Shown here: positions 1 through 64,000 of the stretch, piece by piece
Position numbering within the stretch: position 1 is the first letter of the stretch
Layout: every line of letters starts with the position of its first letter
NCBI GenBank assembly: GCA_963971535.1
Contig: OZ020589.1
Span: forward strand, 92,941,182 to 93,005,181
Source of the DNA: Notolepis coatsorum
Taxonomy: Eukaryota > Chordata > Actinopteri > Aulopiformes > Paralepididae
DNA length: 64,000 bases
Direction: 5' to 3'
Translations under genes and position numbers: made by a program
The notes under the pieces: model-generated
What the model saw: only the letters and a program-made list of their open reading frames with translations
Told to the model about the DNA's origin: nothing
Databases searched by the model: none

Positions 1-1
1 C

Positions 2-3000
2 GTCTCCTTCACTATCGCAGCAAGCGGGCAGCCAGAGAGGCGGTATAGGATCACTAACGCTTTCACCAGCCAAGACATAGGCCTGTCGCGGTACACCTAC
101 CCCATCCCCAAGCTGATGGAAAAATACGTGCACCTGCGTCAACTACCTATACCGCTCATCGACGGCGCCACCCCGACCCTGCTCATAGGATCCGACCACG
201 CACACCTCATCGTCCCAACGGACCGGGTCCACATCGGGCCCAGAGGCTGTCCAGCAGCAGTCGAGACCCGCCTAGGATGGACACTACAAGGCCCCCTCTC
301 CAGGTCTCCCAACCGACCAGCAGCCACTCGCTGCCTCCACTCCCGAATGACAGAAGAAGACACCACCCTCTTACAGCACGTCGAGAGGCTATGGACACTA
401 GAGACAATGCCCTTTAAGAACGAAAAGAAACACATTCGTTCAAAGGAAGACATTTATGCCATAGCCCTCCTCGAGCAGAGGACAAAGAGAGTCGAGGTTA
501 ATGGAGTGATGAGATACGCAACTCCACTCTTGAGGCGAGAGGGTATGCCCACCTTCCACGCCTCAAAAGAAGCGACGGAGCGATATCTACTGAACACCGA
601 GCGGCGCCTAGCCAGAGACCCCGCTCAAGCCACTGTGTACCGCGCTGAGATTGACAAGCTAATCACAGCGGGACACATAAAGAAAATTGACATTCAAGAG
701 GCCGAGGCCCTCCTACTCAAGCTCCGCGCCTCCCTGATCAAAGGCGGCTTTGATCTCCGGCAGTGGGCCAGCAGCGACCCTCAAGTACTGCGCAGCCTCT
801 CCCCAGAGAACAAGGCAGCAAGCAGCGAGACCTGGATGGCGACCATCCCAGGGGAAGCCCAAGAAATGACATTAGGACTAGTCTGGCGCTTCAAAACAGA
901 CTCGCTCCATTATAGACACACAACCCTGACCAAGGAGCAGGGAAGGTCGATTTCACTACCGACCACCAGACGGAGCGTATACAGAACACTCGCCAGACAA
1001 TATGACCCGTTGGGATGTATTCTACCTTACACCACCAGGGCAAAAATGATTGTGCGAGAGCTGTGGGACAAGGACCAGGGCTGGGACGACCCCATACCCG
1101 ACCACCTTGCTTCCACATGGAGAGAGTGGGAAACAGAACTCAACTCGCTCCCAGGTGTCAACATACGCCGCAGCTACTTCCCACCCACAGTGCGGCTGGA
1201 GACGTGCCAGATGGAACTGCACGTCTTCAGCGACGCCTCCGAAGTAGCCTACGGTTCGGTGGCCTACTTGCGGGCCCGAGAGGAGGGAGGAGAAATACAT
1301 ACCGCCTTCATCCTGGCTCGTTCAAGGATAGCCCCCCGCAAGCAACAATCGATCCCACGTCTAGAGCTCTGTGCAGCCCTAGTAGGAGCGCAACTCGCCA
1401 CGTTAATCCAACATGAACTCACCATCCCGGTGCAAAGAACAATCCTGTGGTCAGACTCCATGACCGTACTCACATGGATCCAGTCCGATTCGTGTAGATA
1501 CAAGGTCTTCGTGGGAGTCAGAATCACAGAGATCCAAGAGTTAACAGAATCAGCATGCTGGAGGTACGTGGACACAAAACAGAACCCAGCAGACGTCATC
1601 ACACGGGGAATGTCCCTGGATGACCTCACACGTCACAATATCTACAGTGACGGTCCCGAGTTCCTCAAGCTCCCGGAAGAAGAGTGGCCTAACCCCACCC
1701 CACGGGAGGCTAGTCAAGAGGAGGCAGAGATGAAGAAATCTATGTTCTGTGGGTTGACGCACACACCAGTCCCCACAGACCCCAACATAGACGACTGCCC
1801 CACCCTTGAGAGTGCGCAGTTAAAGACATTCCTGTGGCACCACCCTGAGGTCCCCTGCACTACTGACATTAATGCAGCTAATTACGAAGAAGCAGAACTC
1901 CTTCTGCTACAGCGAGCCCAAAGAGACTCGTTCCCCGACGAGCTAGACTGTCTGCAGGGATCAAAGCCAGTCCCGTCAGACAGCAGACTGCTCCACTTGG
2001 CCCCTGAGCGCGACGCCCATGATCTCATCAGAGTGGGTGGTCGTCTGAGAAGGGCCCCGGACTTAACGGATGACGTCAAGTTCCCTATAGTTCTCAACAG
2101 CCGACACAAGGTCACAGAGCTCATCATAAAGAAATACGACGAGGACGTGCACCACGCTGGGGCAGAGAGAGTCTTCGCTGAGATCAGACGTCGCTATTGG
2201 ATACTGCAAGGAAGAGAAGCAGTACGACGCTTCCAGCGGACCTGTCTAGACTGTCGCAAGTGGCGAGCACAGCCCAGTATACCCAGGATGGCTGATCTAC
2301 CCCCCTGTCGCCTCCGACTCGGCGACAAGCCCTTTCACTCCACCGGTATGGACTGCTTCGGCCCGCTGTATGTGAAGAAAGGAAGAGGGACGGAGAAGAG
2401 GTGGGGTATTGTATTCAAATGCACGACCACCCGAGCGATACACATAGAACTCCTTCCAACCATGAGTACGGACTCATTCCTTATGGCCTTCCGGAGATTC
2501 ACAGCGCGGAAAGGAAAACCGTCTATATTATTGTCTGATCACGGGACAAACTTCAAAGGCGGAGAAAGAGAGCTGAGAGAGAGCTTCCAAGCTATGGGCC
2601 CAGAACTTAAGACCCACCTCGCTCCCTCTCAGATTGATTTCCAGTTTAACCCCCTGAACGCCCCTCACTTCGGGGGAACCTGGGAACGAGAAGTACTTTC
2701 AATAAAGACAGCCCTGTACGCCGTGCTTGGGGCCCAGACCGTGGCGGAAGAAGTCCTCACGACAGTCCTCACAGAGATCGAGGGAGTATTGAACTCAAAG
2801 CCCCTCGGTTACGTCTCAAGTGATGTAGCAGATGTCGACCCAGTCACCCCCAACACTCTCTTGATGGGGCGGCTGGACCCCGCGCTCCCACAGACAGTGT
2901 ACAGACCTGAGGAAGCGAACGGCCGAAGAATGTGGAGGTACAGTCAAGTATTGGCTGACAAGTTTTGGAACAGTTTCCTCCTCCACTATCTACCGTCTCT

Positions 3001-3259
3001 ACAGACCCGCCAGAAATGGGTAAAAGAAAGAGACAATTTGACGGAGGGCACAGTCGTCATGATCATAGACCAGTCACTACCCCGAGCTATGTGGCCGGCC
3101 GGCCGCGTAAGCAAAGTGATCACTGGTGCCGACGGAAAGGTCAGAGCGGCAGAAGTGCTCGTCCAGGGACGGACATACACCCGACCCGTGGCGAGGCTGA
3201 TAGAGTTGCCAAGGCTACCTGATTCCCTTGATGACGACCATGACCCACTGACTTTGTGA
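2..3259 (+). CDS. BEL/Pao retrotransposon pol, 5' end outside window, reverse-transcriptase core missing
   Basis: The frame is open from base 2, so this is the C-terminal part of a longer polyprotein; the ATG at 116 is internal. Order seen: aspartic-protease-like segment of the BEL type (LIGSDHAHLI, then AVETRLGWTLQGP, first 70 residues after 116), a linker, RNase H (FSDASEVAYGS near residue 370, RLELCAALVGAQL, LWSDSMTVLTW), the integrase zinc-finger region (CLDCRKWR), an integrase core with the D, D, E acidic residues in MDCFGPL, SDHGTNF and GTWERE, and a BEL-type C-terminal domain. Between the N-terminal RT landmark (AGHIKKID) and the post-catalytic motif (KGGFDLRQW) only about a dozen residues remain, so the palm with its YVDD box is gone although the frame stays open. 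The element therefore cannot encode a working RT. An LTR follows directly. Family assignment is firm. Confidence 0.9.
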   Translation, partial: VSFTIAASGQPERRYRITNAFTSQDIGLSRYTYPIPKLMEKYVHLRQLPIPLIDGATPTLLIGSDHAHLIVPTDRVHIGPRGCPAAVETRLGWTLQGPLSRSPNRPAATRCLHSRMTEEDTTLLQHVERLWTLETMPFKNEKKHIRSKEDIYAIALLEQRTKRVEVNGVMRYATPLLRREGMPTFHASKEATERYLLNTERRLARDPAQATVYRAEIDKLITAGHIKKIDIQEAEALLLKLRASLIKGGFDLRQWASSDPQVLRSLSPENKAASSETWMATIPGEAQEMTLGLVWRFKTDSLHYRHTTLTKEQGRSISLPTTRRSVYRTLARQYDPLGCILPYTTRAKMIVRELWDKDQGWDDPIPDHLASTWREWETELNSLPGVNIRRSYFPPTVRLETCQMELHVFSDASEVAYGSVAYLRAREEGGEIHTAFILARSRIAPRKQQSIPRLELCAALVGAQLATLIQHELTIPVQRTILWSDSMTVLTWIQSDSCRYKVFVGVRITEIQELTESACWRYVDTKQNPADVITRGMSLDDLTRHNIYSDGPEFLKLPEEEWPNPTPREASQEEAEMKKSMFCGLTHTPVPTDPNIDDCPTLESAQLKTFLWHHPEVPCTTDINAANYEEAELLLLQRAQRDSFPDELDCLQGSKPVPSDSRLLHLAPERDAHDLIRVGGRLRRAPDLTDDVKFPIVLNSRHKVTELIIKKYDEDVHHAGAERVFAEIRRRYWILQGREAVRRFQRTCLDCRKWRAQPSIPRMADLPPCRLRLGDKPFHSTGMDCFGPLYVKKGRGTEKRWGIVFKCTTTRAIHIELLPTMSTDSFLMAFRRFTARKGKPSILLSDHGTNFKGGERELRESFQAMGPELKTHLAPSQIDFQFNPLNAPHFGGTWEREVLSIKTALYAVLGAQTVAEEVLTTVLTEIEGVLNSKPLGYVSSDVADVDPVTPNTLLMGRLDPALPQTVYRPEEANGRRMWRYSQVLADKFWNSFLLHYLPSLQTRQKWVKERDNLTEGTVVMIIDQSLPRAMWPAGRVSKVITGADGKVRAAEVLVQGRTYTRPVARLIELPRLPDSLDDDHDPLTL

Positions 3260-3354
3260 ATTGCCCTACTCCTCACAACGGACATTGAGTAGTGGACAAG
3301 ACGGTTAATCTGTCTCTGCTTATCTAATTAGGTGCGGACTAATTAGGAGGCGGC

Positions 3355-4684
3355 TGTTACAAAGGGTCAGATTAAACCGAATATATATATTTATTACTTG
3401 AGATATATTGTATAATATTTGTATATATCGTCTGATATCCCTTGTATATTCTTTGTATATATACACGGAATATCCCTTTACCTAGGTACAGGCCAGACCA
3501 TAATATTCGTTCTCCTATTGGACAGCGACCCCTAGGCGCCAACGGCCATACCCCCAATGGCAAGTTCAAAGCTACCGCTAAGACATGTCTCAACATGTCC
3601 AGGTTTGCGCAGTAATACGAGACAGAACTGAGGTTGACACTAGATTATTCACCTTACGTATAAATACGTTGCAGGTGGATACAGAAGCACTTAGACCAAA
3701 ACGTTGAAGCCTTCACCACGATACAACGTGCCGTGAAGTGGGCCCTTTTTGCCCCTAAATAGAGCCTTGAGAACCGCGTGCGAATAGATAGCTAAAGTGT
3801 CAGAGTTTAACGCTGTATCGTCGAGTTCGACTTATTCTATTGTAAAGTAATAGTCTATTATTTATAGTGTATCGTGCGGCTACCGTTCTACAATGACCAG
3901 CATTACCACCGGTTCGTCGTACTCTAGCTAGTGCACTTATCCAGGCTGGGCGGCCTAAACTCGTGCCGCCATCCGAGGAGTCCTAGACGAGAACCGTTGG
4001 ATATGTACACCGGAGAACCTACACCGGCGAATGCAGAGCCTTTTCCGGCTGGATTATATTGCTTTGGTACTGTGGCTGCGGGAGCAGAGAACCGTCTACC
4101 CCACTGCTGTGTGGGATCTACCCTGTGAGGAGCACCATCGAGCCCGCCTCTAGGACCACAGAGGCTGGCTAGCTTTCATCCATGCTGTCTTGCATACTGG
4201 AGTATAGCTGTTGCTTTGTCTACGGACCAAAGGATTATTGCACTGGCTCCTGTATCTGGAGTCTCTTTATTCCTCGTTGATCCAGACCTTTGCTCCCGAA
4301 CATTCCTATCCCCTGCTGGCTTACAACCGGAGGGAACCCCTTAGTATCTCCAGCTGACTACGAGTGTGCCTTATGTAATTCTTATGCTACAGGTGGTCGT
4401 CAGTTATACCCATCTTATTATGCTCATGGACTTACGCTCTTGACCTACTTAAGTGTTCTTCGCCATATAAGCGCAATTCATAATTCTCAATTTGTAACCT
4501 ATTGTTGCTGCTCTAATAATAAATACCTCTAAATAGAACTTTCTTTGTCAAGCCGTGTTCTTGTGTGGGTGTTCACCAGATATACCGTGTACTGTATGGC
4601 CAGTAATTAAAGTACATAACTAAGTAGTGGTTTAATGATACCATACTCTCAATACAGTCAGGGAATTGTACCCCTCAGTTACAC
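3355..4684 (+). repeat. 3' LTR of the BEL/Pao element
   Basis: The LTR starts TGTTACAAAGG after a purine-rich stretch (aggaggcggc) about 95 bp downstream of the pol stop and probably ends CAGTTACA near 4684. Its body is shared, with substantial divergence, with 61860-64000 (same start, same AT-rich first 60 bp, same motifs around 3840-3900, same end block with cagtcagggaattgta). AATAAA signals occur near 4516. The 5' LTR is outside the window, so the TSD cannot be tested and the right edge is accurate to a few bases only. Confidence 0.8.
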
Positions 4685-7049
4685 AAGTCATTGATAAACG
4701 ACGGGCAGATTAGACACATAGCCATAATTTAAGACAGAGATTATGCGTTCACAACGCTATCATTGAAGTGGGTGCCGGCATTCAACCACGTTTTACCATG
4801 TTAACAAGTGGCACTGGAAGTGTTAAATTAGCTTTAAAAAGCAATTCACACTGAACTTTGAAGTGCTATGGGTATATTTTGTGCAAATAATCCTAAAACC
4901 ATTTGTACACTTTATTTTTAAATTGAGAACACAGGTTAGCATAGAATCAGCTAAGCAAGGTACCTGTTTAGTATAGCTACAGTAGTAATACAGCTAGCCT
5001 AGGCTAAAACATACTGCCATCAATAAAAGCACTTGCAGTGTACAAACATTAGTATTTAGTATTAGTATTTTGCAACTTCAAAGAAAGCTTGCTGTATTAC
5101 CTACCTCACACACACAGTAGGATGCAGGGTTATACAGCTCAGACTGCATTAAGCCCTCTGGCATCTGAACATTCAAAAGGGGATGTGTCTAAAACTGAAC
5201 ATTTAAATGGATGGAATATTGTAGTGACAGGGCTGCTCAAAGTTGTATCTAACACTTTTGTGTGACATTATTTAACCGTCTGGGTCAAGTTTAGACCATT
5301 GGAAGGGCACCAATGCACTGTAAACCTGCATGTTCAAAATAATCAATTAGTTTGAGTAGGGTATACTCAATATTCTATGAAAGTTCTACTAACTTGAATG
5401 TCTTGAGTTCGTGTGACGTGTTCTTATGATTTGAGTAAATAAAACTCATAGTTTTTGATTGACTTGGAACTATTCACTTATTAAGTAAGTATAATGTAAA
5501 AGCATAACTTAAGTACTGTGGTAACATTGACTGTATTTCATAATCCATATGTCTATAATTAGAGTAACCAGATGCAATACTAGCGTGACATAAACTGTTT
5601 GAGTTCACATGAAACCCCCGCTGGTGGTGAAAACTGCAATCAGACAGCTATTCTCAACCCCCACTCGTGACTGAGTACTGTATGTTAATATGGTGATAGC
5701 ACCCCACTGGGTGCAGAGGACAGCTGGTCTGAACACAGGGCAGACCAGCTCAGATTTGTTAAGAGCAGAATGTATTTACAGGATGTTAGTCATGGAAACT
5801 GATTCACAAACAAGTTATTCTTTATCACTGTTTAGTATCAAAATGTATACAAAAGAGTAAAAAACTGTGATAATACTGGAAGAGAGAAATTCATAATACA
5901 CTAGAGACTTGGTCAAATGTTTAAGTGGAATACCCTCTGGACTGAGGAGACCCGCAGCCCAAAAGGAGGGGGGCCTCCTGAGGACCCCCGCTGTTGACAT
6001 GCCTCTGTGAAGAAAAGGCTGCAGCAAAGGAGGGGGCCAAAAGCATCCCCCTCTATTTACTGAAGGACAACGGCGAGAAGACACAGGCGGGGGCTGCAGC
6101 AGCCAGCCCCCACACAGGAGATCGATTGGGGACAGCCCCCACAGAAGAACCAATCGGATTGGACCAAAACGTACTACTAGACTGTTATGATTGGTGGGAA
6201 ATTATAGTATTTAAGAGCAAACACAGTGTTAATTCAGGAGCCCAGACAAACACAGGTCTGCGGCTCCCCGCTCCCATCCAGAGAAGGCTGTCTGCTGATT
6301 TTTCATGTGAGTAAGCTGGATGGAGTAGTCACTGTTTGTGATATATAGATTTAGATGCCTATCTTAGAAACCAGGCTTACTCATGTGTAAAGTGCTTACA
6401 GTAGATTCTCTATTTTCATTGATGTTGACATGACTGTGTATGTACATGCGGGTTTGATGTGCAAACCTTATTGATCCTTTGTACAAACATGTTAAATGGA
6501 CTCTGAATAATCCTTGTATGTGAAAAAGCAACTTTCTAATTCACTCTGAGCCCCGAGGCAAATAAATGAGTTTTAACTATAGTTCTTCTTTTGCCTGGCC
6601 TAAACAGTTATTTTCTCTATCAGTAGAGAAAGACCATTTGAATCATTGATGACCTTCTTTCCTCCTTCCAGATAACAACCTCATTGTACTGTAAATAACC
6701 TTAGGTATTGATTAAGAATATACCACAGAAATGGTGCCGTTTTTAAGACCTGTTCTGATTTGTTCACATATGAGCAAGCAGTAAAAAAGAACCGGGGGTC
6801 GGGGATTTACAGTGCAGAGTTGTGGCTGTCTGGGAGGAGGGGACGGAGCCAGCCACCGGTTGGGGCCAGAGCGTGAATGTTGTTTAGCGTACAGGGGGGT
6901 GGGACGGTAAAGCAGGGATGAGTTCTATTACGTATTAAGTTTAGACCGCGGCTCTCAGGACGAGATGTATTGTGTTGGCGAGGACCAGGAGAGTCGGAGA
7001 TCACAATGATCGGCTCTGGCCTCGGCTGTACAGGCTGATTCTGGATGAG
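4685..7049. other. Intergenic DNA without a supported gene
   Basis: AT-rich sequence with only short, shadow-like ORFs. Visible structure: a perfect 10-bp hairpin AGCTGGTCTG/CAGACCAGCT (5722-5731 and 5741-5750, 9-nt loop), a more GC-rich patch at about 5940-6130, and a G-rich patch at about 6785-6910. The last bases, ending GGATGAG, are the target flank of the Gypsy LTR at 7050. A degraded repeat is possible, but nothing here is recognised. Confidence 0.5.
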
Positions 7050-7348
7050 TGTGAGGATTGGCTCGTTCCCCGCCACACGCTCCTTCAAGGTACTGTGTTG
7101 ATTGGTGCATTCCCCGCCACACGCTTCTGGAGCGATTACCAATTCCATCACGCACCTGTCGTAGTTTGTGATTAGCGCTCCAGAGGCTTCATATACTGGG
7201 ACCTTCTTTCAATCGTTGTTGGGTCGTTTTGAATACTACTGCTTCTGCCAGCCTTCCCCCCGTTGTTGTGCCTCATCTACTTTCCCTCCAGGACATCTTT
7301 GGATCGCCGCTGGTGAATATCTTGATCATCCGTTTGGAGCTGCGCCTC
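7050..7348 (+). repeat. Gypsy 5' LTR, first part (interrupted)
   Basis: Begins TGTGAGGATTGG and matches 35786-36084 almost base for base. It stops at CGCCTC (7343-7348), the left TSD of the palindromic element. The LTR resumes after the second CGCCTC at 26157-26162 with GTTGCCCG, as in the uninterrupted 3' LTR (CGCCTTGTTGCCCG at 36079-36092). Confidence 0.9.
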
Positions 7349-7650
7349 AGAGAGAGAGGTGGTATGCACCACCTGTCTCATTATGCAAAACACGCCCATT
7401 TTAGTTTGATTGATTGTAGCCGGAATTTGGAGCGTTCTGATTGGTCGAGAGGTTTAAGGGGGCGGGACTTAGGTGTATGTCATACCTTATAAGGGCATAT
7501 ATCAAAGTTTGATGGATTGTAGCCACGCCCCCTTTTTTAGATGATTTATGACCCCCTAGGGCTTCTCTGATTGGTCTAGGATGTAAGGAGGCAGGACATC
7601 CGGTTTTGAGGGCGGGACATCCGGTTTTCGGAAGGGGAGGAGTTTTCAGA
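7349..7650 (+). promoter_or_regulatory. Left terminal control block of the palindromic element
   Basis: Within 300 bp of the tip there are: the tip repeat AGAGAGAGAGG; a short hairpin GGTGGT-ATGC-ACCACC; inverted CCAAT boxes (ATTGG at 7440 and 7570); a GC box GGGGGCGGGAC (7458-7468); a CArg-type SRF site CCTTATAAGG (7485-7494); and two near-identical 20-bp units with the ETS-like core ACATCCGG, about 22 bp apart (7588-7629). The motifs are seen directly; their role as a viral enhancer or replication origin is inference. The same block lies inverted at 25850-26156. Confidence 0.45.
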
Positions 7651-7884
7651 TTTTTTTCAAAATAAAAGCTTTATTTTTTTCAAAAAAAAAAAGTCCTTCA
7701 AAATAAAAGATTCAATTTTTTTTAGATTCAAAAGTTTTTTTTATTTTCAGATTGTATGTATTCCATGGTTTTCACAATATGTATTTCTGTATTTCCAAAA
7801 GTTTTCAGAATATATCTTCACAATTAAGTTTTACAAGGTTGAATACATTATGTGTATTCCAAAGTCTTAAGAATTTGTGTATTC

Positions 7885-8104
7885 CAAATGCTAAATGTAA
7901 AATATAATGTGTGTTTTCTTCAGAAAGTGCATTTATTTCAAATGTGTGTGTGTTTTCTTAATATCAAATGCTAAATGTAAAATACAATGTGTGTTTTCTT
8001 CAGAAAGTGCATTTATTTCAAATGTGTGTGTGTTTTCTTAATGCCAAAAGCCAAATGTAAAATACAATGTGTGTTTTCTTCAGAAAGTGCATTTATTTCA
8101 AATG
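7885..8104 (+). repeat. 80-bp tandem repeat, about 2.7 copies (left arm)
   Basis: Copies are in phase at 7891, 7971 and 8051 (CTAAATGTAA or CCAAATGTAA), each followed by a conserved GTGTTTTCTTCAGAAAGTGC block. The reading frames across it are open only because of the repeat; I do not call a gene. The mirror copy is at about 25390-25610. Confidence 0.85.
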
Positions 8105-9239
8105 GTGAGTGTATCTTAAGAAAGTGCATTTTCTTCCAAGTGATGTTTTGTATCTTAAGAAATACCCTCTCTCTATCTGTTTGCTGTTGGTGTGTGTCTC
8201 CACTCTGTAGGCTGTGTGTTCTCTCAAATGTCTCTCAGTAGACTGAATATTTCTCCCTCTGTCAAACTGCAGCTTCTCTGAAAATTCTGATAGTGACAAA
8301 CCCCGTAGATGTCATACGAGGCTGGTGAAAGACTAGGACCAATGAGATGACTCAAAACCATCTGCCAAAAGCAGATTTATGACTCTGCGACTTCCCGTTT
8401 CTGTAGAAAAACGGCCCCCAAGGTGTCTGTGTGTGTTTTCTTAATGCCAGATGCCAAATGTCACAATCTTTAGATAAGTGTATTCCAAATTACAAATGTA
8501 ATGTGTCTAATGTGTTTAAGCAAAAGTCTAAATAAATGTAAAATAATTTTTTTGTATTCCAAATTACAAATGTATGTATGTATATTAGTTTCATGGATAA
8601 AGACATAATCTTTATACACTTGTGTTTAAGCAAAAAGAAAATTACAAATGTAATTTGTAAAATTAAAAGTGCACCATTACATTAGCATGCATGGGTCTAG
8701 GGTTTGAATTCTTTGAATTCTAGATTCTTTAAAAAGGTTGCATTACAGTGTTTTATATTATGCACATTAATTATTTTAGAGTTATTATTAAAAGAGTTGG
8801 GCTGAAAATATAAAGTACAGAAAAGATCTATGTGTGTCTGTGAGGTGTGTGTCTCTGATCGGGGGTGTGAACAGGGCTCTCTTAGGTGCTAAAACACAGC
8901 ATGGGAGGCGTGAAGATTAGGGGACAACTCAATACACATTTACAGTCATCATTCAAATGGTTTATATCTTTGTAACATGTACAAGTAATGTACAACATTA
9001 TACTCATAGCATATTTTAGTTCACACATTGTTCACATGTTTTCACACATATTTTAAAAGATTTCCCCATAAACAGGCATATGTCCTAATAAACTAACCTA
9101 CACTTTGATGAATATTGTTACACCGCTGACAGAGATGTATTATAATTATAATTTGGATAAAAACGTCAACTAATTGACTAAATGTAAAAGTAATACCAAC
9201 TAATTGACAGTTTGGGTGGTGATTCTTATTTTCTTATTT
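8105..9239 (+). other. AT-rich arm DNA without a supported gene
   Basis: Non-coding in appearance, with many short direct repeats of the type AAATTACAAATGTA (about 8470-8660). The same sequence recurs inverted in the right arm at about 24260-25390. No gene, RNA or known repeat family recognised. Confidence 0.5.
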
Positions 9240-9665
9240 CGTAAAACTAAAATTAAAAGGCTACAGATCATAGAAAAACGTATGTCTTGTTTACATCAGA
9301 GTCCCCCTTTTTTCAATACATCCAGACATTTAGGACATAGCAGATTTACAAATACAACACTGTTTGTGAAAACAGTCCTGAAAATATATGTCCAAGCTGT
9401 TTTAACTGTTTCAACCATCTTTAATTAAGACTTATTTTGGATATAGATCACTTCAAGGCCTGAATGTCCATACACTGTAGCAATGGTAAGCATGCATTTT
9501 CAGGTCAACTTCCCTTACCAACATGCACATCTAACCCCTCTTTTAATGTCACAGTAACCTGAAATAGCACAGAGTGTGGGGAAAAGGCCTTATTCAAAAT
9601 AAAAAACTTTGAAACTGTACCCATTCTGCAATCTGTTAATAAACTTTTCAATCAATCAATCAATA
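9240..9665. repeat. L2 3'-end fragments within the left arm
   Basis: Two pieces. About 9270-9425 matches, on the minus strand, the 3' UTR motif of the intact L2s in this window (GGGGGACTCTGATGTAAAC). About 9590-9665 is a plus-strand L2 tail (ACCCATTCTGCAATCTGTTA then AATCAATCAATCAATA). Both are present at mirrored positions 23829-24250, so they entered before the palindrome formed or were copied by conversion. Confidence 0.75.
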
Positions 9666-9782
9666 TATGATTAGGTATAAAAGTTAAAGACATGATAGAT
9701 TAGAGTTGGGGTGAAAATATAAAGTGCTGTAAATATCTGTCTTTTTGAGGATCTGGGTGTGAACAGGGGGGGGTGTTAGGTG

Positions 9783-11130
9783 TCAAAACGCTGCAAGGAG
9801 GTGTGAAAGATTAGGGACCAAACAACCTCTGTATATTTGCTTGTAATACTCTGCATTTACTCTAAACAAAACTAATAAAGTCTGTATTACAGCTAACTCT
9901 TTAAGTTTCAATAGTTTGGATTTAATACATAATTCATTGGTATGTTCTCTTGAATCTACATTGTGAACTATTCTTACTGCTCTCTTCTGTAATATAAATA
10001 AGGGCTTTATGTTGCTTTCATACGTGTTACCCCACACTTCCACACAGTAACTCAAATATGGTAGGATGAGTGAACAATATAATATTTGCATAGAATTATA
10101 ATCAAGCACATTCTTTGCCTTGTTCAAAACAAAACACTCTTGGCTACCTTATTTTTTTATGTACATTATATGTGGCTTCCATGTCATTTTCTCATCCAAC
10201 ATAATCCTTGGATTCCTTTGTCAATACATAATGCCACATTGTCCTTCTTTCGATTAGTAAATATCATACATTTCGTTTTTCCAAATTTAGGGATAGCTTA
10301 TTGTTATTAAACCATATCTTAAGTTTACACATTTCATTTGTAATTTGGAATACAGAAATTTGTATCGACAGCAAATAAAACAAATTGCAATATGTTTGAC
10401 ACTTCACATATATCATTAATATATAAAATAAAAAAGTGTGGGCCCCAGGACCGAACCTTGAGGGACAACACATTCAATATAGTTGGCTCCACCTCAAATG
10501 TAATGTTCAGAAAATGTGTATTTTTAGGTCTTTGCTGTTGCTGTCATTTTGACCATCTAGCTAAAAGAGGGGTCAATGATCGCAAATGAATACATGGTAA
10601 AAAGGTCTACCAATTGTCAGGCAAGAATGCACTTCTAATATGTTACACACTAGTAATACAGCCATAATATTTCCAAATAGTATTGTTCTAAACAGTGTAT
10701 TACAAATACAGTGTATTTGTAGCTAATGTAGACAATAGGCAATTATATAATTGTCACCTGAAAACATATTGTTGTCTATTTTCAACATAGCCACTTAACC
10801 AGTTAATCGCCACCCCTCTCACACCGCATGTTTGTAATTTAGAAATTAAAATGTGATGATCAATCGTATCAAATGCTTTTTTTAAGTGTATTTCCTATTC
10901 CTATTGTGTAATTCCTTTCATCTACGGTTGTGGTTATTTCTTCATATATATTCATTAAGGCTAAGGCTGTTGATCGATTTGCCCTGAATCCATACCGACT
11001 CTCACTCAGAATCTAAGAATCTAAGAATCATGAATCAAGAATCTTGGAAAATTGTGAAAGCAAAGACACTGGCCTGTAGTTGGTAAAACTGTGTTTGTCC
11101 CCAGATTTAAATAGAGGAATAATAATTATT
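9783..11130 (-). pseudogene. Degraded LINE reverse transcriptase in the left arm
   Basis: Recognisable on the minus strand in several frames: palm remnants (VPQGSVLGP in broken frame near 10440-10470, a KAFDTIDHHILI-like stretch near 10860, NNNKLSLNLEK near 10290) and a 114-codon C-terminal piece at 9783-10127 (YCSLILPYLSYCVEVWGN, LFILQKRAVRI) typical of Jockey/L2-type LINEs. Stops and frameshifts exclude function. The mirror copy lies at about 22370-23710 (+). Its presence in both arms shows that the element or its progenitor had taken up host LINE DNA. Confidence 0.8.
10520..10740 (+). repeat. Diverged 200-bp direct repeat, copy 1 (left arm)
   Basis: Shares a series of blocks in the same order with 11670-11890: CTAGCTAAAAGAGGGG, ACCAATTGTCA, a TGTTACA block, TTGTTCTAAA.CAGTGTAT and TAGCTAA.TGTA. 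The copies differ at many positions, so this is an old duplication inside the arm. Mirror copies occur near 22740-22960 and 17630-17815. Confidence 0.7.
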
Positions 11131-11669
11131 TGAAAAAATTAATAGAATTATCCCACAGGGATAAGGTTTATCTTATCTAAGTGTGCTACTGTTTAATAGT
11201 GTATAGGGACATAGTGTGTAATAGTGTAATATTGTCATAGGGTAGTCCTAGTATGTAATAGTGTTATATAGTGTAATATTGTGCAAATGTGTAATAATGC
11301 AATAGTGTAATAGTGTGTAATAGTGTAATAGTTTAATACATTATTTTGTTTCCTCAAACAGACATGTTCATGTAACTTGCATCAATCCAGTTTTCAGTCA
11401 CCTTTTCAGTCACCTTTCAGCCAACTGTGTTGAAGATTTGTAGCATGGTCCTAGGATAAACATAAATTATAGACATCTAAAATCATGAAACAGGTCGATT
11501 TTTAGTAGATTTAATCAATAGTCAGAAGGATAATGCTATTTTAGTCAAGGGTTGAGATATATCACCCCCATGACACATCCCTATTTTGTAAGACAAACAG
11601 TTTGATGTTGTAATTTCAGTGATTAGGCTCGCTTGCCTGTATACATTTTTATCAATCTGCTTTTGGTGT

Positions 11670-11890
11670 ATTTTTTAGGTGTTTGGTTATGTTTTTATCT
11701 GTCATTTTGATCAGGTCTAGCTAAAAGAGGGGATTTATGATCTCAAATGACTAAGGTTTACCAATTGTCATGCTTGAATTTCAACTCTAACGTGTTACAT
11801 AAGTAAAACAGACTATTTGCAAACAACATTGTTCTAAAACAGTGTATCTACTACAGTGTGTATTTATATTTTAGCTAAATGTAAAAAAAC
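11670..11890 (+). repeat. Diverged 200-bp direct repeat, copy 2 (left arm)
   Basis: Second copy of the block at 10520-10740. The adjoining motif AAACATAAATTATA with CATGAAAC also occurs twice (about 11459 and 11946), so the duplication may be wider. No coding content. Confidence 0.65.
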
Positions 11891-13049
11891 ATGAGAACAC
11901 AATCCGAGTGAATTCTGAATTTGATGTTTATTGGTTGAATGTCAAGGATAAACATAAATTATAAAACATCTAAAACCATGAAACTGACTGATGCACTTAA
12001 AACAGACATGTCAACATAGTTTTTTTTACCTGTTTGCATAATGATAAGGTATAAAAACAAAATGCTTCAATACAAATGTATTTTTTAGAAGTTTAGTAAT
12101 ATCAAGCCCCAAATGTATTTTCTTTAACCTGATCTAAGGTACATTATACAACTCATTTATGAATTACTTTGCAACGTCTAGTTTTTTAGCCCCCCAGCGT
12201 TTTATGCTCTCAATATTATGGATATGCATTAAATCCTACACACGATAGGAAATATTCAATCAACTCAAAGATGATGGTTCTAAGGTAAATAAAATGTAAT
12301 TCAGTCAACATAGTTAGTGTATAGTATGGCTAACATGTATGAAAGTTGTTGATACAATATTATAATTCATAATTCAATTCAAAATAATTACCGGTGAGGT
12401 TGTTTGATTTTTGTCCCGATGATTGAAGGAAATTCATTTTTAAGAACTATTTAGCATGAAATATCTTAAAGATGTATTTTTATTCATTATAACCATGAAA
12501 ATAATGCAATGTTAGGTTTTACCGTGATTTTAGTGTTCACAGATAGGAATGTATCATTCACATTCTATTATCCAAATGTACTCTGAACAGACTTGTGAAG
12601 TTAGAGGTAATGTATTATTCACATTCAATTATCCAAATGTACTCTGAGTCAAATTTACTCTGTGAAATGTACTCTGCGAAATGTACTCTGCGAAAGTTCC
12701 CTGCAATATGCAGGGTTTTACATAGACTACTAGCAAAAACAATTCATATTGTTTCAGTGATGGCCTGGTTGATAGCTACATTGTCAAGTTGTCTTATTTT
12801 TTATTCTTATTTCATTGTATAGTGAATCCAGGGGTATAGTGGAGCGATTATATTTTGTTTTTATAATATTTTACAATATCAAAACATGTCTTATGTTCTT
12901 ATATATCTACAAGTCTTATGTAGAATGCTGTAAAAAGAGTCCTACTAATATATTTCACTTAAAAAAAAACTTGTACAGAAAGATAAATATCTGACCCCCG
13001 GAGCCCTGTCAGAGTGTATACAGGTTCTGTACAGTATACCATATGCAAA
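11891..13049 (+). other. AT-rich arm DNA with a TGTACTCTG cluster
   Basis: No supported gene. Between about 12540 and 12705 the motif TGTACTCTG or a close variant recurs five to six times, partly as GAAATGTACTCTGC. A GTG-started frame (12595-12822) ends in a hydrophobic stretch and is equally open in the right arm, but lacks any other support. Confidence 0.5.
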
Positions 13050-13120
13050 TCCCATATGGTCTAGCGGTAATGATGCCCTGCCTTCATCAGGGAGACGCGG
13101 GTTCGACTCCTGCTATGGGA
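13050..13120 (+). tRNA. tRNA-Glu(TTC)-like gene, left arm
   Basis: 71 nt that fold as a cloverleaf: perfect 7-bp acceptor stem (TCCCATA/TATGGGA), D arm with TGGTCTAGCGG (A box), anticodon stem CCCTG/CAGGG with loop CCTTCAT giving TTC, and a T arm GCGGG-TTCGACT-CCTGC containing the B box GGTTCGACTCC. No CCA is encoded. A T7 Pol III terminator begins about 8 nt downstream. The 5' end matches canonical eukaryotic tRNA-Glu, whereas the anticodon arm looks diverged, so this is not a simple recent copy of a host gene. The identical sequence is in the right arm. Whether it is transcribed or charged is unknown. Confidence 0.88.
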
Positions 13121-13254
13121 ATAACACTTTTTTTCTATACATAACAAATGTGTTGGTATGCTTTATTGTAACTGTTTGACCGTTTTTAGTGCAACACTAC
13201 TGTCACCGGCATTTAAGAAGGGTCTAGGGTTATCTCCTCAACACTAGGTTGGAG

Positions 13255-13452
13255 ATGCATTTAAGTCCTATTGATAGTTTTTTTCCATACTTTTGCAAGG
13301 ATATGTATGACTGTGTTTATGGTATTTCTAGCTTATTCATGATTGTGATACTTCTTATTGAATTGTTTAAAGAATATGTGTTTAACCAGCGTATAGTAGG
13401 ACCTTACAAATATGATTTGATCCCAACAAGTGGTGACATTTCGAAGTCTTAA
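13255..13452 (+). CDS. Small hypothetical protein with one membrane-like segment (left arm)
   Basis: About 65 codons from the ATG at 13255; the longer frame uses a TTG. The middle holds a hydrophobic run (LFMIVILLIELF), so a single-pass membrane protein is possible. No family recognised. The right-arm copy differs by one residue (S to Y before LFMIV). It lies between the tRNA gene and the end of the 153-aa gene, convergent with the latter. It may simply be a chance ORF. Confidence 0.25.
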   Translation: MHLSPIDSFFPYFCKDMYDCVYGISSLFMIVILLIELFKEYVFNQRIVGPYKYDLIPTSGDISKS

Positions 13453-13597
13453 AGGGATCACATTCACATAGCTGAATATAGTTGCACAACTGGATAATAT
13501 TTGTATTATTACTAGGATGAACTTAAAATCATTCAAAACAATTATTACATAACAATTATTACAATGAAACGCAGATGGGTATATTATAAAATATTTA

Positions 13598-14059
13598 TTA
13601 AAGAATATTACAAATCATGCTGCAACCTTTTTGATCAATAATATAAGCGTGCATAACATCAATAATGTGATTAATATCTAAAGTTTCTAAACACTTATGA
13701 TTTTTCAGCTTAAAAGCCGTAACATCCACTATTACGGTGTATAAACACAACAGGTGTGCTCTGTTAAAATGACCAATCATATGATCTAAAATAGTAACTA
13801 AGCCGTTTTCAGATAGAAGACTTTCATCCTCTGAGAGTGTCTCTATCATATATTGCCAATTATTTAACAACCCTTTATCTCTCACCAGCTTCAACATATT
13901 TTCAAAAAGCCTTAAGCGCAGGCTATTGACATTCCCGGTTACAGTGTACAAGTGGGCATCGTTGACTTTATTAGCTATAGCATGCTTTAAAAGCAGTGCG
14001 ATATCATAGTTTATAGAGGTCGTAATACAGCTGGTAGTCCTACTGAAGAAATTCCCCAT
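13598..14059 (-). CDS. 153-aa hypothetical virus-like protein with N-myristoylation signal
   Basis: The start ATG at 14059 is followed by MGNFFSR, which fits the MGxxxS N-myristoylation consensus. The rest looks mostly alpha-helical (for example LRLRLFENMLKLVRDKGL and HLLCLYTVIVDV). The stop codon overlaps an AATAAA poly(A) signal. TATA-like elements lie about 25-45 bp upstream of the ATG (14080-14105, read on the minus strand). The gene straddles the inner edge of the left arm: its first 39 codons or so are in the unique centre, the rest in the repeat. The all-helical, small, membrane-anchored build recalls apoptosis regulators (Bcl-2/E1B-19K or death-fold proteins), but I see no diagnostic motif and make no assignment. 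Confidence 0.6.
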   Translation of the reverse strand: MGNFFSRTTSCITTSINYDIALLLKHAIANKVNDAHLYTVTGNVNSLRLRLFENMLKLVRDKGLLNNWQYMIETLSEDESLLSENGLVTILDHMIGHFNRAHLLCLYTVIVDVTAFKLKNHKCLETLDINHIIDVMHAYIIDQKGCSMICNIL

Positions 14060-14227
14060 TTCCTATGCTACGATCCTGATACTTTAAACAACAGCTGATA
14101 TAGGGTGTGTATTTCTGTATGGGGGTGGGGATGAAGCTTCGGACGGGTCTGTATGACGCTATAGATGTGTAGGATAGAAACCTATATATTTAGAGAGTTC
14201 CCTCTTAGAGAGACCCTAGAAAGAAAA
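14060..14227. promoter_or_regulatory. Divergent compact promoter region
   Basis: 168 bp separate the ATGs of two divergent genes. On the minus strand CTATATCAG and TTTAAAG precede the 153-aa gene; on the plus strand CTATATATTTAG (about 14186) precedes the ATG at 14228 by about 40 bp. Such short TATA-to-ATG distances are typical of compact DNA-virus genes. Activity is inferred. Confidence 0.5.
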
Positions 14228-14833
14228 ATGGCGAGCAGTCTAGCTACATCTACTATACGCACGTCAGCCCTAGTAGCGCATTTTAAGGCAGATTTACTTG
14301 CACCATCCAAATTTGGTAGCGTGTTTTATAAAGAGATATGGCCCCTCAGGGATGGGGTACTAGGATTCTGTTATGATGTTAAATTTGAGAGAGTTGTCTT
14401 CTACAAGACCTCCTTGGAGAATTTCCAGGGTGTTGGAAGAAGATCTGAGATAGACCTATCGGAGACGGAATTTTGGAAAATGAAAAAAGCTTCGTATGAG
14501 GCTATGGATGGATTAGTGGGTAGAACGCTTAAGGATGGGGTGATATTCACCCTGGTAATAAGCTCGATAGACTACGGGTATGTGTATTACGGGCGGATAT
14601 CTATAAAAAGTACTCTGGCTTTTGGTGTAGAGACTAATCTAACCATCTTCTCAAGGTTCCTTAATACAAGTCATGAGTATATCCTTTTCTCAGTACCGGT
14701 ACCGGCCTGGTTAGAATGTCTACGGACTTGCGGATTGGTTACTAACGAAGGGGTTAAGGTGAGGACAGACCTGGTTCATTTAAAAAGACGTCTATTCCCA
14801 TACACCGAATCAGAGGAGATGGAGTGCGTTTGA
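14228..14833 (+). CDS. 201-aa hypothetical virus-like protein
   Basis: I choose the ATG at 14228 (AAAAATGGCG, strong initiation context) over the upstream ATG at 14165, which lies before the TATA-like box. The product (MASSLATSTIRTS...) is a mixed alpha/beta-looking globular protein with many aromatic residues (GFCYDVKFERVVFYK, DYGYVYYGRISIK) and an acidic end (ESEEMECV). No signal peptide or membrane segment. I looked for an LxCxE retinoblastoma-binding motif and found none (closest is LECLR). No family recognised. It lies wholly in the unique centre of the palindrome, head to head with the 153-aa gene and upstream of the 212-aa gene on the same strand. Confidence 0.6.
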   Translation: MASSLATSTIRTSALVAHFKADLLAPSKFGSVFYKEIWPLRDGVLGFCYDVKFERVVFYKTSLENFQGVGRRSEIDLSETEFWKMKKASYEAMDGLVGRTLKDGVIFTLVISSIDYGYVYYGRISIKSTLAFGVETNLTIFSRFLNTSHEYILFSVPVPAWLECLRTCGLVTNEGVKVRTDLVHLKRRLFPYTESEEMECV

Positions 14834-14925
14834 CCCTCATCGAAGGGGCGGAGGATGGGGCGTGTCAACCCTAAATCCTCCTTTAAAAAGACTTACATTG
14901 CATTTTGTACTTTTAGATAGCAATC
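14834..14925 (+). promoter_or_regulatory. Promoter of the 212-aa gene
   Basis: A TATA-like CTTTAAAAAG at about 14881 lies 40-45 bp upstream of the ATG at 14926. A G-rich patch (GGGGCGGAGGATGGGGCG, near 14845) could bind Sp1-type factors. Spacing is the same as at the other two genes of the centre. Confidence 0.45.
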
Positions 14926-15564
14926 ATGGCTTTGTATGTGGCACATGAGGCTGATCCTGCTAACTCTGCATTGGATACATTAGATTGCCTGTCTCCACTA
15001 AACACGCCTGATGATGTTGAGACACTACCCGCTGGCGGTTATAGATTCATGGACCCTCCTTCACAGCAACCAAACTTTGCTTGGTATGAGGCTGATCCTT
15101 CTAAGAATGGATTGGATACACTAGATAGCCTGTTTCCACTATACGCTCCAGACGAGGAAGTTGAGACATTACCCGTACCCCTGTATGGTTCAACTAAAAC
15201 TCCTTCACTGCAAAGCCTCCTAGACAGCTTTAGGATTAGATACAGCCCTCTTACAACGATTTGGGAGACTTCGTCGCCGGATTCATCACCGCCAAACCCC
15301 GTCCGGCATATGGATGTCCCTCCTAATAGCCCCTGTTACACCCCTCCTACATCAGAATCTGATGTATTCCACCCTGATCCTGAAGAAATACCTATCGTTG
15401 ATGTAGCTAACATAGCATCAACACTGCCATCCCCAACCGGGGGTACGGTTAAGAGACTGTGTCCTACTAGAAGAAAAACCTTCCACTTCCCAATCAAAGT
15501 ATCTACTCTTAAAGCCTTAGTGACAGCCGCGGAGCTGTCAGGACAATTGTACATCGATGGGTAA
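14926..15564 (+). CDS. 212-aa acidic, proline-rich protein with internal duplication
   Basis: ATG in good context (A at -3, G at +4). The N-terminal half contains two diverged copies of one module: EADPANSALDTLDCLSPL...DDVETLP (about residues 8-36) and EADPSKNGLDTLDSLFPL...EEVETLP (about 54-83). Then comes a Ser/Pro/Thr-rich middle, and a basic C-terminus (KRLCPTRRKTFHFPIK). An acidic, hydrophobic repeated module plus a basic tail resembles a transcriptional activator, but that is inference. Polinton-type adintoviruses and adenoviruses carry small acidic oncoproteins; no LxCxE is present here. The stop codon TAA is at 15562-15564, exactly at the start of the right arm, so the natural C-terminus may have been cut off by palindrome formation. 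Confidence 0.6.
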   Translation: MALYVAHEADPANSALDTLDCLSPLNTPDDVETLPAGGYRFMDPPSQQPNFAWYEADPSKNGLDTLDSLFPLYAPDEEVETLPVPLYGSTKTPSLQSLLDSFRIRYSPLTTIWETSSPDSSPPNPVRHMDVPPNSPCYTPPTSESDVFHPDPEEIPIVDVANIASTLPSPTGGTVKRLCPTRRKTFHFPIKVSTLKALVTAAELSGQLYIDG

Positions 15565-15905
15565 ACGGGAATGTCAATAGCCTGCGCTTAAGGCTTTTTG
15601 AAAATATGTTGAAGCTGGTGAGAGATAAAGGATTGTTAAATAATTGGCAATATATGATAGAGACACTCTCAGAGGATGAAAGTCTTCTATCTGAAAACGG
15701 CTTAGTTACTATTTTAGATCATATGATTGGTCATTTTAACAGAGCACACCTGTTGTGTTTATACACCGTAATAGTGGATGTTACGGCTTTTAAGCTGAAA
15801 AATCATAAGTGTTTAGAAACTTTAGATATTAATCACATTATTGATGTTATGCACGCTTATATTATTGATCAAAAAGGTTGCAGCATGATTTGTAATATTC
15901 TTTAA
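15561..15905 (+). pseudogene. 5'-truncated second copy of the 153-aa gene
   Basis: From GGGAATGTCAATAGC onward (15567) it encodes the same residues as the left-arm copy to the common stop and AATAAA. The first 39 or so codons, with the myristoylation signal and promoter, are missing because the inverted repeat begins within the gene. An internal ATG could give a 99-aa C-terminal product; no promoter is evident. Confidence 0.85.
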
Positions 15906-16050
15906 TAAATATTTTATAATATACCCATCTGCGTTTCATTGTAATAATTGTTATGTAATAATTGTTTTGAATGATTTTAAGTTCATCCTAGTAATAATAC
16001 AAATATTATCCAGTTGTGCAACTATATTCAGCTATGTGAATGTGATCCCT

Positions 16051-16248
16051 TTAAGACTTCGAAATGTCACCACTTGTTGGGATCAAATCATATTTGTAAG
16101 GTCCTACTATACGCTGGTTAAACACATATTCTTTAAACAATTCAATAAGAAGTATCACAATCATGAATAAGCTATAAATACCATAAACACAGTCATACAT
16201 ATCCTTGCAAAAGTATGGAAAAAAACTATCAATAGGACTTAAATGCAT
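16051..16248 (-). CDS. Small hypothetical membrane-type protein (right-arm copy)
   Basis: Mirror of 13255-13452 with one residue changed (Y for S before LFMIV). Same caveats: short, no family, supported only by an open frame and one hydrophobic segment. Confidence 0.22.
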   Translation of the reverse strand: MHLSPIDSFFPYFCKDMYDCVYGIYSLFMIVILLIELFKEYVFNQRIVGPYKYDLIPTSGDISKS

Positions 16249-16382
16249 CTCCAACCTAGTGTTGAGGAGATAACCCTAGACCCTTCTTAAATGCCGGTGA
16301 CAGTAGTGTTGCACTAAAAATGGTCAAACAGTTACAATAAAGCATACCAACACATTTGTTATGTATAGAAAAAAAGTGTTAT

Positions 16383-16453
16383 TCCCATAGCAGGAGTCGA
16401 ACCCGCGTCTCCCTGATGAAGGCAGGGCATCATTACCGCTAGACCATATGGGA
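16383..16453 (-). tRNA. tRNA-Glu(TTC)-like gene, right arm
   Basis: Identical in all 71 bases to the left-arm gene, on the opposite strand, with the same downstream T-run terminator (AAAAAAA on the plus strand just before 16377). Confidence 0.88.
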
Positions 16454-18091
16454 TTTGCATATGGTATACTGTACAGAACCTGTATACACTCTGACAGGGC
16501 TCCGGGGGTCAGATATTTATCTTTCTGTACAAGTTTTTTTTTAAGTGAAATATATTAGTAGGACTCTTTTTACAGCATTCTACATAAGACTTGTAGATAT
16601 ATAAGAACATAAGACATGTTTTGATATTGTAAAATATTATAAAAACAAAATATAATCGCTCCACTATACCCCTGGATTCACTATACAATGAAATAAGAAT
16701 AAAAAATAAGACAACTCGACAATGTAGCTATCAACCAGGCCATCACTGAAACAATATGAATTGTTTTTGCTAGTAGTCTATGTAAAACCCTGCATATTGC
16801 AGGGAACTTTCGCAGAGTACATTTCGCAGAGTACATTTCACAGAGTAAATTTGACTCAGAGTACATTTGGATAATTGAATGTGAATAATACATTACCTCT
16901 AACTTCACAAGTCTGTTCAGAGTACATTTGGATAATAGAATGTGAATGATACATTCCTATCTGTGAACACTAAAATCACGGTAAAACCTAACATTGCATT
17001 ATTTTCATGGTTATAATGAATAAAAATACATCTTTAAGATATTTCATGCTAAATAGTTCTTAAAAATGAATTTCCTTCAATCATCGGGACAAAAATCAAA
17101 CAACCTCGCCGGTAATTATTTTGAATTGAATTATGAATTATAATATTGTATCAACAACTTTCATACATGTTAGCCATACTATACACTAACTATGTTGACT
17201 GAATTACATTTTATTTACCTTAGAACCATCATCTTTGAGTTGATTGAATATTTCCTATCGTGTGTAGGATTTAATGCATATCCATAATATTGAGAGCATA
17301 AAACGCTGGGGGGCTAAAAAACTAGACGTTGCAAAGTAATTCATAAATGAGTTGTATAATGTACCTTAGATCAGGTTAAAGAAAATACATTTGGGGCTTG
17401 ATATTACTAAACTTCTAAAAAATACATTTGTATTGAAGCATTTTGTTTTTATACCTTATCATTATGCAAACAGGTAAAAAAAACTATGTTGACATGTCTG
17501 TTTTAAGTGCATCAGTCAGTTTCATGGTTTTAGATGTTTTATAATTTATGTTTATCCTTGACATTCAACCAATAAACATCAAATTCAGAATTCACTCGGA
17601 TTGTGTTCTCATGTTTTTTTTACATTTAGCTAAAATATAAATACACACTGTAGTAGATACACTGTTTTAGAACAATGTTGTTTGCAAATAGTCTGTTTTA
17701 CTTATGTAACACGTTAGAGTTGAAATTCAAGCATGACAATTGGTAAACCTTAGTCATTTGAGATCATAAATCCCCTCTTTTAGCTAGACCTGATCAAAAT
17801 GACAGATAAAAACATAACCAAACACCTAAAAAATACACCAAAAGCAGATTGATAAAAATGTATACAGGCAAGCGAGCCTAATCACTGAAATTACAACATC
17901 AAACTGTTTGTCTTACAAAATAGGGATGTGTCATGGGGGTGATATATCTCAACCCTTGACTAAAATAGCATTATCCTTCTGACTATTGATTAAATCTACT
18001 AAAAATCGACCTGTTTCATGATTTTAGATGTCTATAATTTATGTTTATCCTAGGACCATGCTACAAATCTTCAACACAGTTGGCTGAAAGG

Positions 18092-18153
<62 letters not shown>

Positions 18154-18306
18154 AACTTTATTAACAGATTGTAGAATGGGTACAATACAGTACAGCTCAA
18201 TACACACAATTGTTAAGGGGATGCAGACCAGAGAAAGACTTTCGTCTTGTTTACATCAGGGTCCCCCATTTTCAATTCATCAGGACATATATGACATACA
18301 TGACAT

Positions 18307-19662
18307 CAGTGTTGTGCTAGTTACTGAAAAATAGTAACTCAGTTACTTTACTAGTTACTTCATTTCAAAGTAACTTCGTTACTGTACTAGTTACTTACAC
18401 CCAAAAGTAATGAGTTACTGTGAAAAGTAACTATTTAGTTATTTAAAAAAAAAAAAAAAAAAAAATTGCTCAAGTCCCATGCCCCATATACTCAAAATCG
18501 GTTGATCAACTTGACAGTTTCCATTCACATCACCGAACTCTGCTAAGCAATGTGGTCTAGAGCGTTTCATTATATATTCCCTCCCCGCTGTATGTATATT
18601 TCTCTCCCACCCACCCACCCCCTCCTAATGTACAGTCCCCTCCCCATCATATGTATATACTCTGTCAGGATCTAGGGGTAACAGTACTGTATATTTGAAT
18701 ACCGCTTATGTCACAAATGTATCAGTACTAAATACCTATATGTCCCTATGCCATAAATGTCATGTTGTGTATGTCATAAATGTCTATATGAATTGAAAAT
18801 GGGGGACCCTGATGGAAACAAGACAAACGTCTTTCTCAGGTCTGCATCCCCTTAACAATTGTATGTATTGAGCCGTACTGTATTGTACCCATTCTGCAAT
18901 CTGTTAAATAAAGTTTTCATTCATTCATTCATTCATTCATCCATTCATTAATTCATTCATAACCATCTTGCAGCGTTGTTTAAGATATCAATCAAAGCAT
19001 TGCAACGTTAGAATAGTTAGGATATCAATTGTGCATGAAAGGACTATATTTATATTGTTTGATTAGTATTATGAGATTCCCTGTCAGATTTCGTACAGTC
19101 AAAATCCGTTGATCTTGAGTTTCAGTGAACACATTGCACTCACCGTCACCAGTCTGCGGTGGTCGAGATGTAACGTTAGTCCAGTTGACTCCAGCAGCCC
19201 TTCAAACATGTTCTTTATCTCGTTTCCATGTTGTATATTAATTATCTCTCCAAGTAGTTGCTAAATGGTTTGTTAGTTCGTTATTATTACTGCGTTCTTA
19301 TTATGTAGATTCATAGCGAGCGTCCTCTTGTTTACTGTAGAGAGCGTCTATTTCTTTCAGAACGTCAGTGGCCAATCAGAAGTGCGAAAACAGAATGAGG
19401 CTACGGAAAGAAATAATAATAATAATAATACTTCGTTTTATATAGCGCCTTTCAGTCTACAGTAAACAAAACAAACGCAGGCGAAATAAGGACACTCGCT
19501 ATGAATCTACATAAAAAGAACGCAGTAACGAACTAACAAACCATTCAGTAACGTAAGTAGCGTTACTGAATTTCAAAAGTAATGCGTTAGAGTACTAGTT
19601 GCGGCAAAAAGTAACTTCGTTTCTGTAACGCGTTACTTTGTAACGCGTTAGTCCCAACACTG
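18307..19662. mobile_element. Non-autonomous hAT transposon nested in the L2
   Basis: Begins CAGTGTTG and ends CAACACTG, flanked by a perfect 8-bp TSD CATGACAT (18299-18306 and 19663-19670), as expected for hAT. Sub-terminal regions are rich in AGTAACT/CGTTAC motifs. It contains a plus-strand L2 tail (about 18790-18960, ending in ATTC repeats), a (TAA)n tract near 19422, and no transposase ORF. Confidence 0.9.
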
Positions 19663-20045
19663 CATGACATACAGATAGTCAGTACTGCTACATCTATACA
19701 TTTATGACATACTAGATTTGCAAATACAGTACTGTTTGTGATACAGAAGGAGTCAAGAAAAGGGAGTATATACATTTGATGTAGAAACTGTACATTGGAG
19801 GAGGTTGTGTGGGGGGGGGGTTGGGTACATTGGGATATTGACAACCATACTGGGTAATTTACATTGGAGGTGGTTGGGGGGGGGGGGGGGGGGGGCGGGG
19901 GGCACACTGTATAAACAAGTAATACTGTATATTGAGGGGGGGGGGGGAGGAGACACTGTACAAACAAACAAAATTGTACATTGAACTATTGACAAAACCA
20001 TACTAGGTAAATGACTGTACATTGGAGGGGGTTGGGTTAGGATAT

Positions 20046-22070
20046 TTACAGGGGCCAGTGTTGAATTGCAGTCTCCCGTAGGTGTCCCTTGAGAGAGGTT
20101 TTGAAAGTGGGTAGTGATCCACATTCCTTTACAGCTTTGGGTAGGGCGTTCCACATTGATGTGGCATAATTGCGAAACGTGTTTAGTCCCTTATTTGAGC
20201 CGAATCTGGGTTTAACATGATTTGTGGAGCTCCCTCTGGTGTTGTGATCGTGGTATTCACTGACCTTTGGGAAGTATTTTGACATGTACATGGGTACCTT
20301 GGTCGTGTAGTGTATCTTGTAGACCAGGCCCATTGCAAGTTGTTGTACTCTGTCGTCTACTCTAAGCCATCCTAGGTTGTCAAAGTGGGCAGGGGTGAGG
20401 TGGGTTCTAGGAGTAAGGTCAAGCAGTAGTCTGACCAGTTTGTTTTGAGATGTTTGTAATTTTGTTTTTAGCGCCTTTGAGGTGCTTTGGTACCATGAGG
20501 TGCAAGCATAGTCGTAGTACCCCTGAATGAGTGCTCCTGCCAGAGTCTTCAGGGTGTTCTTGTTTACCAGAGAGGAGATCCGGTACAAGAATCGAGTTCG
20601 TTGGTTGACTTTTTTTATTACATTGGATGCCATTTTGTCACAGGAGAGATTAGCCTCTAGGATGGAACCCAGGTAGGTAATTTCATCTTTCCTTGTGACA
20701 ATATTGTCACCCACTGTAACTGAGAAGCCGTCGGTCTTGCTGAGTTTGTTATTTGAACCGAAGAGAATGGACTCTGTTTTGCCCATGTGTAATGATAGTT
20801 TGTTATCAGCGAGCCATATGCAGATTCTGCCTAGTTCCGAGCTGAGGGTTTTTTCAACCTGTAACTTGTTCTTGTCAGAGACCAGCAGGGCTGAGTCGTC
20901 CGCAAACAGGAACAAGTTGCAGTCACAAGCTGACGACATGTCATTTGCATAAATTAGGAACAGTAGCGGTCCTAGTATGCTTCCTTGTGGAACACCACAG
21001 CTCACTGTGAGGGGGGGGGATAGGGTACCGTTTACCTCCACCATCTGTTCCCTCCCCTCAAGGTAGGATTGCATCCAGCTCACTGATAGACTATCAAAAC
21101 CAATTGCTTTTAGCTTGTCAATCAGAATGGAGTGATTGACCGTGTCAAAGGCCTTTTGTAGGTCCAGCATGACCATGCCGCAGTATTTGCCTGCATCCAC
21201 CTCTTGTTTGATGTGGTCATTCAAATAGAGAAGGCATGTGTCAGTGGAGTGGGATGTTCTGAAGCCAGATTGGAATTCGTAGATTAGATTTTTTTCCGCT
21301 AGGTACTTTTCGACCTGTTCGTAGACTATTTTTTCCATGACTTTCGAGATGGAGGTGAGAATAGAAACAGGGCGGTAGTTGCCTGGGTCTAATTTGCTGC
21401 CCTTTTTGTGCAGAGGGGTCACCCTCGCAATTTTGAAGTCCTTGGGGACGTGTCCCTGTTTTATGGAGAGGTTTATTATGTGTGTGATGATTGGGGTGAT
21501 GGCGGCTGCTGAGTCTCTGAGGAATTTGGAGGGGATGTTGTCATGGCCAGTGGCCTTGTTAGGTTGGAGGGCGCTCAGTTTATTGAGTACCTCATCTGTT
21601 GTTACCATTTCCAGCTTGAAGTCGTCCTTGCGGACCCCTAGGTTTTTGTAGTAAGCTACTATGTGTTCTACCCCATAAAGCCCTGAGTGGGAGGGTAGTT
21701 TGTTTACCAGTGTTGTGGCTATGTTTGTGAAGAAAATGTTTAAGTAATTGGCTACATCCAGCTTGTCTGTGATGAGCGTGTTGTCCGTTTTTATGTTTAT
21801 GTTTGAGAATCTGGTTTTAAGTTTTTTACTGCATCCTAGTTGATTATTGAGTAATTTCCAAAGTTCACGCGGTTTGTTTTTGTTTTCCTCAGTTTTGTCA
21901 TTGATGAAATTCTTTTTTGCAGTTTTGATCATGGAGTTTACGTCGTTTCTTAGTCTGTTTCTTTCTAGTTTGAGTTCAGTCACATGGGCTTGGAGTTCAC
22001 TGCTTGTGCTTTTAGTAAGCTTTGACTGACTTTTACGAAACTCAGAGCATTTTTTGTCTCTGGTTTTCAT
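20046..22070 (-). CDS. L2-like LINE reverse transcriptase (endonuclease missing)
   Basis: 674 codons. RT blocks in order: IARVTPLHKKGSKLDPGNYR, FQSGFRTSHSTDTCLL, VMLDLQKAFDTVNHSIL, CGVPQGSILGPLLFLIYAND and the catalytic LFLFADDSALL. The C-terminal region has the thumb-like stretch ending near NALPKAVK. The frame is intact, but the element lacks the N-terminal endonuclease, so it cannot transpose alone. A diverged copy with frameshifts lies at 27065-28447. Confidence 0.93.
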   Translation of the reverse strand: MKTRDKKCSEFRKSQSKLTKSTSSELQAHVTELKLERNRLRNDVNSMIKTAKKNFINDKTEENKNKPRELWKLLNNQLGCSKKLKTRFSNINIKTDNTLITDKLDVANYLNIFFTNIATTLVNKLPSHSGLYGVEHIVAYYKNLGVRKDDFKLEMVTTDEVLNKLSALQPNKATGHDNIPSKFLRDSAAAITPIITHIINLSIKQGHVPKDFKIARVTPLHKKGSKLDPGNYRPVSILTSISKVMEKIVYEQVEKYLAEKNLIYEFQSGFRTSHSTDTCLLYLNDHIKQEVDAGKYCGMVMLDLQKAFDTVNHSILIDKLKAIGFDSLSVSWMQSYLEGREQMVEVNGTLSPPLTVSCGVPQGSILGPLLFLIYANDMSSACDCNLFLFADDSALLVSDKNKLQVEKTLSSELGRICIWLADNKLSLHMGKTESILFGSNNKLSKTDGFSVTVGDNIVTRKDEITYLGSILEANLSCDKMASNVIKKVNQRTRFLYRISSLVNKNTLKTLAGALIQGYYDYACTSWYQSTSKALKTKLQTSQNKLVRLLLDLTPRTHLTPAHFDNLGWLRVDDRVQQLAMGLVYKIHYTTKVPMYMSKYFPKVSEYHDHNTRGSSTNHVKPRFGSNKGLNTFRNYATSMWNALPKAVKECGSLPTFKTSLKGHLRETAIQHWPL

Positions 22071-22369
22071 AGCGGCCAGGTGACTGAAAAGGTGACTGAA
22101 AACTGGATTGATGCAAGTTACATGAACATGTCTGTTTGAGGAAACAAAATAATGTATTAAACTATTACACTATTACACACTATTACACTATTGCATTATT
22201 ACACATTTGCACAATATTACACTATATAACACTATTACATACTAGGACTACCCTATGACAATATTACACTATTACACACTATGTCCCTATACACTATTAA
22301 ACAGTAGCACACTTAGATAAGATAAACCTTATCCCTGTGGGATAATTCTATTAATTTTTTCAAATAATT

Positions 22370-23710
22370 ATTATTCCTCTATTTAAATCTGGGGACAAAC
22401 ACAGTTTTACCAACTACAGGCCAGTGTCTTTGCTTTCACAATTTTCCAAGATTCTTGATTCATGATTCTTAGATTCTTAGATTCTGAGTGAGAGTCGGTA
22501 TGGATTCAGGGCAAATCGATCAACAGCCTTAGCCTTAATGAATATATATGAAGAAATAACCACAACCGTAGATGAAAGGAATTACACAATAGGAATAGGA
22601 AATACACTTAAAAAAAGCATTTGATACGATTGATCATCACATTTTAATTTCTAAATTACAAACATGCGGTGTGAGAGGGGTGGCGATTAACTGGTTAAGT
22701 GGCTATCTTGAAAATAGACAACAATATGTTTTCAGGTGACAATTATATAATTGCCTATTGTCTACATTAGCTACAAATACACTGTATTTGTAATACACTG
22801 TTTAGAACAATACTATTTGGAAATATTATGGCTGTATTACTAGTGTGTAACATATTAGAAGTGCATTCTTGCCTGACAATTGGTAGACCTTTTTACCATG
22901 TATTCATTTGTGATCATTGACCCCTCTTTTAGCTAGATGGTCAAAATGACAGCAACAGCAAAGACCTAAAAATACACATTTTCTGAACATTACATTTGAG
23001 GTGGAGCCAACTATATTGAATGTGTTGTCCCTCAAGGTTCGGTCCTGGGGCCCACACTTTTTTATTTTATATATTAATGATATATGTGAAGTGTCAAACA
23101 TATTGCAATTTGTTTTATTTGCTGTCGATACAAATTTCTGTATTCCAAATTACAAATGAAATGTGTAAACTTAAGATATGGTTTAATAACAATAAGCTAT
23201 CCCTAAATTTGGAAAAACGAAATGTATGATATTTACTAATCGAAAGAAGGACAATGTGGCATTATGTATTGACAAAGGAATCCAAGGATTATGTTGGATG
23301 AGAAAATGACATGGAAGCCACATATAATGTACATAAAAAAATAAGGTAGCCAAGAGTGTTTTGTTTTGAACAAGGCAAAGAATGTGCTTGATTATAATTC
23401 TATGCAAATATTATATTGTTCACTCATCCTACCATATTTGAGTTACTGTGTGGAAGTGTGGGGTAACACGTATGAAAGCAACATAAAGCCCTTATTTATA
23501 TTACAGAAGAGAGCAGTAAGAATAGTTCACAATGTAGATTCAAGAGAACATACCAATGAATTATGTATTAAATCCAAACTATTGAAACTTAAAGAGTTAG
23601 CTGTAATACAGACTTTATTAGTTTTGTTTAGAGTAAATGCAGAGTATTACAAGCAAATATACAGAGGTTGTTTGGTCCCTAATCTTTCACACCTCCTTGC
23701 AGCGTTTTGA
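22370..23710 (+). pseudogene. Degraded LINE reverse transcriptase in the right arm
   Basis: Mirror of 9783-11130, with the same broken motifs, including the C-terminal 114-codon piece at 23366-23710. It is older than the L2 at 18093-22077, since it is shared by both arms. Confidence 0.8.
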
Positions 23711-23828
23711 CACCTAACACCCCCCCCTGTTCACACCCAGATCCTCAAAAAGACAGATATTTACAGCACTTTATATTTTCACCCCAACTCTAATCTATCA
23801 TGTCTTTAACTTTTATACCTAATCATAT

Positions 23829-24250
23829 ATTGATTGATTGATTGAAAAGTTTATTAACAGATTGCAGAATGGGTACAGTTTCAAAGTTTTTTATTTTGAA
23901 TAAGGCCTTTTCCCCACACTCTGTGCTATTTCAGGTTACTGTGACATTAAAAGAGGGGTTAGATGTGCATGTTGGTAAGGGAAGTTGACCTGAAAATGCA
24001 TGCTTACCATTGCTACAGTGTATGGACATTCAGGCCTTGAAGTGATCTATATCCAAAATAAGTCTTAATTAAAGATGGTTGAAACAGTTAAAACAGCTTG
24101 GACATATATTTTCAGGACTGTTTTCACAAACAGTGTTGTATTTGTAAATCTGCTATGTCCTAAATGTCTGGATGTATTGAAAAAAGGGGGACTCTGATGT
24201 AAACAAGACATACGTTTTTCTATGATCTGTAGCCTTTTAATTTTAGTTTT
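23829..24250. repeat. L2 3'-end fragments in the right arm
   Basis: Mirror of 9240-9665: a TTGATTGATTGA tail with AACAGATTGCAGAATGGG at about 23829-23877, and the GGGGGACTCTGATGTAAAC motif near 24187. Confidence 0.75.
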
Positions 24251-25389
24251 ACGAAATAAGAAAATAAGAATCACCACCCAAACTGTCAATTAGTTGGTAT
24301 TACTTTTACATTTAGTCAATTAGTTGACGTTTTTATCCAAATTATAATTATAATACATCTCTGTCAGCGGTGTAACAATATTCATCAAAGTGTAGGTTAG
24401 TTTATTAGGACATATGCCTGTTTATGGGGAAATCTTTTAAAATATGTGTGAAAACATGTGAACAATGTGTGAACTAAAATATGCTATGAGTATAATGTTG
24501 TACATTACTTGTACATGTTACAAAGATATAAACCATTTGAATGATGACTGTAAATGTGTATTGAGTTGTCCCCTAATCTTCACGCCTCCCATGCTGTGTT
24601 TTAGCACCTAAGAGAGCCCTGTTCACACCCCCGATCAGAGACACACACCTCACAGACACACATAGATCTTTTCTGTACTTTATATTTTCAGCCCAACTCT
24701 TTTAATAATAACTCTAAAATAATTAATGTGCATAATATAAAACACTGTAATGCAACCTTTTTAAAGAATCTAGAATTCAAAGAATTCAAACCCTAGACCC
24801 ATGCATGCTAATGTAATGGTGCACTTTTAATTTTACAAATTACATTTGTAATTTTCTTTTTGCTTAAACACAAGTGTATAAAGATTATGTCTTATCCATG
24901 AAACTAATATACATACATACATTTGTAATTTGGAATACAAAAAATTTATTTTACATTTATTTAGACTTTTGCTTAAACACATTAGACACATTACATTTGT
25001 AATTTGGAATACACTTATCTAAAGATTGTGACATTTGGCATCTGGCATTAAGAAAACACACACAGACACCTTGGGGGCTGTTTTTCTACAGAAACGGGAA
25101 GTCGCAGAGTCATAAATCTGCTTTTGGCAGATGGTTTTGAGTCATCTCATTGGTCCTAGTCTTTCACCAGCCTCGTATGACATCTACGGGGTTTGTCACT
25201 ATCAGAATTTTCAGAGAAGCTGCAGTTAGACAGAGGGAGAAATATTCAGTCTACTGAGAGACATTTGAGAGAACACACAGCCTACAGAGTGGAGACACAC
25301 ACCAACAGCAAACAGATAGAGAGAGGGTATTTCTTAAGATACAAAACATCACTTGGAAGAAAATGCACTTTCTTAAGATACACTCACCA

Positions 25390-25610
25390 TTTGAAATAAA
25401 TGCACTTTCTGAAGAAAACACACATTGTATTTTACATTTGGCTTTTGGCATTAAGAAAACACACACACATTTGAAATAAATGCACTTTCTGAAGAAAACA
25501 CACATTGTATTTTACATTTAGCATTTGATATTAAGAAAACACACACACATTTGAAATAAATGCACTTTCTGAAGAAAACACACATTGTATTTTACATTTA
25601 GCATTTGGAA
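25390..25610 (-). repeat. 80-bp tandem repeat (right arm)
   Basis: Mirror of 7885-8104, three copies of the GCACTTTCTGAAGAAAACAC block at 80-bp spacing. Confidence 0.85.
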
Positions 25611-25849
25611 TACACAAATTCTTAAGACTTTGGAATACACATAATGTATTCAACCTTGTAAAACTTAATTGTGAAGATATATTCTGAAAACTTTTGGAAA
25701 TACAGAAATACATATTGTGAAAACCATGGAATACATACAATCTGAAAATAAAAAAAACGTTTGAATCTAAAAAAATTTGAATATTTTATTTTGAAGGACT
25801 TTTTTTTTTTTGAAAAAAATAAAACTTTTATTTTGAAAAAAATCTGAAA

Positions 25850-26156
25850 ACTCCTCCCCTTCCGAAAACCGGATGTCCCGCCCTCAAAACCGGATGTCCC
25901 GCCTCCTTACATCCTAGACCAATCAGAGAAGCCCTAGGGGGTCATAAATCATCAAAAAAAGGGGGCGTGGCTACAATCCATCAAACTTTGATATATGCCC
26001 TTATAAGGTATGACATACACCTAAGTCCCACCCCCTTAAACCTCTCGACCAATCAGAACGCTCCAAATTCCAAAAAGGGGCGTTGCTACAATCAATCAAA
26101 TTAAACAGGGCGTGTTTTGCATAATGAGACAGGTGGTGCATACCACCTCTCTCTCT
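25850..26156 (-). promoter_or_regulatory. Right terminal control block of the palindromic element
   Basis: Inverted copy of the left tip: paired ACCGGATGTCCCGCC units, CCAAT boxes (CCAATCAG), the CArG site CCTTATAAGG, GC boxes, the GGTGGTGCATACCACC hairpin, and the terminal CCTCTCTCTCT next to the TSD CGCCTC. Confidence 0.45.
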
Positions 26157-26162
26157 CGCCTC

Positions 26163-26779
26163 GTTGCCCGCTTTACGCGTTTGCGCTTTGGTGGTTTTGG
26201 AACCAAACCCCTTTTGGATTATCTGTTTTTGTGTGTTTGGATAACACTGAAGAAGTACCGTTTTTGTTTTGCACTGGACTCAGCTAAATTGTATGTTTGG
26301 ATAACACTGAAGAAGTACCGTTTTGTTTTGTACTGGACTCAGCTAAATTGTGTGTTTGGATAACAATGAAGAAGTACCGTTTTGTTTTGTACTGGACTCA
26401 GCTAACTTGTGTGTAGTTTACACCGAAGATCAAGTCACTTGTATTTCATACTGGACTCAGCTAAGGGAGGACTGAACTGCACTGCCTCTGTGTACTGTTG
26501 GACTGTTGTTGATCTCTCTCTCTCTCTCTCCGTTTCCACTCCGAGTTGGAGCTGGGAGTATCTGCAGAGCCGCAACGGCGTCTATGCCGATTCCCCACCT
26601 CTAACACCGGGAGGATCTGCAGAGCCGCAGACAACTCTGCCGAAGGCATTCTCCCTTTTTGTTGTTCAGAATTGTTACTTGACTCTTTTTGATTCTGTAA
26701 ATAAATATGCCCTAGTGTTTGGCTAACTCTGAACTACCTGTCTGTGCCGTGCTGTTGAGGTCGGTTTCAAACCCTAACA
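26163..26779 (+). repeat. Gypsy 5' LTR, second part, with a 60-bp tandem repeat
   Basis: Resumes with GTTGCCCG after the TSD and runs to CCCTAACA at 26779, giving a total LTR of about 916 bp. It holds three good copies and one diverged copy of a 60-bp repeat (GTTTGGATAACACTGAAG at 26235, 26295 and 26354), a (CT)n run near 26515 and an AATAAA at about 26699. The rest of the 3' LTR is not available for comparison, so the repeat number in that copy is unknown. Confidence 0.8.
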
Positions 26780-26792
26780 TTACGACCCGACC

Positions 26793-27047
26793 ATGACGAC
26801 CTCAGCCGACACAGACAGAGTCAGAACAGCGTTGGCAGTCCAGATTGAATTAATCAACGACCACAGCCTACAGTTAGGTGCGGCTGCGGCTGCTGTACAG
26901 GAGCTCCGAGCCCAGGTCCTGCCTATTCAGGAGTCCCTTGGCTCTCTGGCTACCCTGCAGACAGCCCAGGGTAATCAGCAGGCTGATATTCTTCACCAAT
27001 TACAAACTCTGAGTGAAGCATTTAACGCCCTGCTTGTAACCCCACCT
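26793..27047 (+). pseudogene. Gypsy gag, N-terminal part, cut by an L2
   Basis: Starts ATGACGACCTCAGCC soon after the LTR. The 85 or so residues (VQELRAQVLPIQESLGSLA...) look coiled-coil, as at the start of many chromovirus Gag proteins. The frame runs into L2 sequence at about 27048; gag resumes after 29917. Confidence 0.75.
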
Positions 27048-29917
27048 GCTTCAAAATTGCGAGGGTGGCCCCTCTGCACAAAAAGGGCAGCAAATTAGAC
27101 CCAGGCAACTACCGCCCTGTTTCTATTCTCACCTCCATCTCGAAAGTCATGGAAAAAATAGTCTACGAACAGGTCGAAAAGTACCTAGCGGAAAAAAATC
27201 TAATCTACGAATTCCAATCTGGCTTCAGAACATACCACTCCACTGAGACATGCCTTCTCTATTTGAATGACCACATCAAACAAGAGGTGGACGCAGGCAA
27301 ATACTGCGGCATGGTCATGCTGGACCTACAAAAGGCCTTTGACACGGTCAATCACTCCATTCTGATTGACAAGCTAAAAGCAATTGGTTTTGATAGTCTA
27401 TCAGTGAGCTGGAGGCAATCCTACCTTGAGGGGAGGGAACAGATGGTGGAGGTAAACGGTACCCTATCCCCCCCCCCTCACAGTGAGCTGTGGTGTTCCA
27501 CAAGGAAGCATACTAGGACCGCTACTGTTCCTAATTTATGCAAATGACATGTCGTCAGCTTGTGACTGCAACTTGTTCCTGTTTGCGGACGACTCAGCCC
27601 TGCTGGTCTCTGACAAGAACAAGTTACAGGTTGAAAAAACCCTCAGCTCGGAACTAGGCAGAATCTGCATATGGCTCGCTGATAACAAACTATCATTACA
27701 CATGGGCAAAACAGAGTCCATTCTCTTCGGTTCAAATAACAAACTCAGCAAGACCGACGGCTTCTCAGTTACAGTGGGTGACAATATTGTCACAAGGAAA
27801 GATGAAATTACCTACCAGGGTTCCATCCTAGAGGCTAATCTCTCCTGTGACAAAATGGCATCCAATGTAATAAAAAAAGTCAACCAACGAACTCGATTCT
27901 TGTACCGGATCTCCTCTCTGGTAAACAAGAATACCCTGAAGACTATGGCAGGAGCACTCATTCAGGGGTACTACGACTATGCTTGCACCTCATGGTACCA
28001 AAGCACCTCAAAGGCGCTAAAACAAAATTACAAACATCTCAAAACAAACTGGTCAGACTACTGCTTGACCTTACTCCTAGAACCCACCTCACCCCTGCCC
28101 ACTTTGACAACCTAGGATGGCTTAGAGTAGACGACAGAGTACAGCAACTTGCAATGGGCCTGGTCTACAAGATACACTACACGACCAAGGTACCCATGTA
28201 CATGTCAAAATACTTCCCAAAGGTCAGTGAATACCACGATCACAACACCAGAGGGAGCTCCACAAATCATGTTAAACCCAGATTCGGCTCAAATAAGGGA
28301 CTAAACACGTTTCGCAATTATGCCACATCAATGTGGAACACCCTACCCAAAGCTGTAAAGAAATCACTGGATCACTACCCACTTTCAAAACCTCTCTCAA
28401 GTGACACCTATGGGAGACTGCAATTCAACACTGGCCCCTGTAAATAACCCAACCCCCTCCAATGTACAGTCATTTACCTAGTATGGTTTTGTCAATAGTC
28501 CAATGTACAATTTTGTTTGTTTGTACAGTGTCTCCTCCCCCCCCCCTCAATGTACAGTTTTGCTTGTTTATACAGTGTGCCCCCCCCCCCAACCACCTCC
28601 AATGTAAATTACCCAGTATGGTTGTCAATATCCCAATGTACCCAACCCCCCCCACCCAACCTCCTCCAATGTACAGTTTCTACGTAAAATGTATATACTC
28701 CCTTTTCTTGACTCCTTCTGTATCACAAGCAGTACTGTATTTGCAAATCTGGTATGTCATAAATGTATAGATGTAGCAGTACTGACTATCTGTATGTCAT
28801 GTATGTCATATATGTCCTGATGAATTGAAAATGGGGGACCCTGATGTAAACAAGACGAAAGTCTTTCTCTGGTCTGCATCCCCTTAACACTTTGGTTGCC
28901 TAAGGTTAAATTAATGATATACCATAGATTGCCAGCGCTATTTGTCTATGGAGAAAGTCCCCTTCTTTGCAGGGCTATAACTTTTTAAATTCTATTGCTA
29001 CATTGCCATTATTAGGGCCCATTCAAAGTCCTATATGTATTGTTCATTGTGTAGCAACGTTAAACTTTTTCATTCACATATTCATAGTAAAGTATGGTCT
29101 AATGTATAAGTATGTTTTCATCTCTTTCTGCAGCTTTCTCCAGAACGTGATATATAGCCCCAAATGCATTATATTGATGATGAAATACAGTTTGATGGCA
29201 ATCAGCGCGATATAAAAAATTCCAACTAGACGTACTTCTAGAAGTTACTACACGTCATCTGATGTTGACCGGATGGGCGAGGGGGCGTTTATAATTCCGT
29301 GGGCAGCGTTATACCAATCATCTAATGTGGGTCAAATGTTGATAATATCAGTTATTATCGAAGACGGTAACGTTACACGCTGAAACTCACCCCAGTCTCC
29401 GCGCGCCGTTGGGCGATCATCGTCGAGTAGAAATTTTATCATTATGGGATATATTATTACCCGGTCCATCTCCAGCTTGTATAATGGTATATACGTCCAA
29501 ATCATGTTGTTTATCGAGTTATTGGCAATCGATCGCTATGTAGTGTGACAAGCTAGAGTCACGGGACATGTACCGAGTGGCCGGAAGCAATACGGACGTC
29601 TAGCAAAACCTCTACTGCGCTTCCTGTTAAGCGGTTGCGCCGATCGGCCACCAGATGGCGCTCCTGAACCGCCAGAGAGCTCAGTGGGTCCTGCTGGTGG
29701 ATCTCAGGCCAGCGGAGGGACATTATGAATCCGATTGCAGATTTTTGAAATAATGATATAAGGACGCTGTACAGCGTCCCCCGGCAACTTTAGCATGGCC
29801 AGCAAAGACGTGAGAAGACGTGTCCCGGCACCCAAAGTGTTAACAATTATATGTATTGAGCTGATTTGTATCCATTCTGCAATCTGTTAATAAAGTTTTC
29901 AATCAATCAATCAATCA
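27048..29917 (+). mobile_element. 5'-truncated L2-like LINE inserted in Gypsy gag, with frameshifts
   Basis: Starts inside the RT domain (CTTCAAAATTGCGAGG) and ends with AATAAAGTTTTCAATCAATC repeats. The RT frame is broken at least twice: segments 27065-27547, 27483-28115 and 27983-28447 are in different frames but join to the same protein as 20046-22070, with FADD still readable. A TTAA-type MITE is nested in its 3' UTR. Exact insertion edges are uncertain by a few bases because no TSD is evident. Confidence 0.88.
28888..29839. mobile_element. TTAA-target (piggyBac-type) MITE in the L2 3' UTR
   Basis: Flanked by TTAA at 28884-28887 and 29840-29843. Ends are CACTTTGGTTGCC and, inverted, CACTTTGGGTGCC. 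The related L2 at 18093-22077 shows the empty site CCCCTTAACAATTG. 952 bp and no transposase frame, hence non-autonomous. Assignment to piggyBac rests on the TTAA target only. Confidence 0.82.
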
Positions 29918-30780
29918 TTCAGGAGTCTCGGCCAGAGCACCACCCGCAGCCGTGGCGGGCCCCGCGCCTCCCGATCCCGCACCTCGGGAGCCCCGTCTCT
30001 CCGAACCACGGTTGTTCAATGGTAACTTCGAGGATTGTGCCACATTCATCATGCAATGTGAGTTGGTTTTTCTTCATCAACCCAGCCGATTCACTTCAGA
30101 GGGAGCCCGAGTGGCTTACATGACTAACCTGCTCTCAGGCCGGGCAGCACAGTGGGTTACTGCCTCCTGGGCAATGGGGGCTGATTTTTGTTTTTCCTAC
30201 CCAGACTTCGTAGCAGAGCTCCGCAGGGTTTTCCACCACCCAGCCCGTGGCCAGGACCCAGGAGCTCGGATGGGCACCTTCCGGCAGGGCAGTGGCGGGG
30301 TCACCGACTACGTGCTAGAGTTCAGACTGGCCGCAACGGAGAGCGGTTGGAACGATCAAGCGCTTCGTCTCACCTTCATGAGGGGGCTCAACGACGCTGT
30401 AAGGGACCAGCTCGCGACCCGTGAGGAGCCTGAGTCCCTCGAGGACCTATTCAGCCTCGCCATTCGCATCGACGGACGCCTCCGGGAGAGAAGGCGTGAG
30501 AGAGCCCGACTGGGACCCCCAGAAGTTCCCCAGACCCCCCGCACTCGTGACGGTACTGCGGTCCGTCCTGCTCCCACCAACTGGTGGTTCCTTCCCCTCC
30601 CGTTCGGTGCCCGAGGAGGAACCCATGCAGCTGGGACGCTCACACCTTAGCCCGGCTGAACGGGAGGCCAGGTTCAGGTCCGGCCTTTGCCTCTACTGCG
30701 GCCGGGATGGGCACCGTATCTCCAACTGCCCCACCCGGCCAAAGGACCAGGCTCGCCGGGACCCCGGGAGATCCTGGTGA
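29918..30780 (+). pseudogene. Gypsy gag, C-terminal part with zinc knuckle, frameshifted
   Basis: The capsid part (frame of 29952-30650) contains PRLSEPRLFNGNFEDCATF and later FRQGSGGVTDYVLEFRLAA. Near 30590 the frame changes to one carrying [17 protein letters not shown] and the CCHC knuckle [14 protein letters not shown], ending at the TGA 30778-30780. The first switch is a disabling frameshift; the following move into the protease frame (-1) overlaps the gag end and may be natural. Confidence 0.85.
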
Positions 30781-31110
30781 GCCGTTTTTCTCGTTCCCAG
30801 AACCGTGCACCACCTAGCCGTCTGATGAGCGTCACCCTGGCCTGGGCGGACCAACGGGCGACGGTGGAGGCACTCATTGACTCGGGTGCTGACGAGAGTT
30901 TCCTGGATTTCGAGTTTGCTACCCAGGCCAACATTCCGCTAGAAGACCTCGGGAGACCCTTGGAGGTGTTCGCGTTGGACCAACACCGCCTGGCTGACAT
31001 CACTCAACGCACCTGTCCAGTCCTTCTCACCATTGCTGGTAACCACGTTGAGAGACTCCAGTTTTCCATCACCAGATCCCCTCTTGTCCCAGTAGTCCTG
31101 GGCAGGCCCT
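30781..31110 (+). CDS. Gypsy aspartic protease segment
   Basis: Catalytic motif [13 protein letters not shown], then the second conserved region [11 protein letters not shown]. The frame stops at 31119-31121, but the pol sequence continues in the next frame right after GRPWL ([11 protein letters not shown] ... [13 protein letters not shown]), showing a one-base frameshift near 31110 that separates protease from RT. Confidence 0.85.
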
Positions 31111-33111
31111 GGCTCGCATGAGCCCCACATCGCCTGGTCCTCCGGTACCATCAGGGGGTGGAGCTCCGCCTGTCATGCCCAGTGTCTTCAGGCAGCGTCC
31201 TGTCCATCGCCCCGGAGCCCCCTTTGTGAGCCGCCCCCGGACCTCTCGACTATACCCCCCGAGTACCACGACCTCGAGGAGGTTTTCAGTATGTCCCGGG
31301 CTCAGGCCCTTCCGCCTCACCGGCCTTACGACTGTGCCATCGACCTCCGCTCAGGGGCTCCCCTTCCCGGCAGCCGCCTCTACAGTCTGACCGTCCCTGA
31401 GAAGGCAGCGATGGATCGATATATCTCTGAGTCCTTGGAAGCAGGCCTCATTCGGCCTTCCTCCTCCCCAGTGGCGGCCGGTTTCTTCTTTGTTGGGAAG
31501 AAGGACGGAGACCTTCGACCCTGCATCGACTATCGCCAGCTCAACGAGATCACCATTAAGAACAAGTACCCTCTTCCTCTCATGAACTCCACCTTCGAGC
31601 CTCTCACACAGGCTACCGTCTTTACCAAGCTGGACCTCCGGAGTGCCTACCATCTGACCCGTATCCGAGAGGGCGATGAGTGGAAGACCGCCTTCAAGAC
31701 TCCCAGGGGCCACTACGAGTACCTGGTAATGCCGTTCGGCCTCACCAACGCTCCGGCGGTATTCCAGGCGCTCATGAACGACGTCCTTCATGACATGCTG
31801 GAGGAGTTTGTGGTGGTATACCTAGACGACATCCTCATTTTCTCCAAGACCCTCGAGGAACACATCCAGCATGTCCGCCGTGTGCTGGAGCGCCTCCTCC
31901 ACAATCGGCTCTTCGTCAAGGCAGAGAAGTGCCGATTTCACTCCGACTCCGTCGATTACCTGGGCTTCATCGTGGAGAGGGGCTTGACCCGAGCTGACCC
32001 TCGCAAGATCCGGGCCGTGGAGGAGTGGCCGGAACCCACCTCTCGGAAGGAGCTACAGAGCTTCCTCGGGTTCGCCAACTTCTACCGAAGATTCATCCGG
32101 AACTACAGCCAGGTGGCGGAACCACTTACCAGGCTAACCTCTCCCGCCCTGCCGTTCGACTGGTCCCCAGTGGCGTGTGCTGCATTCCGTTCCCTCAAGA
32201 AGAGGTTCACCACCGCCCCGGTCTTGCTCCATCCAGACCCCAAGAGACAGTTCATCGTAGAGGTGGACGCCTCGGATACTGGACTAGGGGCTATCTTATC
32301 TCAGCGGTCGACAACGGACCAGAAGGTACATCCGTGCGCCTTCTACTCACGTCGTTTCCTCCCAGCCGAGAGGAACTATGACATCGGCAATCGGGAGCTG
32401 CTGGCGGTTGTGGCTGCCTTGGAGGAGTGGCGTCATTGGCTAGAGGGGGCCGAGGAGCCATTCACCATTTGGACGGACCACAAGAACTTGACGTACATCC
32501 GTGCTTCCAAGCGCCTCAACGGCCGGCAGGCAAGATGGGCCAGCTTCCTCAGTCGGTTCGACTTCTCGCTGACTTTTCGTCCTGGTTCCTGCAACACGAA
32601 GGCCGACTCCATGTCCCGGTTACACTCCAAGGGGGCTCCAACCACTGAGGACCCGACTCCCATCCTCCCAGAGGCCAGGGTGGTGGGAGTGGTCACCTTG
32701 GGCATCGAGGGGGTGGTAAGGCGTGCCCTACGCTTCCATCACGCTCCAGGCAATGTACCTGTTCATCGCCTCTTCGTCCCCGACTCAGTCCAATCCCGGG
32801 TCCTCCAGTGGGGCCATACCAGCCGGTTCGCCTGCCACCCAGGCGTTCATCGCACGTTCTCCTTCCTGGCTCGTCGATTCTGGTGGCCCACCATGAGGAA
32901 CGACGTCAAGGAGTTCGTACTGGCCTGCGCGGTCTGCGCCCGCAGCAAGGCCTCCCACCAGGCACCCTCCGGGCTATTGCAGCCGCTTCCCATTCCGAGC
33001 CGCCCTTGGGCCCATGTGGCGTTGGACTTCGTCACAGGTCTTCCTTCTTCCCAGGGGAAGCTCAGGGGCTCCCCTTCCCGGCAGCCGCCTCTACAGTCTG
33101 ACCGTCCCTGA
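31111..33111 (+). pseudogene. Gypsy RT-RNase H-integrase start, first copy, truncated by tandem duplication
   Basis: Readable from the frameshift near 31110 through RT ([26 protein letters not shown], catalytic [11 protein letters not shown]), RNase H ([23 protein letters not shown]) and the integrase zinc finger ([11 protein letters not shown]...CAVCARSK), to [13 protein letters not shown]. At 33060 it joins the start of a second copy out of frame (1711 is not a multiple of 3) and ends at a stop soon after. The integrase D,D,E core and the chromodomain are missing from this copy. Confidence 0.9.
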
Positions 33112-34771
33112 GAAGGCAGCGATGGATCGATATATCTCTGAGTCCTTGGAAGCAGGCCTCATTCGGCCTTCCTCCTCCCCAGTGGCGGCCAGTTTCTTCT
33201 TTGTTGGGAAGAAGGACGGAGACCTTCGACCCTGCCTCGACTATCGCCAGCTCAACGAGATCACCATTAAGAACAAGTACCCTCTTCCTCTCATGAACTC
33301 CACCTTCGAGCCTCTCACACAGGCTACCGTCTTTACCAAGCTGGACCTCCGGAGTGCCTACCATCTGGCCCGTATCCGAGAGGGCGATGAGTGGAAGACC
33401 GCCTTCAAGACTCCCAGGGGCCACTACGAGTACCTGGTAATGCCGTTCGGCCTCACCAACGCTCCGGCGGTATTCCAGGCGCTCATGAACGACGTCCTTC
33501 ATGACATGCTGGAGGAGTTTGTGGTGGTATACCTAGACGACATCCTCATTTTCTCCAAGACCCTCGAGGAACACATCCAGCATGTCCGCCGTGTGCTGGA
33601 GCGCCTCCTCCACAATCGGCTCTTCGTCAAGGCAGAGAAGTGCCGATTTCACTCCGACTCCGTCGATTACCTGGGCTTCATCGTGGAGAGGGGCTTGACC
33701 CGAGCTGACCCTCGCAAGATCCGGGCCGTGGAGGAGTGGCCGGAACCCACCTCTCGGAAGGAGCTACAGAGCTTCCTCGGGTTCGCCAACTTCTACCGAA
33801 GATTCATCCGGAACTACAGCCAGGTGGCGGAACCACTTACCAGGCTAACCTCTCCCGCCCTGCCGTTCGACTGGTCCCCAGCGGCGTGTGCTGCGTTCCG
33901 TTCCCTCAAGAAGAGGTTCACCACCGCCCCGGTCTTGCTCCATCCAGACCCCAAGAGACAGTTCATCGTAGAGGTGGACGCCTCGGATACTGGACTAGGG
34001 GCTATCTTATCTCAGCGGTCGGCAACGGACCAGAAGGTACATCCGTGCGCCTTCTACTCACGTCGTTTCCTCCCAGCCGAGAGGAACTATGACATCGGCA
34101 ATCGGGAGCTGCTGGCGGTTGTGGCTGCCTTGGAGGAGTGGCGTCATTGGCTAGAGGGGGCCGAGGAGCCATTCACCATTTGGACGGACCACAAGAACTT
34201 GACGTACATCCATGCTTCCAAGCGCCTCAACGGCCGGCAGGCAAGATGGGCCAGCTTCCTCAGTCGGTTCGACTTCTCGCTGACTTTTCGTCCTGGTTCC
34301 TGCAACACGAAGGCCGACTCCATGTCCCGGTTACACTCCAAGGGGGCTCCAACCACTGAGGACCCGACTCCCATCCTCCCAGAGGCCAGGGTGGTGGGAG
34401 TGGTCACCTTGGGCATCGAGGGGGTGGTAAGGCGTGCCCTACGCTTCCATCATGCTCCAGGCAATGTACCTGTTCATCGCCTCTTCGTCCCCGACTCAGT
34501 CCAATCCCGGGTCCTCCAGTGGGGCCATACCAGCCGGTTCGCCTGCCACCCAGGCGTTCATCGCACGTTCTCCTTCCTGGCTCGTCGATTCTGGTGGCCC
34601 ACCATGAGGAACGACGTCAAGGAGTTCGTACTGGCCTGCGCGGTCTGCGCCCGCAGCAAGGCCTCCCACCAGGCACCCTCCGGGCTATTGCAGCCGCTTC
34701 CCATTCCGAGCCGCCCTTGGTCCCATGTGGCGTTGGACTTCGTCACGGGTCTTCCTTCTTCCCAGGGGAAC
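31350..34771 (+). repeat. 1711-bp tandem duplication within Gypsy pol
   Basis: Unit 1 is about 31350-33060 and unit 2 about 33061-34771. Both run from TCAGGGGCTCCCCTTCCCGG to TTCTTCCCAGGGGAA. Only about ten differences were noticed (for example CIDYRQ/CLDYRQ, HLTRI/HLARI, YIRAS/YIHAS). Junction homology is at most a few bases. Confidence 0.93.
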
Positions 34772-35911
34772 ACGTGCCTACTGACCGTGGTGGATCCGTT
34801 CAGCAAGGGGGTTCACCTCGTGGCCCTTCCCAAGCTTCCCTCGGCGGCCGAGACGGCGGACCTCCTGACACGCCACGTGTTCCGCCTCCATGGGTTTCCC
34901 CAGGACGTCGTCTCGGACCGGGGCCCCCAGTTCACTTCCCAGGTATGGCGGGCTTTTTGCAAGGGATTGGGGGCAACGGTCAGTCTTTCCTCTGGTTATC
35001 ATCCCCAGACTAACGGACAAACGGAGAGATTGAACCAGAGCGTGGAGTCTGCTCTTCGGTGTGTGGCTGCCGAGAAACCCGCTTCTTGGAGCCGGTTCCT
35101 TCCCTGGGTCGAGTACTCCATCAACTCCATGGTCAGTTCCGCCACCGGCCTCTCACCTTTTGAAATATCCCTGGGCTACCAACCCCCTCTTTTCCCTGCA
35201 CAGGAGTCGGAGGTGGCAGTTCCCTCCATACAGGACCATCTCGACCGGTGCCGTCGGGTCTGGGAGATCGCCAGGACTGCGCTGCTCCGGTCATCGGAGC
35301 GCGCCAGTCGTGGGGCTGACCGGCGCCGGGTCCCTGCGCCGACGTACCACCCTGGGCAGAGGGTGTGGCTGTCCGCAAAGGACCTTCCGCTTCGGTCCTC
35401 GGCCAAGAAGCTTAACCCCCGGTTCGTCGGTCCTTTTGAGGTTCAGAAGGTACTCAGTCCGGCGGCGGTGAGTCTTAAGCTTCCTGCGTCCATGCGCATT
35501 CACCCCGTTTTCCATGTGTCCCGGGTTAAGCCTGTCTCTCTCAGTCCCCTGATGCCTCCTGCTCCGGACCCGCCTCCTCCCGAGATGGTGGACGGACACC
35601 CCCAGTGGCAGGTCCGCCGGCTGATGGGCGTCCGACGGCGGGGTCGGGAGTTCCAATACCTGGTGGACTGGGAGGGATACGGCCCGGAGGAACGGGGCTG
35701 GGTCTCCCGCCAGCTCATCATGGACCCCGGCCTGATCACCGACTTCCATCATTCCCATCCGGACGAGCCGTGGAGGGGGGGGTACTGTGAGGATTGGCTC
35801 GTTCCCCGCCACACGCTCCTTCAAGGTACTGTGTTGATTGGTGCATTCCCCGCCACACGCTTCTGGAGCGATTACCAATTCCATCACGCACCTGTCGTAG
35901 TTTGTGATTAG
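33014..35911 (+). CDS. Gypsy chromovirus pol, second copy: RT, RNase H, integrase, chromodomain
   Basis: The frame opens in the integrase DNA of the first unit (other frame) and enters RT at 33061, so its first 15-20 residues are an artefact of the duplication. Domains: RT with YLDD, RNase H, integrase zinc finger, integrase core ([36 protein letters not shown]), then a chromodomain near the end ([32 protein letters not shown]), the mark of chromoviruses. The normal stop is lacking, and translation runs into the 3' LTR (35786 onward), adding about 40 residues. Protease is not in this frame. Confidence 0.9.
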
Positions 35912-36092
35912 CGCTCCAGAGGCTTCATATACTGGGACCTTCTTTCAATCGTTGTCGGGTCGTTTTGAATACTACTGCTTCTGCCAGCCTTCCCCCCGTT
36001 GTTGTGCCTCATCTACTTTCCCTCCAGGACATCTTTGGATCGCCGCTGGTGAATATCTTGATCATCCGTTTGGAGCTGCGCCTTGTTGCCCG
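35786..36092 (+). repeat. Gypsy 3' LTR, truncated
   Basis: Begins TGTGAGGATTGG as at 7050, is nearly identical for 300 bp, passes through the uninterrupted target CGCCTTGTTGCCCG, and is cut at 36092 by the LTR of element X. Confidence 0.9.
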
Positions 36093-36838
36093 TGTAGTAC
36101 TTTTCTGGGCTAATTGTTCTGATTTAATCAGAACCTAATATCTAATCTGCTCTACGTTGTGTTTAAAACCTTTAAAGCCCTGGAAAGTACTTTTAACAAA
36201 GACCGGGAGGTTTCACGACCAGCGGCACAGCAGGAGAAATGGAGGAGAAGGTAGTTATTTCAAAAGTAGTGGTTTATTAAAATCCACAAAGTTATACAAA
36301 AATGATCTGTTTCAATTAAAATAAAGAATGCTATAGTTGTGATCACTAGACACTATGCCGTCTGCGATCCCAACTAGACTAAGAAAGTAGATTGTTGAAT
36401 GGTCTTTGTTGAGTTGTCTTTGTTCTCTGGCTGATGAACAAAGGTAAAGGTCTGTTCTCCCTCCAAAATGTTATTTGTGTTCTGCTCCTCTGCTTCCGCG
36501 TCGTCTCCTCCTGTGTGAAGAGGTGGGTCTGGTTCCTTGGTGGTTTCGTTTCAGAGTCTTCCCCCGACATCGTCACCACACCCCCTCTTATATCAAAAGC
36601 CTGGAGTCTCTGCGTGACGTCACCAAAGTGACATCATCAGATGTTTTCCTCCAATCCCAGGCCTACTAAGTTTGAATGTGAAAATAGGAGGTTGGCTTCA
36701 CAGCCAGCTCTATATTTCCTTTGTTTTCCAGTCAAAGAACAAACACCGTCTAACAACTTAATACTTGGGTTATTGATCTCACAATATATATATTTGAATT
36801 GCACTTGATTACATAAACACAGAGATATCATAATTGAA
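36093..36838 (-). repeat. LTR of retroelement X, copy 1
   Basis: Shares its full length with 61096-61848 at high identity (one 8-bp indel near 61212, scattered substitutions). On the plus strand it starts TGTAGTACTTTTC and the similarity ends ATAATTGAA. The element is read on the minus strand, so this would be the 3' LTR. The bases after 36838 differ from the end of the other copy, and no polypurine tract is obvious. Confidence 0.75.
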
Positions 36839-39800
36839 AGTGAAACTAGTCTTATTTTGCAGGGGATTAAATCTGTAACACAGTCTGCTGACTTTCAGTG
36901 AATAGCTAACAGGCCTAATCATTACATCAATCTCTTTTATACAGTTTATACTTTAGCGTTCATTAATAATATGTTCCTCCATGATTTACCAAGCTCCAGC
37001 CTAACAGTCTCACATTGATGGTAAACATTCTACTTCAGAAAACACACATAAGTTAGTTAACTATAATTCCTATTTGAGACTTTTCATACTACTCAGAACA
37101 GTTGACTGTCCTTGTCCCTAGGCCGCGAAGCAGCTGATAACAACTTCATGTGACCTCATCATCTCATTGTGTTAGCTAGGGCTTATCTGAAATCCTTCCT
37201 GTCCCACACCCTAAAGGAGCCAGGTGGCTCTTTTGTTCTAGGACTCCCGAATGGCTTATCCAAACAGGTCTTTATCTTTTACAGCCGGCTGTTTGAGTGG
37301 CCCGGCACACAACCTGTTGGGAGGGTTCTTGCGTTGACTTACTAAGGCAGCTGTTTTCTTGATCAAAGCTTAATCTTATGACCTTTTCTATTCGGAATAC
37401 AAGATTCAATTAGGTTTAGGATTTATGTTCTATTAAAAACTACTACAGTTTCCACACTCGGATAGTTTAACTATCCTTAATTATGTCAAACATAGATCCT
37501 AACTTCTGCTTACTACTACCTGGATAAGAATTAAGACATTTTAAATCATACTTGGATAAAATACATACGGTTTCCCACACTCGGATCCTAAAAATCAACA
37601 CCACATTATTTTTCTACATCTCTTTCTTATGTATAATTATAAACTCAAACATCTTTATTTGCAGTCCATTTTAATTATTGTGTGCCGTGTGCAGTCTTTG
37701 ACACGCTTTTTCGTACCAGGATCAATTTCCACTGGTTTCCACTGTGGTTTGTCAAATTCTGCCTTGGAGCAGTGAGAAGGGGGGGGGGGTCAATGTTTTC
37801 TGGATTGACCTGGCCCCCTCCTTATTTCTCAGAGCTGGTGCAGTTCACGACTGCTGAATGCTACAACCAACTCTGGGAGGTAGAATTAGACATCATCCCA
37901 CCCCGTCTTCTGTCGAGACCTCGTGCCTCGTGCTGAACTCTATAGGGGTATGACCCCCTGCTGTATTGCCGGTTCAGTTGAACCAGGAGCTCTTCCCTCG
38001 GGTGTCAGTTGCGTCGCTCTCCGGTGGGGTGATTAGATCTCCCCTCTGGAGCTGTCACGGCTGTGAGGAGGTCATCGCTGGCTGCTCCACCCCCGTTGAC
38101 CCTCGGATTAGTGGAAGAGGTTTACTTCTCCCCCCCCCTCCGCCTGGTCGTTGATAGGTGCGATAGCAGCTCCACCCTTTCGCTTGCTGACACCCTGGTC
38201 AATTGCTAAGGCCTTGCAGCCTGTCTGTTGACAGCCGGAGTTGTTGATGAGGCCTAGCAGCCTGTCTCCTCATAGATTGCCTGTCGTTTGGCCTCTCTCG
38301 TTCCCCTCCGAAGCCTCAAGACCCGGTCACTGCGTTGGCCGGAACTCTCAACGCTTGAGAGTTAGGCTTCTCCTGGATCTCTTGGTATTCGCAGTGTTGT
38401 GATTTCCCATGGACCTCTGGGTAGACACTAGCCAGTGTTCTGGATCCCCAGTACTGATGGAGTCCTTGGTCCATCTCGTCCCACACTCGGATGACTGCTG
38501 GTTCCCCAATCTCCCATTCGTATCCTGCAGTGAATATATATCGCTTCAGTGGACAGTGCAGGTTACTTCTACCACAACAATTGATTGAGAATCCATATTT
38601 TTCCTCCCTCAGACACTCTTTACTGGTCTGAGTTCTGACAACTTTCTTTTCCAAATCATTTTTCTATATATTTTATGGCTTCTAGATCGTTAATATTCAA
38701 AATTCAGAAAAATTCACATGGCTCTCTTTATATTATGCTGTCAAAACAGTATAACCCACACCACCCTTTGATGTGGAATAACATTCAAACATCATACCTC
38801 CGTCCCTGGACAGCTGCCTCCGGGCCTGGACAGCCAGTAATGACACACCCTCTCTCCCAGTAGTCCTACATGTATGGCAACAAATCACAGTCCCCCTTAA
38901 ACACACATCTTCCACATTCTCTGCCAGCCTCTACTACGCCGTCAGAGTCCCCCACAAGCCAATTATCAATTGCACATGTCCACACCCTACACAAAGACTA
39001 TTTGGCCAATAGCGACCAAAACCTACTGAGCTTATCAATGTACAGAGAATCATGCTTCCCAACACTTTCACCAATCACGACACACCCCCAGATCCTAGAT
39101 CCGGATTTTTAATGGGCGGAGAACAAAAATCCATAAACCAGCTCTAGTCCATTCACTTCGTTCCCAGTCCATTATATAGACATATACTACCCAGTCCTGC
39201 TGTGTCGAGATCACTCCCAGCTTGTCAGGTACCCTAAGAAAAAATATAGAAAAGAAACAAAAACAAAGAAAAAACATGCCCAAACTAATAATTGAAAACA
39301 ATAAACCAAACTTGTGAGCATCTCTCTTTTCAACTCACTCTTAGATCTAGGGGCGTATTCACCCCCGTATAAACAAAAATTAAAAAACAAAATGAACGCT
39401 CCCGGCCTAAGTCAGGAATTGCTCGTAACACACTAGAAAAGAGAAAAAATATGTAGAAATAAAAATAAACACCTATATCTATTACTCATGATGGTTGATG
39501 TCCATCTATCAATATCATAAAAACCTAGGAACAACTATGGGTCTCCTTAATTTCTTAATCATGCAGTCCACCCTTTGACCAATCTGAATGTTGATCAAGC
39601 ATGGATAATCTACTGACCTCTAGCTGCCGCAGTGTCACATCATTTCACTCTCTAATATTGAATACCTAATATTAACTGTTTAACATGATTTGATTTTCTT
39701 GTTAGTCCGATTAGTTCACACATCCGTCCGTTACTTCATCACGCCATATTACTCACACATCCATTTTAGTAACTTCCACTCATAACCTAATCACCTAACC

Positions 39801-40067
39801 CCTCTATTTATTTTTTATTCTATTTTTATTCTAATCAGGAGCATATATTTTTTATTCAATCTATTCCATCTTTACCCTAATCAGTTGTATATATTTTTAT
39901 TCTGCCGGTGGCCTCTGCAGACATGCCCTTTGAAAATGACCTTTCAGTCCACAGATCCAGCAAACCTGTCCTTGTTCCCTTGGTTGTGGGACCCTGTGGC
40001 CCGTCCGCCTGTGATCGGATGGCCCTGGGGTCATCAGGCCCAGAGCATGACCTTGCTGTCTGCCATC
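36839..40067. other. Interior of element X or unrelated flank, no supported gene
   Basis: No RT, protease or integrase motif in any frame. Short ORFs only. The last part (about 39900-40067), together with 40502-40670, reads on as one sequence when the hAT MITE is removed and borders the gag ORF, so it belongs to X. From 36839 to about 39900 I see low-complexity C-rich patches (near 38120) and AT-rich DNA but no identifiable feature. Confidence 0.5.
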
Positions 40068-40192
40068 CAGGGGCGTAGCTGGGGGGGGGTAGCTTAGGAT
40101 GATTCCAAGGGCCCAGCACTTTTTTTTTTTTTTTTACTAGACATCACTCAGGTGTATTATTGATGCTCTCATTGATACTATGTTTGTTTCTG

Positions 40193-40273
<81 letters not shown>

Positions 40274-40493
40274 CGTGCGTGTGAGATATATAGAGAGAGA
40301 GGGGGGGCTTTGGTAGACTATTGCATTGGTCCACTGCTTGGTGCTGAACTGCTGATCCGAATGTATAGGTAAAAACCATATTATGCATTTTCATCAATAA
40401 AAAAATGGCCAAAAAAATTACGCGCGCTCCCATTCACTGGGGGCCTACAAATACATTCTTTCCTGGGGCCCAGAATCTTGAGCTACACCCCTG
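40068..40493. mobile_element. hAT-type MITE with a GT microsatellite
   Basis: Ends CAGGGGCGTAGCT and GAGCTACACCCCTG, with a perfect 8-bp TSD CTGCCATC (40060-40067 and 40494-40501). 426 bp, no ORF of interest. Contains about 35 GT units (40195-40270), which give the long repetitive frames seen there. Confidence 0.9.
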
Positions 40494-40670
40494 CTGCCAT
40501 CACCGCCATGGTTCCCTTGAGCCTGTTCTGGGGAGGAAGCCACGTACCTATTTGGTTCAGTCACAGTTCTTTGAGCCTGTTGTTGGGAGGGGCCCGCTAT
40601 CTGTCCAGGCAACGGGGCACAAGACATTGTTTGATCACGGCGGCCTAACTCCGACGCCCGAAGCATGATC

Positions 40671-42092
40671 TCAATTGCTGTACCATCTAGTAGTGCAGTC
40701 TTTCTCGCCAGTTCTTGTTCCAGTCTCTGAGTCTCGTGTGCGGCTAATTCCGACGCCCAGCTGTGTCTTCATCAGATCTCGATGAACTGCCTCGTGTCGT
40801 TCGAACGCTGCTATAAACGCTCTCTGTTGTCTATAGGACGACGCCTCTTCCCCCATCTCAGCACTGGCGGTTTGACTTCCCATCGCTGGGCCCCGCCTCT
40901 CATCTTGGCTCTGGTGCTGAGGGGGTCCTGGACAGGGGGAGCTTACGGTCCGTGGACACTGCACTTGACACCGACCTTGGTTTTGCCCACGCCCACCTCC
41001 TCTGTTCCCCCCTCGAGTGCCTCCCCTTCTGGCTCTATAGCCATTCTCACATTCCCATGAAATATGTCCGATCTCCCCACACTTCCAGCAATCAACATGC
41101 CGACCTTTGTTTCCATTCGCGCCCCCTCTCCTGCCTCCACTTGATCCCCGTGCCTGCCAGGGTGTCCCTCTTGGGGTTTGTTGTTGTCCCGGCGCAGGAC
41201 CCCCTGGTGTTCCCGCCTGAGCCTGTCCCTGTTCATGTGGTTCTCCGTTGGAGCCCGTCTCCCCTCTTGGCTGTGCGGACTGGATTAGGCCTTGGAGGTA
41301 TTCCACTACCTGTCCTGCCTCGGTTGGCTGTTGTTCTTGCTGGAGGCCCGTCCTCCGCTCTTCCTCCACCCTGGCCCTGGCCGACTGGCTCCTAGTCATT
41401 GGGCCACGTCTCTCAGTTTGGTACTGATGGTGGGGGTGGGGGAAACCTAGGCACGGGACACAGGTGGGCTCTAGAAACTGTTCATGTATTTTCTCATACC
41501 TGCTGTCGATCTCTATTCCAGCCGTACGACCAGAGTCAACTCCCTGGTACTGCTGTAACAACATCGCTCTCCTCAGTTGCTTTCTTTGTCTCTTGGTTAA
41601 CTGGCAGTCTCCTGCAACGGACACTTCAGCGTGGATCGGCTCGGGTAATACAGTTGTCTCTGGGTCGCTCGCAGCAACGACCCCCTGTGGTGGAGTTAAA
41701 AACATTATTTCCAGTCCCTCCGTCACACTGGTCTCAGGAGGGGAGTCGGTCACATTCAAGTCAATCAGGTTAACGTCACTGTTCAATTCGGTCAATGAAA
41801 TGTCTGCAGAGGTTATCGGCATTACCCCACTACCGGCATTATTTCTTTTCATCACCTTTCGTAATCTCTTTTTCTGTTTTTTGATTTGGGTACGCATTCT
41901 ATACCGGCCTCCTGTCTTATATTTAAATACAAGGTTCTGTAACGGCCTGAATATCTTTGGCCATTGTTTCGTCACTTTTATTGTGACATTCCCAGTCGTT
42001 GAAATAGACAGATTGTCTACCCTTTCTATGGTTATTGCATCTAACCCTCCAGTTGCTCCTATCTGTGTATTTGCCATTCTCACCTCTTTCAA
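40671..42092 (-). CDS. Gag-like protein of LTR retroelement X, copy A
   Basis: 473 codons from MKEVRMANTQIG. The middle is basic and Gln-rich; a CCHC zinc knuckle CWKCGEIGHISWEC (about residue 337) is followed by a Gly/Arg-rich segment, as in nucleocapsid proteins of LTR elements. No protease or pol frame follows on the minus strand, so X seems non-autonomous here. The tRNA-His-like primer site next to the LTR at 61096 and the minus orientation agree with this gene. Family (Gypsy or endogenous retrovirus) is undecided. Residues after about 374 are missing from copy B (50931-52052). Confidence 0.7.
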   Translation of the reverse strand: MKEVRMANTQIGATGGLDAITIERVDNLSISTTGNVTIKVTKQWPKIFRPLQNLVFKYKTGGRYRMRTQIKKQKKRLRKVMKRNNAGSGVMPITSADISLTELNSDVNLIDLNVTDSPPETSVTEGLEIMFLTPPQGVVAASDPETTVLPEPIHAEVSVAGDCQLTKRQRKQLRRAMLLQQYQGVDSGRTAGIEIDSRYEKIHEQFLEPTCVPCLGFPHPHHQYQTERRGPMTRSQSARARVEEERRTGLQQEQQPTEAGQVVEYLQGLIQSAQPRGETGSNGEPHEQGQAQAGTPGGPAPGQQQTPRGTPWQARGSSGGRRGGANGNKGRHVDCWKCGEIGHISWECENGYRARRGGTRGGNRGGGRGQNQGRCQVQCPRTVSSPCPGPPQHQSQDERRGPAMGSQTASAEMGEEASSYRQQRAFIAAFERHEAVHRDLMKTQLGVGISRTRDSETGTRTGEKDCTTRWYSN

Positions 42093-43164
42093 ACACTCGT
42101 AATATCACCGTTTGGAAAGCAAGTTTCTCTGTATTTAAACTACTTTTACAAACTTGAGTTAATCTCACTCACACTGTCAGAGTTATTGGTGCAAACAGGA
42201 ATTGGTAAATCGCTGTGTGTGATACTATACCCCGACTTTCAACAGTCAATTTGATTCCCCTGTCTGGAGTTTGGAATTGTCAGCACTGCCCTGTCCGCCC
42301 TGGAGCAGCTGTGAAGAGAGAAAAGAAAAAGCATACACTTAATTATCAGTGGCATTTCCCTTTCACAATCCATCATTTATCTTTAAGCATGGAATGTCGG
42401 GCATCTTCTATACTAATATCACTTAAGAGAGCATTTGTGCAATTTTCTTTTGAATTATTAACGACACGGCCTTAATCGTTTTTCGTTGTCTCCATCGGAA
42501 AACTGGATCTCCCAATCCCGTTGTCATACTCCTTCTTCACACAACTCCGGGGAACCCTATTTCGCATCAGTCTTTTCCTTCTGTTGATCAATCAGAAATT
42601 TTTTATTCACAGCCTATCATTTCTAAACATTTGTACTGGATATGGTAACTTAGGTGAATAAAATCACTTTAACTCTTATTGCTCTGCAAATGACTATGTG
42701 TATCTTTAATTCTAACATTTCCTTCTATGTGTAACTTTATTTATTTCTATTACTAAGAAAGCCTAAAAATGTATTCCGCTCATATTACATTTTACATACC
42801 AGTAATACACCTATCTCACACATAATTCTGCACACAATTACTACACATTCCCCCGTAACACCTAACCACTTAGGTGTTAAACCCACTTCTCACGAGAAAA
42901 GAAATCAATTTTCAGAGACTCATGTTACTGAATTTTCGTGTCTTGGGAACAGTGTCACACAACCTGCTTATTAAACCACAGGCGCCGACACTACCCCCAT
43001 TTTGAAATCCCTGCAGACCAATGACATCTCACTGGTCAGCCTGACTTTTGGCCCACGGCGTCCCCCCCAGTTTGCAACCTGGAACGCGAAACCCCGGGCT
43101 TCCTACTCAAGGATATCCAAAGTCCATACCACTCTCAACCACTGCTGCCCACACACAGCACCTC
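40971..43164 (-). repeat. Duplicated gag/leader segment of element X, copy A
   Basis: Matches 50931-54192 after removal of the TTAA MITE there (2194 versus 2193 bp), with few substitutions. The segment upstream of the gag ATG (42093-43164) has no supported ORF and is probably leader. Copy A ends at CAGCACCTC next to the Gmr1 LTR; copy B continues there as CAGCACCTCCGACAC. Confidence 0.92.
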
Positions 43165-43904
43165 TGTTACGACCCCTGTGAGTCTAAGGGTAAAGGGCTG
43201 TAACATAACAGTTGGTTGACAGAAAAGATGGACCACGTTTGTAAACAACAATGATATTTATTGAAAGATGCAAAGGAAGCACATGTAGCTCAGGGGTGAG
43301 CCCAGGCCAAAACAACAAACAAACACCACTATACTCCAAATAAACCCAAATCTAATCTATGGTAAAAGAGATTACATTACCTAAACTACTCTTACCTAAC
43401 CAAAACAGGAGAAAACAATATCCAAAGGAAATGGCAGCTCACCCCATCTGTGCTTCCTGAGAAAGAGAGAAAAACACATTAATTATACAGAAACAAAGGC
43501 AGAATATATACAAAAACAAACTATAACTAACAATGCTCTCTCTGTGGCCATACACACACAAGGACATTTCTACTAAGCACCAAACGCCAATAAACGAAAT
43601 GCAATATTGTCAAAGTTACAGGTTTACAAAATCACAACAGGCCTAGCCTCATGCCAGAGAGAGAGAAAGACTGAAGTGAGAAGCCATGTTTTAACAGGTG
43701 TGGGGTGATCCATGATTGGGTGGTGTGGATTGAGTGTTGGAGTCTGGGAAGCCATCCACCAATCGGTGCTGTGTTGCTATAATGGAAGGGCAGGCCTGGC
43801 AGGGACCAATGGTGAAGGGAACAATGGCTGGAGGGAGGAAACAAAATGGAGAACACACACACATGGAGACACACACTGGGGAATATATACATTGGGATGT
43901 AACA
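43165..43904 (-). repeat. Gmr1-like 3' LTR
   Basis: 740 bp, inverted ends TGTTAC/GTAACA. Nearly identical to 50191-50930. Between this LTR and the RT remnant (43905-44226) lie the short 3' UTR and a degenerate repeat (ACGAGTCGACAGCAACA, about seven copies at 44070-44225). Confidence 0.93.
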
Positions 43905-44069
43905 CCCCCATACATAAGACAAAAACATGTTTGACACCTAACACCAACTAAACATGTTCCTTTTTTTTTTTTAACAACGAGATAACATCCCCGAGATAAA
44001 ACGTGTACCCCAAAACAAAGAGCTATGAAAAAACTAGCAGTTGGTACAACCACACGGGTCAACAATGAC

Positions 44070-44225
44070 AGAACGAGTTGACGGCAAGAGAGACTGAGTC
44101 GACAGCAACATAAAACGAGTCCACAGCAACATAGACCGAGTAGACAGCAAAAATAGAACAAGTCGACAGCAATATACAGTAGAACGAGTCGACAGCAACA
44201 GACAACGAGTCGACAGCAACAGAGA
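44070..44225 (-). repeat. Degenerate 20-28-bp repeat in the Gmr1-like 3' UTR
   Basis: About seven copies of GAGTCGACAGCAACA-like units (variants GAGTTGACGGCAA, GAGTCCACAGCAACA, GAGTAGACAGCAA). Non-coding, just upstream of the LTR in the minus-strand sense; function unknown. Confidence 0.8.
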
Positions 44226-44226
44226 T

Positions 44227-45093
44227 TTAACTCCGAGATAGAGCATCCGCCAACACATTCTCAGACCCCTTCTTATGCTTTATGCTGAGGTTATAATTTT
44301 GCACTATGAGCGCCCAACGCATGAGGCGCTGATTGTGGTTGTACATCCGCGACAGAAAAACCAATGGGTTGTGGTCGGTGTATACTACCACTGGTAATAC
44401 GCTCGAACCGACATACACCTCAAAATGTTGCAACGCATACAACATAGCCAAAGTCTCCTTTTCAATAGTGGAATAGTTTAGTTGATGTTTGTTAAATTTC
44501 CGGGAGAAATAACAAACCGGGTGACTGACACCATCGTGATCTTCCTGTAATAACACCCCTCCAGCTCCCACCCCGCTGGCATCCACCTCCAGCTGGAACG
44601 GCAGGGAGAAATCTGGAGCAGAGAGAACAGGGGAACTGCATAAGAGAGCTTTAACACCATCAAATGCATTTTGACAATCAGCTGTCCAAATGAATGGTTT
44701 GGACGGGCTACACAGGCTAGTGAGAGAAGTGACGACAGAAGAAAAGTTTCGGCAAAAACCACGGTAATACCCAGCCATCCCAAGGAATCTACGCAATTCC
44801 CGCCTAGTAGTAGGCACTGGAAAAGTTGTGATTGCAGATATTTTTGCATCCACCGGACGCACTTGGCCTTGTCCTACCTGCTTACCAAGATAGGTAACCG
44901 TAGCCTTGCCGAACTCACACTTGGCAAGGTTAAGGGTCAGGGAGGCTCCAGCTAAGCGGTCAAAGACAGTTTGCAAGGTTGTCATGTGGTCACGCCAGTT
45001 GGTCGAATAGACAACCAGGTCATCGAGATAGGCATTACAATTTGGAACACCAGCCAGGACTAGGGTCACCAGTCGCTGGAAAGTGGCCGGGGC
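44227..45093 (-). pseudogene. Gmr1-like RT (second half) and RNase H
   Basis: Resumes with APATFQRLVTLVLAGVPNC after the MITE, then the catalytic NAYLDDLVVYS, and RNase H (LEVDASGVGAGGVLL, VVYTDHNPLVFL), ending ENVLADALSRS. Separated from the first RT half (ending FGMRN at 46028) by 934 bp of inserted DNA. Confidence 0.9.
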
Positions 45094-45220
45094 GCGTGTA
45101 GCATAATGACAAGCAAGCAGTGCAAAAATGCGGAAGCATTCGTCACCGCACGCCACTACGGTAAAGCGCCTTTCTTTTCAGGCCCGCTTTGGGAGCTGTC
45201 GCGCGGAAATAGGCTGTCTA

Positions 45221-45655
45221 TTGCCATTCTCTTTGACAAACTCTAACCTTAACCAGCTCCTTAACAGCGCCTAAACTTAACCGTTCTAACCTTAACCAAC
45301 TCCGAAACAATGCCTAACCTTAACCTTAACCTTAACCATGCCTAACCTTAACCATAGAAAGAATATTGCCATTCTCTTTGACAAACTCTAACCTTAACCA
45401 GCTCCTTAACAGCGCCTAAACTTAACCGTTCTAACCTTAACCAACTCCGAAACAATGCCTAACCTTAACCTTAACCTTAACCATGCCTAACCTTAACCAT
45501 AGAAAGAATATTGCCATTCTCTTTGACAAACTCTAACCTTAACCAGCTCCTTAACAGCGCCTAAACTTAACCGTTCTAACCTTAACCAACTCCGAAACAA
45601 TGCCTAACCTTAACCTTAACCTTAACCATGCCTAACCTTAACCGGCGAAAGAATA
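45221..45655 (+). repeat. 145-bp tandem repeat rich in CCTAACCTTAACC
   Basis: Three near-identical copies starting TTGCCATTCTCTTTGAC at 45221, 45366 and 45511. Each has many CTTAACC/CCTAACC units, similar to but not the vertebrate telomere repeat. Confidence 0.92.
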
Positions 45656-45689
45656 CATGTTAAAAAAAAAATCACGTTAAAAAAAAAAA

Positions 45690-45775
45690 ATTTGATGGGA
45701 TTCGAACTCGCCAGCAAACGAGCCGTAGGATCCACAGCCATGCAGTCTTGCCAATTGAGCTATTTCTGGATACTG
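45690..45775 (-). ncRNA. tRNA-like Pol III promoter inside the MITE
   Basis: Read on the minus strand: A-box-like TAGCTCAATTGG and B-box-like GAGTTCGAATCCC about 45-50 bp apart, followed by T runs (45663-45690 as A runs on the plus strand). This resembles the head of a tRNA-derived SINE. The acceptor stem is not convincingly complete, so it is not called a tRNA gene. Confidence 0.5.
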
Positions 45776-46009
45776 AATAAGGGGCGGTGACTTATATATA
45801 TTGAGCTCCGCTCGTGTCGAACCAAGGCGGGATCTCATGCGCATGCGCGGGCACCTCGCGCGAGCACGCCGGCGCACGCACGCACCTGAGCGAGCACGCC
45901 GCCGCCGCCGGTGCACGCACCTGGGCGCTGGGCGAAGGAAAATGAAAGGCGCATTACCGCACGCCACTACGGTAGAATGCTTCCGCATTCTTGCACTGCT
46001 TGCTTGACA

Positions 46010-49000
46010 TTAAGGAACAGGCCACCGATTACGCATTCCAAAAGGCATTACAGTATATTGCAAAAAATTGTCAGGAGTAACAAACGCAGAGATTTCCGAG
46101 GCACGGGGGGTCAAAGGGACCTGCCAGTAACCCTTTAACAAATCTAGTTTGCTAACATAGGTGGCAGATCCAAGGTTGTCAATACAATCTTCCATGCGGG
46201 GCAGTGGGAAGGAATCAGGCACGGTGACAGCATTTACCTTTCGGAAATCAGTACAAAATCTAGGAGTTCCATCCGATTTGGGAGCTAACAAGCAAGGTGA
46301 ACTCCAGGGACTGCAACTTGGCTTGGCTAAACCATGTTTTAACAAATAGTCAACCTCCTGTTGCATCATGGCCCTCTTGGTGATGTTAACACGGTATGCA
46401 TGTTGCTTGATAGGCACAGCATTGTTAACATTAATATCATGGGCCAATACAGAAGTACAGGAGGGAACATCACCAAACAGAGCCATGTAGGCCTGAATCA
46501 AATTTGTGATGTCCTCTCGCTGCTCCTCAGGTAAGTGTGCTAAGTGAGTGGGCAGGTTCAATAACATCTCAGTGTTGGACAATCTAGCACCCTGACGGGC
46601 TGCATTGCGCAACTCCAAGCCATCTACATCCTCACCACTAACGTCAGGAGAGTCCGGAGCTATTGGAGTTGAGGCAACAGCCGAGACGGCCAGTCCGGCT
46701 GTCTGGTCTGAGGTCTTCACCTGCACACTATCTCTGGAAAAATATGGTTTAAGCATATTGATGTGGCAAACACGAGAGTGACGTTTACGATCAGGGGTGC
46801 GAACTACATAGTCTGTATCACTTATTTTCTTGTCTATTGCATATGGTCCGGAAAAACGAGCGGAAAGAGCAGAACCAAGGATAGGTAACAGGACTAGAAC
46901 CTTATCACCTGGCTGGAAAGATCGAGAAACAGCTTTCTCGTCATAGTGCCGTTTCATAGTTCTCTGGGAAGAAGAGAGCGCTTCTTTTGCGAGAGAGCAC
47001 GCCTGATGCAGTTGCTCTCGAAACTGGCTAACAAAATCTAGAACATTAGTGGGTGTGCTGGCACCCTTTGACATGAACCGTTCTTTAAGAACTTTCAGAG
47101 GCCCTCTAACAGTGTGCCCGAAAACGAGCTCAGCAGGACTGAAACCAAGAGACTCCTGTATGGTCTCTCGCGCAGCAAATAGAACAAGGGGGACACCCTC
47201 ATCCCAATCTTTCTCTGTGTCTAAGCAATATTTACGCAGCATGGACTTTAAGGTCTGATGCCAACGTTCTAGAGCCCCCTGAGTTTCAGGGTGGTAGGCA
47301 CTGGACACTATATGTCGGATACCCAGGGACTGTAACACTTGCTCAAATAACCTCGACAGGAAGTTGGTGCCTTGGTCCGTTTGTACTACCTTAGGCAGTC
47401 CAAACGTGGAGAAGAACTTCGTCAAAGCCTTAATTATTACAGGCGCTGTAATTCTGCGAAGAGGGATAGCCTCAGGGAAACGGGTGGCGGTACACATTAT
47501 TGTCAACAAAAACTGATTGCCGGCTTTGGTCTTTGGCAACGGACCAACACAGTCAACTATGACATGTTCAAATGGTTCACCGACCGCTGGTATAGGACAG
47601 AGGGGAGCAGGTGGAATTACCTGGTTTGGCTTTCCGGTGATCTGACAAGTACTACAGGTACGACAGTACTGTGCTACATCGGACTTCAAACCGGGCCAAA
47701 AGAAATGTTGAAGTATTCTGTTGTATGTTTTAGTGACTCCCAAGTGTCCAGACCAAGGGTGGTCATGGGCCAAGAACAGTACATGCTGACGATAAACTGC
47801 AGGGACAACAATCTGATAAACAGTGCTCCAGTCTGGTACCTGATCTGGTAGCCCTATCTCCGATTGTGCATGCTCTGCCAGTCTAGTACCATGAGACCTC
47901 CATGTACGCATCAAAACTCCTTCATCCACAAAATAAGAATGCAACTCTCTCCTCTGTTCTGTTTCAAGAGAAGAGAAACATTTTGCAAGAGAAGGGTCAG
48001 CCTTCTGGGCAGTAATTAGCATTTCACGAGTAACGGGTAACTTCAATGCGTCGGAACTAGTTACAGTTGTCTGTGGGGGTACCTTACTATGAGTCGGTGG
48101 TTTGTCAGCGGTATCAGAAGTTGGAGCCAGCAACTCCTCCCTGACAAAGGCTGAAGCAAAAACAGAGTCAGACAAATTAATTTCATCACCTCTCTTTTTC
48201 AATTGAGCCCGAGTGACAACACTTGCAGAAAAAACTTCAGGGAAGTTCTGTGACAAGTCATCAGGCAGAGAATCTGTGTCTGGGTGATCCAACACTTCCA
48301 GCACAGCGTTCACCTGTCCTCCAGCTAAATCATTTCCCATGATAAAGGAAATGCCTTTAACTGGCAAGGAAGGTCTCACCCCTATTTTAAAGAAACCAGT
48401 GACCAAATCAGACTGTACATGAATACAGTGTAACGGGGCTGGCACGAAACCCATCTCAATACCTTGAACTAGGACACTAGAACCACAGGAAGATTTCTCA
48501 GACAGAGGTAGTACATCAGAGAGGATAAAGGATTGTGAGGCTCCAGTATCTCGTAAGATCTGAACTGTACACTGATCTTTTGGATCCCCTGTCAAGGAAA
48601 CTAAACCCTTGGAAGTAAATGGCCTGAAACAAGGATCGAGAACATCCTGATCATTGTGCATCTGTTGATCAGAATCAGGTGCCATTTTAATCAGACCAAC
48701 CCCTTTGGGTTGTCTAAAGTTCTGAGAGGACGGTTGCTGCTTACGTTTCAATGTTAAACAGTCAGAAATAACATGACCAGGCTTATGACAGTAGTAACAT
48801 GTCCGCTCCTCTTTTGAGCGTGGAGGTGACATTTTTGGTCGGGGGTGTGTGAATTCTGAATGGTTGGGGACAGAATGTTTCTGAGAGAAATCATGGGGGA
48901 GAAACGAGTCACGCCTATCTACAAACACAGTTTTATGGGTTAGCGCAAACTCATCAGCTAATACAGCAGCTTGCTGCAGAGTGGACACTTTCTGCTCACT

Positions 49001-50056
49001 CAGGTAAATTACAATACGCTCTGGCAAACGATTCTTAAACTCTTCTAATAGAATGAGTTCTCTGAGAGAGTTAAGATCTGAGGCCTTGCTTGCTGCACAC
49101 CATTTATCAAAGAGAGTTCCCTTCTCTCTAGCAAACTCTACAAAGGTCTGGTTGACAGCTCTCTTGTGACTGCGAAACCTCTGCCTATAAGCTTCGGGCA
49201 CAAGCTCATATGCACGAAGGATGGCAGCCTTCACAGTATCATACAGTAAACTATCTTCTAGGGAAAGTGTTGAACAAACCTCTTGGGCTTTACCAGTCAA
49301 TTTGCATTGAAGCAACAAAGGCCAGACCTCTCTTGGCCAGCGCAATGAAGCAGCAATACGCTCAAACACATTAAAATAAGTATCAACTTCTGTCTCTCGG
49401 AACGGAGGCACCAAAGCAATGTGTTTACTTATATCAAAAGTGTGTGATGAATAAGCTGTGGAGGAGGACATACCCGGGCCTTGTGGAGGAGTCGGTGTAG
49501 CAGAGTTGGATCCACTCCTTTGGTCTCCCAGCTCCAACTCCCGCAGTCTGAGCTCTTTTTCCACCTCAAGCTCCAACCTACGGATGTTAACAGCCCTTTC
49601 ATTTTCCGCCTCAAGCTCCATTTTACGAAGCCGATACTCCGCCTCACGTGCTTGTGCCTTCTCCTGAGCCTCCATCTGGAGACGTGCTATTCTAAACTTG
49701 ACCTGTGCCCCTTCTCGAGACCCAGTTGACACAGGAGAGGTCAAGTGAAAATGTGGCAATGTGACTCTCACACCTGCCTTTTCAGCACCATGGGCTTGCT
49801 CCTCAGAAGTCTGTGCTTCTGTAGGTTCACCAGGAGGACTTGCATGTTCATCAGAGACCACAGGTAAAACAAGCGTCCCCTGCTCCAACAGCTTATCTAC
49901 CACAAGACACCTGATATCCTGCTTAAGATGCTTTTGTTGAACCGAGAGTTTAAAATGTGTGGCAATCTCCACTAAGTCTGCCTTGCGGCAGCTATCTAGC
50001 GCTTCCCAAGTAGGATTGCTCAAGAATTTCCCCAGATCAAAAGTACTAACTGCCAT
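46010..50056 (-). CDS. Gmr1-like Gag-Pol: SCAN-like capsid, zinc knuckle, protease, integrase, RT start
   Basis: 1348 codons from the ATG at 50056, about 134 bp after the 5' LTR. Order: N-terminal helical domain, a charged coiled coil (about residues 120-185), capsid with a SCAN-related stretch (YELVPEAYRQRF ... LILLEEFKNRLPE), CCHC knuckle CYYCHKPGHVISDC, protease LRDTGASQSFIL, integrase zinc finger (HPWSGHLGVTKTYN ... CSTCQ) and core (VDCVGPLP, VQTDQGTNFLS, HPETQGALERW), then RT from YRVNITKRAMM to MPFGMRN. The final six residues (RWPVP and stop) come from the MITE. Known: SCAN domains of vertebrate zinc-finger proteins derive from Gmr1-like capsids. The frame is otherwise open, consistent with a young copy. 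Confidence 0.93.
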   Translation of the reverse strand: MAVSTFDLGKFLSNPTWEALDSCRKADLVEIATHFKLSVQQKHLKQDIRCLVVDKLLEQGTLVLPVVSDEHASPPGEPTEAQTSEEQAHGAEKAGVRVTLPHFHLTSPVSTGSREGAQVKFRIARLQMEAQEKAQAREAEYRLRKMELEAENERAVNIRRLELEVEKELRLRELELGDQRSGSNSATPTPPQGPGMSSSTAYSSHTFDISKHIALVPPFRETEVDTYFNVFERIAASLRWPREVWPLLLQCKLTGKAQEVCSTLSLEDSLLYDTVKAAILRAYELVPEAYRQRFRSHKRAVNQTFVEFAREKGTLFDKWCAASKASDLNSLRELILLEEFKNRLPERIVIYLSEQKVSTLQQAAVLADEFALTHKTVFVDRRDSFLPHDFSQKHSVPNHSEFTHPRPKMSPPRSKEERTCYYCHKPGHVISDCLTLKRKQQPSSQNFRQPKGVGLIKMAPDSDQQMHNDQDVLDPCFRPFTSKGLVSLTGDPKDQCTVQILRDTGASQSFILSDVLPLSEKSSCGSSVLVQGIEMGFVPAPLHCIHVQSDLVTGFFKIGVRPSLPVKGISFIMGNDLAGGQVNAVLEVLDHPDTDSLPDDLSQNFPEVFSASVVTRAQLKKRGDEINLSDSVFASAFVREELLAPTSDTADKPPTHSKVPPQTTVTSSDALKLPVTREMLITAQKADPSLAKCFSSLETEQRRELHSYFVDEGVLMRTWRSHGTRLAEHAQSEIGLPDQVPDWSTVYQIVVPAVYRQHVLFLAHDHPWSGHLGVTKTYNRILQHFFWPGLKSDVAQYCRTCSTCQITGKPNQVIPPAPLCPIPAVGEPFEHVIVDCVGPLPKTKAGNQFLLTIMCTATRFPEAIPLRRITAPVIIKALTKFFSTFGLPKVVQTDQGTNFLSRLFEQVLQSLGIRHIVSSAYHPETQGALERWHQTLKSMLRKYCLDTEKDWDEGVPLVLFAARETIQESLGFSPAELVFGHTVRGPLKVLKERFMSKGASTPTNVLDFVSQFREQLHQACSLAKEALSSSQRTMKRHYDEKAVSRSFQPGDKVLVLLPILGSALSARFSGPYAIDKKISDTDYVVRTPDRKRHSRVCHINMLKPYFSRDSVQVKTSDQTAGLAVSAVASTPIAPDSPDVSGEDVDGLELRNAARQGARLSNTEMLLNLPTHLAHLPEEQREDITNLIQAYMALFGDVPSCTSVLAHDINVNNAVPIKQHAYRVNITKRAMMQQEVDYLLKHGLAKPSCSPWSSPCLLAPKSDGTPRFCTDFRKVNAVTVPDSFPLPRMEDCIDNLGSATYVSKLDLLKGYWQVPLTPRASEISAFVTPDNFLQYTVMPFGMRNRWPVP

Positions 50057-50190
50057 TATTTTTTCTTACACAAATGCCATTTTTACACAAATTAATTAAT
50101 AACTATACAAGTGTAAACAAACACAGTTCACCAAATCCATCAACCAACAATTGAACACGGGTTACAAGATCCAGGCAGAGCTCCCATTTA

Positions 50191-50930
50191 TGTTACGACC
50201 CCTGTGAGTCTAAGGGTAAAGGGCTGTAACATAACAGTTGGTTGACAGAAAAGATGGACCACGTTTGTAAACAACAATGATATTTATTGAAAGATGCAAA
50301 GGAAGCACATGTAGCTCAGGGGTGAGCCCAGGCCAAAACAACAAACAAACACCACTATACTCCAAATAAACCCAAATCTAATCTATGGTAAAAGAGATTA
50401 CATTACCTAAACTACTCTTACCTAACCAAAACAGGAGAAAACAATATCCAAAGTAAATGGCAGCTCACCCCATCTGTGCTTCCTGAGAAAGAGAGAAAAA
50501 CACATTAATTATACAGAAACAAAGGCAGAATATATACAAAAACAAACTATAACTAACAATGCTCTCTCTGTGGCCATACACACACAAGGAAATTTCTACT
50601 AAGCACCAAAGGCCAATAAACGAAATGCAATATTGTCAAAGTTACAGGTTTACAAAATCACAACAGGCCTAGCCTCATGCCAGAGAGAGAGAAAGACTGA
50701 AGTGAGAAGCCATGTTTTAACAGGTGTGGGGTGATCCATGATTGGGTGGTGTGGATTGAGTGTTGGAGTCTGGGAAGCCATCCACCAATCGGTGCTGTGT
50801 TGCTATAATGGAAGGGCAGGCCTGGCAGGGACCAATGGTGAAGGGAACAATGGCTGGAGGGAGGAAACAAAATGGAGAACACACACACATGGAGACACAC
50901 ACTGGGGAATATATACATTGGGATGTAACA
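50191..50930 (-). repeat. Gmr1-like 5' LTR
   Basis: Partner of 43165-43904. The sequence just inside it (TAAATGGGAGCTCTGCC on the minus strand) is the likely primer-binding region; I cannot name the tRNA. Confidence 0.92.
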
Positions 50931-52052
50931 CCGACCTTGGTTTTGCCCACGTCCACCTCCTCTGTTCCCCCCTCGAGTGCCTCCCCTTCTGGCTCTATAG
51001 CCATTCTCACATTCCCATGAAATATGTCCGATCTCCCCACACTGCCAGCAATCAACATGCCGACCTTTGTTTCCATTCGCGCCCCCTCTCCTGCCTCCAC
51101 TTGATCCCCGTGCCTGCCAGGGTGTCCCTCTTGGGGTTTGTTGTTGTCCCGGCGCAGGACCCCCTGGTGTTCCCGCCTGAGCCTGTCCCTGTTCATGTGG
51201 TTCTCCGTTGGAGCCCGTCTCCCCTCTTGGCTGTGCGGACTGGATTAGGCCTTGGAGGTATTCCACTACCTGTCCTGCCTCGGTTGGCTGTTGTTCTTGC
51301 TGGAGGCCCGTCCTCCGCTCTTCCTCCACCCTGGCCCTGGCCGACTGGCTCCTAGTCATTGGGCCACGTCTCTCAGTTTGGTACTGATGGTGGGGGTGGG
51401 GGAAACCTAGGCACGGGACACAGGTGGGCTCTAGAAACTGTTCATGTATTTTCTCATACCTGCTGTCGATCTCTATTCCAGCCGTACGACCAGAGTCAAC
51501 TCCCTGGGACTGCTGTAACAACATCGCTCTCCTCAGTTGCTTTCTTTGTCTCTTGGTTAACTGGCAGTCTCCTGCAACGGACACTTCAGCGTGGATCGGC
51601 TCGGGTAATACAGTTGTCTCTGGGTCGCTCGCAGCAACGACCCCCTGTGGTGGAGTTAAAAACATTATTTCCAGTCCCTCCGTCACACTGGTCTCAGGAG
51701 GGGAGTCGGTCACATTCAAGTCAATCAGGTTAACGTCACTGTTCAATTCGGTCAATGAAATGTCTGCAGAGGTTATCGGCATTACCCCACTACCGGCATT
51801 ATTTCTTTTCATCGCCTTTCGTAATCTCTTTTTCTGTTTTTTGATTTGGGTACGCATTCTATACCGGCCTCCTGTCTTATATTTAAATACAAGGTTCTGT
51901 AACGGCCTGAATATCTTTGGCCATTGTTTCGTCACTTTTATTGTGACATTCCCAGTCGTTGAAATAGACAGATTGTCTACCCTTTCTATGGTTATTGCAT
52001 CTAACCCTCCAGTTGCTCCTATCTGTGTATTTGCCATTCTCACCTCTTTCAA
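50931..52052 (-). pseudogene. Gag-like gene of element X, copy B, truncated by the Gmr1 junction
   Basis: Same as copy A from MKEVRMANTQIG to the Gly/Arg-rich tail (knuckle CWQCGEIGHISWEC, K to Q), then broken at 50931, where the frame runs into antisense LTR sequence. One or two other substitutions (KVMKRNN/KAMKRNN, QQYQG/QQSQG). Confidence 0.85.
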
Positions 52053-54192
52053 ACACTCGTAATATCACCGTTTGGAAAGCAAGTTTCTCTGTATTTAAAC
52101 TACTTTTACAAACTTGAGTTAATCTCACTCACACTGTCAGAGTTATTGGTGCAAACAGGAATTGGTAAATCGCTGTGTGTGATACTATACCCCGACTTTC
52201 AACAGTCAATTTGATTCCCCTGTCTGGAGTTTGGAATTGTCAGCACTGCCCTGTCCGCCCTGGAGCAGCTGTGAAGAGAGAAAAGAAAAAGCATACACTT
52301 AATTATCAGTGGCATTTCCCTTTCACAATCCATCATTTATCTTTAAGCATGGAATGTCGGGCATCTTCTATACTAATATCACTTAAGAGAGCATTTGTGC
52401 AATCTTCTTTTGAATTATTAACGACACGGCCTTAATCGTTTTTCGTTGTCTCCATCGGAAAACTGGATCTCCCAATCCCGTTGTCATGCTCCTTCTTCAC
52501 ACAACTCCGGGGAACCCTATTTCGCATCAGTCTTTTCCTTCTGTTGATCAATCAGACATTTTTTATTCACAGCCTATCATTTCTAAACATTTGTACTGGA
52601 TATGGTAACTTAGGTGAATAAAATCACTTTAACTCTTATTGCTCTGCAAATGACTATGTGTATCTTTAAGGGGAGACACTGCAGGTGAATAGGGTAAAAA
52701 AATTAACTAATAGATATCACAATGAAACTTCCCCAGTTGATTACTTATATTAAGACAAGACTTTTTTGTATTACAAGTTTTCTGAAATTGTATGTTTAAA
52801 TATGCAAATGAGGCATGATCTACTTAAATATGCACTAATTTGCATATAATTCCAGGACAGAAATCTGAACATTGGATAAAGCCATTTTCAAAATTATAGT
52901 TTCATTTTGTTGACATATTAGAGCCAAAGGTTATTACAGAGGGGATTTTGGATATCTCTTTTTATCACTCCATAAATCAGAAAATACTCCATTCAGTCCA
53001 TTTTTATGGTAAAATTCCATATTTCGCCATGTTTTTAGGAATAAAATGTGATATAAATCAGGGTATGAATGCGATATCAACAAACCCTTCTGTAAATACC
53101 TTCAGAATATAGATATGAATAGAACTGGAAGGTTTGGTGTATGTGAGTGCTACTGAAGTGGAGATTTCTGGCTCAGAGTATGAGGAAAAACTCTTAAAAC
53201 TCATTTTTGGGAAAACGCCTTCAAAGTTCTGTATTGTAAAATGCCATACTTTTTTTTTTAAACAGATATTTACAAACACAATACCTAATCAAACCATTAG
53301 TAATAGACAACCTAAACACATGCCTGATAACTGAATAATAATAATAATAATGATGTTATTGAACTGAACAGAACTACACACAGGCTACAAACAGTGTAGT
53401 ACAGTGTAGTACCCCCTAATAGGCAAAACATATTTGAATAGATATCACTATGAAACTTTCCCAATTTGTTATGTACATATAAACTAAGAAAAAATATATT
53501 GCAAGTTTTCTGAAATTTATGTTTATATATGCAAATGAGGCACTTCCCCATTAAATATGTGCACATTTATGGATGCAATAAGGCAAAATGATGTAAAATA
53601 AACAACTAAATGTGTGTTATTGACGTTTTATTGTCACTAGTTTCATAGAAGACATGTTTAGGAAGCAAAATATAACAAAATCTCAAAATCAACAAAAAAA
53701 GTATATTTTGACTATTCACCTGCAGTGTCTCGCCTTAATTCTAACATTTCCTTCTATGTGTAACTTTATTTATTTCTATTACTAAGAAAGCCTAAAAATG
53801 TATTCAGCTCATATTACATTTTACATACCAGTAATACACCTATCTCACACATAATTCTGCACACAATTACTACACATTCCCCCGTAACACCTAACCACTT
53901 AGGTGTTAAACCCACTTCTCACGAGAAAAGAAATCAATTTTCAGAGACTCATGTTACTGAATTCTCGTGTCTTGGGACAGTGTCACACAACCTGCTTATT
54001 AAACCACAGGCGCCGACACTACCCCCATTTTGAAATCCCTGCAGACCAATGACATCTCACTGGTCAGCCTGACTTTTGGCCCACGGCGTCCCCCCCAGTT
54101 TGCAACCTGGAACGCGAAACCCCGGGCTTCCTACTCAAGGATATCCAAAGTCCATACCACTCTCAACCACTGCTGCCCACACACAGCACCTC
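52053..54192 (-). repeat. Leader part of duplicated X segment, copy B, with nested MITE
   Basis: Matches 42093-43164 on both sides of the MITE at 52670-53734. No supported ORF. Continues beyond 54192 into X sequence absent from copy A. Confidence 0.9.
52670..53734. mobile_element. TTAA-target MITE present only in copy B
   Basis: TTAA at 52666-52669 and 53735-53738; copy A shows the single TTAA (42706-42709). Inverted ends G-G-(G/C)-GAGACACTGCAGGTGAATAG match at 22 of 23 bases. 1065 bp, no transposase. It contains an internal diverged repeat (AATAGATATCAC.ATGAAACTT ... TATGCAAATGAGGCA at about 52703-52812 and 53437-53542). Confidence 0.9.
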
Positions 54193-56596
54193 CGACACAA
54201 ATTAACCACCGTAACCACCTCCACCCAAATATCCACACATAATATGACTCAATGTGCGCAGTGTGGCAGCGAGCTTTTGGCGAGTGCACGCATAGCGCAT
54301 CCCCGTTGACTCCATGCGCGGAGGCAGACAGCGAGCCATGACGATCTGTCTACCACCCACGCCACGACGTCTAGCAGTCCCCATACCCCCGTTAAAACGA
54401 AAATCTGCGCAGTGTGGCAGCGAGCTTCAACGAGTGCACACACATCGCATCCCCGTCAACGCGTGGAGGCAGATAGCGAGCCACGACGACCTGTCTACCA
54501 ACACCGCCATCGCAGGTGCAGCCGAGCAGAGTGACCCCTCACACGCAGATCCATCTGCGTGGAGAGTCCCTAACCTGTCCTCAAAGCATGCTCCGACTTA
54601 CGGCCCACCATCATGAACGCAACATCCAAGCCACTGGCACGGAGACCTGGTGAGAGCCAGAGAGTATGGCCCACCACTGGTTGCTACAACATCATTGCCC
54701 TGACGCCGGCCAATACCACTACCAGCACTAGAAATCCCCAAAAACTAACAATAAACTGCATTTAAAACCTACAGAGAATAACAATAAACAATAAACATAA
54801 CAATACACTGCATTTGAAACCTATAGAGAATAACAATAAACAATATACAAGTCCAAACTAGGAGAGAAAGAGAGAGCGTTTTGGGGGGGCCGAGGGGGGA
54901 AGAGAAAATGGAAGAGAGGTGGAGGAGGGATACCTCTAAGCGAGATTCCTCGTCCATATAACACCTTATTACAATATAGCCTGTGCCACATAACCATGCG
55001 GGGAGTGAGGGGGAGGGAGAGAGAGAAGGGGGCGAGGGGGGAAGAGGAACTAAAAGGGAGGGAGAGAGAGAGGGGGGTTGAGGGGGGAAGAGGGAATGGT
55101 AGGGAGGGAGAGAGAGAGAGGGGTTGAGGAGGGGGGGGGATACGTGAGGGGGAGGGAGAGAGAGGGAGAAAGAGAGAGAGAGGGGGGGGGGGGGGAAAGG
55201 GAGAGAGAGGGAGTGAGAAGAGAGAGGGAGGGAGAGAGGGAGAGAGAGCAAGGGAGTTGAGGGGGGGGGATAGGGAGGAGGAGGGGGGGTAGGGAGAGAG
55301 AGAGGGGGGTCGAGGGGGGAAGAGGGAATGGTAGAGGGGGTTAGGGAGAGAAAGAGAGATAGGGAGAGAAAGGGCGAGTTAGGGAGAGTGAGGGGGAGGG
55401 GGGGACCTGGGCCCCACATTCCACCACCAGATTAAACTATTTCCCCAAATTATCACAGCATAACAATCTAACTCTATTATTAAACTAACCTCTAAATGAA
55501 ATCGTTCTGTGTGTAGAACCCAAAAACAGTTTCGAATGGAAACTTACCATCGCCTCTGCTGCCCCTTACCGCATTCCTAAATAAACTCCACCTTCCCCTC
55601 AACAATGGACGCCCGGCGCCCCAATCAAGATGGCCGCCTCATCGCGAGATATCCCGAGAGTCTCGTCATGCTATGTCGTTAGCACAGTTAGCTTAGCATA
55701 TTAGCTTCGTTAGCTTTAGCCCAGCGCAGGCCGCCAGTCCGTCCTCCGCTCCACGCACCCTTATGACGTCACAACCGGCGACCGCTTAGCCGTTAGCGCG
55801 GCTAGTTAGCATTAGCTTAGCTTCACCCACGACACCATAATAACGTTCCCCAACGGCCCATTGTCCTCTTTCGCCGCGCGGGCCGACACCTCGCAATGTT
55901 AACGCAACACCACTTTCCCCACAACAGAACTCTAATCCTCTCCAAACGCCAGTGTAAAAAATAAAAACATTACATCACACAGGCCTTCTCAAAACACTAG
56001 CTTGACCCCACCGCCTTCGCTACCGCGGTGCCCAGGACGACTTCCGGGTCAAACTTTCACTCGTTCCGATCCCTCAATATATTAAACAACCACTTTATCC
56101 GCGTCGAATTTGAAAATTTTAAAGTGCTTTACACATCCCCGTAATCCCATGATACTACCGATCGACATTATACTCTCGAAACTACGCCGCTTCGTCACTA
56201 GTATTCTCCGGTCGCCCCCAGGCTAATGTAGCAGCTAACTGCTGCCGCGTTCCAACGGCCCTCGAAAAAACCGGCGTTCTACTATTACATTTCCCCACGG
56301 CTGTTTGGTCATTAAAATTTCATAAAAATACAACAATAAACTCTTACGTTTCCTCAATCATTCCTATCCATAGCCATCATTCAAACATACATATTATTGC
56401 CACTCCTAACCACAAATAAAAACACAAACATCCATTCAGATTTACATACTATTGTTACCAGAACGTCCGCGCGGCCATTTAAAAAAATTCACATTTCGTT
56501 TCACTTTATTCAATAACTTCCGCGCGACTATTAAAAACGAGATCAAGTGCAATCGTACACTTTAACTATACTGACTGTTTAAGATTACAACCAGTA
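54193..56596. other. Region with tandem pair, polypurine tract and CpG-rich patch; no supported gene
   Basis: Two diverged copies of a roughly 150-bp unit (GCGCAGTGTGGCAGCGAGCTT at 54255 and 54408). Then the purine tract 54859-55405. Then 55550-56250, rich in CpG and in GTTAGC/GCTTAGC units, with AAGATGGCCGCC (YY1-like) after a CCAAT box near 55620. This last part looks like a promoter, but no downstream coding sequence is recognisable. It could be X leader DNA or a separate fragment. Confidence 0.5.
54859..55405 (+). repeat. Long polypurine (G/A) tract
   Basis: About 550 bp almost entirely G and A on the plus strand (GAGAGGGAGGGAGA-type units with runs of up to 11 G), with a pyrimidine-richer gap at about 54935-55000. 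Long frames on the opposite strand (Leu/Ser/Pro only) are artefacts of this. Confidence 0.9.
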
Positions 56597-57062
56597 GGCG
56601 GTTAGGTGGCCGAGCGGAGATTGCGTTCGTCACCAACCCCGGAGCTGTGAGCTGGATTCGCCTGTTCGAATCCAGCTCACAGCTCCGGGGTTGTCACCAG
56701 CTTGGCTGGCCGTCTGCACTAATACAATTGGCTGTATTAGAGGGTGGGAGAAGCTGGCGGGGTGGGTCCGGGTCGTTGTAAACAGCGACTCCTACAGTTC
56801 GGTCGGGGCGCCTGCTAAGCGCGGATAGGACTCGAGGGGGATAGTGTGGTCCTCCCACACGCTACGCCCTCTCGATGAGAATCCGCGCTGCCAGGTGAAA
56901 AGAAGCGGTGATTGGCTGGACGTGTGTCGGAGGAAGCACGTGGTAGCCTCCACTCTCCCAGATGATCTGACTGTGGGGGGTAAGTGCACAGCGACCAGGA
57001 AGGGACTGGGAATTGGCATACGACTAACATTGGGATGGGAGAAAATCGGAGGAAAATGGAGG

Positions 57063-57090
<28 letters not shown>
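56597..57090 (+). mobile_element. tRNA-derived SINE with long poly(A) tail
   Basis: Head with tRNA-Leu-like A box (TAGGTGGCCGAGCGG) and a B-box-like GTTCGAATCC, a long unrelated body, and a pure A tail (about 57063-57090). Flanked by a perfect TSD AAGATTACAACCAGTA (56581-56596 and 57090-57105). Inside the head, a 21-bp stretch (GAGCTGTGAGCTGGATTCG region) is repeated inverted, forming a strong stem near 56640-56690. Confidence 0.88.
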
Positions 57091-57093
<3 letters not shown>

Positions 57094-58293
57094 TTACAAC
57101 CAGTAAGTTGAACCGACACTTTATTAAAGTACTATTTTGTCCGCCAGCCATCACGCCAGCCATCACAGCGGTCGAGTCTCGCAATATGTCCTAGCGAATC
57201 ACGCACTAAAAAAGATTCCGTGACTATGGGTGTAAAGGCCGAATGAGTGTTTTTTGTTATTGATTATTATTATTATTAGTATTAATATTATCATTATTAC
57301 TATTATTATTATCATTATTAGAAGGTTACAATTTATGGGAATGTTACAATTTATGGGAATGTAATGATTTATGGGAATGTAATGATTTATGGGAATGTTA
57401 TGACTCTGTGTAACCTGTTGGGTGGTCTCTGTTGCGCTGTGGGTGGATCACCTGCACCTGTCAGGTGATCAGCCACGGCGCGACGGAGATCATTAAATAG
57501 GTGATAGGAATCAGCTGTGGGCGGTAGCCGATGGGGAAGGCATATGATTTTCTTACCGCTTAGGAAGCTTAACGCTTTAGAACGCTTAGAACGCTTCAGC
57601 GCTTCAGGACGCTTCGGGAACGTTTTTAGATTAGTCTTATTTAGGAAACACTTTAAGCAATTAGACCAGGTTATATGACGCTTAGGATCGCTGTGATCAA
57701 CCCTCCCATGTAACCTACTTATTCTAATTAAATCGGATCACCACATCGGTGTCTGATAACGGAGCTTAATGTGTGGAAGACTATTTCTTTGAACGTTGAG
57801 CGCGTATGGATTCACTCCCCGTCTACACCAGGAAGCGGCACCGGCATGTTGCCGCTACATTAAGTAAGAAAATCGCTTTTATTGAAGTCACAGGGGCTTC
57901 GGTAAAGTGAAAGAGGACTCGCGCAGATATTGACGCGACCCAAGGCAGAGGTGCGCGTCAATAAGGACAACTGACGAGGAGGACTGAGTCGCAAGAGGAC
58001 TGACAAGGATCCAGTATTGTTGAGAGAGACAATCACCGATCATCGATCAGCAGGAAGGAATCGATCCACACCACCAAACAGTGAATGATCACAGCCCGAG
58101 GACATCGCTGCCTGTGATCAGCAACAGGATCGATCAACGAAAGCATCACCACTCCCTCCCGGCTCGAGGACAACAAACGGAACGTGCGTGAGTAGAGTGT
58201 ATGAATGGAATAGACATAGACACTACTGCGTACGTGACGCGCGCAAACGGCGCTGTGGAATATAAGCCAAATTATAAAGCTGTCTTAAGAACT
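57091..58293. other. Repeat-rich DNA without a supported gene
   Basis: (ATT)n tract at 57259-57320; about five copies of a 19-20-bp unit (TTTATGGGAATGT) at 57330-57400; a perfect 9-bp hairpin GATCACCTG/CAGGTGATC (57446-57454 and 57462-57470); and GAACGCTT-type short repeats near 57570-57615. 57457-57566 recurs directly at 60138-60240, and 58160-58293 recurs inverted at 60005-60137, so this flank was rearranged together with the LINE between. Confidence 0.6.
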
Positions 58294-58345
58294 GGTGGAT
58301 AAATATAGACAAGATGTCAAGATGTCAGATATTTATCCACCAGTT
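58290..58345. repeat. Perfect 17-bp inverted repeat at the LINE 3' end
   Basis: AACTGGTGGATAAATAT at 58290-58306 and its complement at 58329-58345, with a 22-nt loop. It lies exactly where the LINE meets the inverted flank copy. Confidence 0.9.
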
Positions 58346-60004
58346 ATTTGAAATTTATTTGAAGGATAAACCCCTTGAGATATGCTATCTCGTTTTCGAG
58401 GGGGTCCTTAACATAGGATACAAAACATACAATACAATACATAACAAAACAAAAAAACAAGACAACAAATGCACTTATACACTGACAGACGCTCTCCCAA
58501 GCTCACTCCCACAATCCACACTGATTCCTCCCAAGAGGATCACCAATATATATATATATATGTTCCCTTATAAAACACAAACAAAATTATAATTTGATCT
58601 GAAAATGACATTTAAGCCCTAACACAGTAAATCAATAACAAGTGCAAGTAGTCTGTAGATGAGTGAACAAAGATATCTTGAATAACCTGTAAGAAGTAAG
58701 AGATCTGAGTGAACTAGGCAGTTTGTTCCAATCAGCTGGTGCTTTATATTTAAAGGCAAGTCGACCGATAGCTTTGATGGTTCGAGGTATACTAAAGAAA
58801 GGAAGATCCGTGTGTCTTAAATTATAAGTTGAACTATATGGTGTTAAGAACTGCTTTAGATAGGGGGGATAATTAAAGTAAATACATTTGTAAACAAAAA
58901 GCAACCAATGAAAATGTCTTCTGAATTGGGGAGAAAGCCAGTTTAACAACTCAAACATAAGACAGTGATGGGTTCTATAAGGACACCTCAATATAAATCT
59001 GCAAACACTATTATAAGTAACATTTAAAGGACGGAGATTTGTTAGTGTGGTGTTTTGATAGACTATGTCTGCGTAATCCATTATTGGAAGTACCAGCTGT
59101 ATAATGATTCTTTTCCTAACCTGAAGAGAAAAACAGTTAATAGAACGATACAATATTCTCAGGCTACAATTTGTTTTCTTCATCACAGCATCAATATGTG
59201 ACTTGAAGGTGAGTTGAGAATCAAGCCAAAGACCCAGATACTTATATTCATCGACAGTTTCAAGAGGAGCATCATCTAAAAACGTAATCGACAACTGATT
59301 TGATATTTGCACCAGATTTGATCTAGTACCAAACAGCATACTATATGACTTCTTCTTATTTAATAAAAGTTTGTTAATAGATAACCATTTCTGGACAGCA
59401 TCAAAATGAGTCTGTAAAGAGTACTGAATTTGTTGAATATCAGACTTAGAAGAATAAATCACTGTATCGTCAGCATACAATTGAGTAAGACAGTCAGATG
59501 GTATCAGGGTGAGATCATTAACAAATATAGAAAATAATAATGGTCCTAAAGATGATCCTTGAGGAACACCTTTATCCATAATCAAAAAATCAGACTGTTT
59601 ACCCTGATATGATACACACTGACGTCTCTGGTGGAGATAGGAATTGAACCAAAGTAAAGAATTATTAGAGACACCAATAGCACACAGTTTGTCAAGAAGA
59701 AGATAATGATCAACCAAATCAAAAGCCTTTGTGAGATCTATAAATATTGCACCAGTAACCATGTTATTGTCCATTGCTGAGTGGACATCATTGGTCAACT
59801 TCAGAAGGGCTGTAGTTGTGGAGTAGTTTGGCCTGAAACCAGATTGGCATGGTGATAAAATATGAGAATCATTAACATAATGGGATAATTGATAAAAAAT
59901 TTGTTTTTCAAATACTTTTGCTATACTATTAATAATTGAAATTGGTCTATAATTATTGAGATCAGAAGGATCACCACCTTTATGCAATGGAATGACTTTT
60001 GCAC
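58294..60004 (-). mobile_element. 5'-truncated L2/Rex-like LINE
   Basis: 3' UTR on the minus strand includes GGACCCCCTCGAAAACGAGA and CTCAAGGGGTTTATCC, a motif common in fish L2-type LINEs; (TA)n at about 58548-58562. The RT frame lacks the endonuclease and begins at LKNWK. The 5' end joins an inverted copy of the 58160-58293 flank. Confidence 0.8.
58632..59987 (-). CDS. LINE reverse transcriptase fragment
   Basis: 451 codons from an internal Met: GGDPSDLNNYRPISIINSIA, CQSGFRPNYSTTTALLKL, AIFIDLTKAFDLVDHYLL, KGVPQGSSLGPLLFSIFVND and the catalytic TQLYADDTVIYSS, then the C-terminal domain. Clearly different from the two L2 copies at 20046-22070 and 27065-28447. The frame is intact over its length; upstream, the same frame reads SCLKNWKCAKVIPLHK before a stop. 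Confidence 0.92.
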   Translation of the reverse strand: MHKGGDPSDLNNYRPISIINSIAKVFEKQIFYQLSHYVNDSHILSPCQSGFRPNYSTTTALLKLTNDVHSAMDNNMVTGAIFIDLTKAFDLVDHYLLLDKLCAIGVSNNSLLWFNSYLHQRRQCVSYQGKQSDFLIMDKGVPQGSSLGPLLFSIFVNDLTLIPSDCLTQLYADDTVIYSSKSDIQQIQYSLQTHFDAVQKWLSINKLLLNKKKSYSMLFGTRSNLVQISNQLSITFLDDAPLETVDEYKYLGLWLDSQLTFKSHIDAVMKKTNCSLRILYRSINCFSLQVRKRIIIQLVLPIMDYADIVYQNTTLTNLRPLNVTYNSVCRFILRCPYRTHHCLMFELLNWLSPQFRRHFHWLLFVYKCIYFNYPPYLKQFLTPYSSTYNLRHTDLPFFSIPRTIKAIGRLAFKYKAPADWNKLPSSLRSLTSYRLFKISLFTHLQTTCTCY

Positions 60005-61095
60005 ATTTCCAGTTCTTAAGACAGCTTTATAATTTGGCTTATATTCCACAGCGCCGTTTGCGCGTGCCACGTACGCAGTAGTATCTATGTCTATTCCATT
60101 CATACACTTTACTCACGCACGTTCCGTTTGTTGTCCTGTCAGGTGATCAGCCACGGCGCGACGGAGATCCTTAAATAGGTGATAGGAATCAGCTGTGGGC
60201 GGTAGCCGATGGGGAAGGCATATGATTTTCTTACCGCTTAGGAAACCGTTACTTACCGTTACTTACCGTTTCTGTAATCCACATTCTCAATATGAGGACA
60301 ACCCCTCGTCAACTTAATCTATTTGAAAAATACCCTAATGCGGGCATAATTCTCCATTTAGTTCGGTCGATATTGAGTGCAGAGAGCACGATTCGTCGAA
60401 TTGAAACTTCCTCAGCTGCCTTTGCACCAATATGTTACAACCTACGTACTTCTAGGTAGCACCTAACCGCTCATATCTACCGTGACTCGGTTATCCCTAT
60501 GATCCATAACAAGTCCCCTGTACCCATACCGATCGCCTCCGTACTTTACCACATCTGATTACATAATCCAAACAACGTTGAACTATTGCATCTACGTCCC
60601 GATGGAACACGCCTCGCCCGGGCGCTGCTTGAGTAACAGCTCCCAGCCGACACCCGCCCCACCTCACCGGCGCAAATACATATTCCCTCCATTGTTCAGA
60701 TACGCAAAAAATTTCCAACATCGCTGCGCCCGGTTCTGAGAAATGATTAGGTTTCATATCCCAGAATACGCATCTGTCGAATCTTGCCAACACCAGATAT
60801 ACCGCGCCTATGATCAATAAGCCTTTCATCTCATGTAGTCCGACGCTTCGACCCGCAATATGAATACAGTAGTTATGCCACCCAACGCTTCTTCATATTA
60901 CTATATGAGGTATTATCTTATAAACCCCCTTGGTTCTAACTGAACAACCACATTTCTCGTCATCACTCACCTATTTCTCAGGTTCGATGCTGTCCGAAGT
61001 CCCTCGGTAGCCTCGTTGTTGTTGTCGAGTTTTGAAGAAGAAAAAAAAATTCTCAATTCACGGCCGCTTCTAGTCCTAGGATCACGGCACCAAAA
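60005..61095. other. Rearranged flank and element X leader with primer-binding site
   Basis: 60005-60137 is the inverted copy of 58160-58293, followed by 60138-60240, a direct copy of 57457-57566. 60241-61095 has no convincing ORF; a 110-codon minus-strand frame (60497-60829) has no recognised family. Next to the LTR the minus strand reads TTTTGGTGCCGTGATCC, resembling a tRNA-His primer-binding site (TGGTGCCGTGA). Confidence 0.65.
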
Positions 61096-61848
61096 TGTAG
61101 TACTTTTCTGGGCTAATTGTTCTGTTTAATCAGAACCTAATATCTAATCTGCTCTACGTTGTGTTTAAAACCTTTAAAGCCCTGGAAAGTACTTTTAACA
61201 AAGACCGGGAGGTCTTTGTTTCACGACCAGCGGCACAGCAGGAGAAATGGAGGAGAAGGTAGTTATTTCAAAAGTAGTGGTTTATTAAAATCCACAAAGT
61301 TATACAAAAATTATCTGTTCAATTTAAAATAAAGAATGCTATAGTTGTGATCACTAGACACTATGCCGTCTGCGATCCCAACTAGACTAAGAAAGTAGAT
61401 TGTTGAATGGTCTTTGTTGAGTTGTCTTTGTTCTCTGGCTGATGAACAAAGGTAAAGGTCTGTTCTCCCTCCAAAATGTTCTTTTTGTTCTGCTCCTCTG
61501 CTTCCGCGTCGTCTCCTCCCGTGTGAAGAGGTGGGTGTGGTTCCTTGGTGGTTTCGTTTCAGAGTCTTCCCCCGACATCGTCAACACACCCCCTCTCATA
61601 TCAAAAGCCTGGAGTCTCTGCGTGACGTCACCAAAGTGACATCATCAGATGTTTTCCTCCAATCCCAGGCCTACTAAGTTTGAATGTGAAAATAGGAGGT
61701 TGACTTCACAGCCAGGTCTATATTTCCTTTGTTTTCCAGTCAAAGAACAAACACTGTCTAACAACTTAATACTTGGGTTATTGATCTCACAATATATATA
61801 TTTGAATTGCACTTGATTACATAAACACAGAGATATCATAATTGAACA
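61096..61848 (-). repeat. LTR of retroelement X, copy 2
   Basis: Partner of 36093-36838. On the minus strand it runs TGTTCAATTATG... to ...AAGTACTACA and is followed by the primer-binding site, so it is the 5' LTR. Its outer flank is a BEL LTR, not the Gypsy LTR that flanks copy 1, so the two LTRs do not share a target site. Confidence 0.8.
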
Positions 61849-63475
61849 CATTCTGTTACTGTTACGAAGGATCAGATTAAACCGAATATATATATTTATT
61901 GATTGATATATATTGCATAATATTTGTATATCGTTTGATATCCCTTGTGTATTCCTTGTACATATACACGGAATATCCCTTTAGCCTAGTACAGACCATA
62001 ATATTTCGTTCTCCTATTGGACAGCGGTCCCTTGGGCGCCATTGCCATACCTCCAAGGTCTGGTTCAAAGTCACCGCCAAAGACTTGCCTGGACATGAAC
62101 GGTTCTGCGCAAGGATATGAGACAGGAATAAAGCTGGTACTAGTTTGTTCACCTGACGTATAAATACGGCGCAGGTGAATACAGAAGCACTTAGTCTAAG
62201 AGTTACCCAATAAGTTGAAGCCTCACCCACGATACAACGTGCAGTGAAGTATGGCCTGTTTGGCCCCAAATAGAGCATTGAGACCGCGTGCGAATTAATA
62301 ACTGAAGTATCAGAGTTTAACGCTGTACCGTCGAGTTCGACCTATTCTATTAATTCAGTAATAGTCTATTTATGTATAGTGTATCGTGCGGCTACCGTTC
62401 TACAGTGACCAGCATCACCAACGTTTCCTCGTACCAGCTAGTGTGCTTATCCAGGCTGGGCTGCTTACCCTGGCGCTTTCACCCGAGGAGCCCTAGACGA
62501 GGACCGTGTGGATCATGTACACTGGATAACCTACCGACGACTGCATAGCCCTTTTCGGCTGGATTATATTTGCTTTTGGTCCTGTAATTGATGGAGCGGA
62601 GAATCGCCTACACCCACAATTGTGTGGGATTTACCCTGTGAGGAGCCACGTCGAGCCCGCCTCTCAGAAGCCTGAGGCCGGCTAGCTTTCTTCCATGCGG
62701 AGCTGCATGCTACGGAGAACAGCTGTATTCGTCTGCGGATCAAGAGATTAGTTTCTAGTTTAGTTTAGTTTCTTTAATAGTTGTCATACAGAAGTACAGA
62801 ATACTTTTGTACAAAATGCTTCTTACTGTTGCGCTCCAGAGACTGTGCAAGACAAGATAAGTATGAAATAAAAACATAGTAAAATTAGAAGTAAAAAAAA
62901 AAGAGGTCACAGTGTTCAGTTTAGACATATGTACAATGTTCGATGCAGAATAGACGTAGTTACCATACAATATACAATACTGTGCAGTGTACTAATATAC
63001 AATACTATATAGTGCAAGGCAGAAATGGAGAAATGGGACGAGGTGCAATTTAGGTACAATTCACAGTAGGTGTACGAGTTGTAGTGCAAATCCTTTATCA
63101 ATAAATATAAAGTGTAAGTGTGTTTGTGTGATCTAAAGTGTGGAGAGTGGGTGCTGCAGTGTGTTGTTTGTTTGAGTGAGTGTGTGCGTGTGGGTGTGTG
63201 TGCTGTGTGCATTTGATGGTTGTTGCATAGTGATTATTATTGCACTGTCTCCTGTACTTGGAGTCTTTTTATCATCGTTGACCCAGACTCTACTACCGAC
63301 AAATCCTCTCCCCTTGCTGGCTTACGACCGGAGGGACCCTACCAGTATCTCCCGCTATCTTACCAGAGTACCATAGATATAATTCCTAAGATTCAGGTTG
63401 TATTATTATCTCCTGCGTAATATGAGAATGGACATACGTTATTGATTTGCCTACGCACATTCCTTGTGAATGTGT

Positions 63476-63672
63476 GTGTGTCTTATTCTGATCGCTGTGT
63501 GTGAGTGAGAGGAGTGTGTATGTGTGTGTGTCTTACTCTGATCGCTGTGTGTGAGTGAGAGGAGTGTGTATGTGTGTGTGTCTTACTCTGATCGCTGTGT
63601 GTGAGTGAGAGGAGTGTGTATGTGTGTGTCTTACTCTGATCGCTGTGTGTGAGTGAGAGGAGTGTGTGTGTA
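63476..63672 (+). repeat. 50-bp minisatellite, four copies
   Basis: Units TCTTACTCTGATCGCTG + GTGAGTGAGAGGAGTGTG begin at about 63481, 63531, 63581 and 63629 (period 50, 50, 48). Confidence 0.9.
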
Positions 63673-63787
63673 ATGTATTGTGTCCTGCAGGGGAACAATG
63701 TTTTCAATGTCCAAAATTTGCTATGGGATCATCATGTTATGATGTTGTCTGGAACCCTGAGAAGCCACTCTCACAAAGATAGGTAGT

Positions 63788-63789
63788 GC

Positions 63790-63820
<31 letters not shown>

Positions 63821-63930
63821 TTTATTTTTTTTTTTATTTTTTAATGACTAATCGACGCAACAATTTCTCGTCGACGATTTTTTTATAATCGACGTCGTCG
63901 ATTATGTCGACTAATCGTTGCAGCCCTAGC
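63788..63930. mobile_element. Partial DNA-transposon-like repeat with ATCGACG palindromes
   Basis: A poly(A) then poly(T) stretch followed by nested GACTAATCGACG/CGTCGATTA palindromes, ending TCGTTGCAGCCCTAG. Such ends (CAGGGCTGCAACGATTAGTC on the complement) resemble non-autonomous hAT-type repeats of fishes. The left edge and TSD are not clear. Confidence 0.45.
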
Positions 63931-64000
63931 CAGTAGTAATGTACATAAGACAGTAGTGGTTTAATCATACCATACTTATTAATACAGTCAGGGAATTGTA

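What the first reader, a model, noticed from the sequence alone, without database searches (positions are those of the whole stretch)
7343..26162. A giant palindromic element with Polinton-type ends and a 6-bp TSD inside a young Gypsy LTR
The left flank ends CTG-CGCCTC, then AGAGAGAGAGG; the right end is the exact complement, then CGCCTC-GTTGCCCG. The 3' Gypsy LTR shows the unbroken site. A 6-bp TSD with AG...CT and 2-bp terminal tandem repeats fits Polinton/Maverick integration and protein-primed slide-back. Yet the arms are about 6.6 kb, and no polB, integrase or capsid gene is present. This looks like a fold-back, trans-mobilised virus derivative, comparable to a defective genome, that still integrates. 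Because it sits in an LTR almost identical to its partner, it moved recently.
Basis: partly seen in the sequence, partly recalled or inferred. Interest (0 to 1): 0.95.

Follow-up and report, generated by a model that had tools for sequence, protein, structure and literature searches.

The report
Palindromic satellite of a Maverick
A giant mirror-image DNA element that carries none of the tested enzymes for moving itself appears to ride on a virus-like Maverick transposon in the same genome, and seems to rebuild one half of itself from the other by folding back.

Summary
Observation confirmed. Window 7349-26156 is one inserted unit: 6.6-kb arms 99.6% identical, a 1.6-kb loop, (AG)5//(CT)5 ends, 6-bp TSD CGCCTC; a LINE later entered the right arm. 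It is not a one-off: nine further copies, fetched as end pairs, all have inverted arms and matching 6-bp TSDs (one TSD lies in a CA repeat and is uninformative; one copy is internally deleted, one complex). The genome also holds apparently intact ~15.5-kb Mavericks (polB, integrase, adenain-like protease) whose ends are up to 97% identical to the palindromes' ends. The palindromes match none of 11 other helper ORF pieces tested, but carry a homologue (42%) of one accessory gene, two further ORFs and a conserved tRNA-Glu-like gene. Inner arms differ 0.02-0.2% within six of seven copies measured, against 0.5-3.3% between copies. Five copies have re-set fold-back points, two with 6-7-bp microhomology; one 3.65-kb copy has re-copied a 51-bp end. 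Best reading: a helper-dependent Maverick satellite whose palindrome is rebuilt by snap-back copying. Mobilisation in trans and packaging are inferred. One palindromic Polinton insertion was noted before (Chinook gh1, 2008). New variant of a known kind.

The parts
7343..7348 (.). left copy of 6-bp target-site duplication CGCCTC
26157..26162 (.). right copy of 6-bp target-site duplication CGCCTC
7349..26156 (+). whole palindromic element, 18808 bp including the LINE insertion (about 14.8 kb without it)
7349..7358 (+). terminal (AG)5 repeat, Maverick-type end motif
   Evidence: motif class in PMC8097293 section 7
26147..26156 (-). terminal (CT)5 repeat
7349..13942 (+). left arm
15561..18092 (-). 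right arm, inner part
22078..26156 (-). right arm, outer part
7349..8033 (+). outer part of the arm: patchy blocks, mostly 90-96% identical, to the Maverick inverted repeat in L033/L034
18093..22077 (-). later LINE insertion in the right arm only, (TTGA)n tail, RT ORF 20046-22070
13943..15560 (+). unique loop (1618 bp)
13598..14059 (-). ORF153; its first 39 codons lie in the loop, the rest in the arm; a 5'-truncated second copy lies at 15606-15905 (+)
14165..14833 (+). ORF222, homologue of the Maverick accessory 228-aa ORF (42% identity)
14926..15564 (+). ORF212, no homologue found; stop codon at the loop/arm border
13050..13121 (+). tRNA-Glu(TTC)-like gene in the left arm
16382..16453 (-). 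tRNA-Glu(TTC)-like gene in the right arm
7050..7348 (+). Gypsy 5' LTR, left of the insertion (homology resumes 26163-26170)
35786..36092 (+). Gypsy 3' LTR with the unbroken site at 36079-36084

Best explanation
It is a non-autonomous, helper-dependent satellite of a Maverick/Polinton (adintovirus-type element) resident in the same genome. Shown: shared terminal sequences, shared TSD size, none of the other helper ORF pieces tested, one accessory gene in common, many copies, apparently intact Mavericks present. Inferred: the helper's protein-primed PolB copies it from the AG-repeat ends, and the helper's integrase inserts it with 6-bp TSDs. Shown: in most copies measured the inner arms are near-identical within the copy but differ between copies, and fold-back points have been re-set, two of them at 6-7-bp microhomologies. 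Inferred: during replication a displaced strand, or a broken or paused nascent strand, snaps back on itself and copies one arm from the other, so that many newly inserted copies are fresh palindromes. The outermost few hundred bp seem to be exchanged with other satellites or Mavericks, which would explain why they alone differ between arms in several copies. Inferred and weaker: doubling an about 8-kb unit to about 14.5 kb brings it near the helper's 15.5 kb, which may suit packaging.
For: TSDs: all ten units read (window plus nine) have matching 6-bp TSDs, all different; the one of C35 lies in a CA repeat and says little. The 3.65-kb copy C30 also has one. All nine fetched pairs have inverted arms: five with arms of about 5.9-6.5 kb (C43, C21a, C45, C24, C21b), C23 likewise with a 5-kb insert in one arm, C6 8.2 kb, C35 complex, C8 internally deleted. 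ORF153 arm-part search: 116 of 150 scored places (707 candidates) have an inverted partner within 6 kb; 50 of 68 pairs are spaced 2017-2067 bp. Helper: polB, and ORFs over the Pfam cut-off for rve integrase and Peptidase_C5, between inverted repeats of about 1.05 kb, TSD GGCCTC; of six more Mavericks sampled at their ends five have matching 6-bp TSDs (three directly, two after a 2-bp AG register shift by eye), the sixth lacked a found right end. Nearest Maverick end to each satellite end: 82-97% over up to 345 bp. 11 of 12 helper ORF pieces find nothing in W or in the 20 loci of the nine copies; the twelfth is the ORF222 homologue. Inner-arm differences within copies: C24 1/6056, C45 4/5961, C21a 6/6021, C43 6/6025, C6 8/7779, W 12/6194, against 0.54-3.27% between copies, median 1.9%. 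Re-folded copies L018, L054, L055, L056, L057 with loops of 288, 597, 711, 1330 and 290 bp; shared word TTCATTT in L057, about 6 bp in L018. C30/L053: a truncated arm plus a re-copied 51-bp end, 4-bp shared word read by eye. Timing for W: its host LTR pair differs at 2 of 307, yet the outer 400 bp of the arms differ at 11 sites, so most of those differences should predate insertion (binomial P = 3e-8 for the excess over the inner arm).
Against: No mobilisation, packaging or extrachromosomal form was observed. C21b arms differ at 83 sites, so renewal is not obligatory each round; its two ends separate in the 560-bp tree but pair in the 345-bp tree. C6 (18 kb), C35 (21.6 kb) and C30 (3.65 kb) argue against a strict size rule. 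Selection on the ORFs is weak: summed pN/pS 0.66 (ORF153), 0.65 (ORF222), 0.99 (ORF212). The arm interior has no nucleotide match to the Maverick loci tested beyond stray matches of at most 39 bp, so its origin is unexplained. In the 345-bp tree the helper and satellite ends form separate groups. L054, L055 and L056 junctions are not simple, and for L054-L057 only the middles were fetched.
Confidence: 0.77

Rival explanations
1. The satellite part is right, but arm identity is kept after insertion by gene conversion between the arms in the chromosome, as in Y-chromosome palindromes (comparison recalled).
For: Within-copy identity far above between-copy identity; C21b shows a patchwork of 99.9% and 97% stretches.
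Against: W keeps a LINE, and C23 a 5-kb insert, in one arm only. The W host LTR pair differs at only 2 of 307 while the outer 400 bp of the arms differ at 11 sites, so these were not converted. Five copies have differently placed fold-back points with arms 99.3-100% identical in the stretches compared.
Confidence: 0.15
2. A defective Maverick genome: a deletion and fold-back product of the resident Maverick, without a life of its own.
For: Same kind of ends and one shared accessory gene; fold-back junctions at microhomology.
Against: Roughly 160 loci carry ORF153 (68 pairs plus 97 unpaired places, a few of which may belong together); ORF153 and ORF212 have no match better than E 0.23 in the Maverick loci tested; a conserved tRNA-like gene; arm interior not related to the Mavericks tested.
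Confidence: 0.12
3. An autonomous element of a new type whose ORF153, ORF222 and ORF212 replicate and integrate it.
For: ORF153 is open in 148 of 150 scored places and ORF222 in roughly 90 of about 150 listed rows, counted by eye; no Pfam match at E up to 10 leaves functions open.
Against: ORF222 has a homologue in a Maverick that has its own PolB and integrase; copies with stops in ORF222 are numerous; ends and TSD size equal those of Mavericks.
Confidence: 0.04
4. Assembly artefact: arms duplicated by the assembler.
For: Raw reads were not available.
Against: Ten loci with different flanks and TSDs, arm-specific insertions, and differences between arms.
Confidence: 0.02

Closest known systems
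Vertebrate Mavericks/Polintons (Barreat and Katzourakis 2021, PMC8097293; section 7 and passages read)
   Same: (AG)n//(CT)n ends, 6-bp TSD, overall size class (their mean for intact elements is 16.9 kb), and one accessory gene shared with a Maverick of this genome
   Different: None of the helper core ORF pieces tested; inverted arms of 6.6 kb where that paper gives inverted repeats of 46-1447 bp
Chinook salmon gh1 insertion: about 20 kb containing a 10-kb palindromic sequence, part of a Polinton-1 (von Schalburg 2008, PMC2584663; passages read)
   Same: Large palindromic sequence described as Polinton-related
   Different: One insertion; no family, ends, TSD, genes or helper described in the passages read; sequence identity to this family not tested
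Adenovirus-type symmetric or fold-back genomes and ITR repair (recalled, no call)
   Same: Protein-primed linear DNA, new ends copied from the other end
   Different: Recalled as laboratory variants; here it is a numerous integrated family
Adintoviruses (PMC11071296, passages read)
   Same: The helper has PolB, rve integrase and an adenovirus-like protease
   Different: The terms satellite and palindrom do not occur in that main text
Foldback/long-TIR transposons such as FB and Galileo (recalled, no call)
   Same: Very long inverted repeats
   Different: Different ends, TSD and enzymes (recalled)

Membership tests
Autonomous vertebrate Maverick/Polinton | (AG)3//(CT)3 or (AGT)2//(ACT)2 end motif | tested here: met
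   (AG)5//(CT)5 in W; the other nine copies also start with AG repeats
Autonomous vertebrate Maverick/Polinton | 6-bp target-site duplication | tested here: met
   10 of 10 units, one of them uninformative because it lies in a CA repeat
Autonomous vertebrate Maverick/Polinton | PolB, integrase, ATPase, protease and capsid genes | tested here: not met
   11 of 12 helper ORF pieces find nothing in W or in 20 loci of nine copies; the middle of polB was not tested, and the capsid ORFs are named by position only
Autonomous vertebrate Maverick/Polinton | Inverted repeats of 46-1447 bp | tested here: not met
   arms 6.6 kb; range from PMC8097293 section 7
Non-autonomous derivative mobilised by a Maverick | Termini shared with an autonomous element of the same genome | tested here: met
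   82-97% to the nearest Maverick end over up to 345 bp
Non-autonomous derivative mobilised by a Maverick | Multiple insertions with TSDs but no integrase of its own | tested here: met
Non-autonomous derivative mobilised by a Maverick | Movement in trans by helper proteins | not testable with these tools
   needs an assay
Satellite virus | Packaged in helper capsids | not testable with these tools
   only a rough size match, with exceptions
Defective genome of the helper | Sequence derived from the helper by deletion or rearrangement | tested here: inconclusive
   only the ends and ORF222 are related to the Maverick loci tested; arm interior, ORF153 and ORF212 are not, but only two Mavericks were read beyond polB and ends

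The most novel reading that the evidence does not exclude
A vertebrate satellite virus: a helper-dependent linear DNA that is copied by PolB, integrated by the integrase and packaged by the capsid of a living endogenous Maverick, that rebuilds a giant palindrome by snap-back copying in most rounds, and that carries accessory proteins and a Pol III tRNA-like RNA of its own. To my knowledge (recall) it would be the first satellite known for this virus-like group in animals.
Probability: 0.35. Interest if true: 0.92.

Novelty: new variant of a known kind. Interest (0 to 1): 0.82.

Why it matters
The abstract of PMC8097293 (seen in the listing) says that Maverick particles had not been observed. 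A numerous family that has Maverick ends, yet matches none of the core Maverick ORFs tested, is indirect evidence that Maverick proteins act in trans. Arm differences give a built-in clock for each insertion, and fold-back junctions record template switching. The 51-bp re-copied end in C30 hints that very little sequence is needed in cis.

Tried and rejected
Tried without gain: protein search with ORF222 (201 candidates, none at E 1e-3) and viral contigs (none); PDB sequence searches with ORF153, ORF222 and the ORF222 alignment (none); Pfam at E up to 10 with six proteins (none); PHROGs (three matches, best E 0.087, taken as chance); structure models of ORF153 (mean pLDDT 42.7) and ORF222 (32.0), too poor to search. 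ORF212 against the helper 239-aa ORF: no similarity. A recalled resemblance of ORF222 to PC4-like ssDNA-binding proteins was dropped: nothing supports it. In the tree the row hC43_p was cut at the wrong place and should be ignored. Considered and rejected: one-off fold-back, assembly artefact, ordinary long-TIR transposon.
Full report
Observation. The unit is real. Its borders are 7349-26156, the 6-bp TSD is CGCCTC (7343-7348, 26157-26162), and the ends are (AG)5 and (CT)5. Self-comparison gives arms 7349-13942 and 15561-26156, the latter split by a LINE insertion of about 4 kb with a (TTGA)n tail. Aligned arms differ at 23 substitutions and 4 gaps over 6594 bp. The unit sits in the 5' LTR of a Gypsy element; the 3' LTR shows the unbroken site with one differing base, 305/307 matching, homology ending 8 bp past the site.

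Other copies. A 293-bp end query in the window's own genome (G000, 3.42 Gb) gave 1186 candidates, 40 scored; 20 of the 40 places form 10 inverted pairs (the window included), 20 have no partner in the capped list. I fetched the nine other pairs, so this sample was chosen for having two ends, though not for having inverted arms. All nine have inverted arms. Five (C43, C21a, C45, C24, C21b) have arms of about 5.9-6.5 kb; C23 likewise, with a 5-kb insert in one arm; C6 has 8.2-kb arms with a tandem duplication present in both; C8 is internally deleted; C35 has a third arm copy. All ten units have matching 6-bp TSDs, read from the printed ends, all different; that of C35 is CACACA inside a CA repeat and says little. 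Between paired ends, seven of ten are 14.0-14.8 kb, two of them (W, C23) after subtracting later insertions; C6 is 18.0, C35 21.6, C8 8.6 kb. A search with the arm part of ORF153 scored 150 places of 707 candidates; 116 have an inverted partner within 6 kb in the union do not. The union holds 233 places: 68 pairs, 50 of them spaced 2017-2067 bp, and 97 unpaired. Two known palindromes (C43, C45) are among the unpaired because the lists are cut at 150. An end pattern occurs 289 times forward and 287 times reverse, control 0 and 0; only the first places are listed, and Maverick and satellite ends are counted together.

The helper. The genome has 141 listed matches to DNA_pol_B_2 (244 candidates, 82 scored), several in open frames of about 1400 aa. 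Around one of them (C21, 12.02 Mb; L033, L034) lie inverted repeats of about 1.05 kb, a 6-bp TSD GGCCTC, and ORFs matching rve integrase and adenovirus endoprotease above their cut-offs, with an ATPase-like ORF matching AAA and Pox_A32 models below the cut-offs. The 434-, 252-, 149- and 241-aa ORFs had no Pfam match; I take the first two for capsid proteins by position and by the published gene order (PMC8097293 section 7), not by a test. Six more Mavericks of the same polB type were sampled at their ends: five show matching 6-bp TSDs (three directly, two after shifting by one AG, by eye), and for one the right end was not found at the predicted place. The nearest of these Maverick ends to each satellite end is 82-97% identical over up to 345 bp. 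The second Maverick (C24, 62.44 Mb) has a related end on one side only in what I fetched. Of four further polB flanks of 5 kb, two showed related ends and two none.

What the satellite carries. ORF222 is homologous to the Maverick's 228-aa accessory ORF (42%, E 4e-56; alignment). It exists in at least two alleles, 55% identical. 152 matches were found in the genome (629 candidates, 150 scored); by my eye count roughly 90 of about 150 listed rows have no stop, and many others have two TAG stops (positions not compared). ORF153: 150 of 769 candidates scored, 148 without stops. Neither ORF153 nor ORF212 has a match better than E 0.23 in the Maverick loci tested. A tRNA-Glu(TTC)-like gene was found in each fetched arm that includes that region; among 17 aligned arms 1 of 72 sites varies from the window against 62 of 600 flanking sites, the flanks not being covered in full by every arm. 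None was found in the 10 Maverick loci scanned, of 16 then held. Selection on the ORFs measured among copies is weak (summed pN/pS 0.66, 0.65, 0.99 for ORF153, ORF222, ORF212), so a coding role rests mainly on the ORF222 homology and on open frames. Of 12 helper ORF pieces (polB as two pieces, its middle not fetched) 11 are found neither in W nor in the 20 loci of the nine copies; the twelfth is the ORF222 homologue.

Arm renewal. Outside the outer 400 bp, arms inside a copy differ by 1/6056 (C24), 4/5961 (C45), 6/6021 (C21a), 6/6025 (C43), 8/7779 (C6) and 12/6194 (W). The seventh copy measured, C21b, is the exception with 83 differences in all. Between copies inner arms differ by 0.54-3.27%, median 1.9%, nine copies, one arm each. 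In W, C43 and C6 the outer 400 bp hold 10-11 differences (binomial P 3e-8, 5e-9, 2e-9); C45 has a small excess (3 of 7, P 0.007); C21a and C24 have none. For W most of this excess should predate insertion, because the LTR pair that was already there differs at only 2 of 307. So the inner arms were homogenised before insertion while the ends probably came from different parents. In both end trees the two ends of one copy mostly group together; for C21b the 560-bp tree separates them and the 345-bp tree does not.

Fold-back points. The standard loop borders (13943-15560) recur at both sides in seven of nine other copies; C8 has lost one side and C35 is re-folded. Five copies have other loops: L018 (C35) 288 bp, L054 597, L055 711, L056 1330, L057 290, with arms 99.3-100% identical in the stretches compared. 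L054-L057 were picked because ORF153 or ORF222 places lay unusually spaced, and only their middles were fetched. L057 joins at a 7-bp shared word TTCATTT, L018 at about 6 bp with one base different from the window allele; L054 carries an extra 40-bp templated patch, L055 overlaps by about 15 bp, and L056 has about 700 bp without a match to the part of W compared. A search for the W-type terminus (up to one mismatch) found 8 places, four inverted pairs: W, C43, C9 (14.5 kb) and C30 (3.65 kb). C30 is a truncated arm (W arm 1-3894) whose broken end has received a copy of the outer 51 bp; TSD TTTGAC on both sides; a 4-bp shared word at the join, read by eye. This is what copying from a snapped-back or switched strand would leave.

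Literature. Search listings. Read: PMC8097293 (section 7 and passages), PMC2584663 (passages), PMC11071296 (passages). The main text of PMC8097293 has no occurrence of palindrom, nonautonomous or non-autonomous or satellite. PMC2584663 describes one Chinook insertion of about 20 kb with a 10-kb palindromic sequence, part of a Polinton-1. I found no description of a palindromic Maverick family in these searches; most subscription papers are not held, so absence from print is not shown.

Verdict. A satellite-like, trans-mobilised Maverick derivative is well supported by sequence; snap-back renewal is the best explanation of arm identity; packaging is a guess from size, with clear exceptions (3.65, 18.0 and 21.6 kb).

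Noticed in passing
window 31349-34770: 1711-bp tandem duplication (99.4%) inside the Gypsy pol region, so the element carries two RT/RNase H stretches.
   Followed up: no
window 19663-21447 and 27040-28801: Two copies of one LINE family in opposite orientation, about 97% identical; one is the insertion in the right arm.
   Followed up: partly
L018-L020 (C35:92482480-92504530): 21.6-kb copy with three arm copies and two same-strand ORF153 copies, as if a second unit had been fused before integration.
   Followed up: partly
one search list: Many ORF222 copies carry two TAG stops (positions not compared) and are still numerous, so ORF222 may be dispensable in cis.
   Followed up: no
window 13050-13121: The tRNA-Glu-like gene seems to have C where tRNAs have U33 (read by eye, rule recalled) and a T-run just after it; it may be a Pol III RNA rather than a working tRNA.
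   Followed up: no
G000:C32:57930542-57931664: An ORF222 relative (69%) lies about 200 bp outside the start of a satellite-type end; possible nested insertion.
   Followed up: no
G000:C6:100332535-100362491: Five end motifs in 30 kb, four on one strand, suggesting tandem or nested copies.
   Followed up: no
window 46010-50056: Gypsy-type polyprotein frame with a SCAN domain match (Pfam).
   Followed up: no
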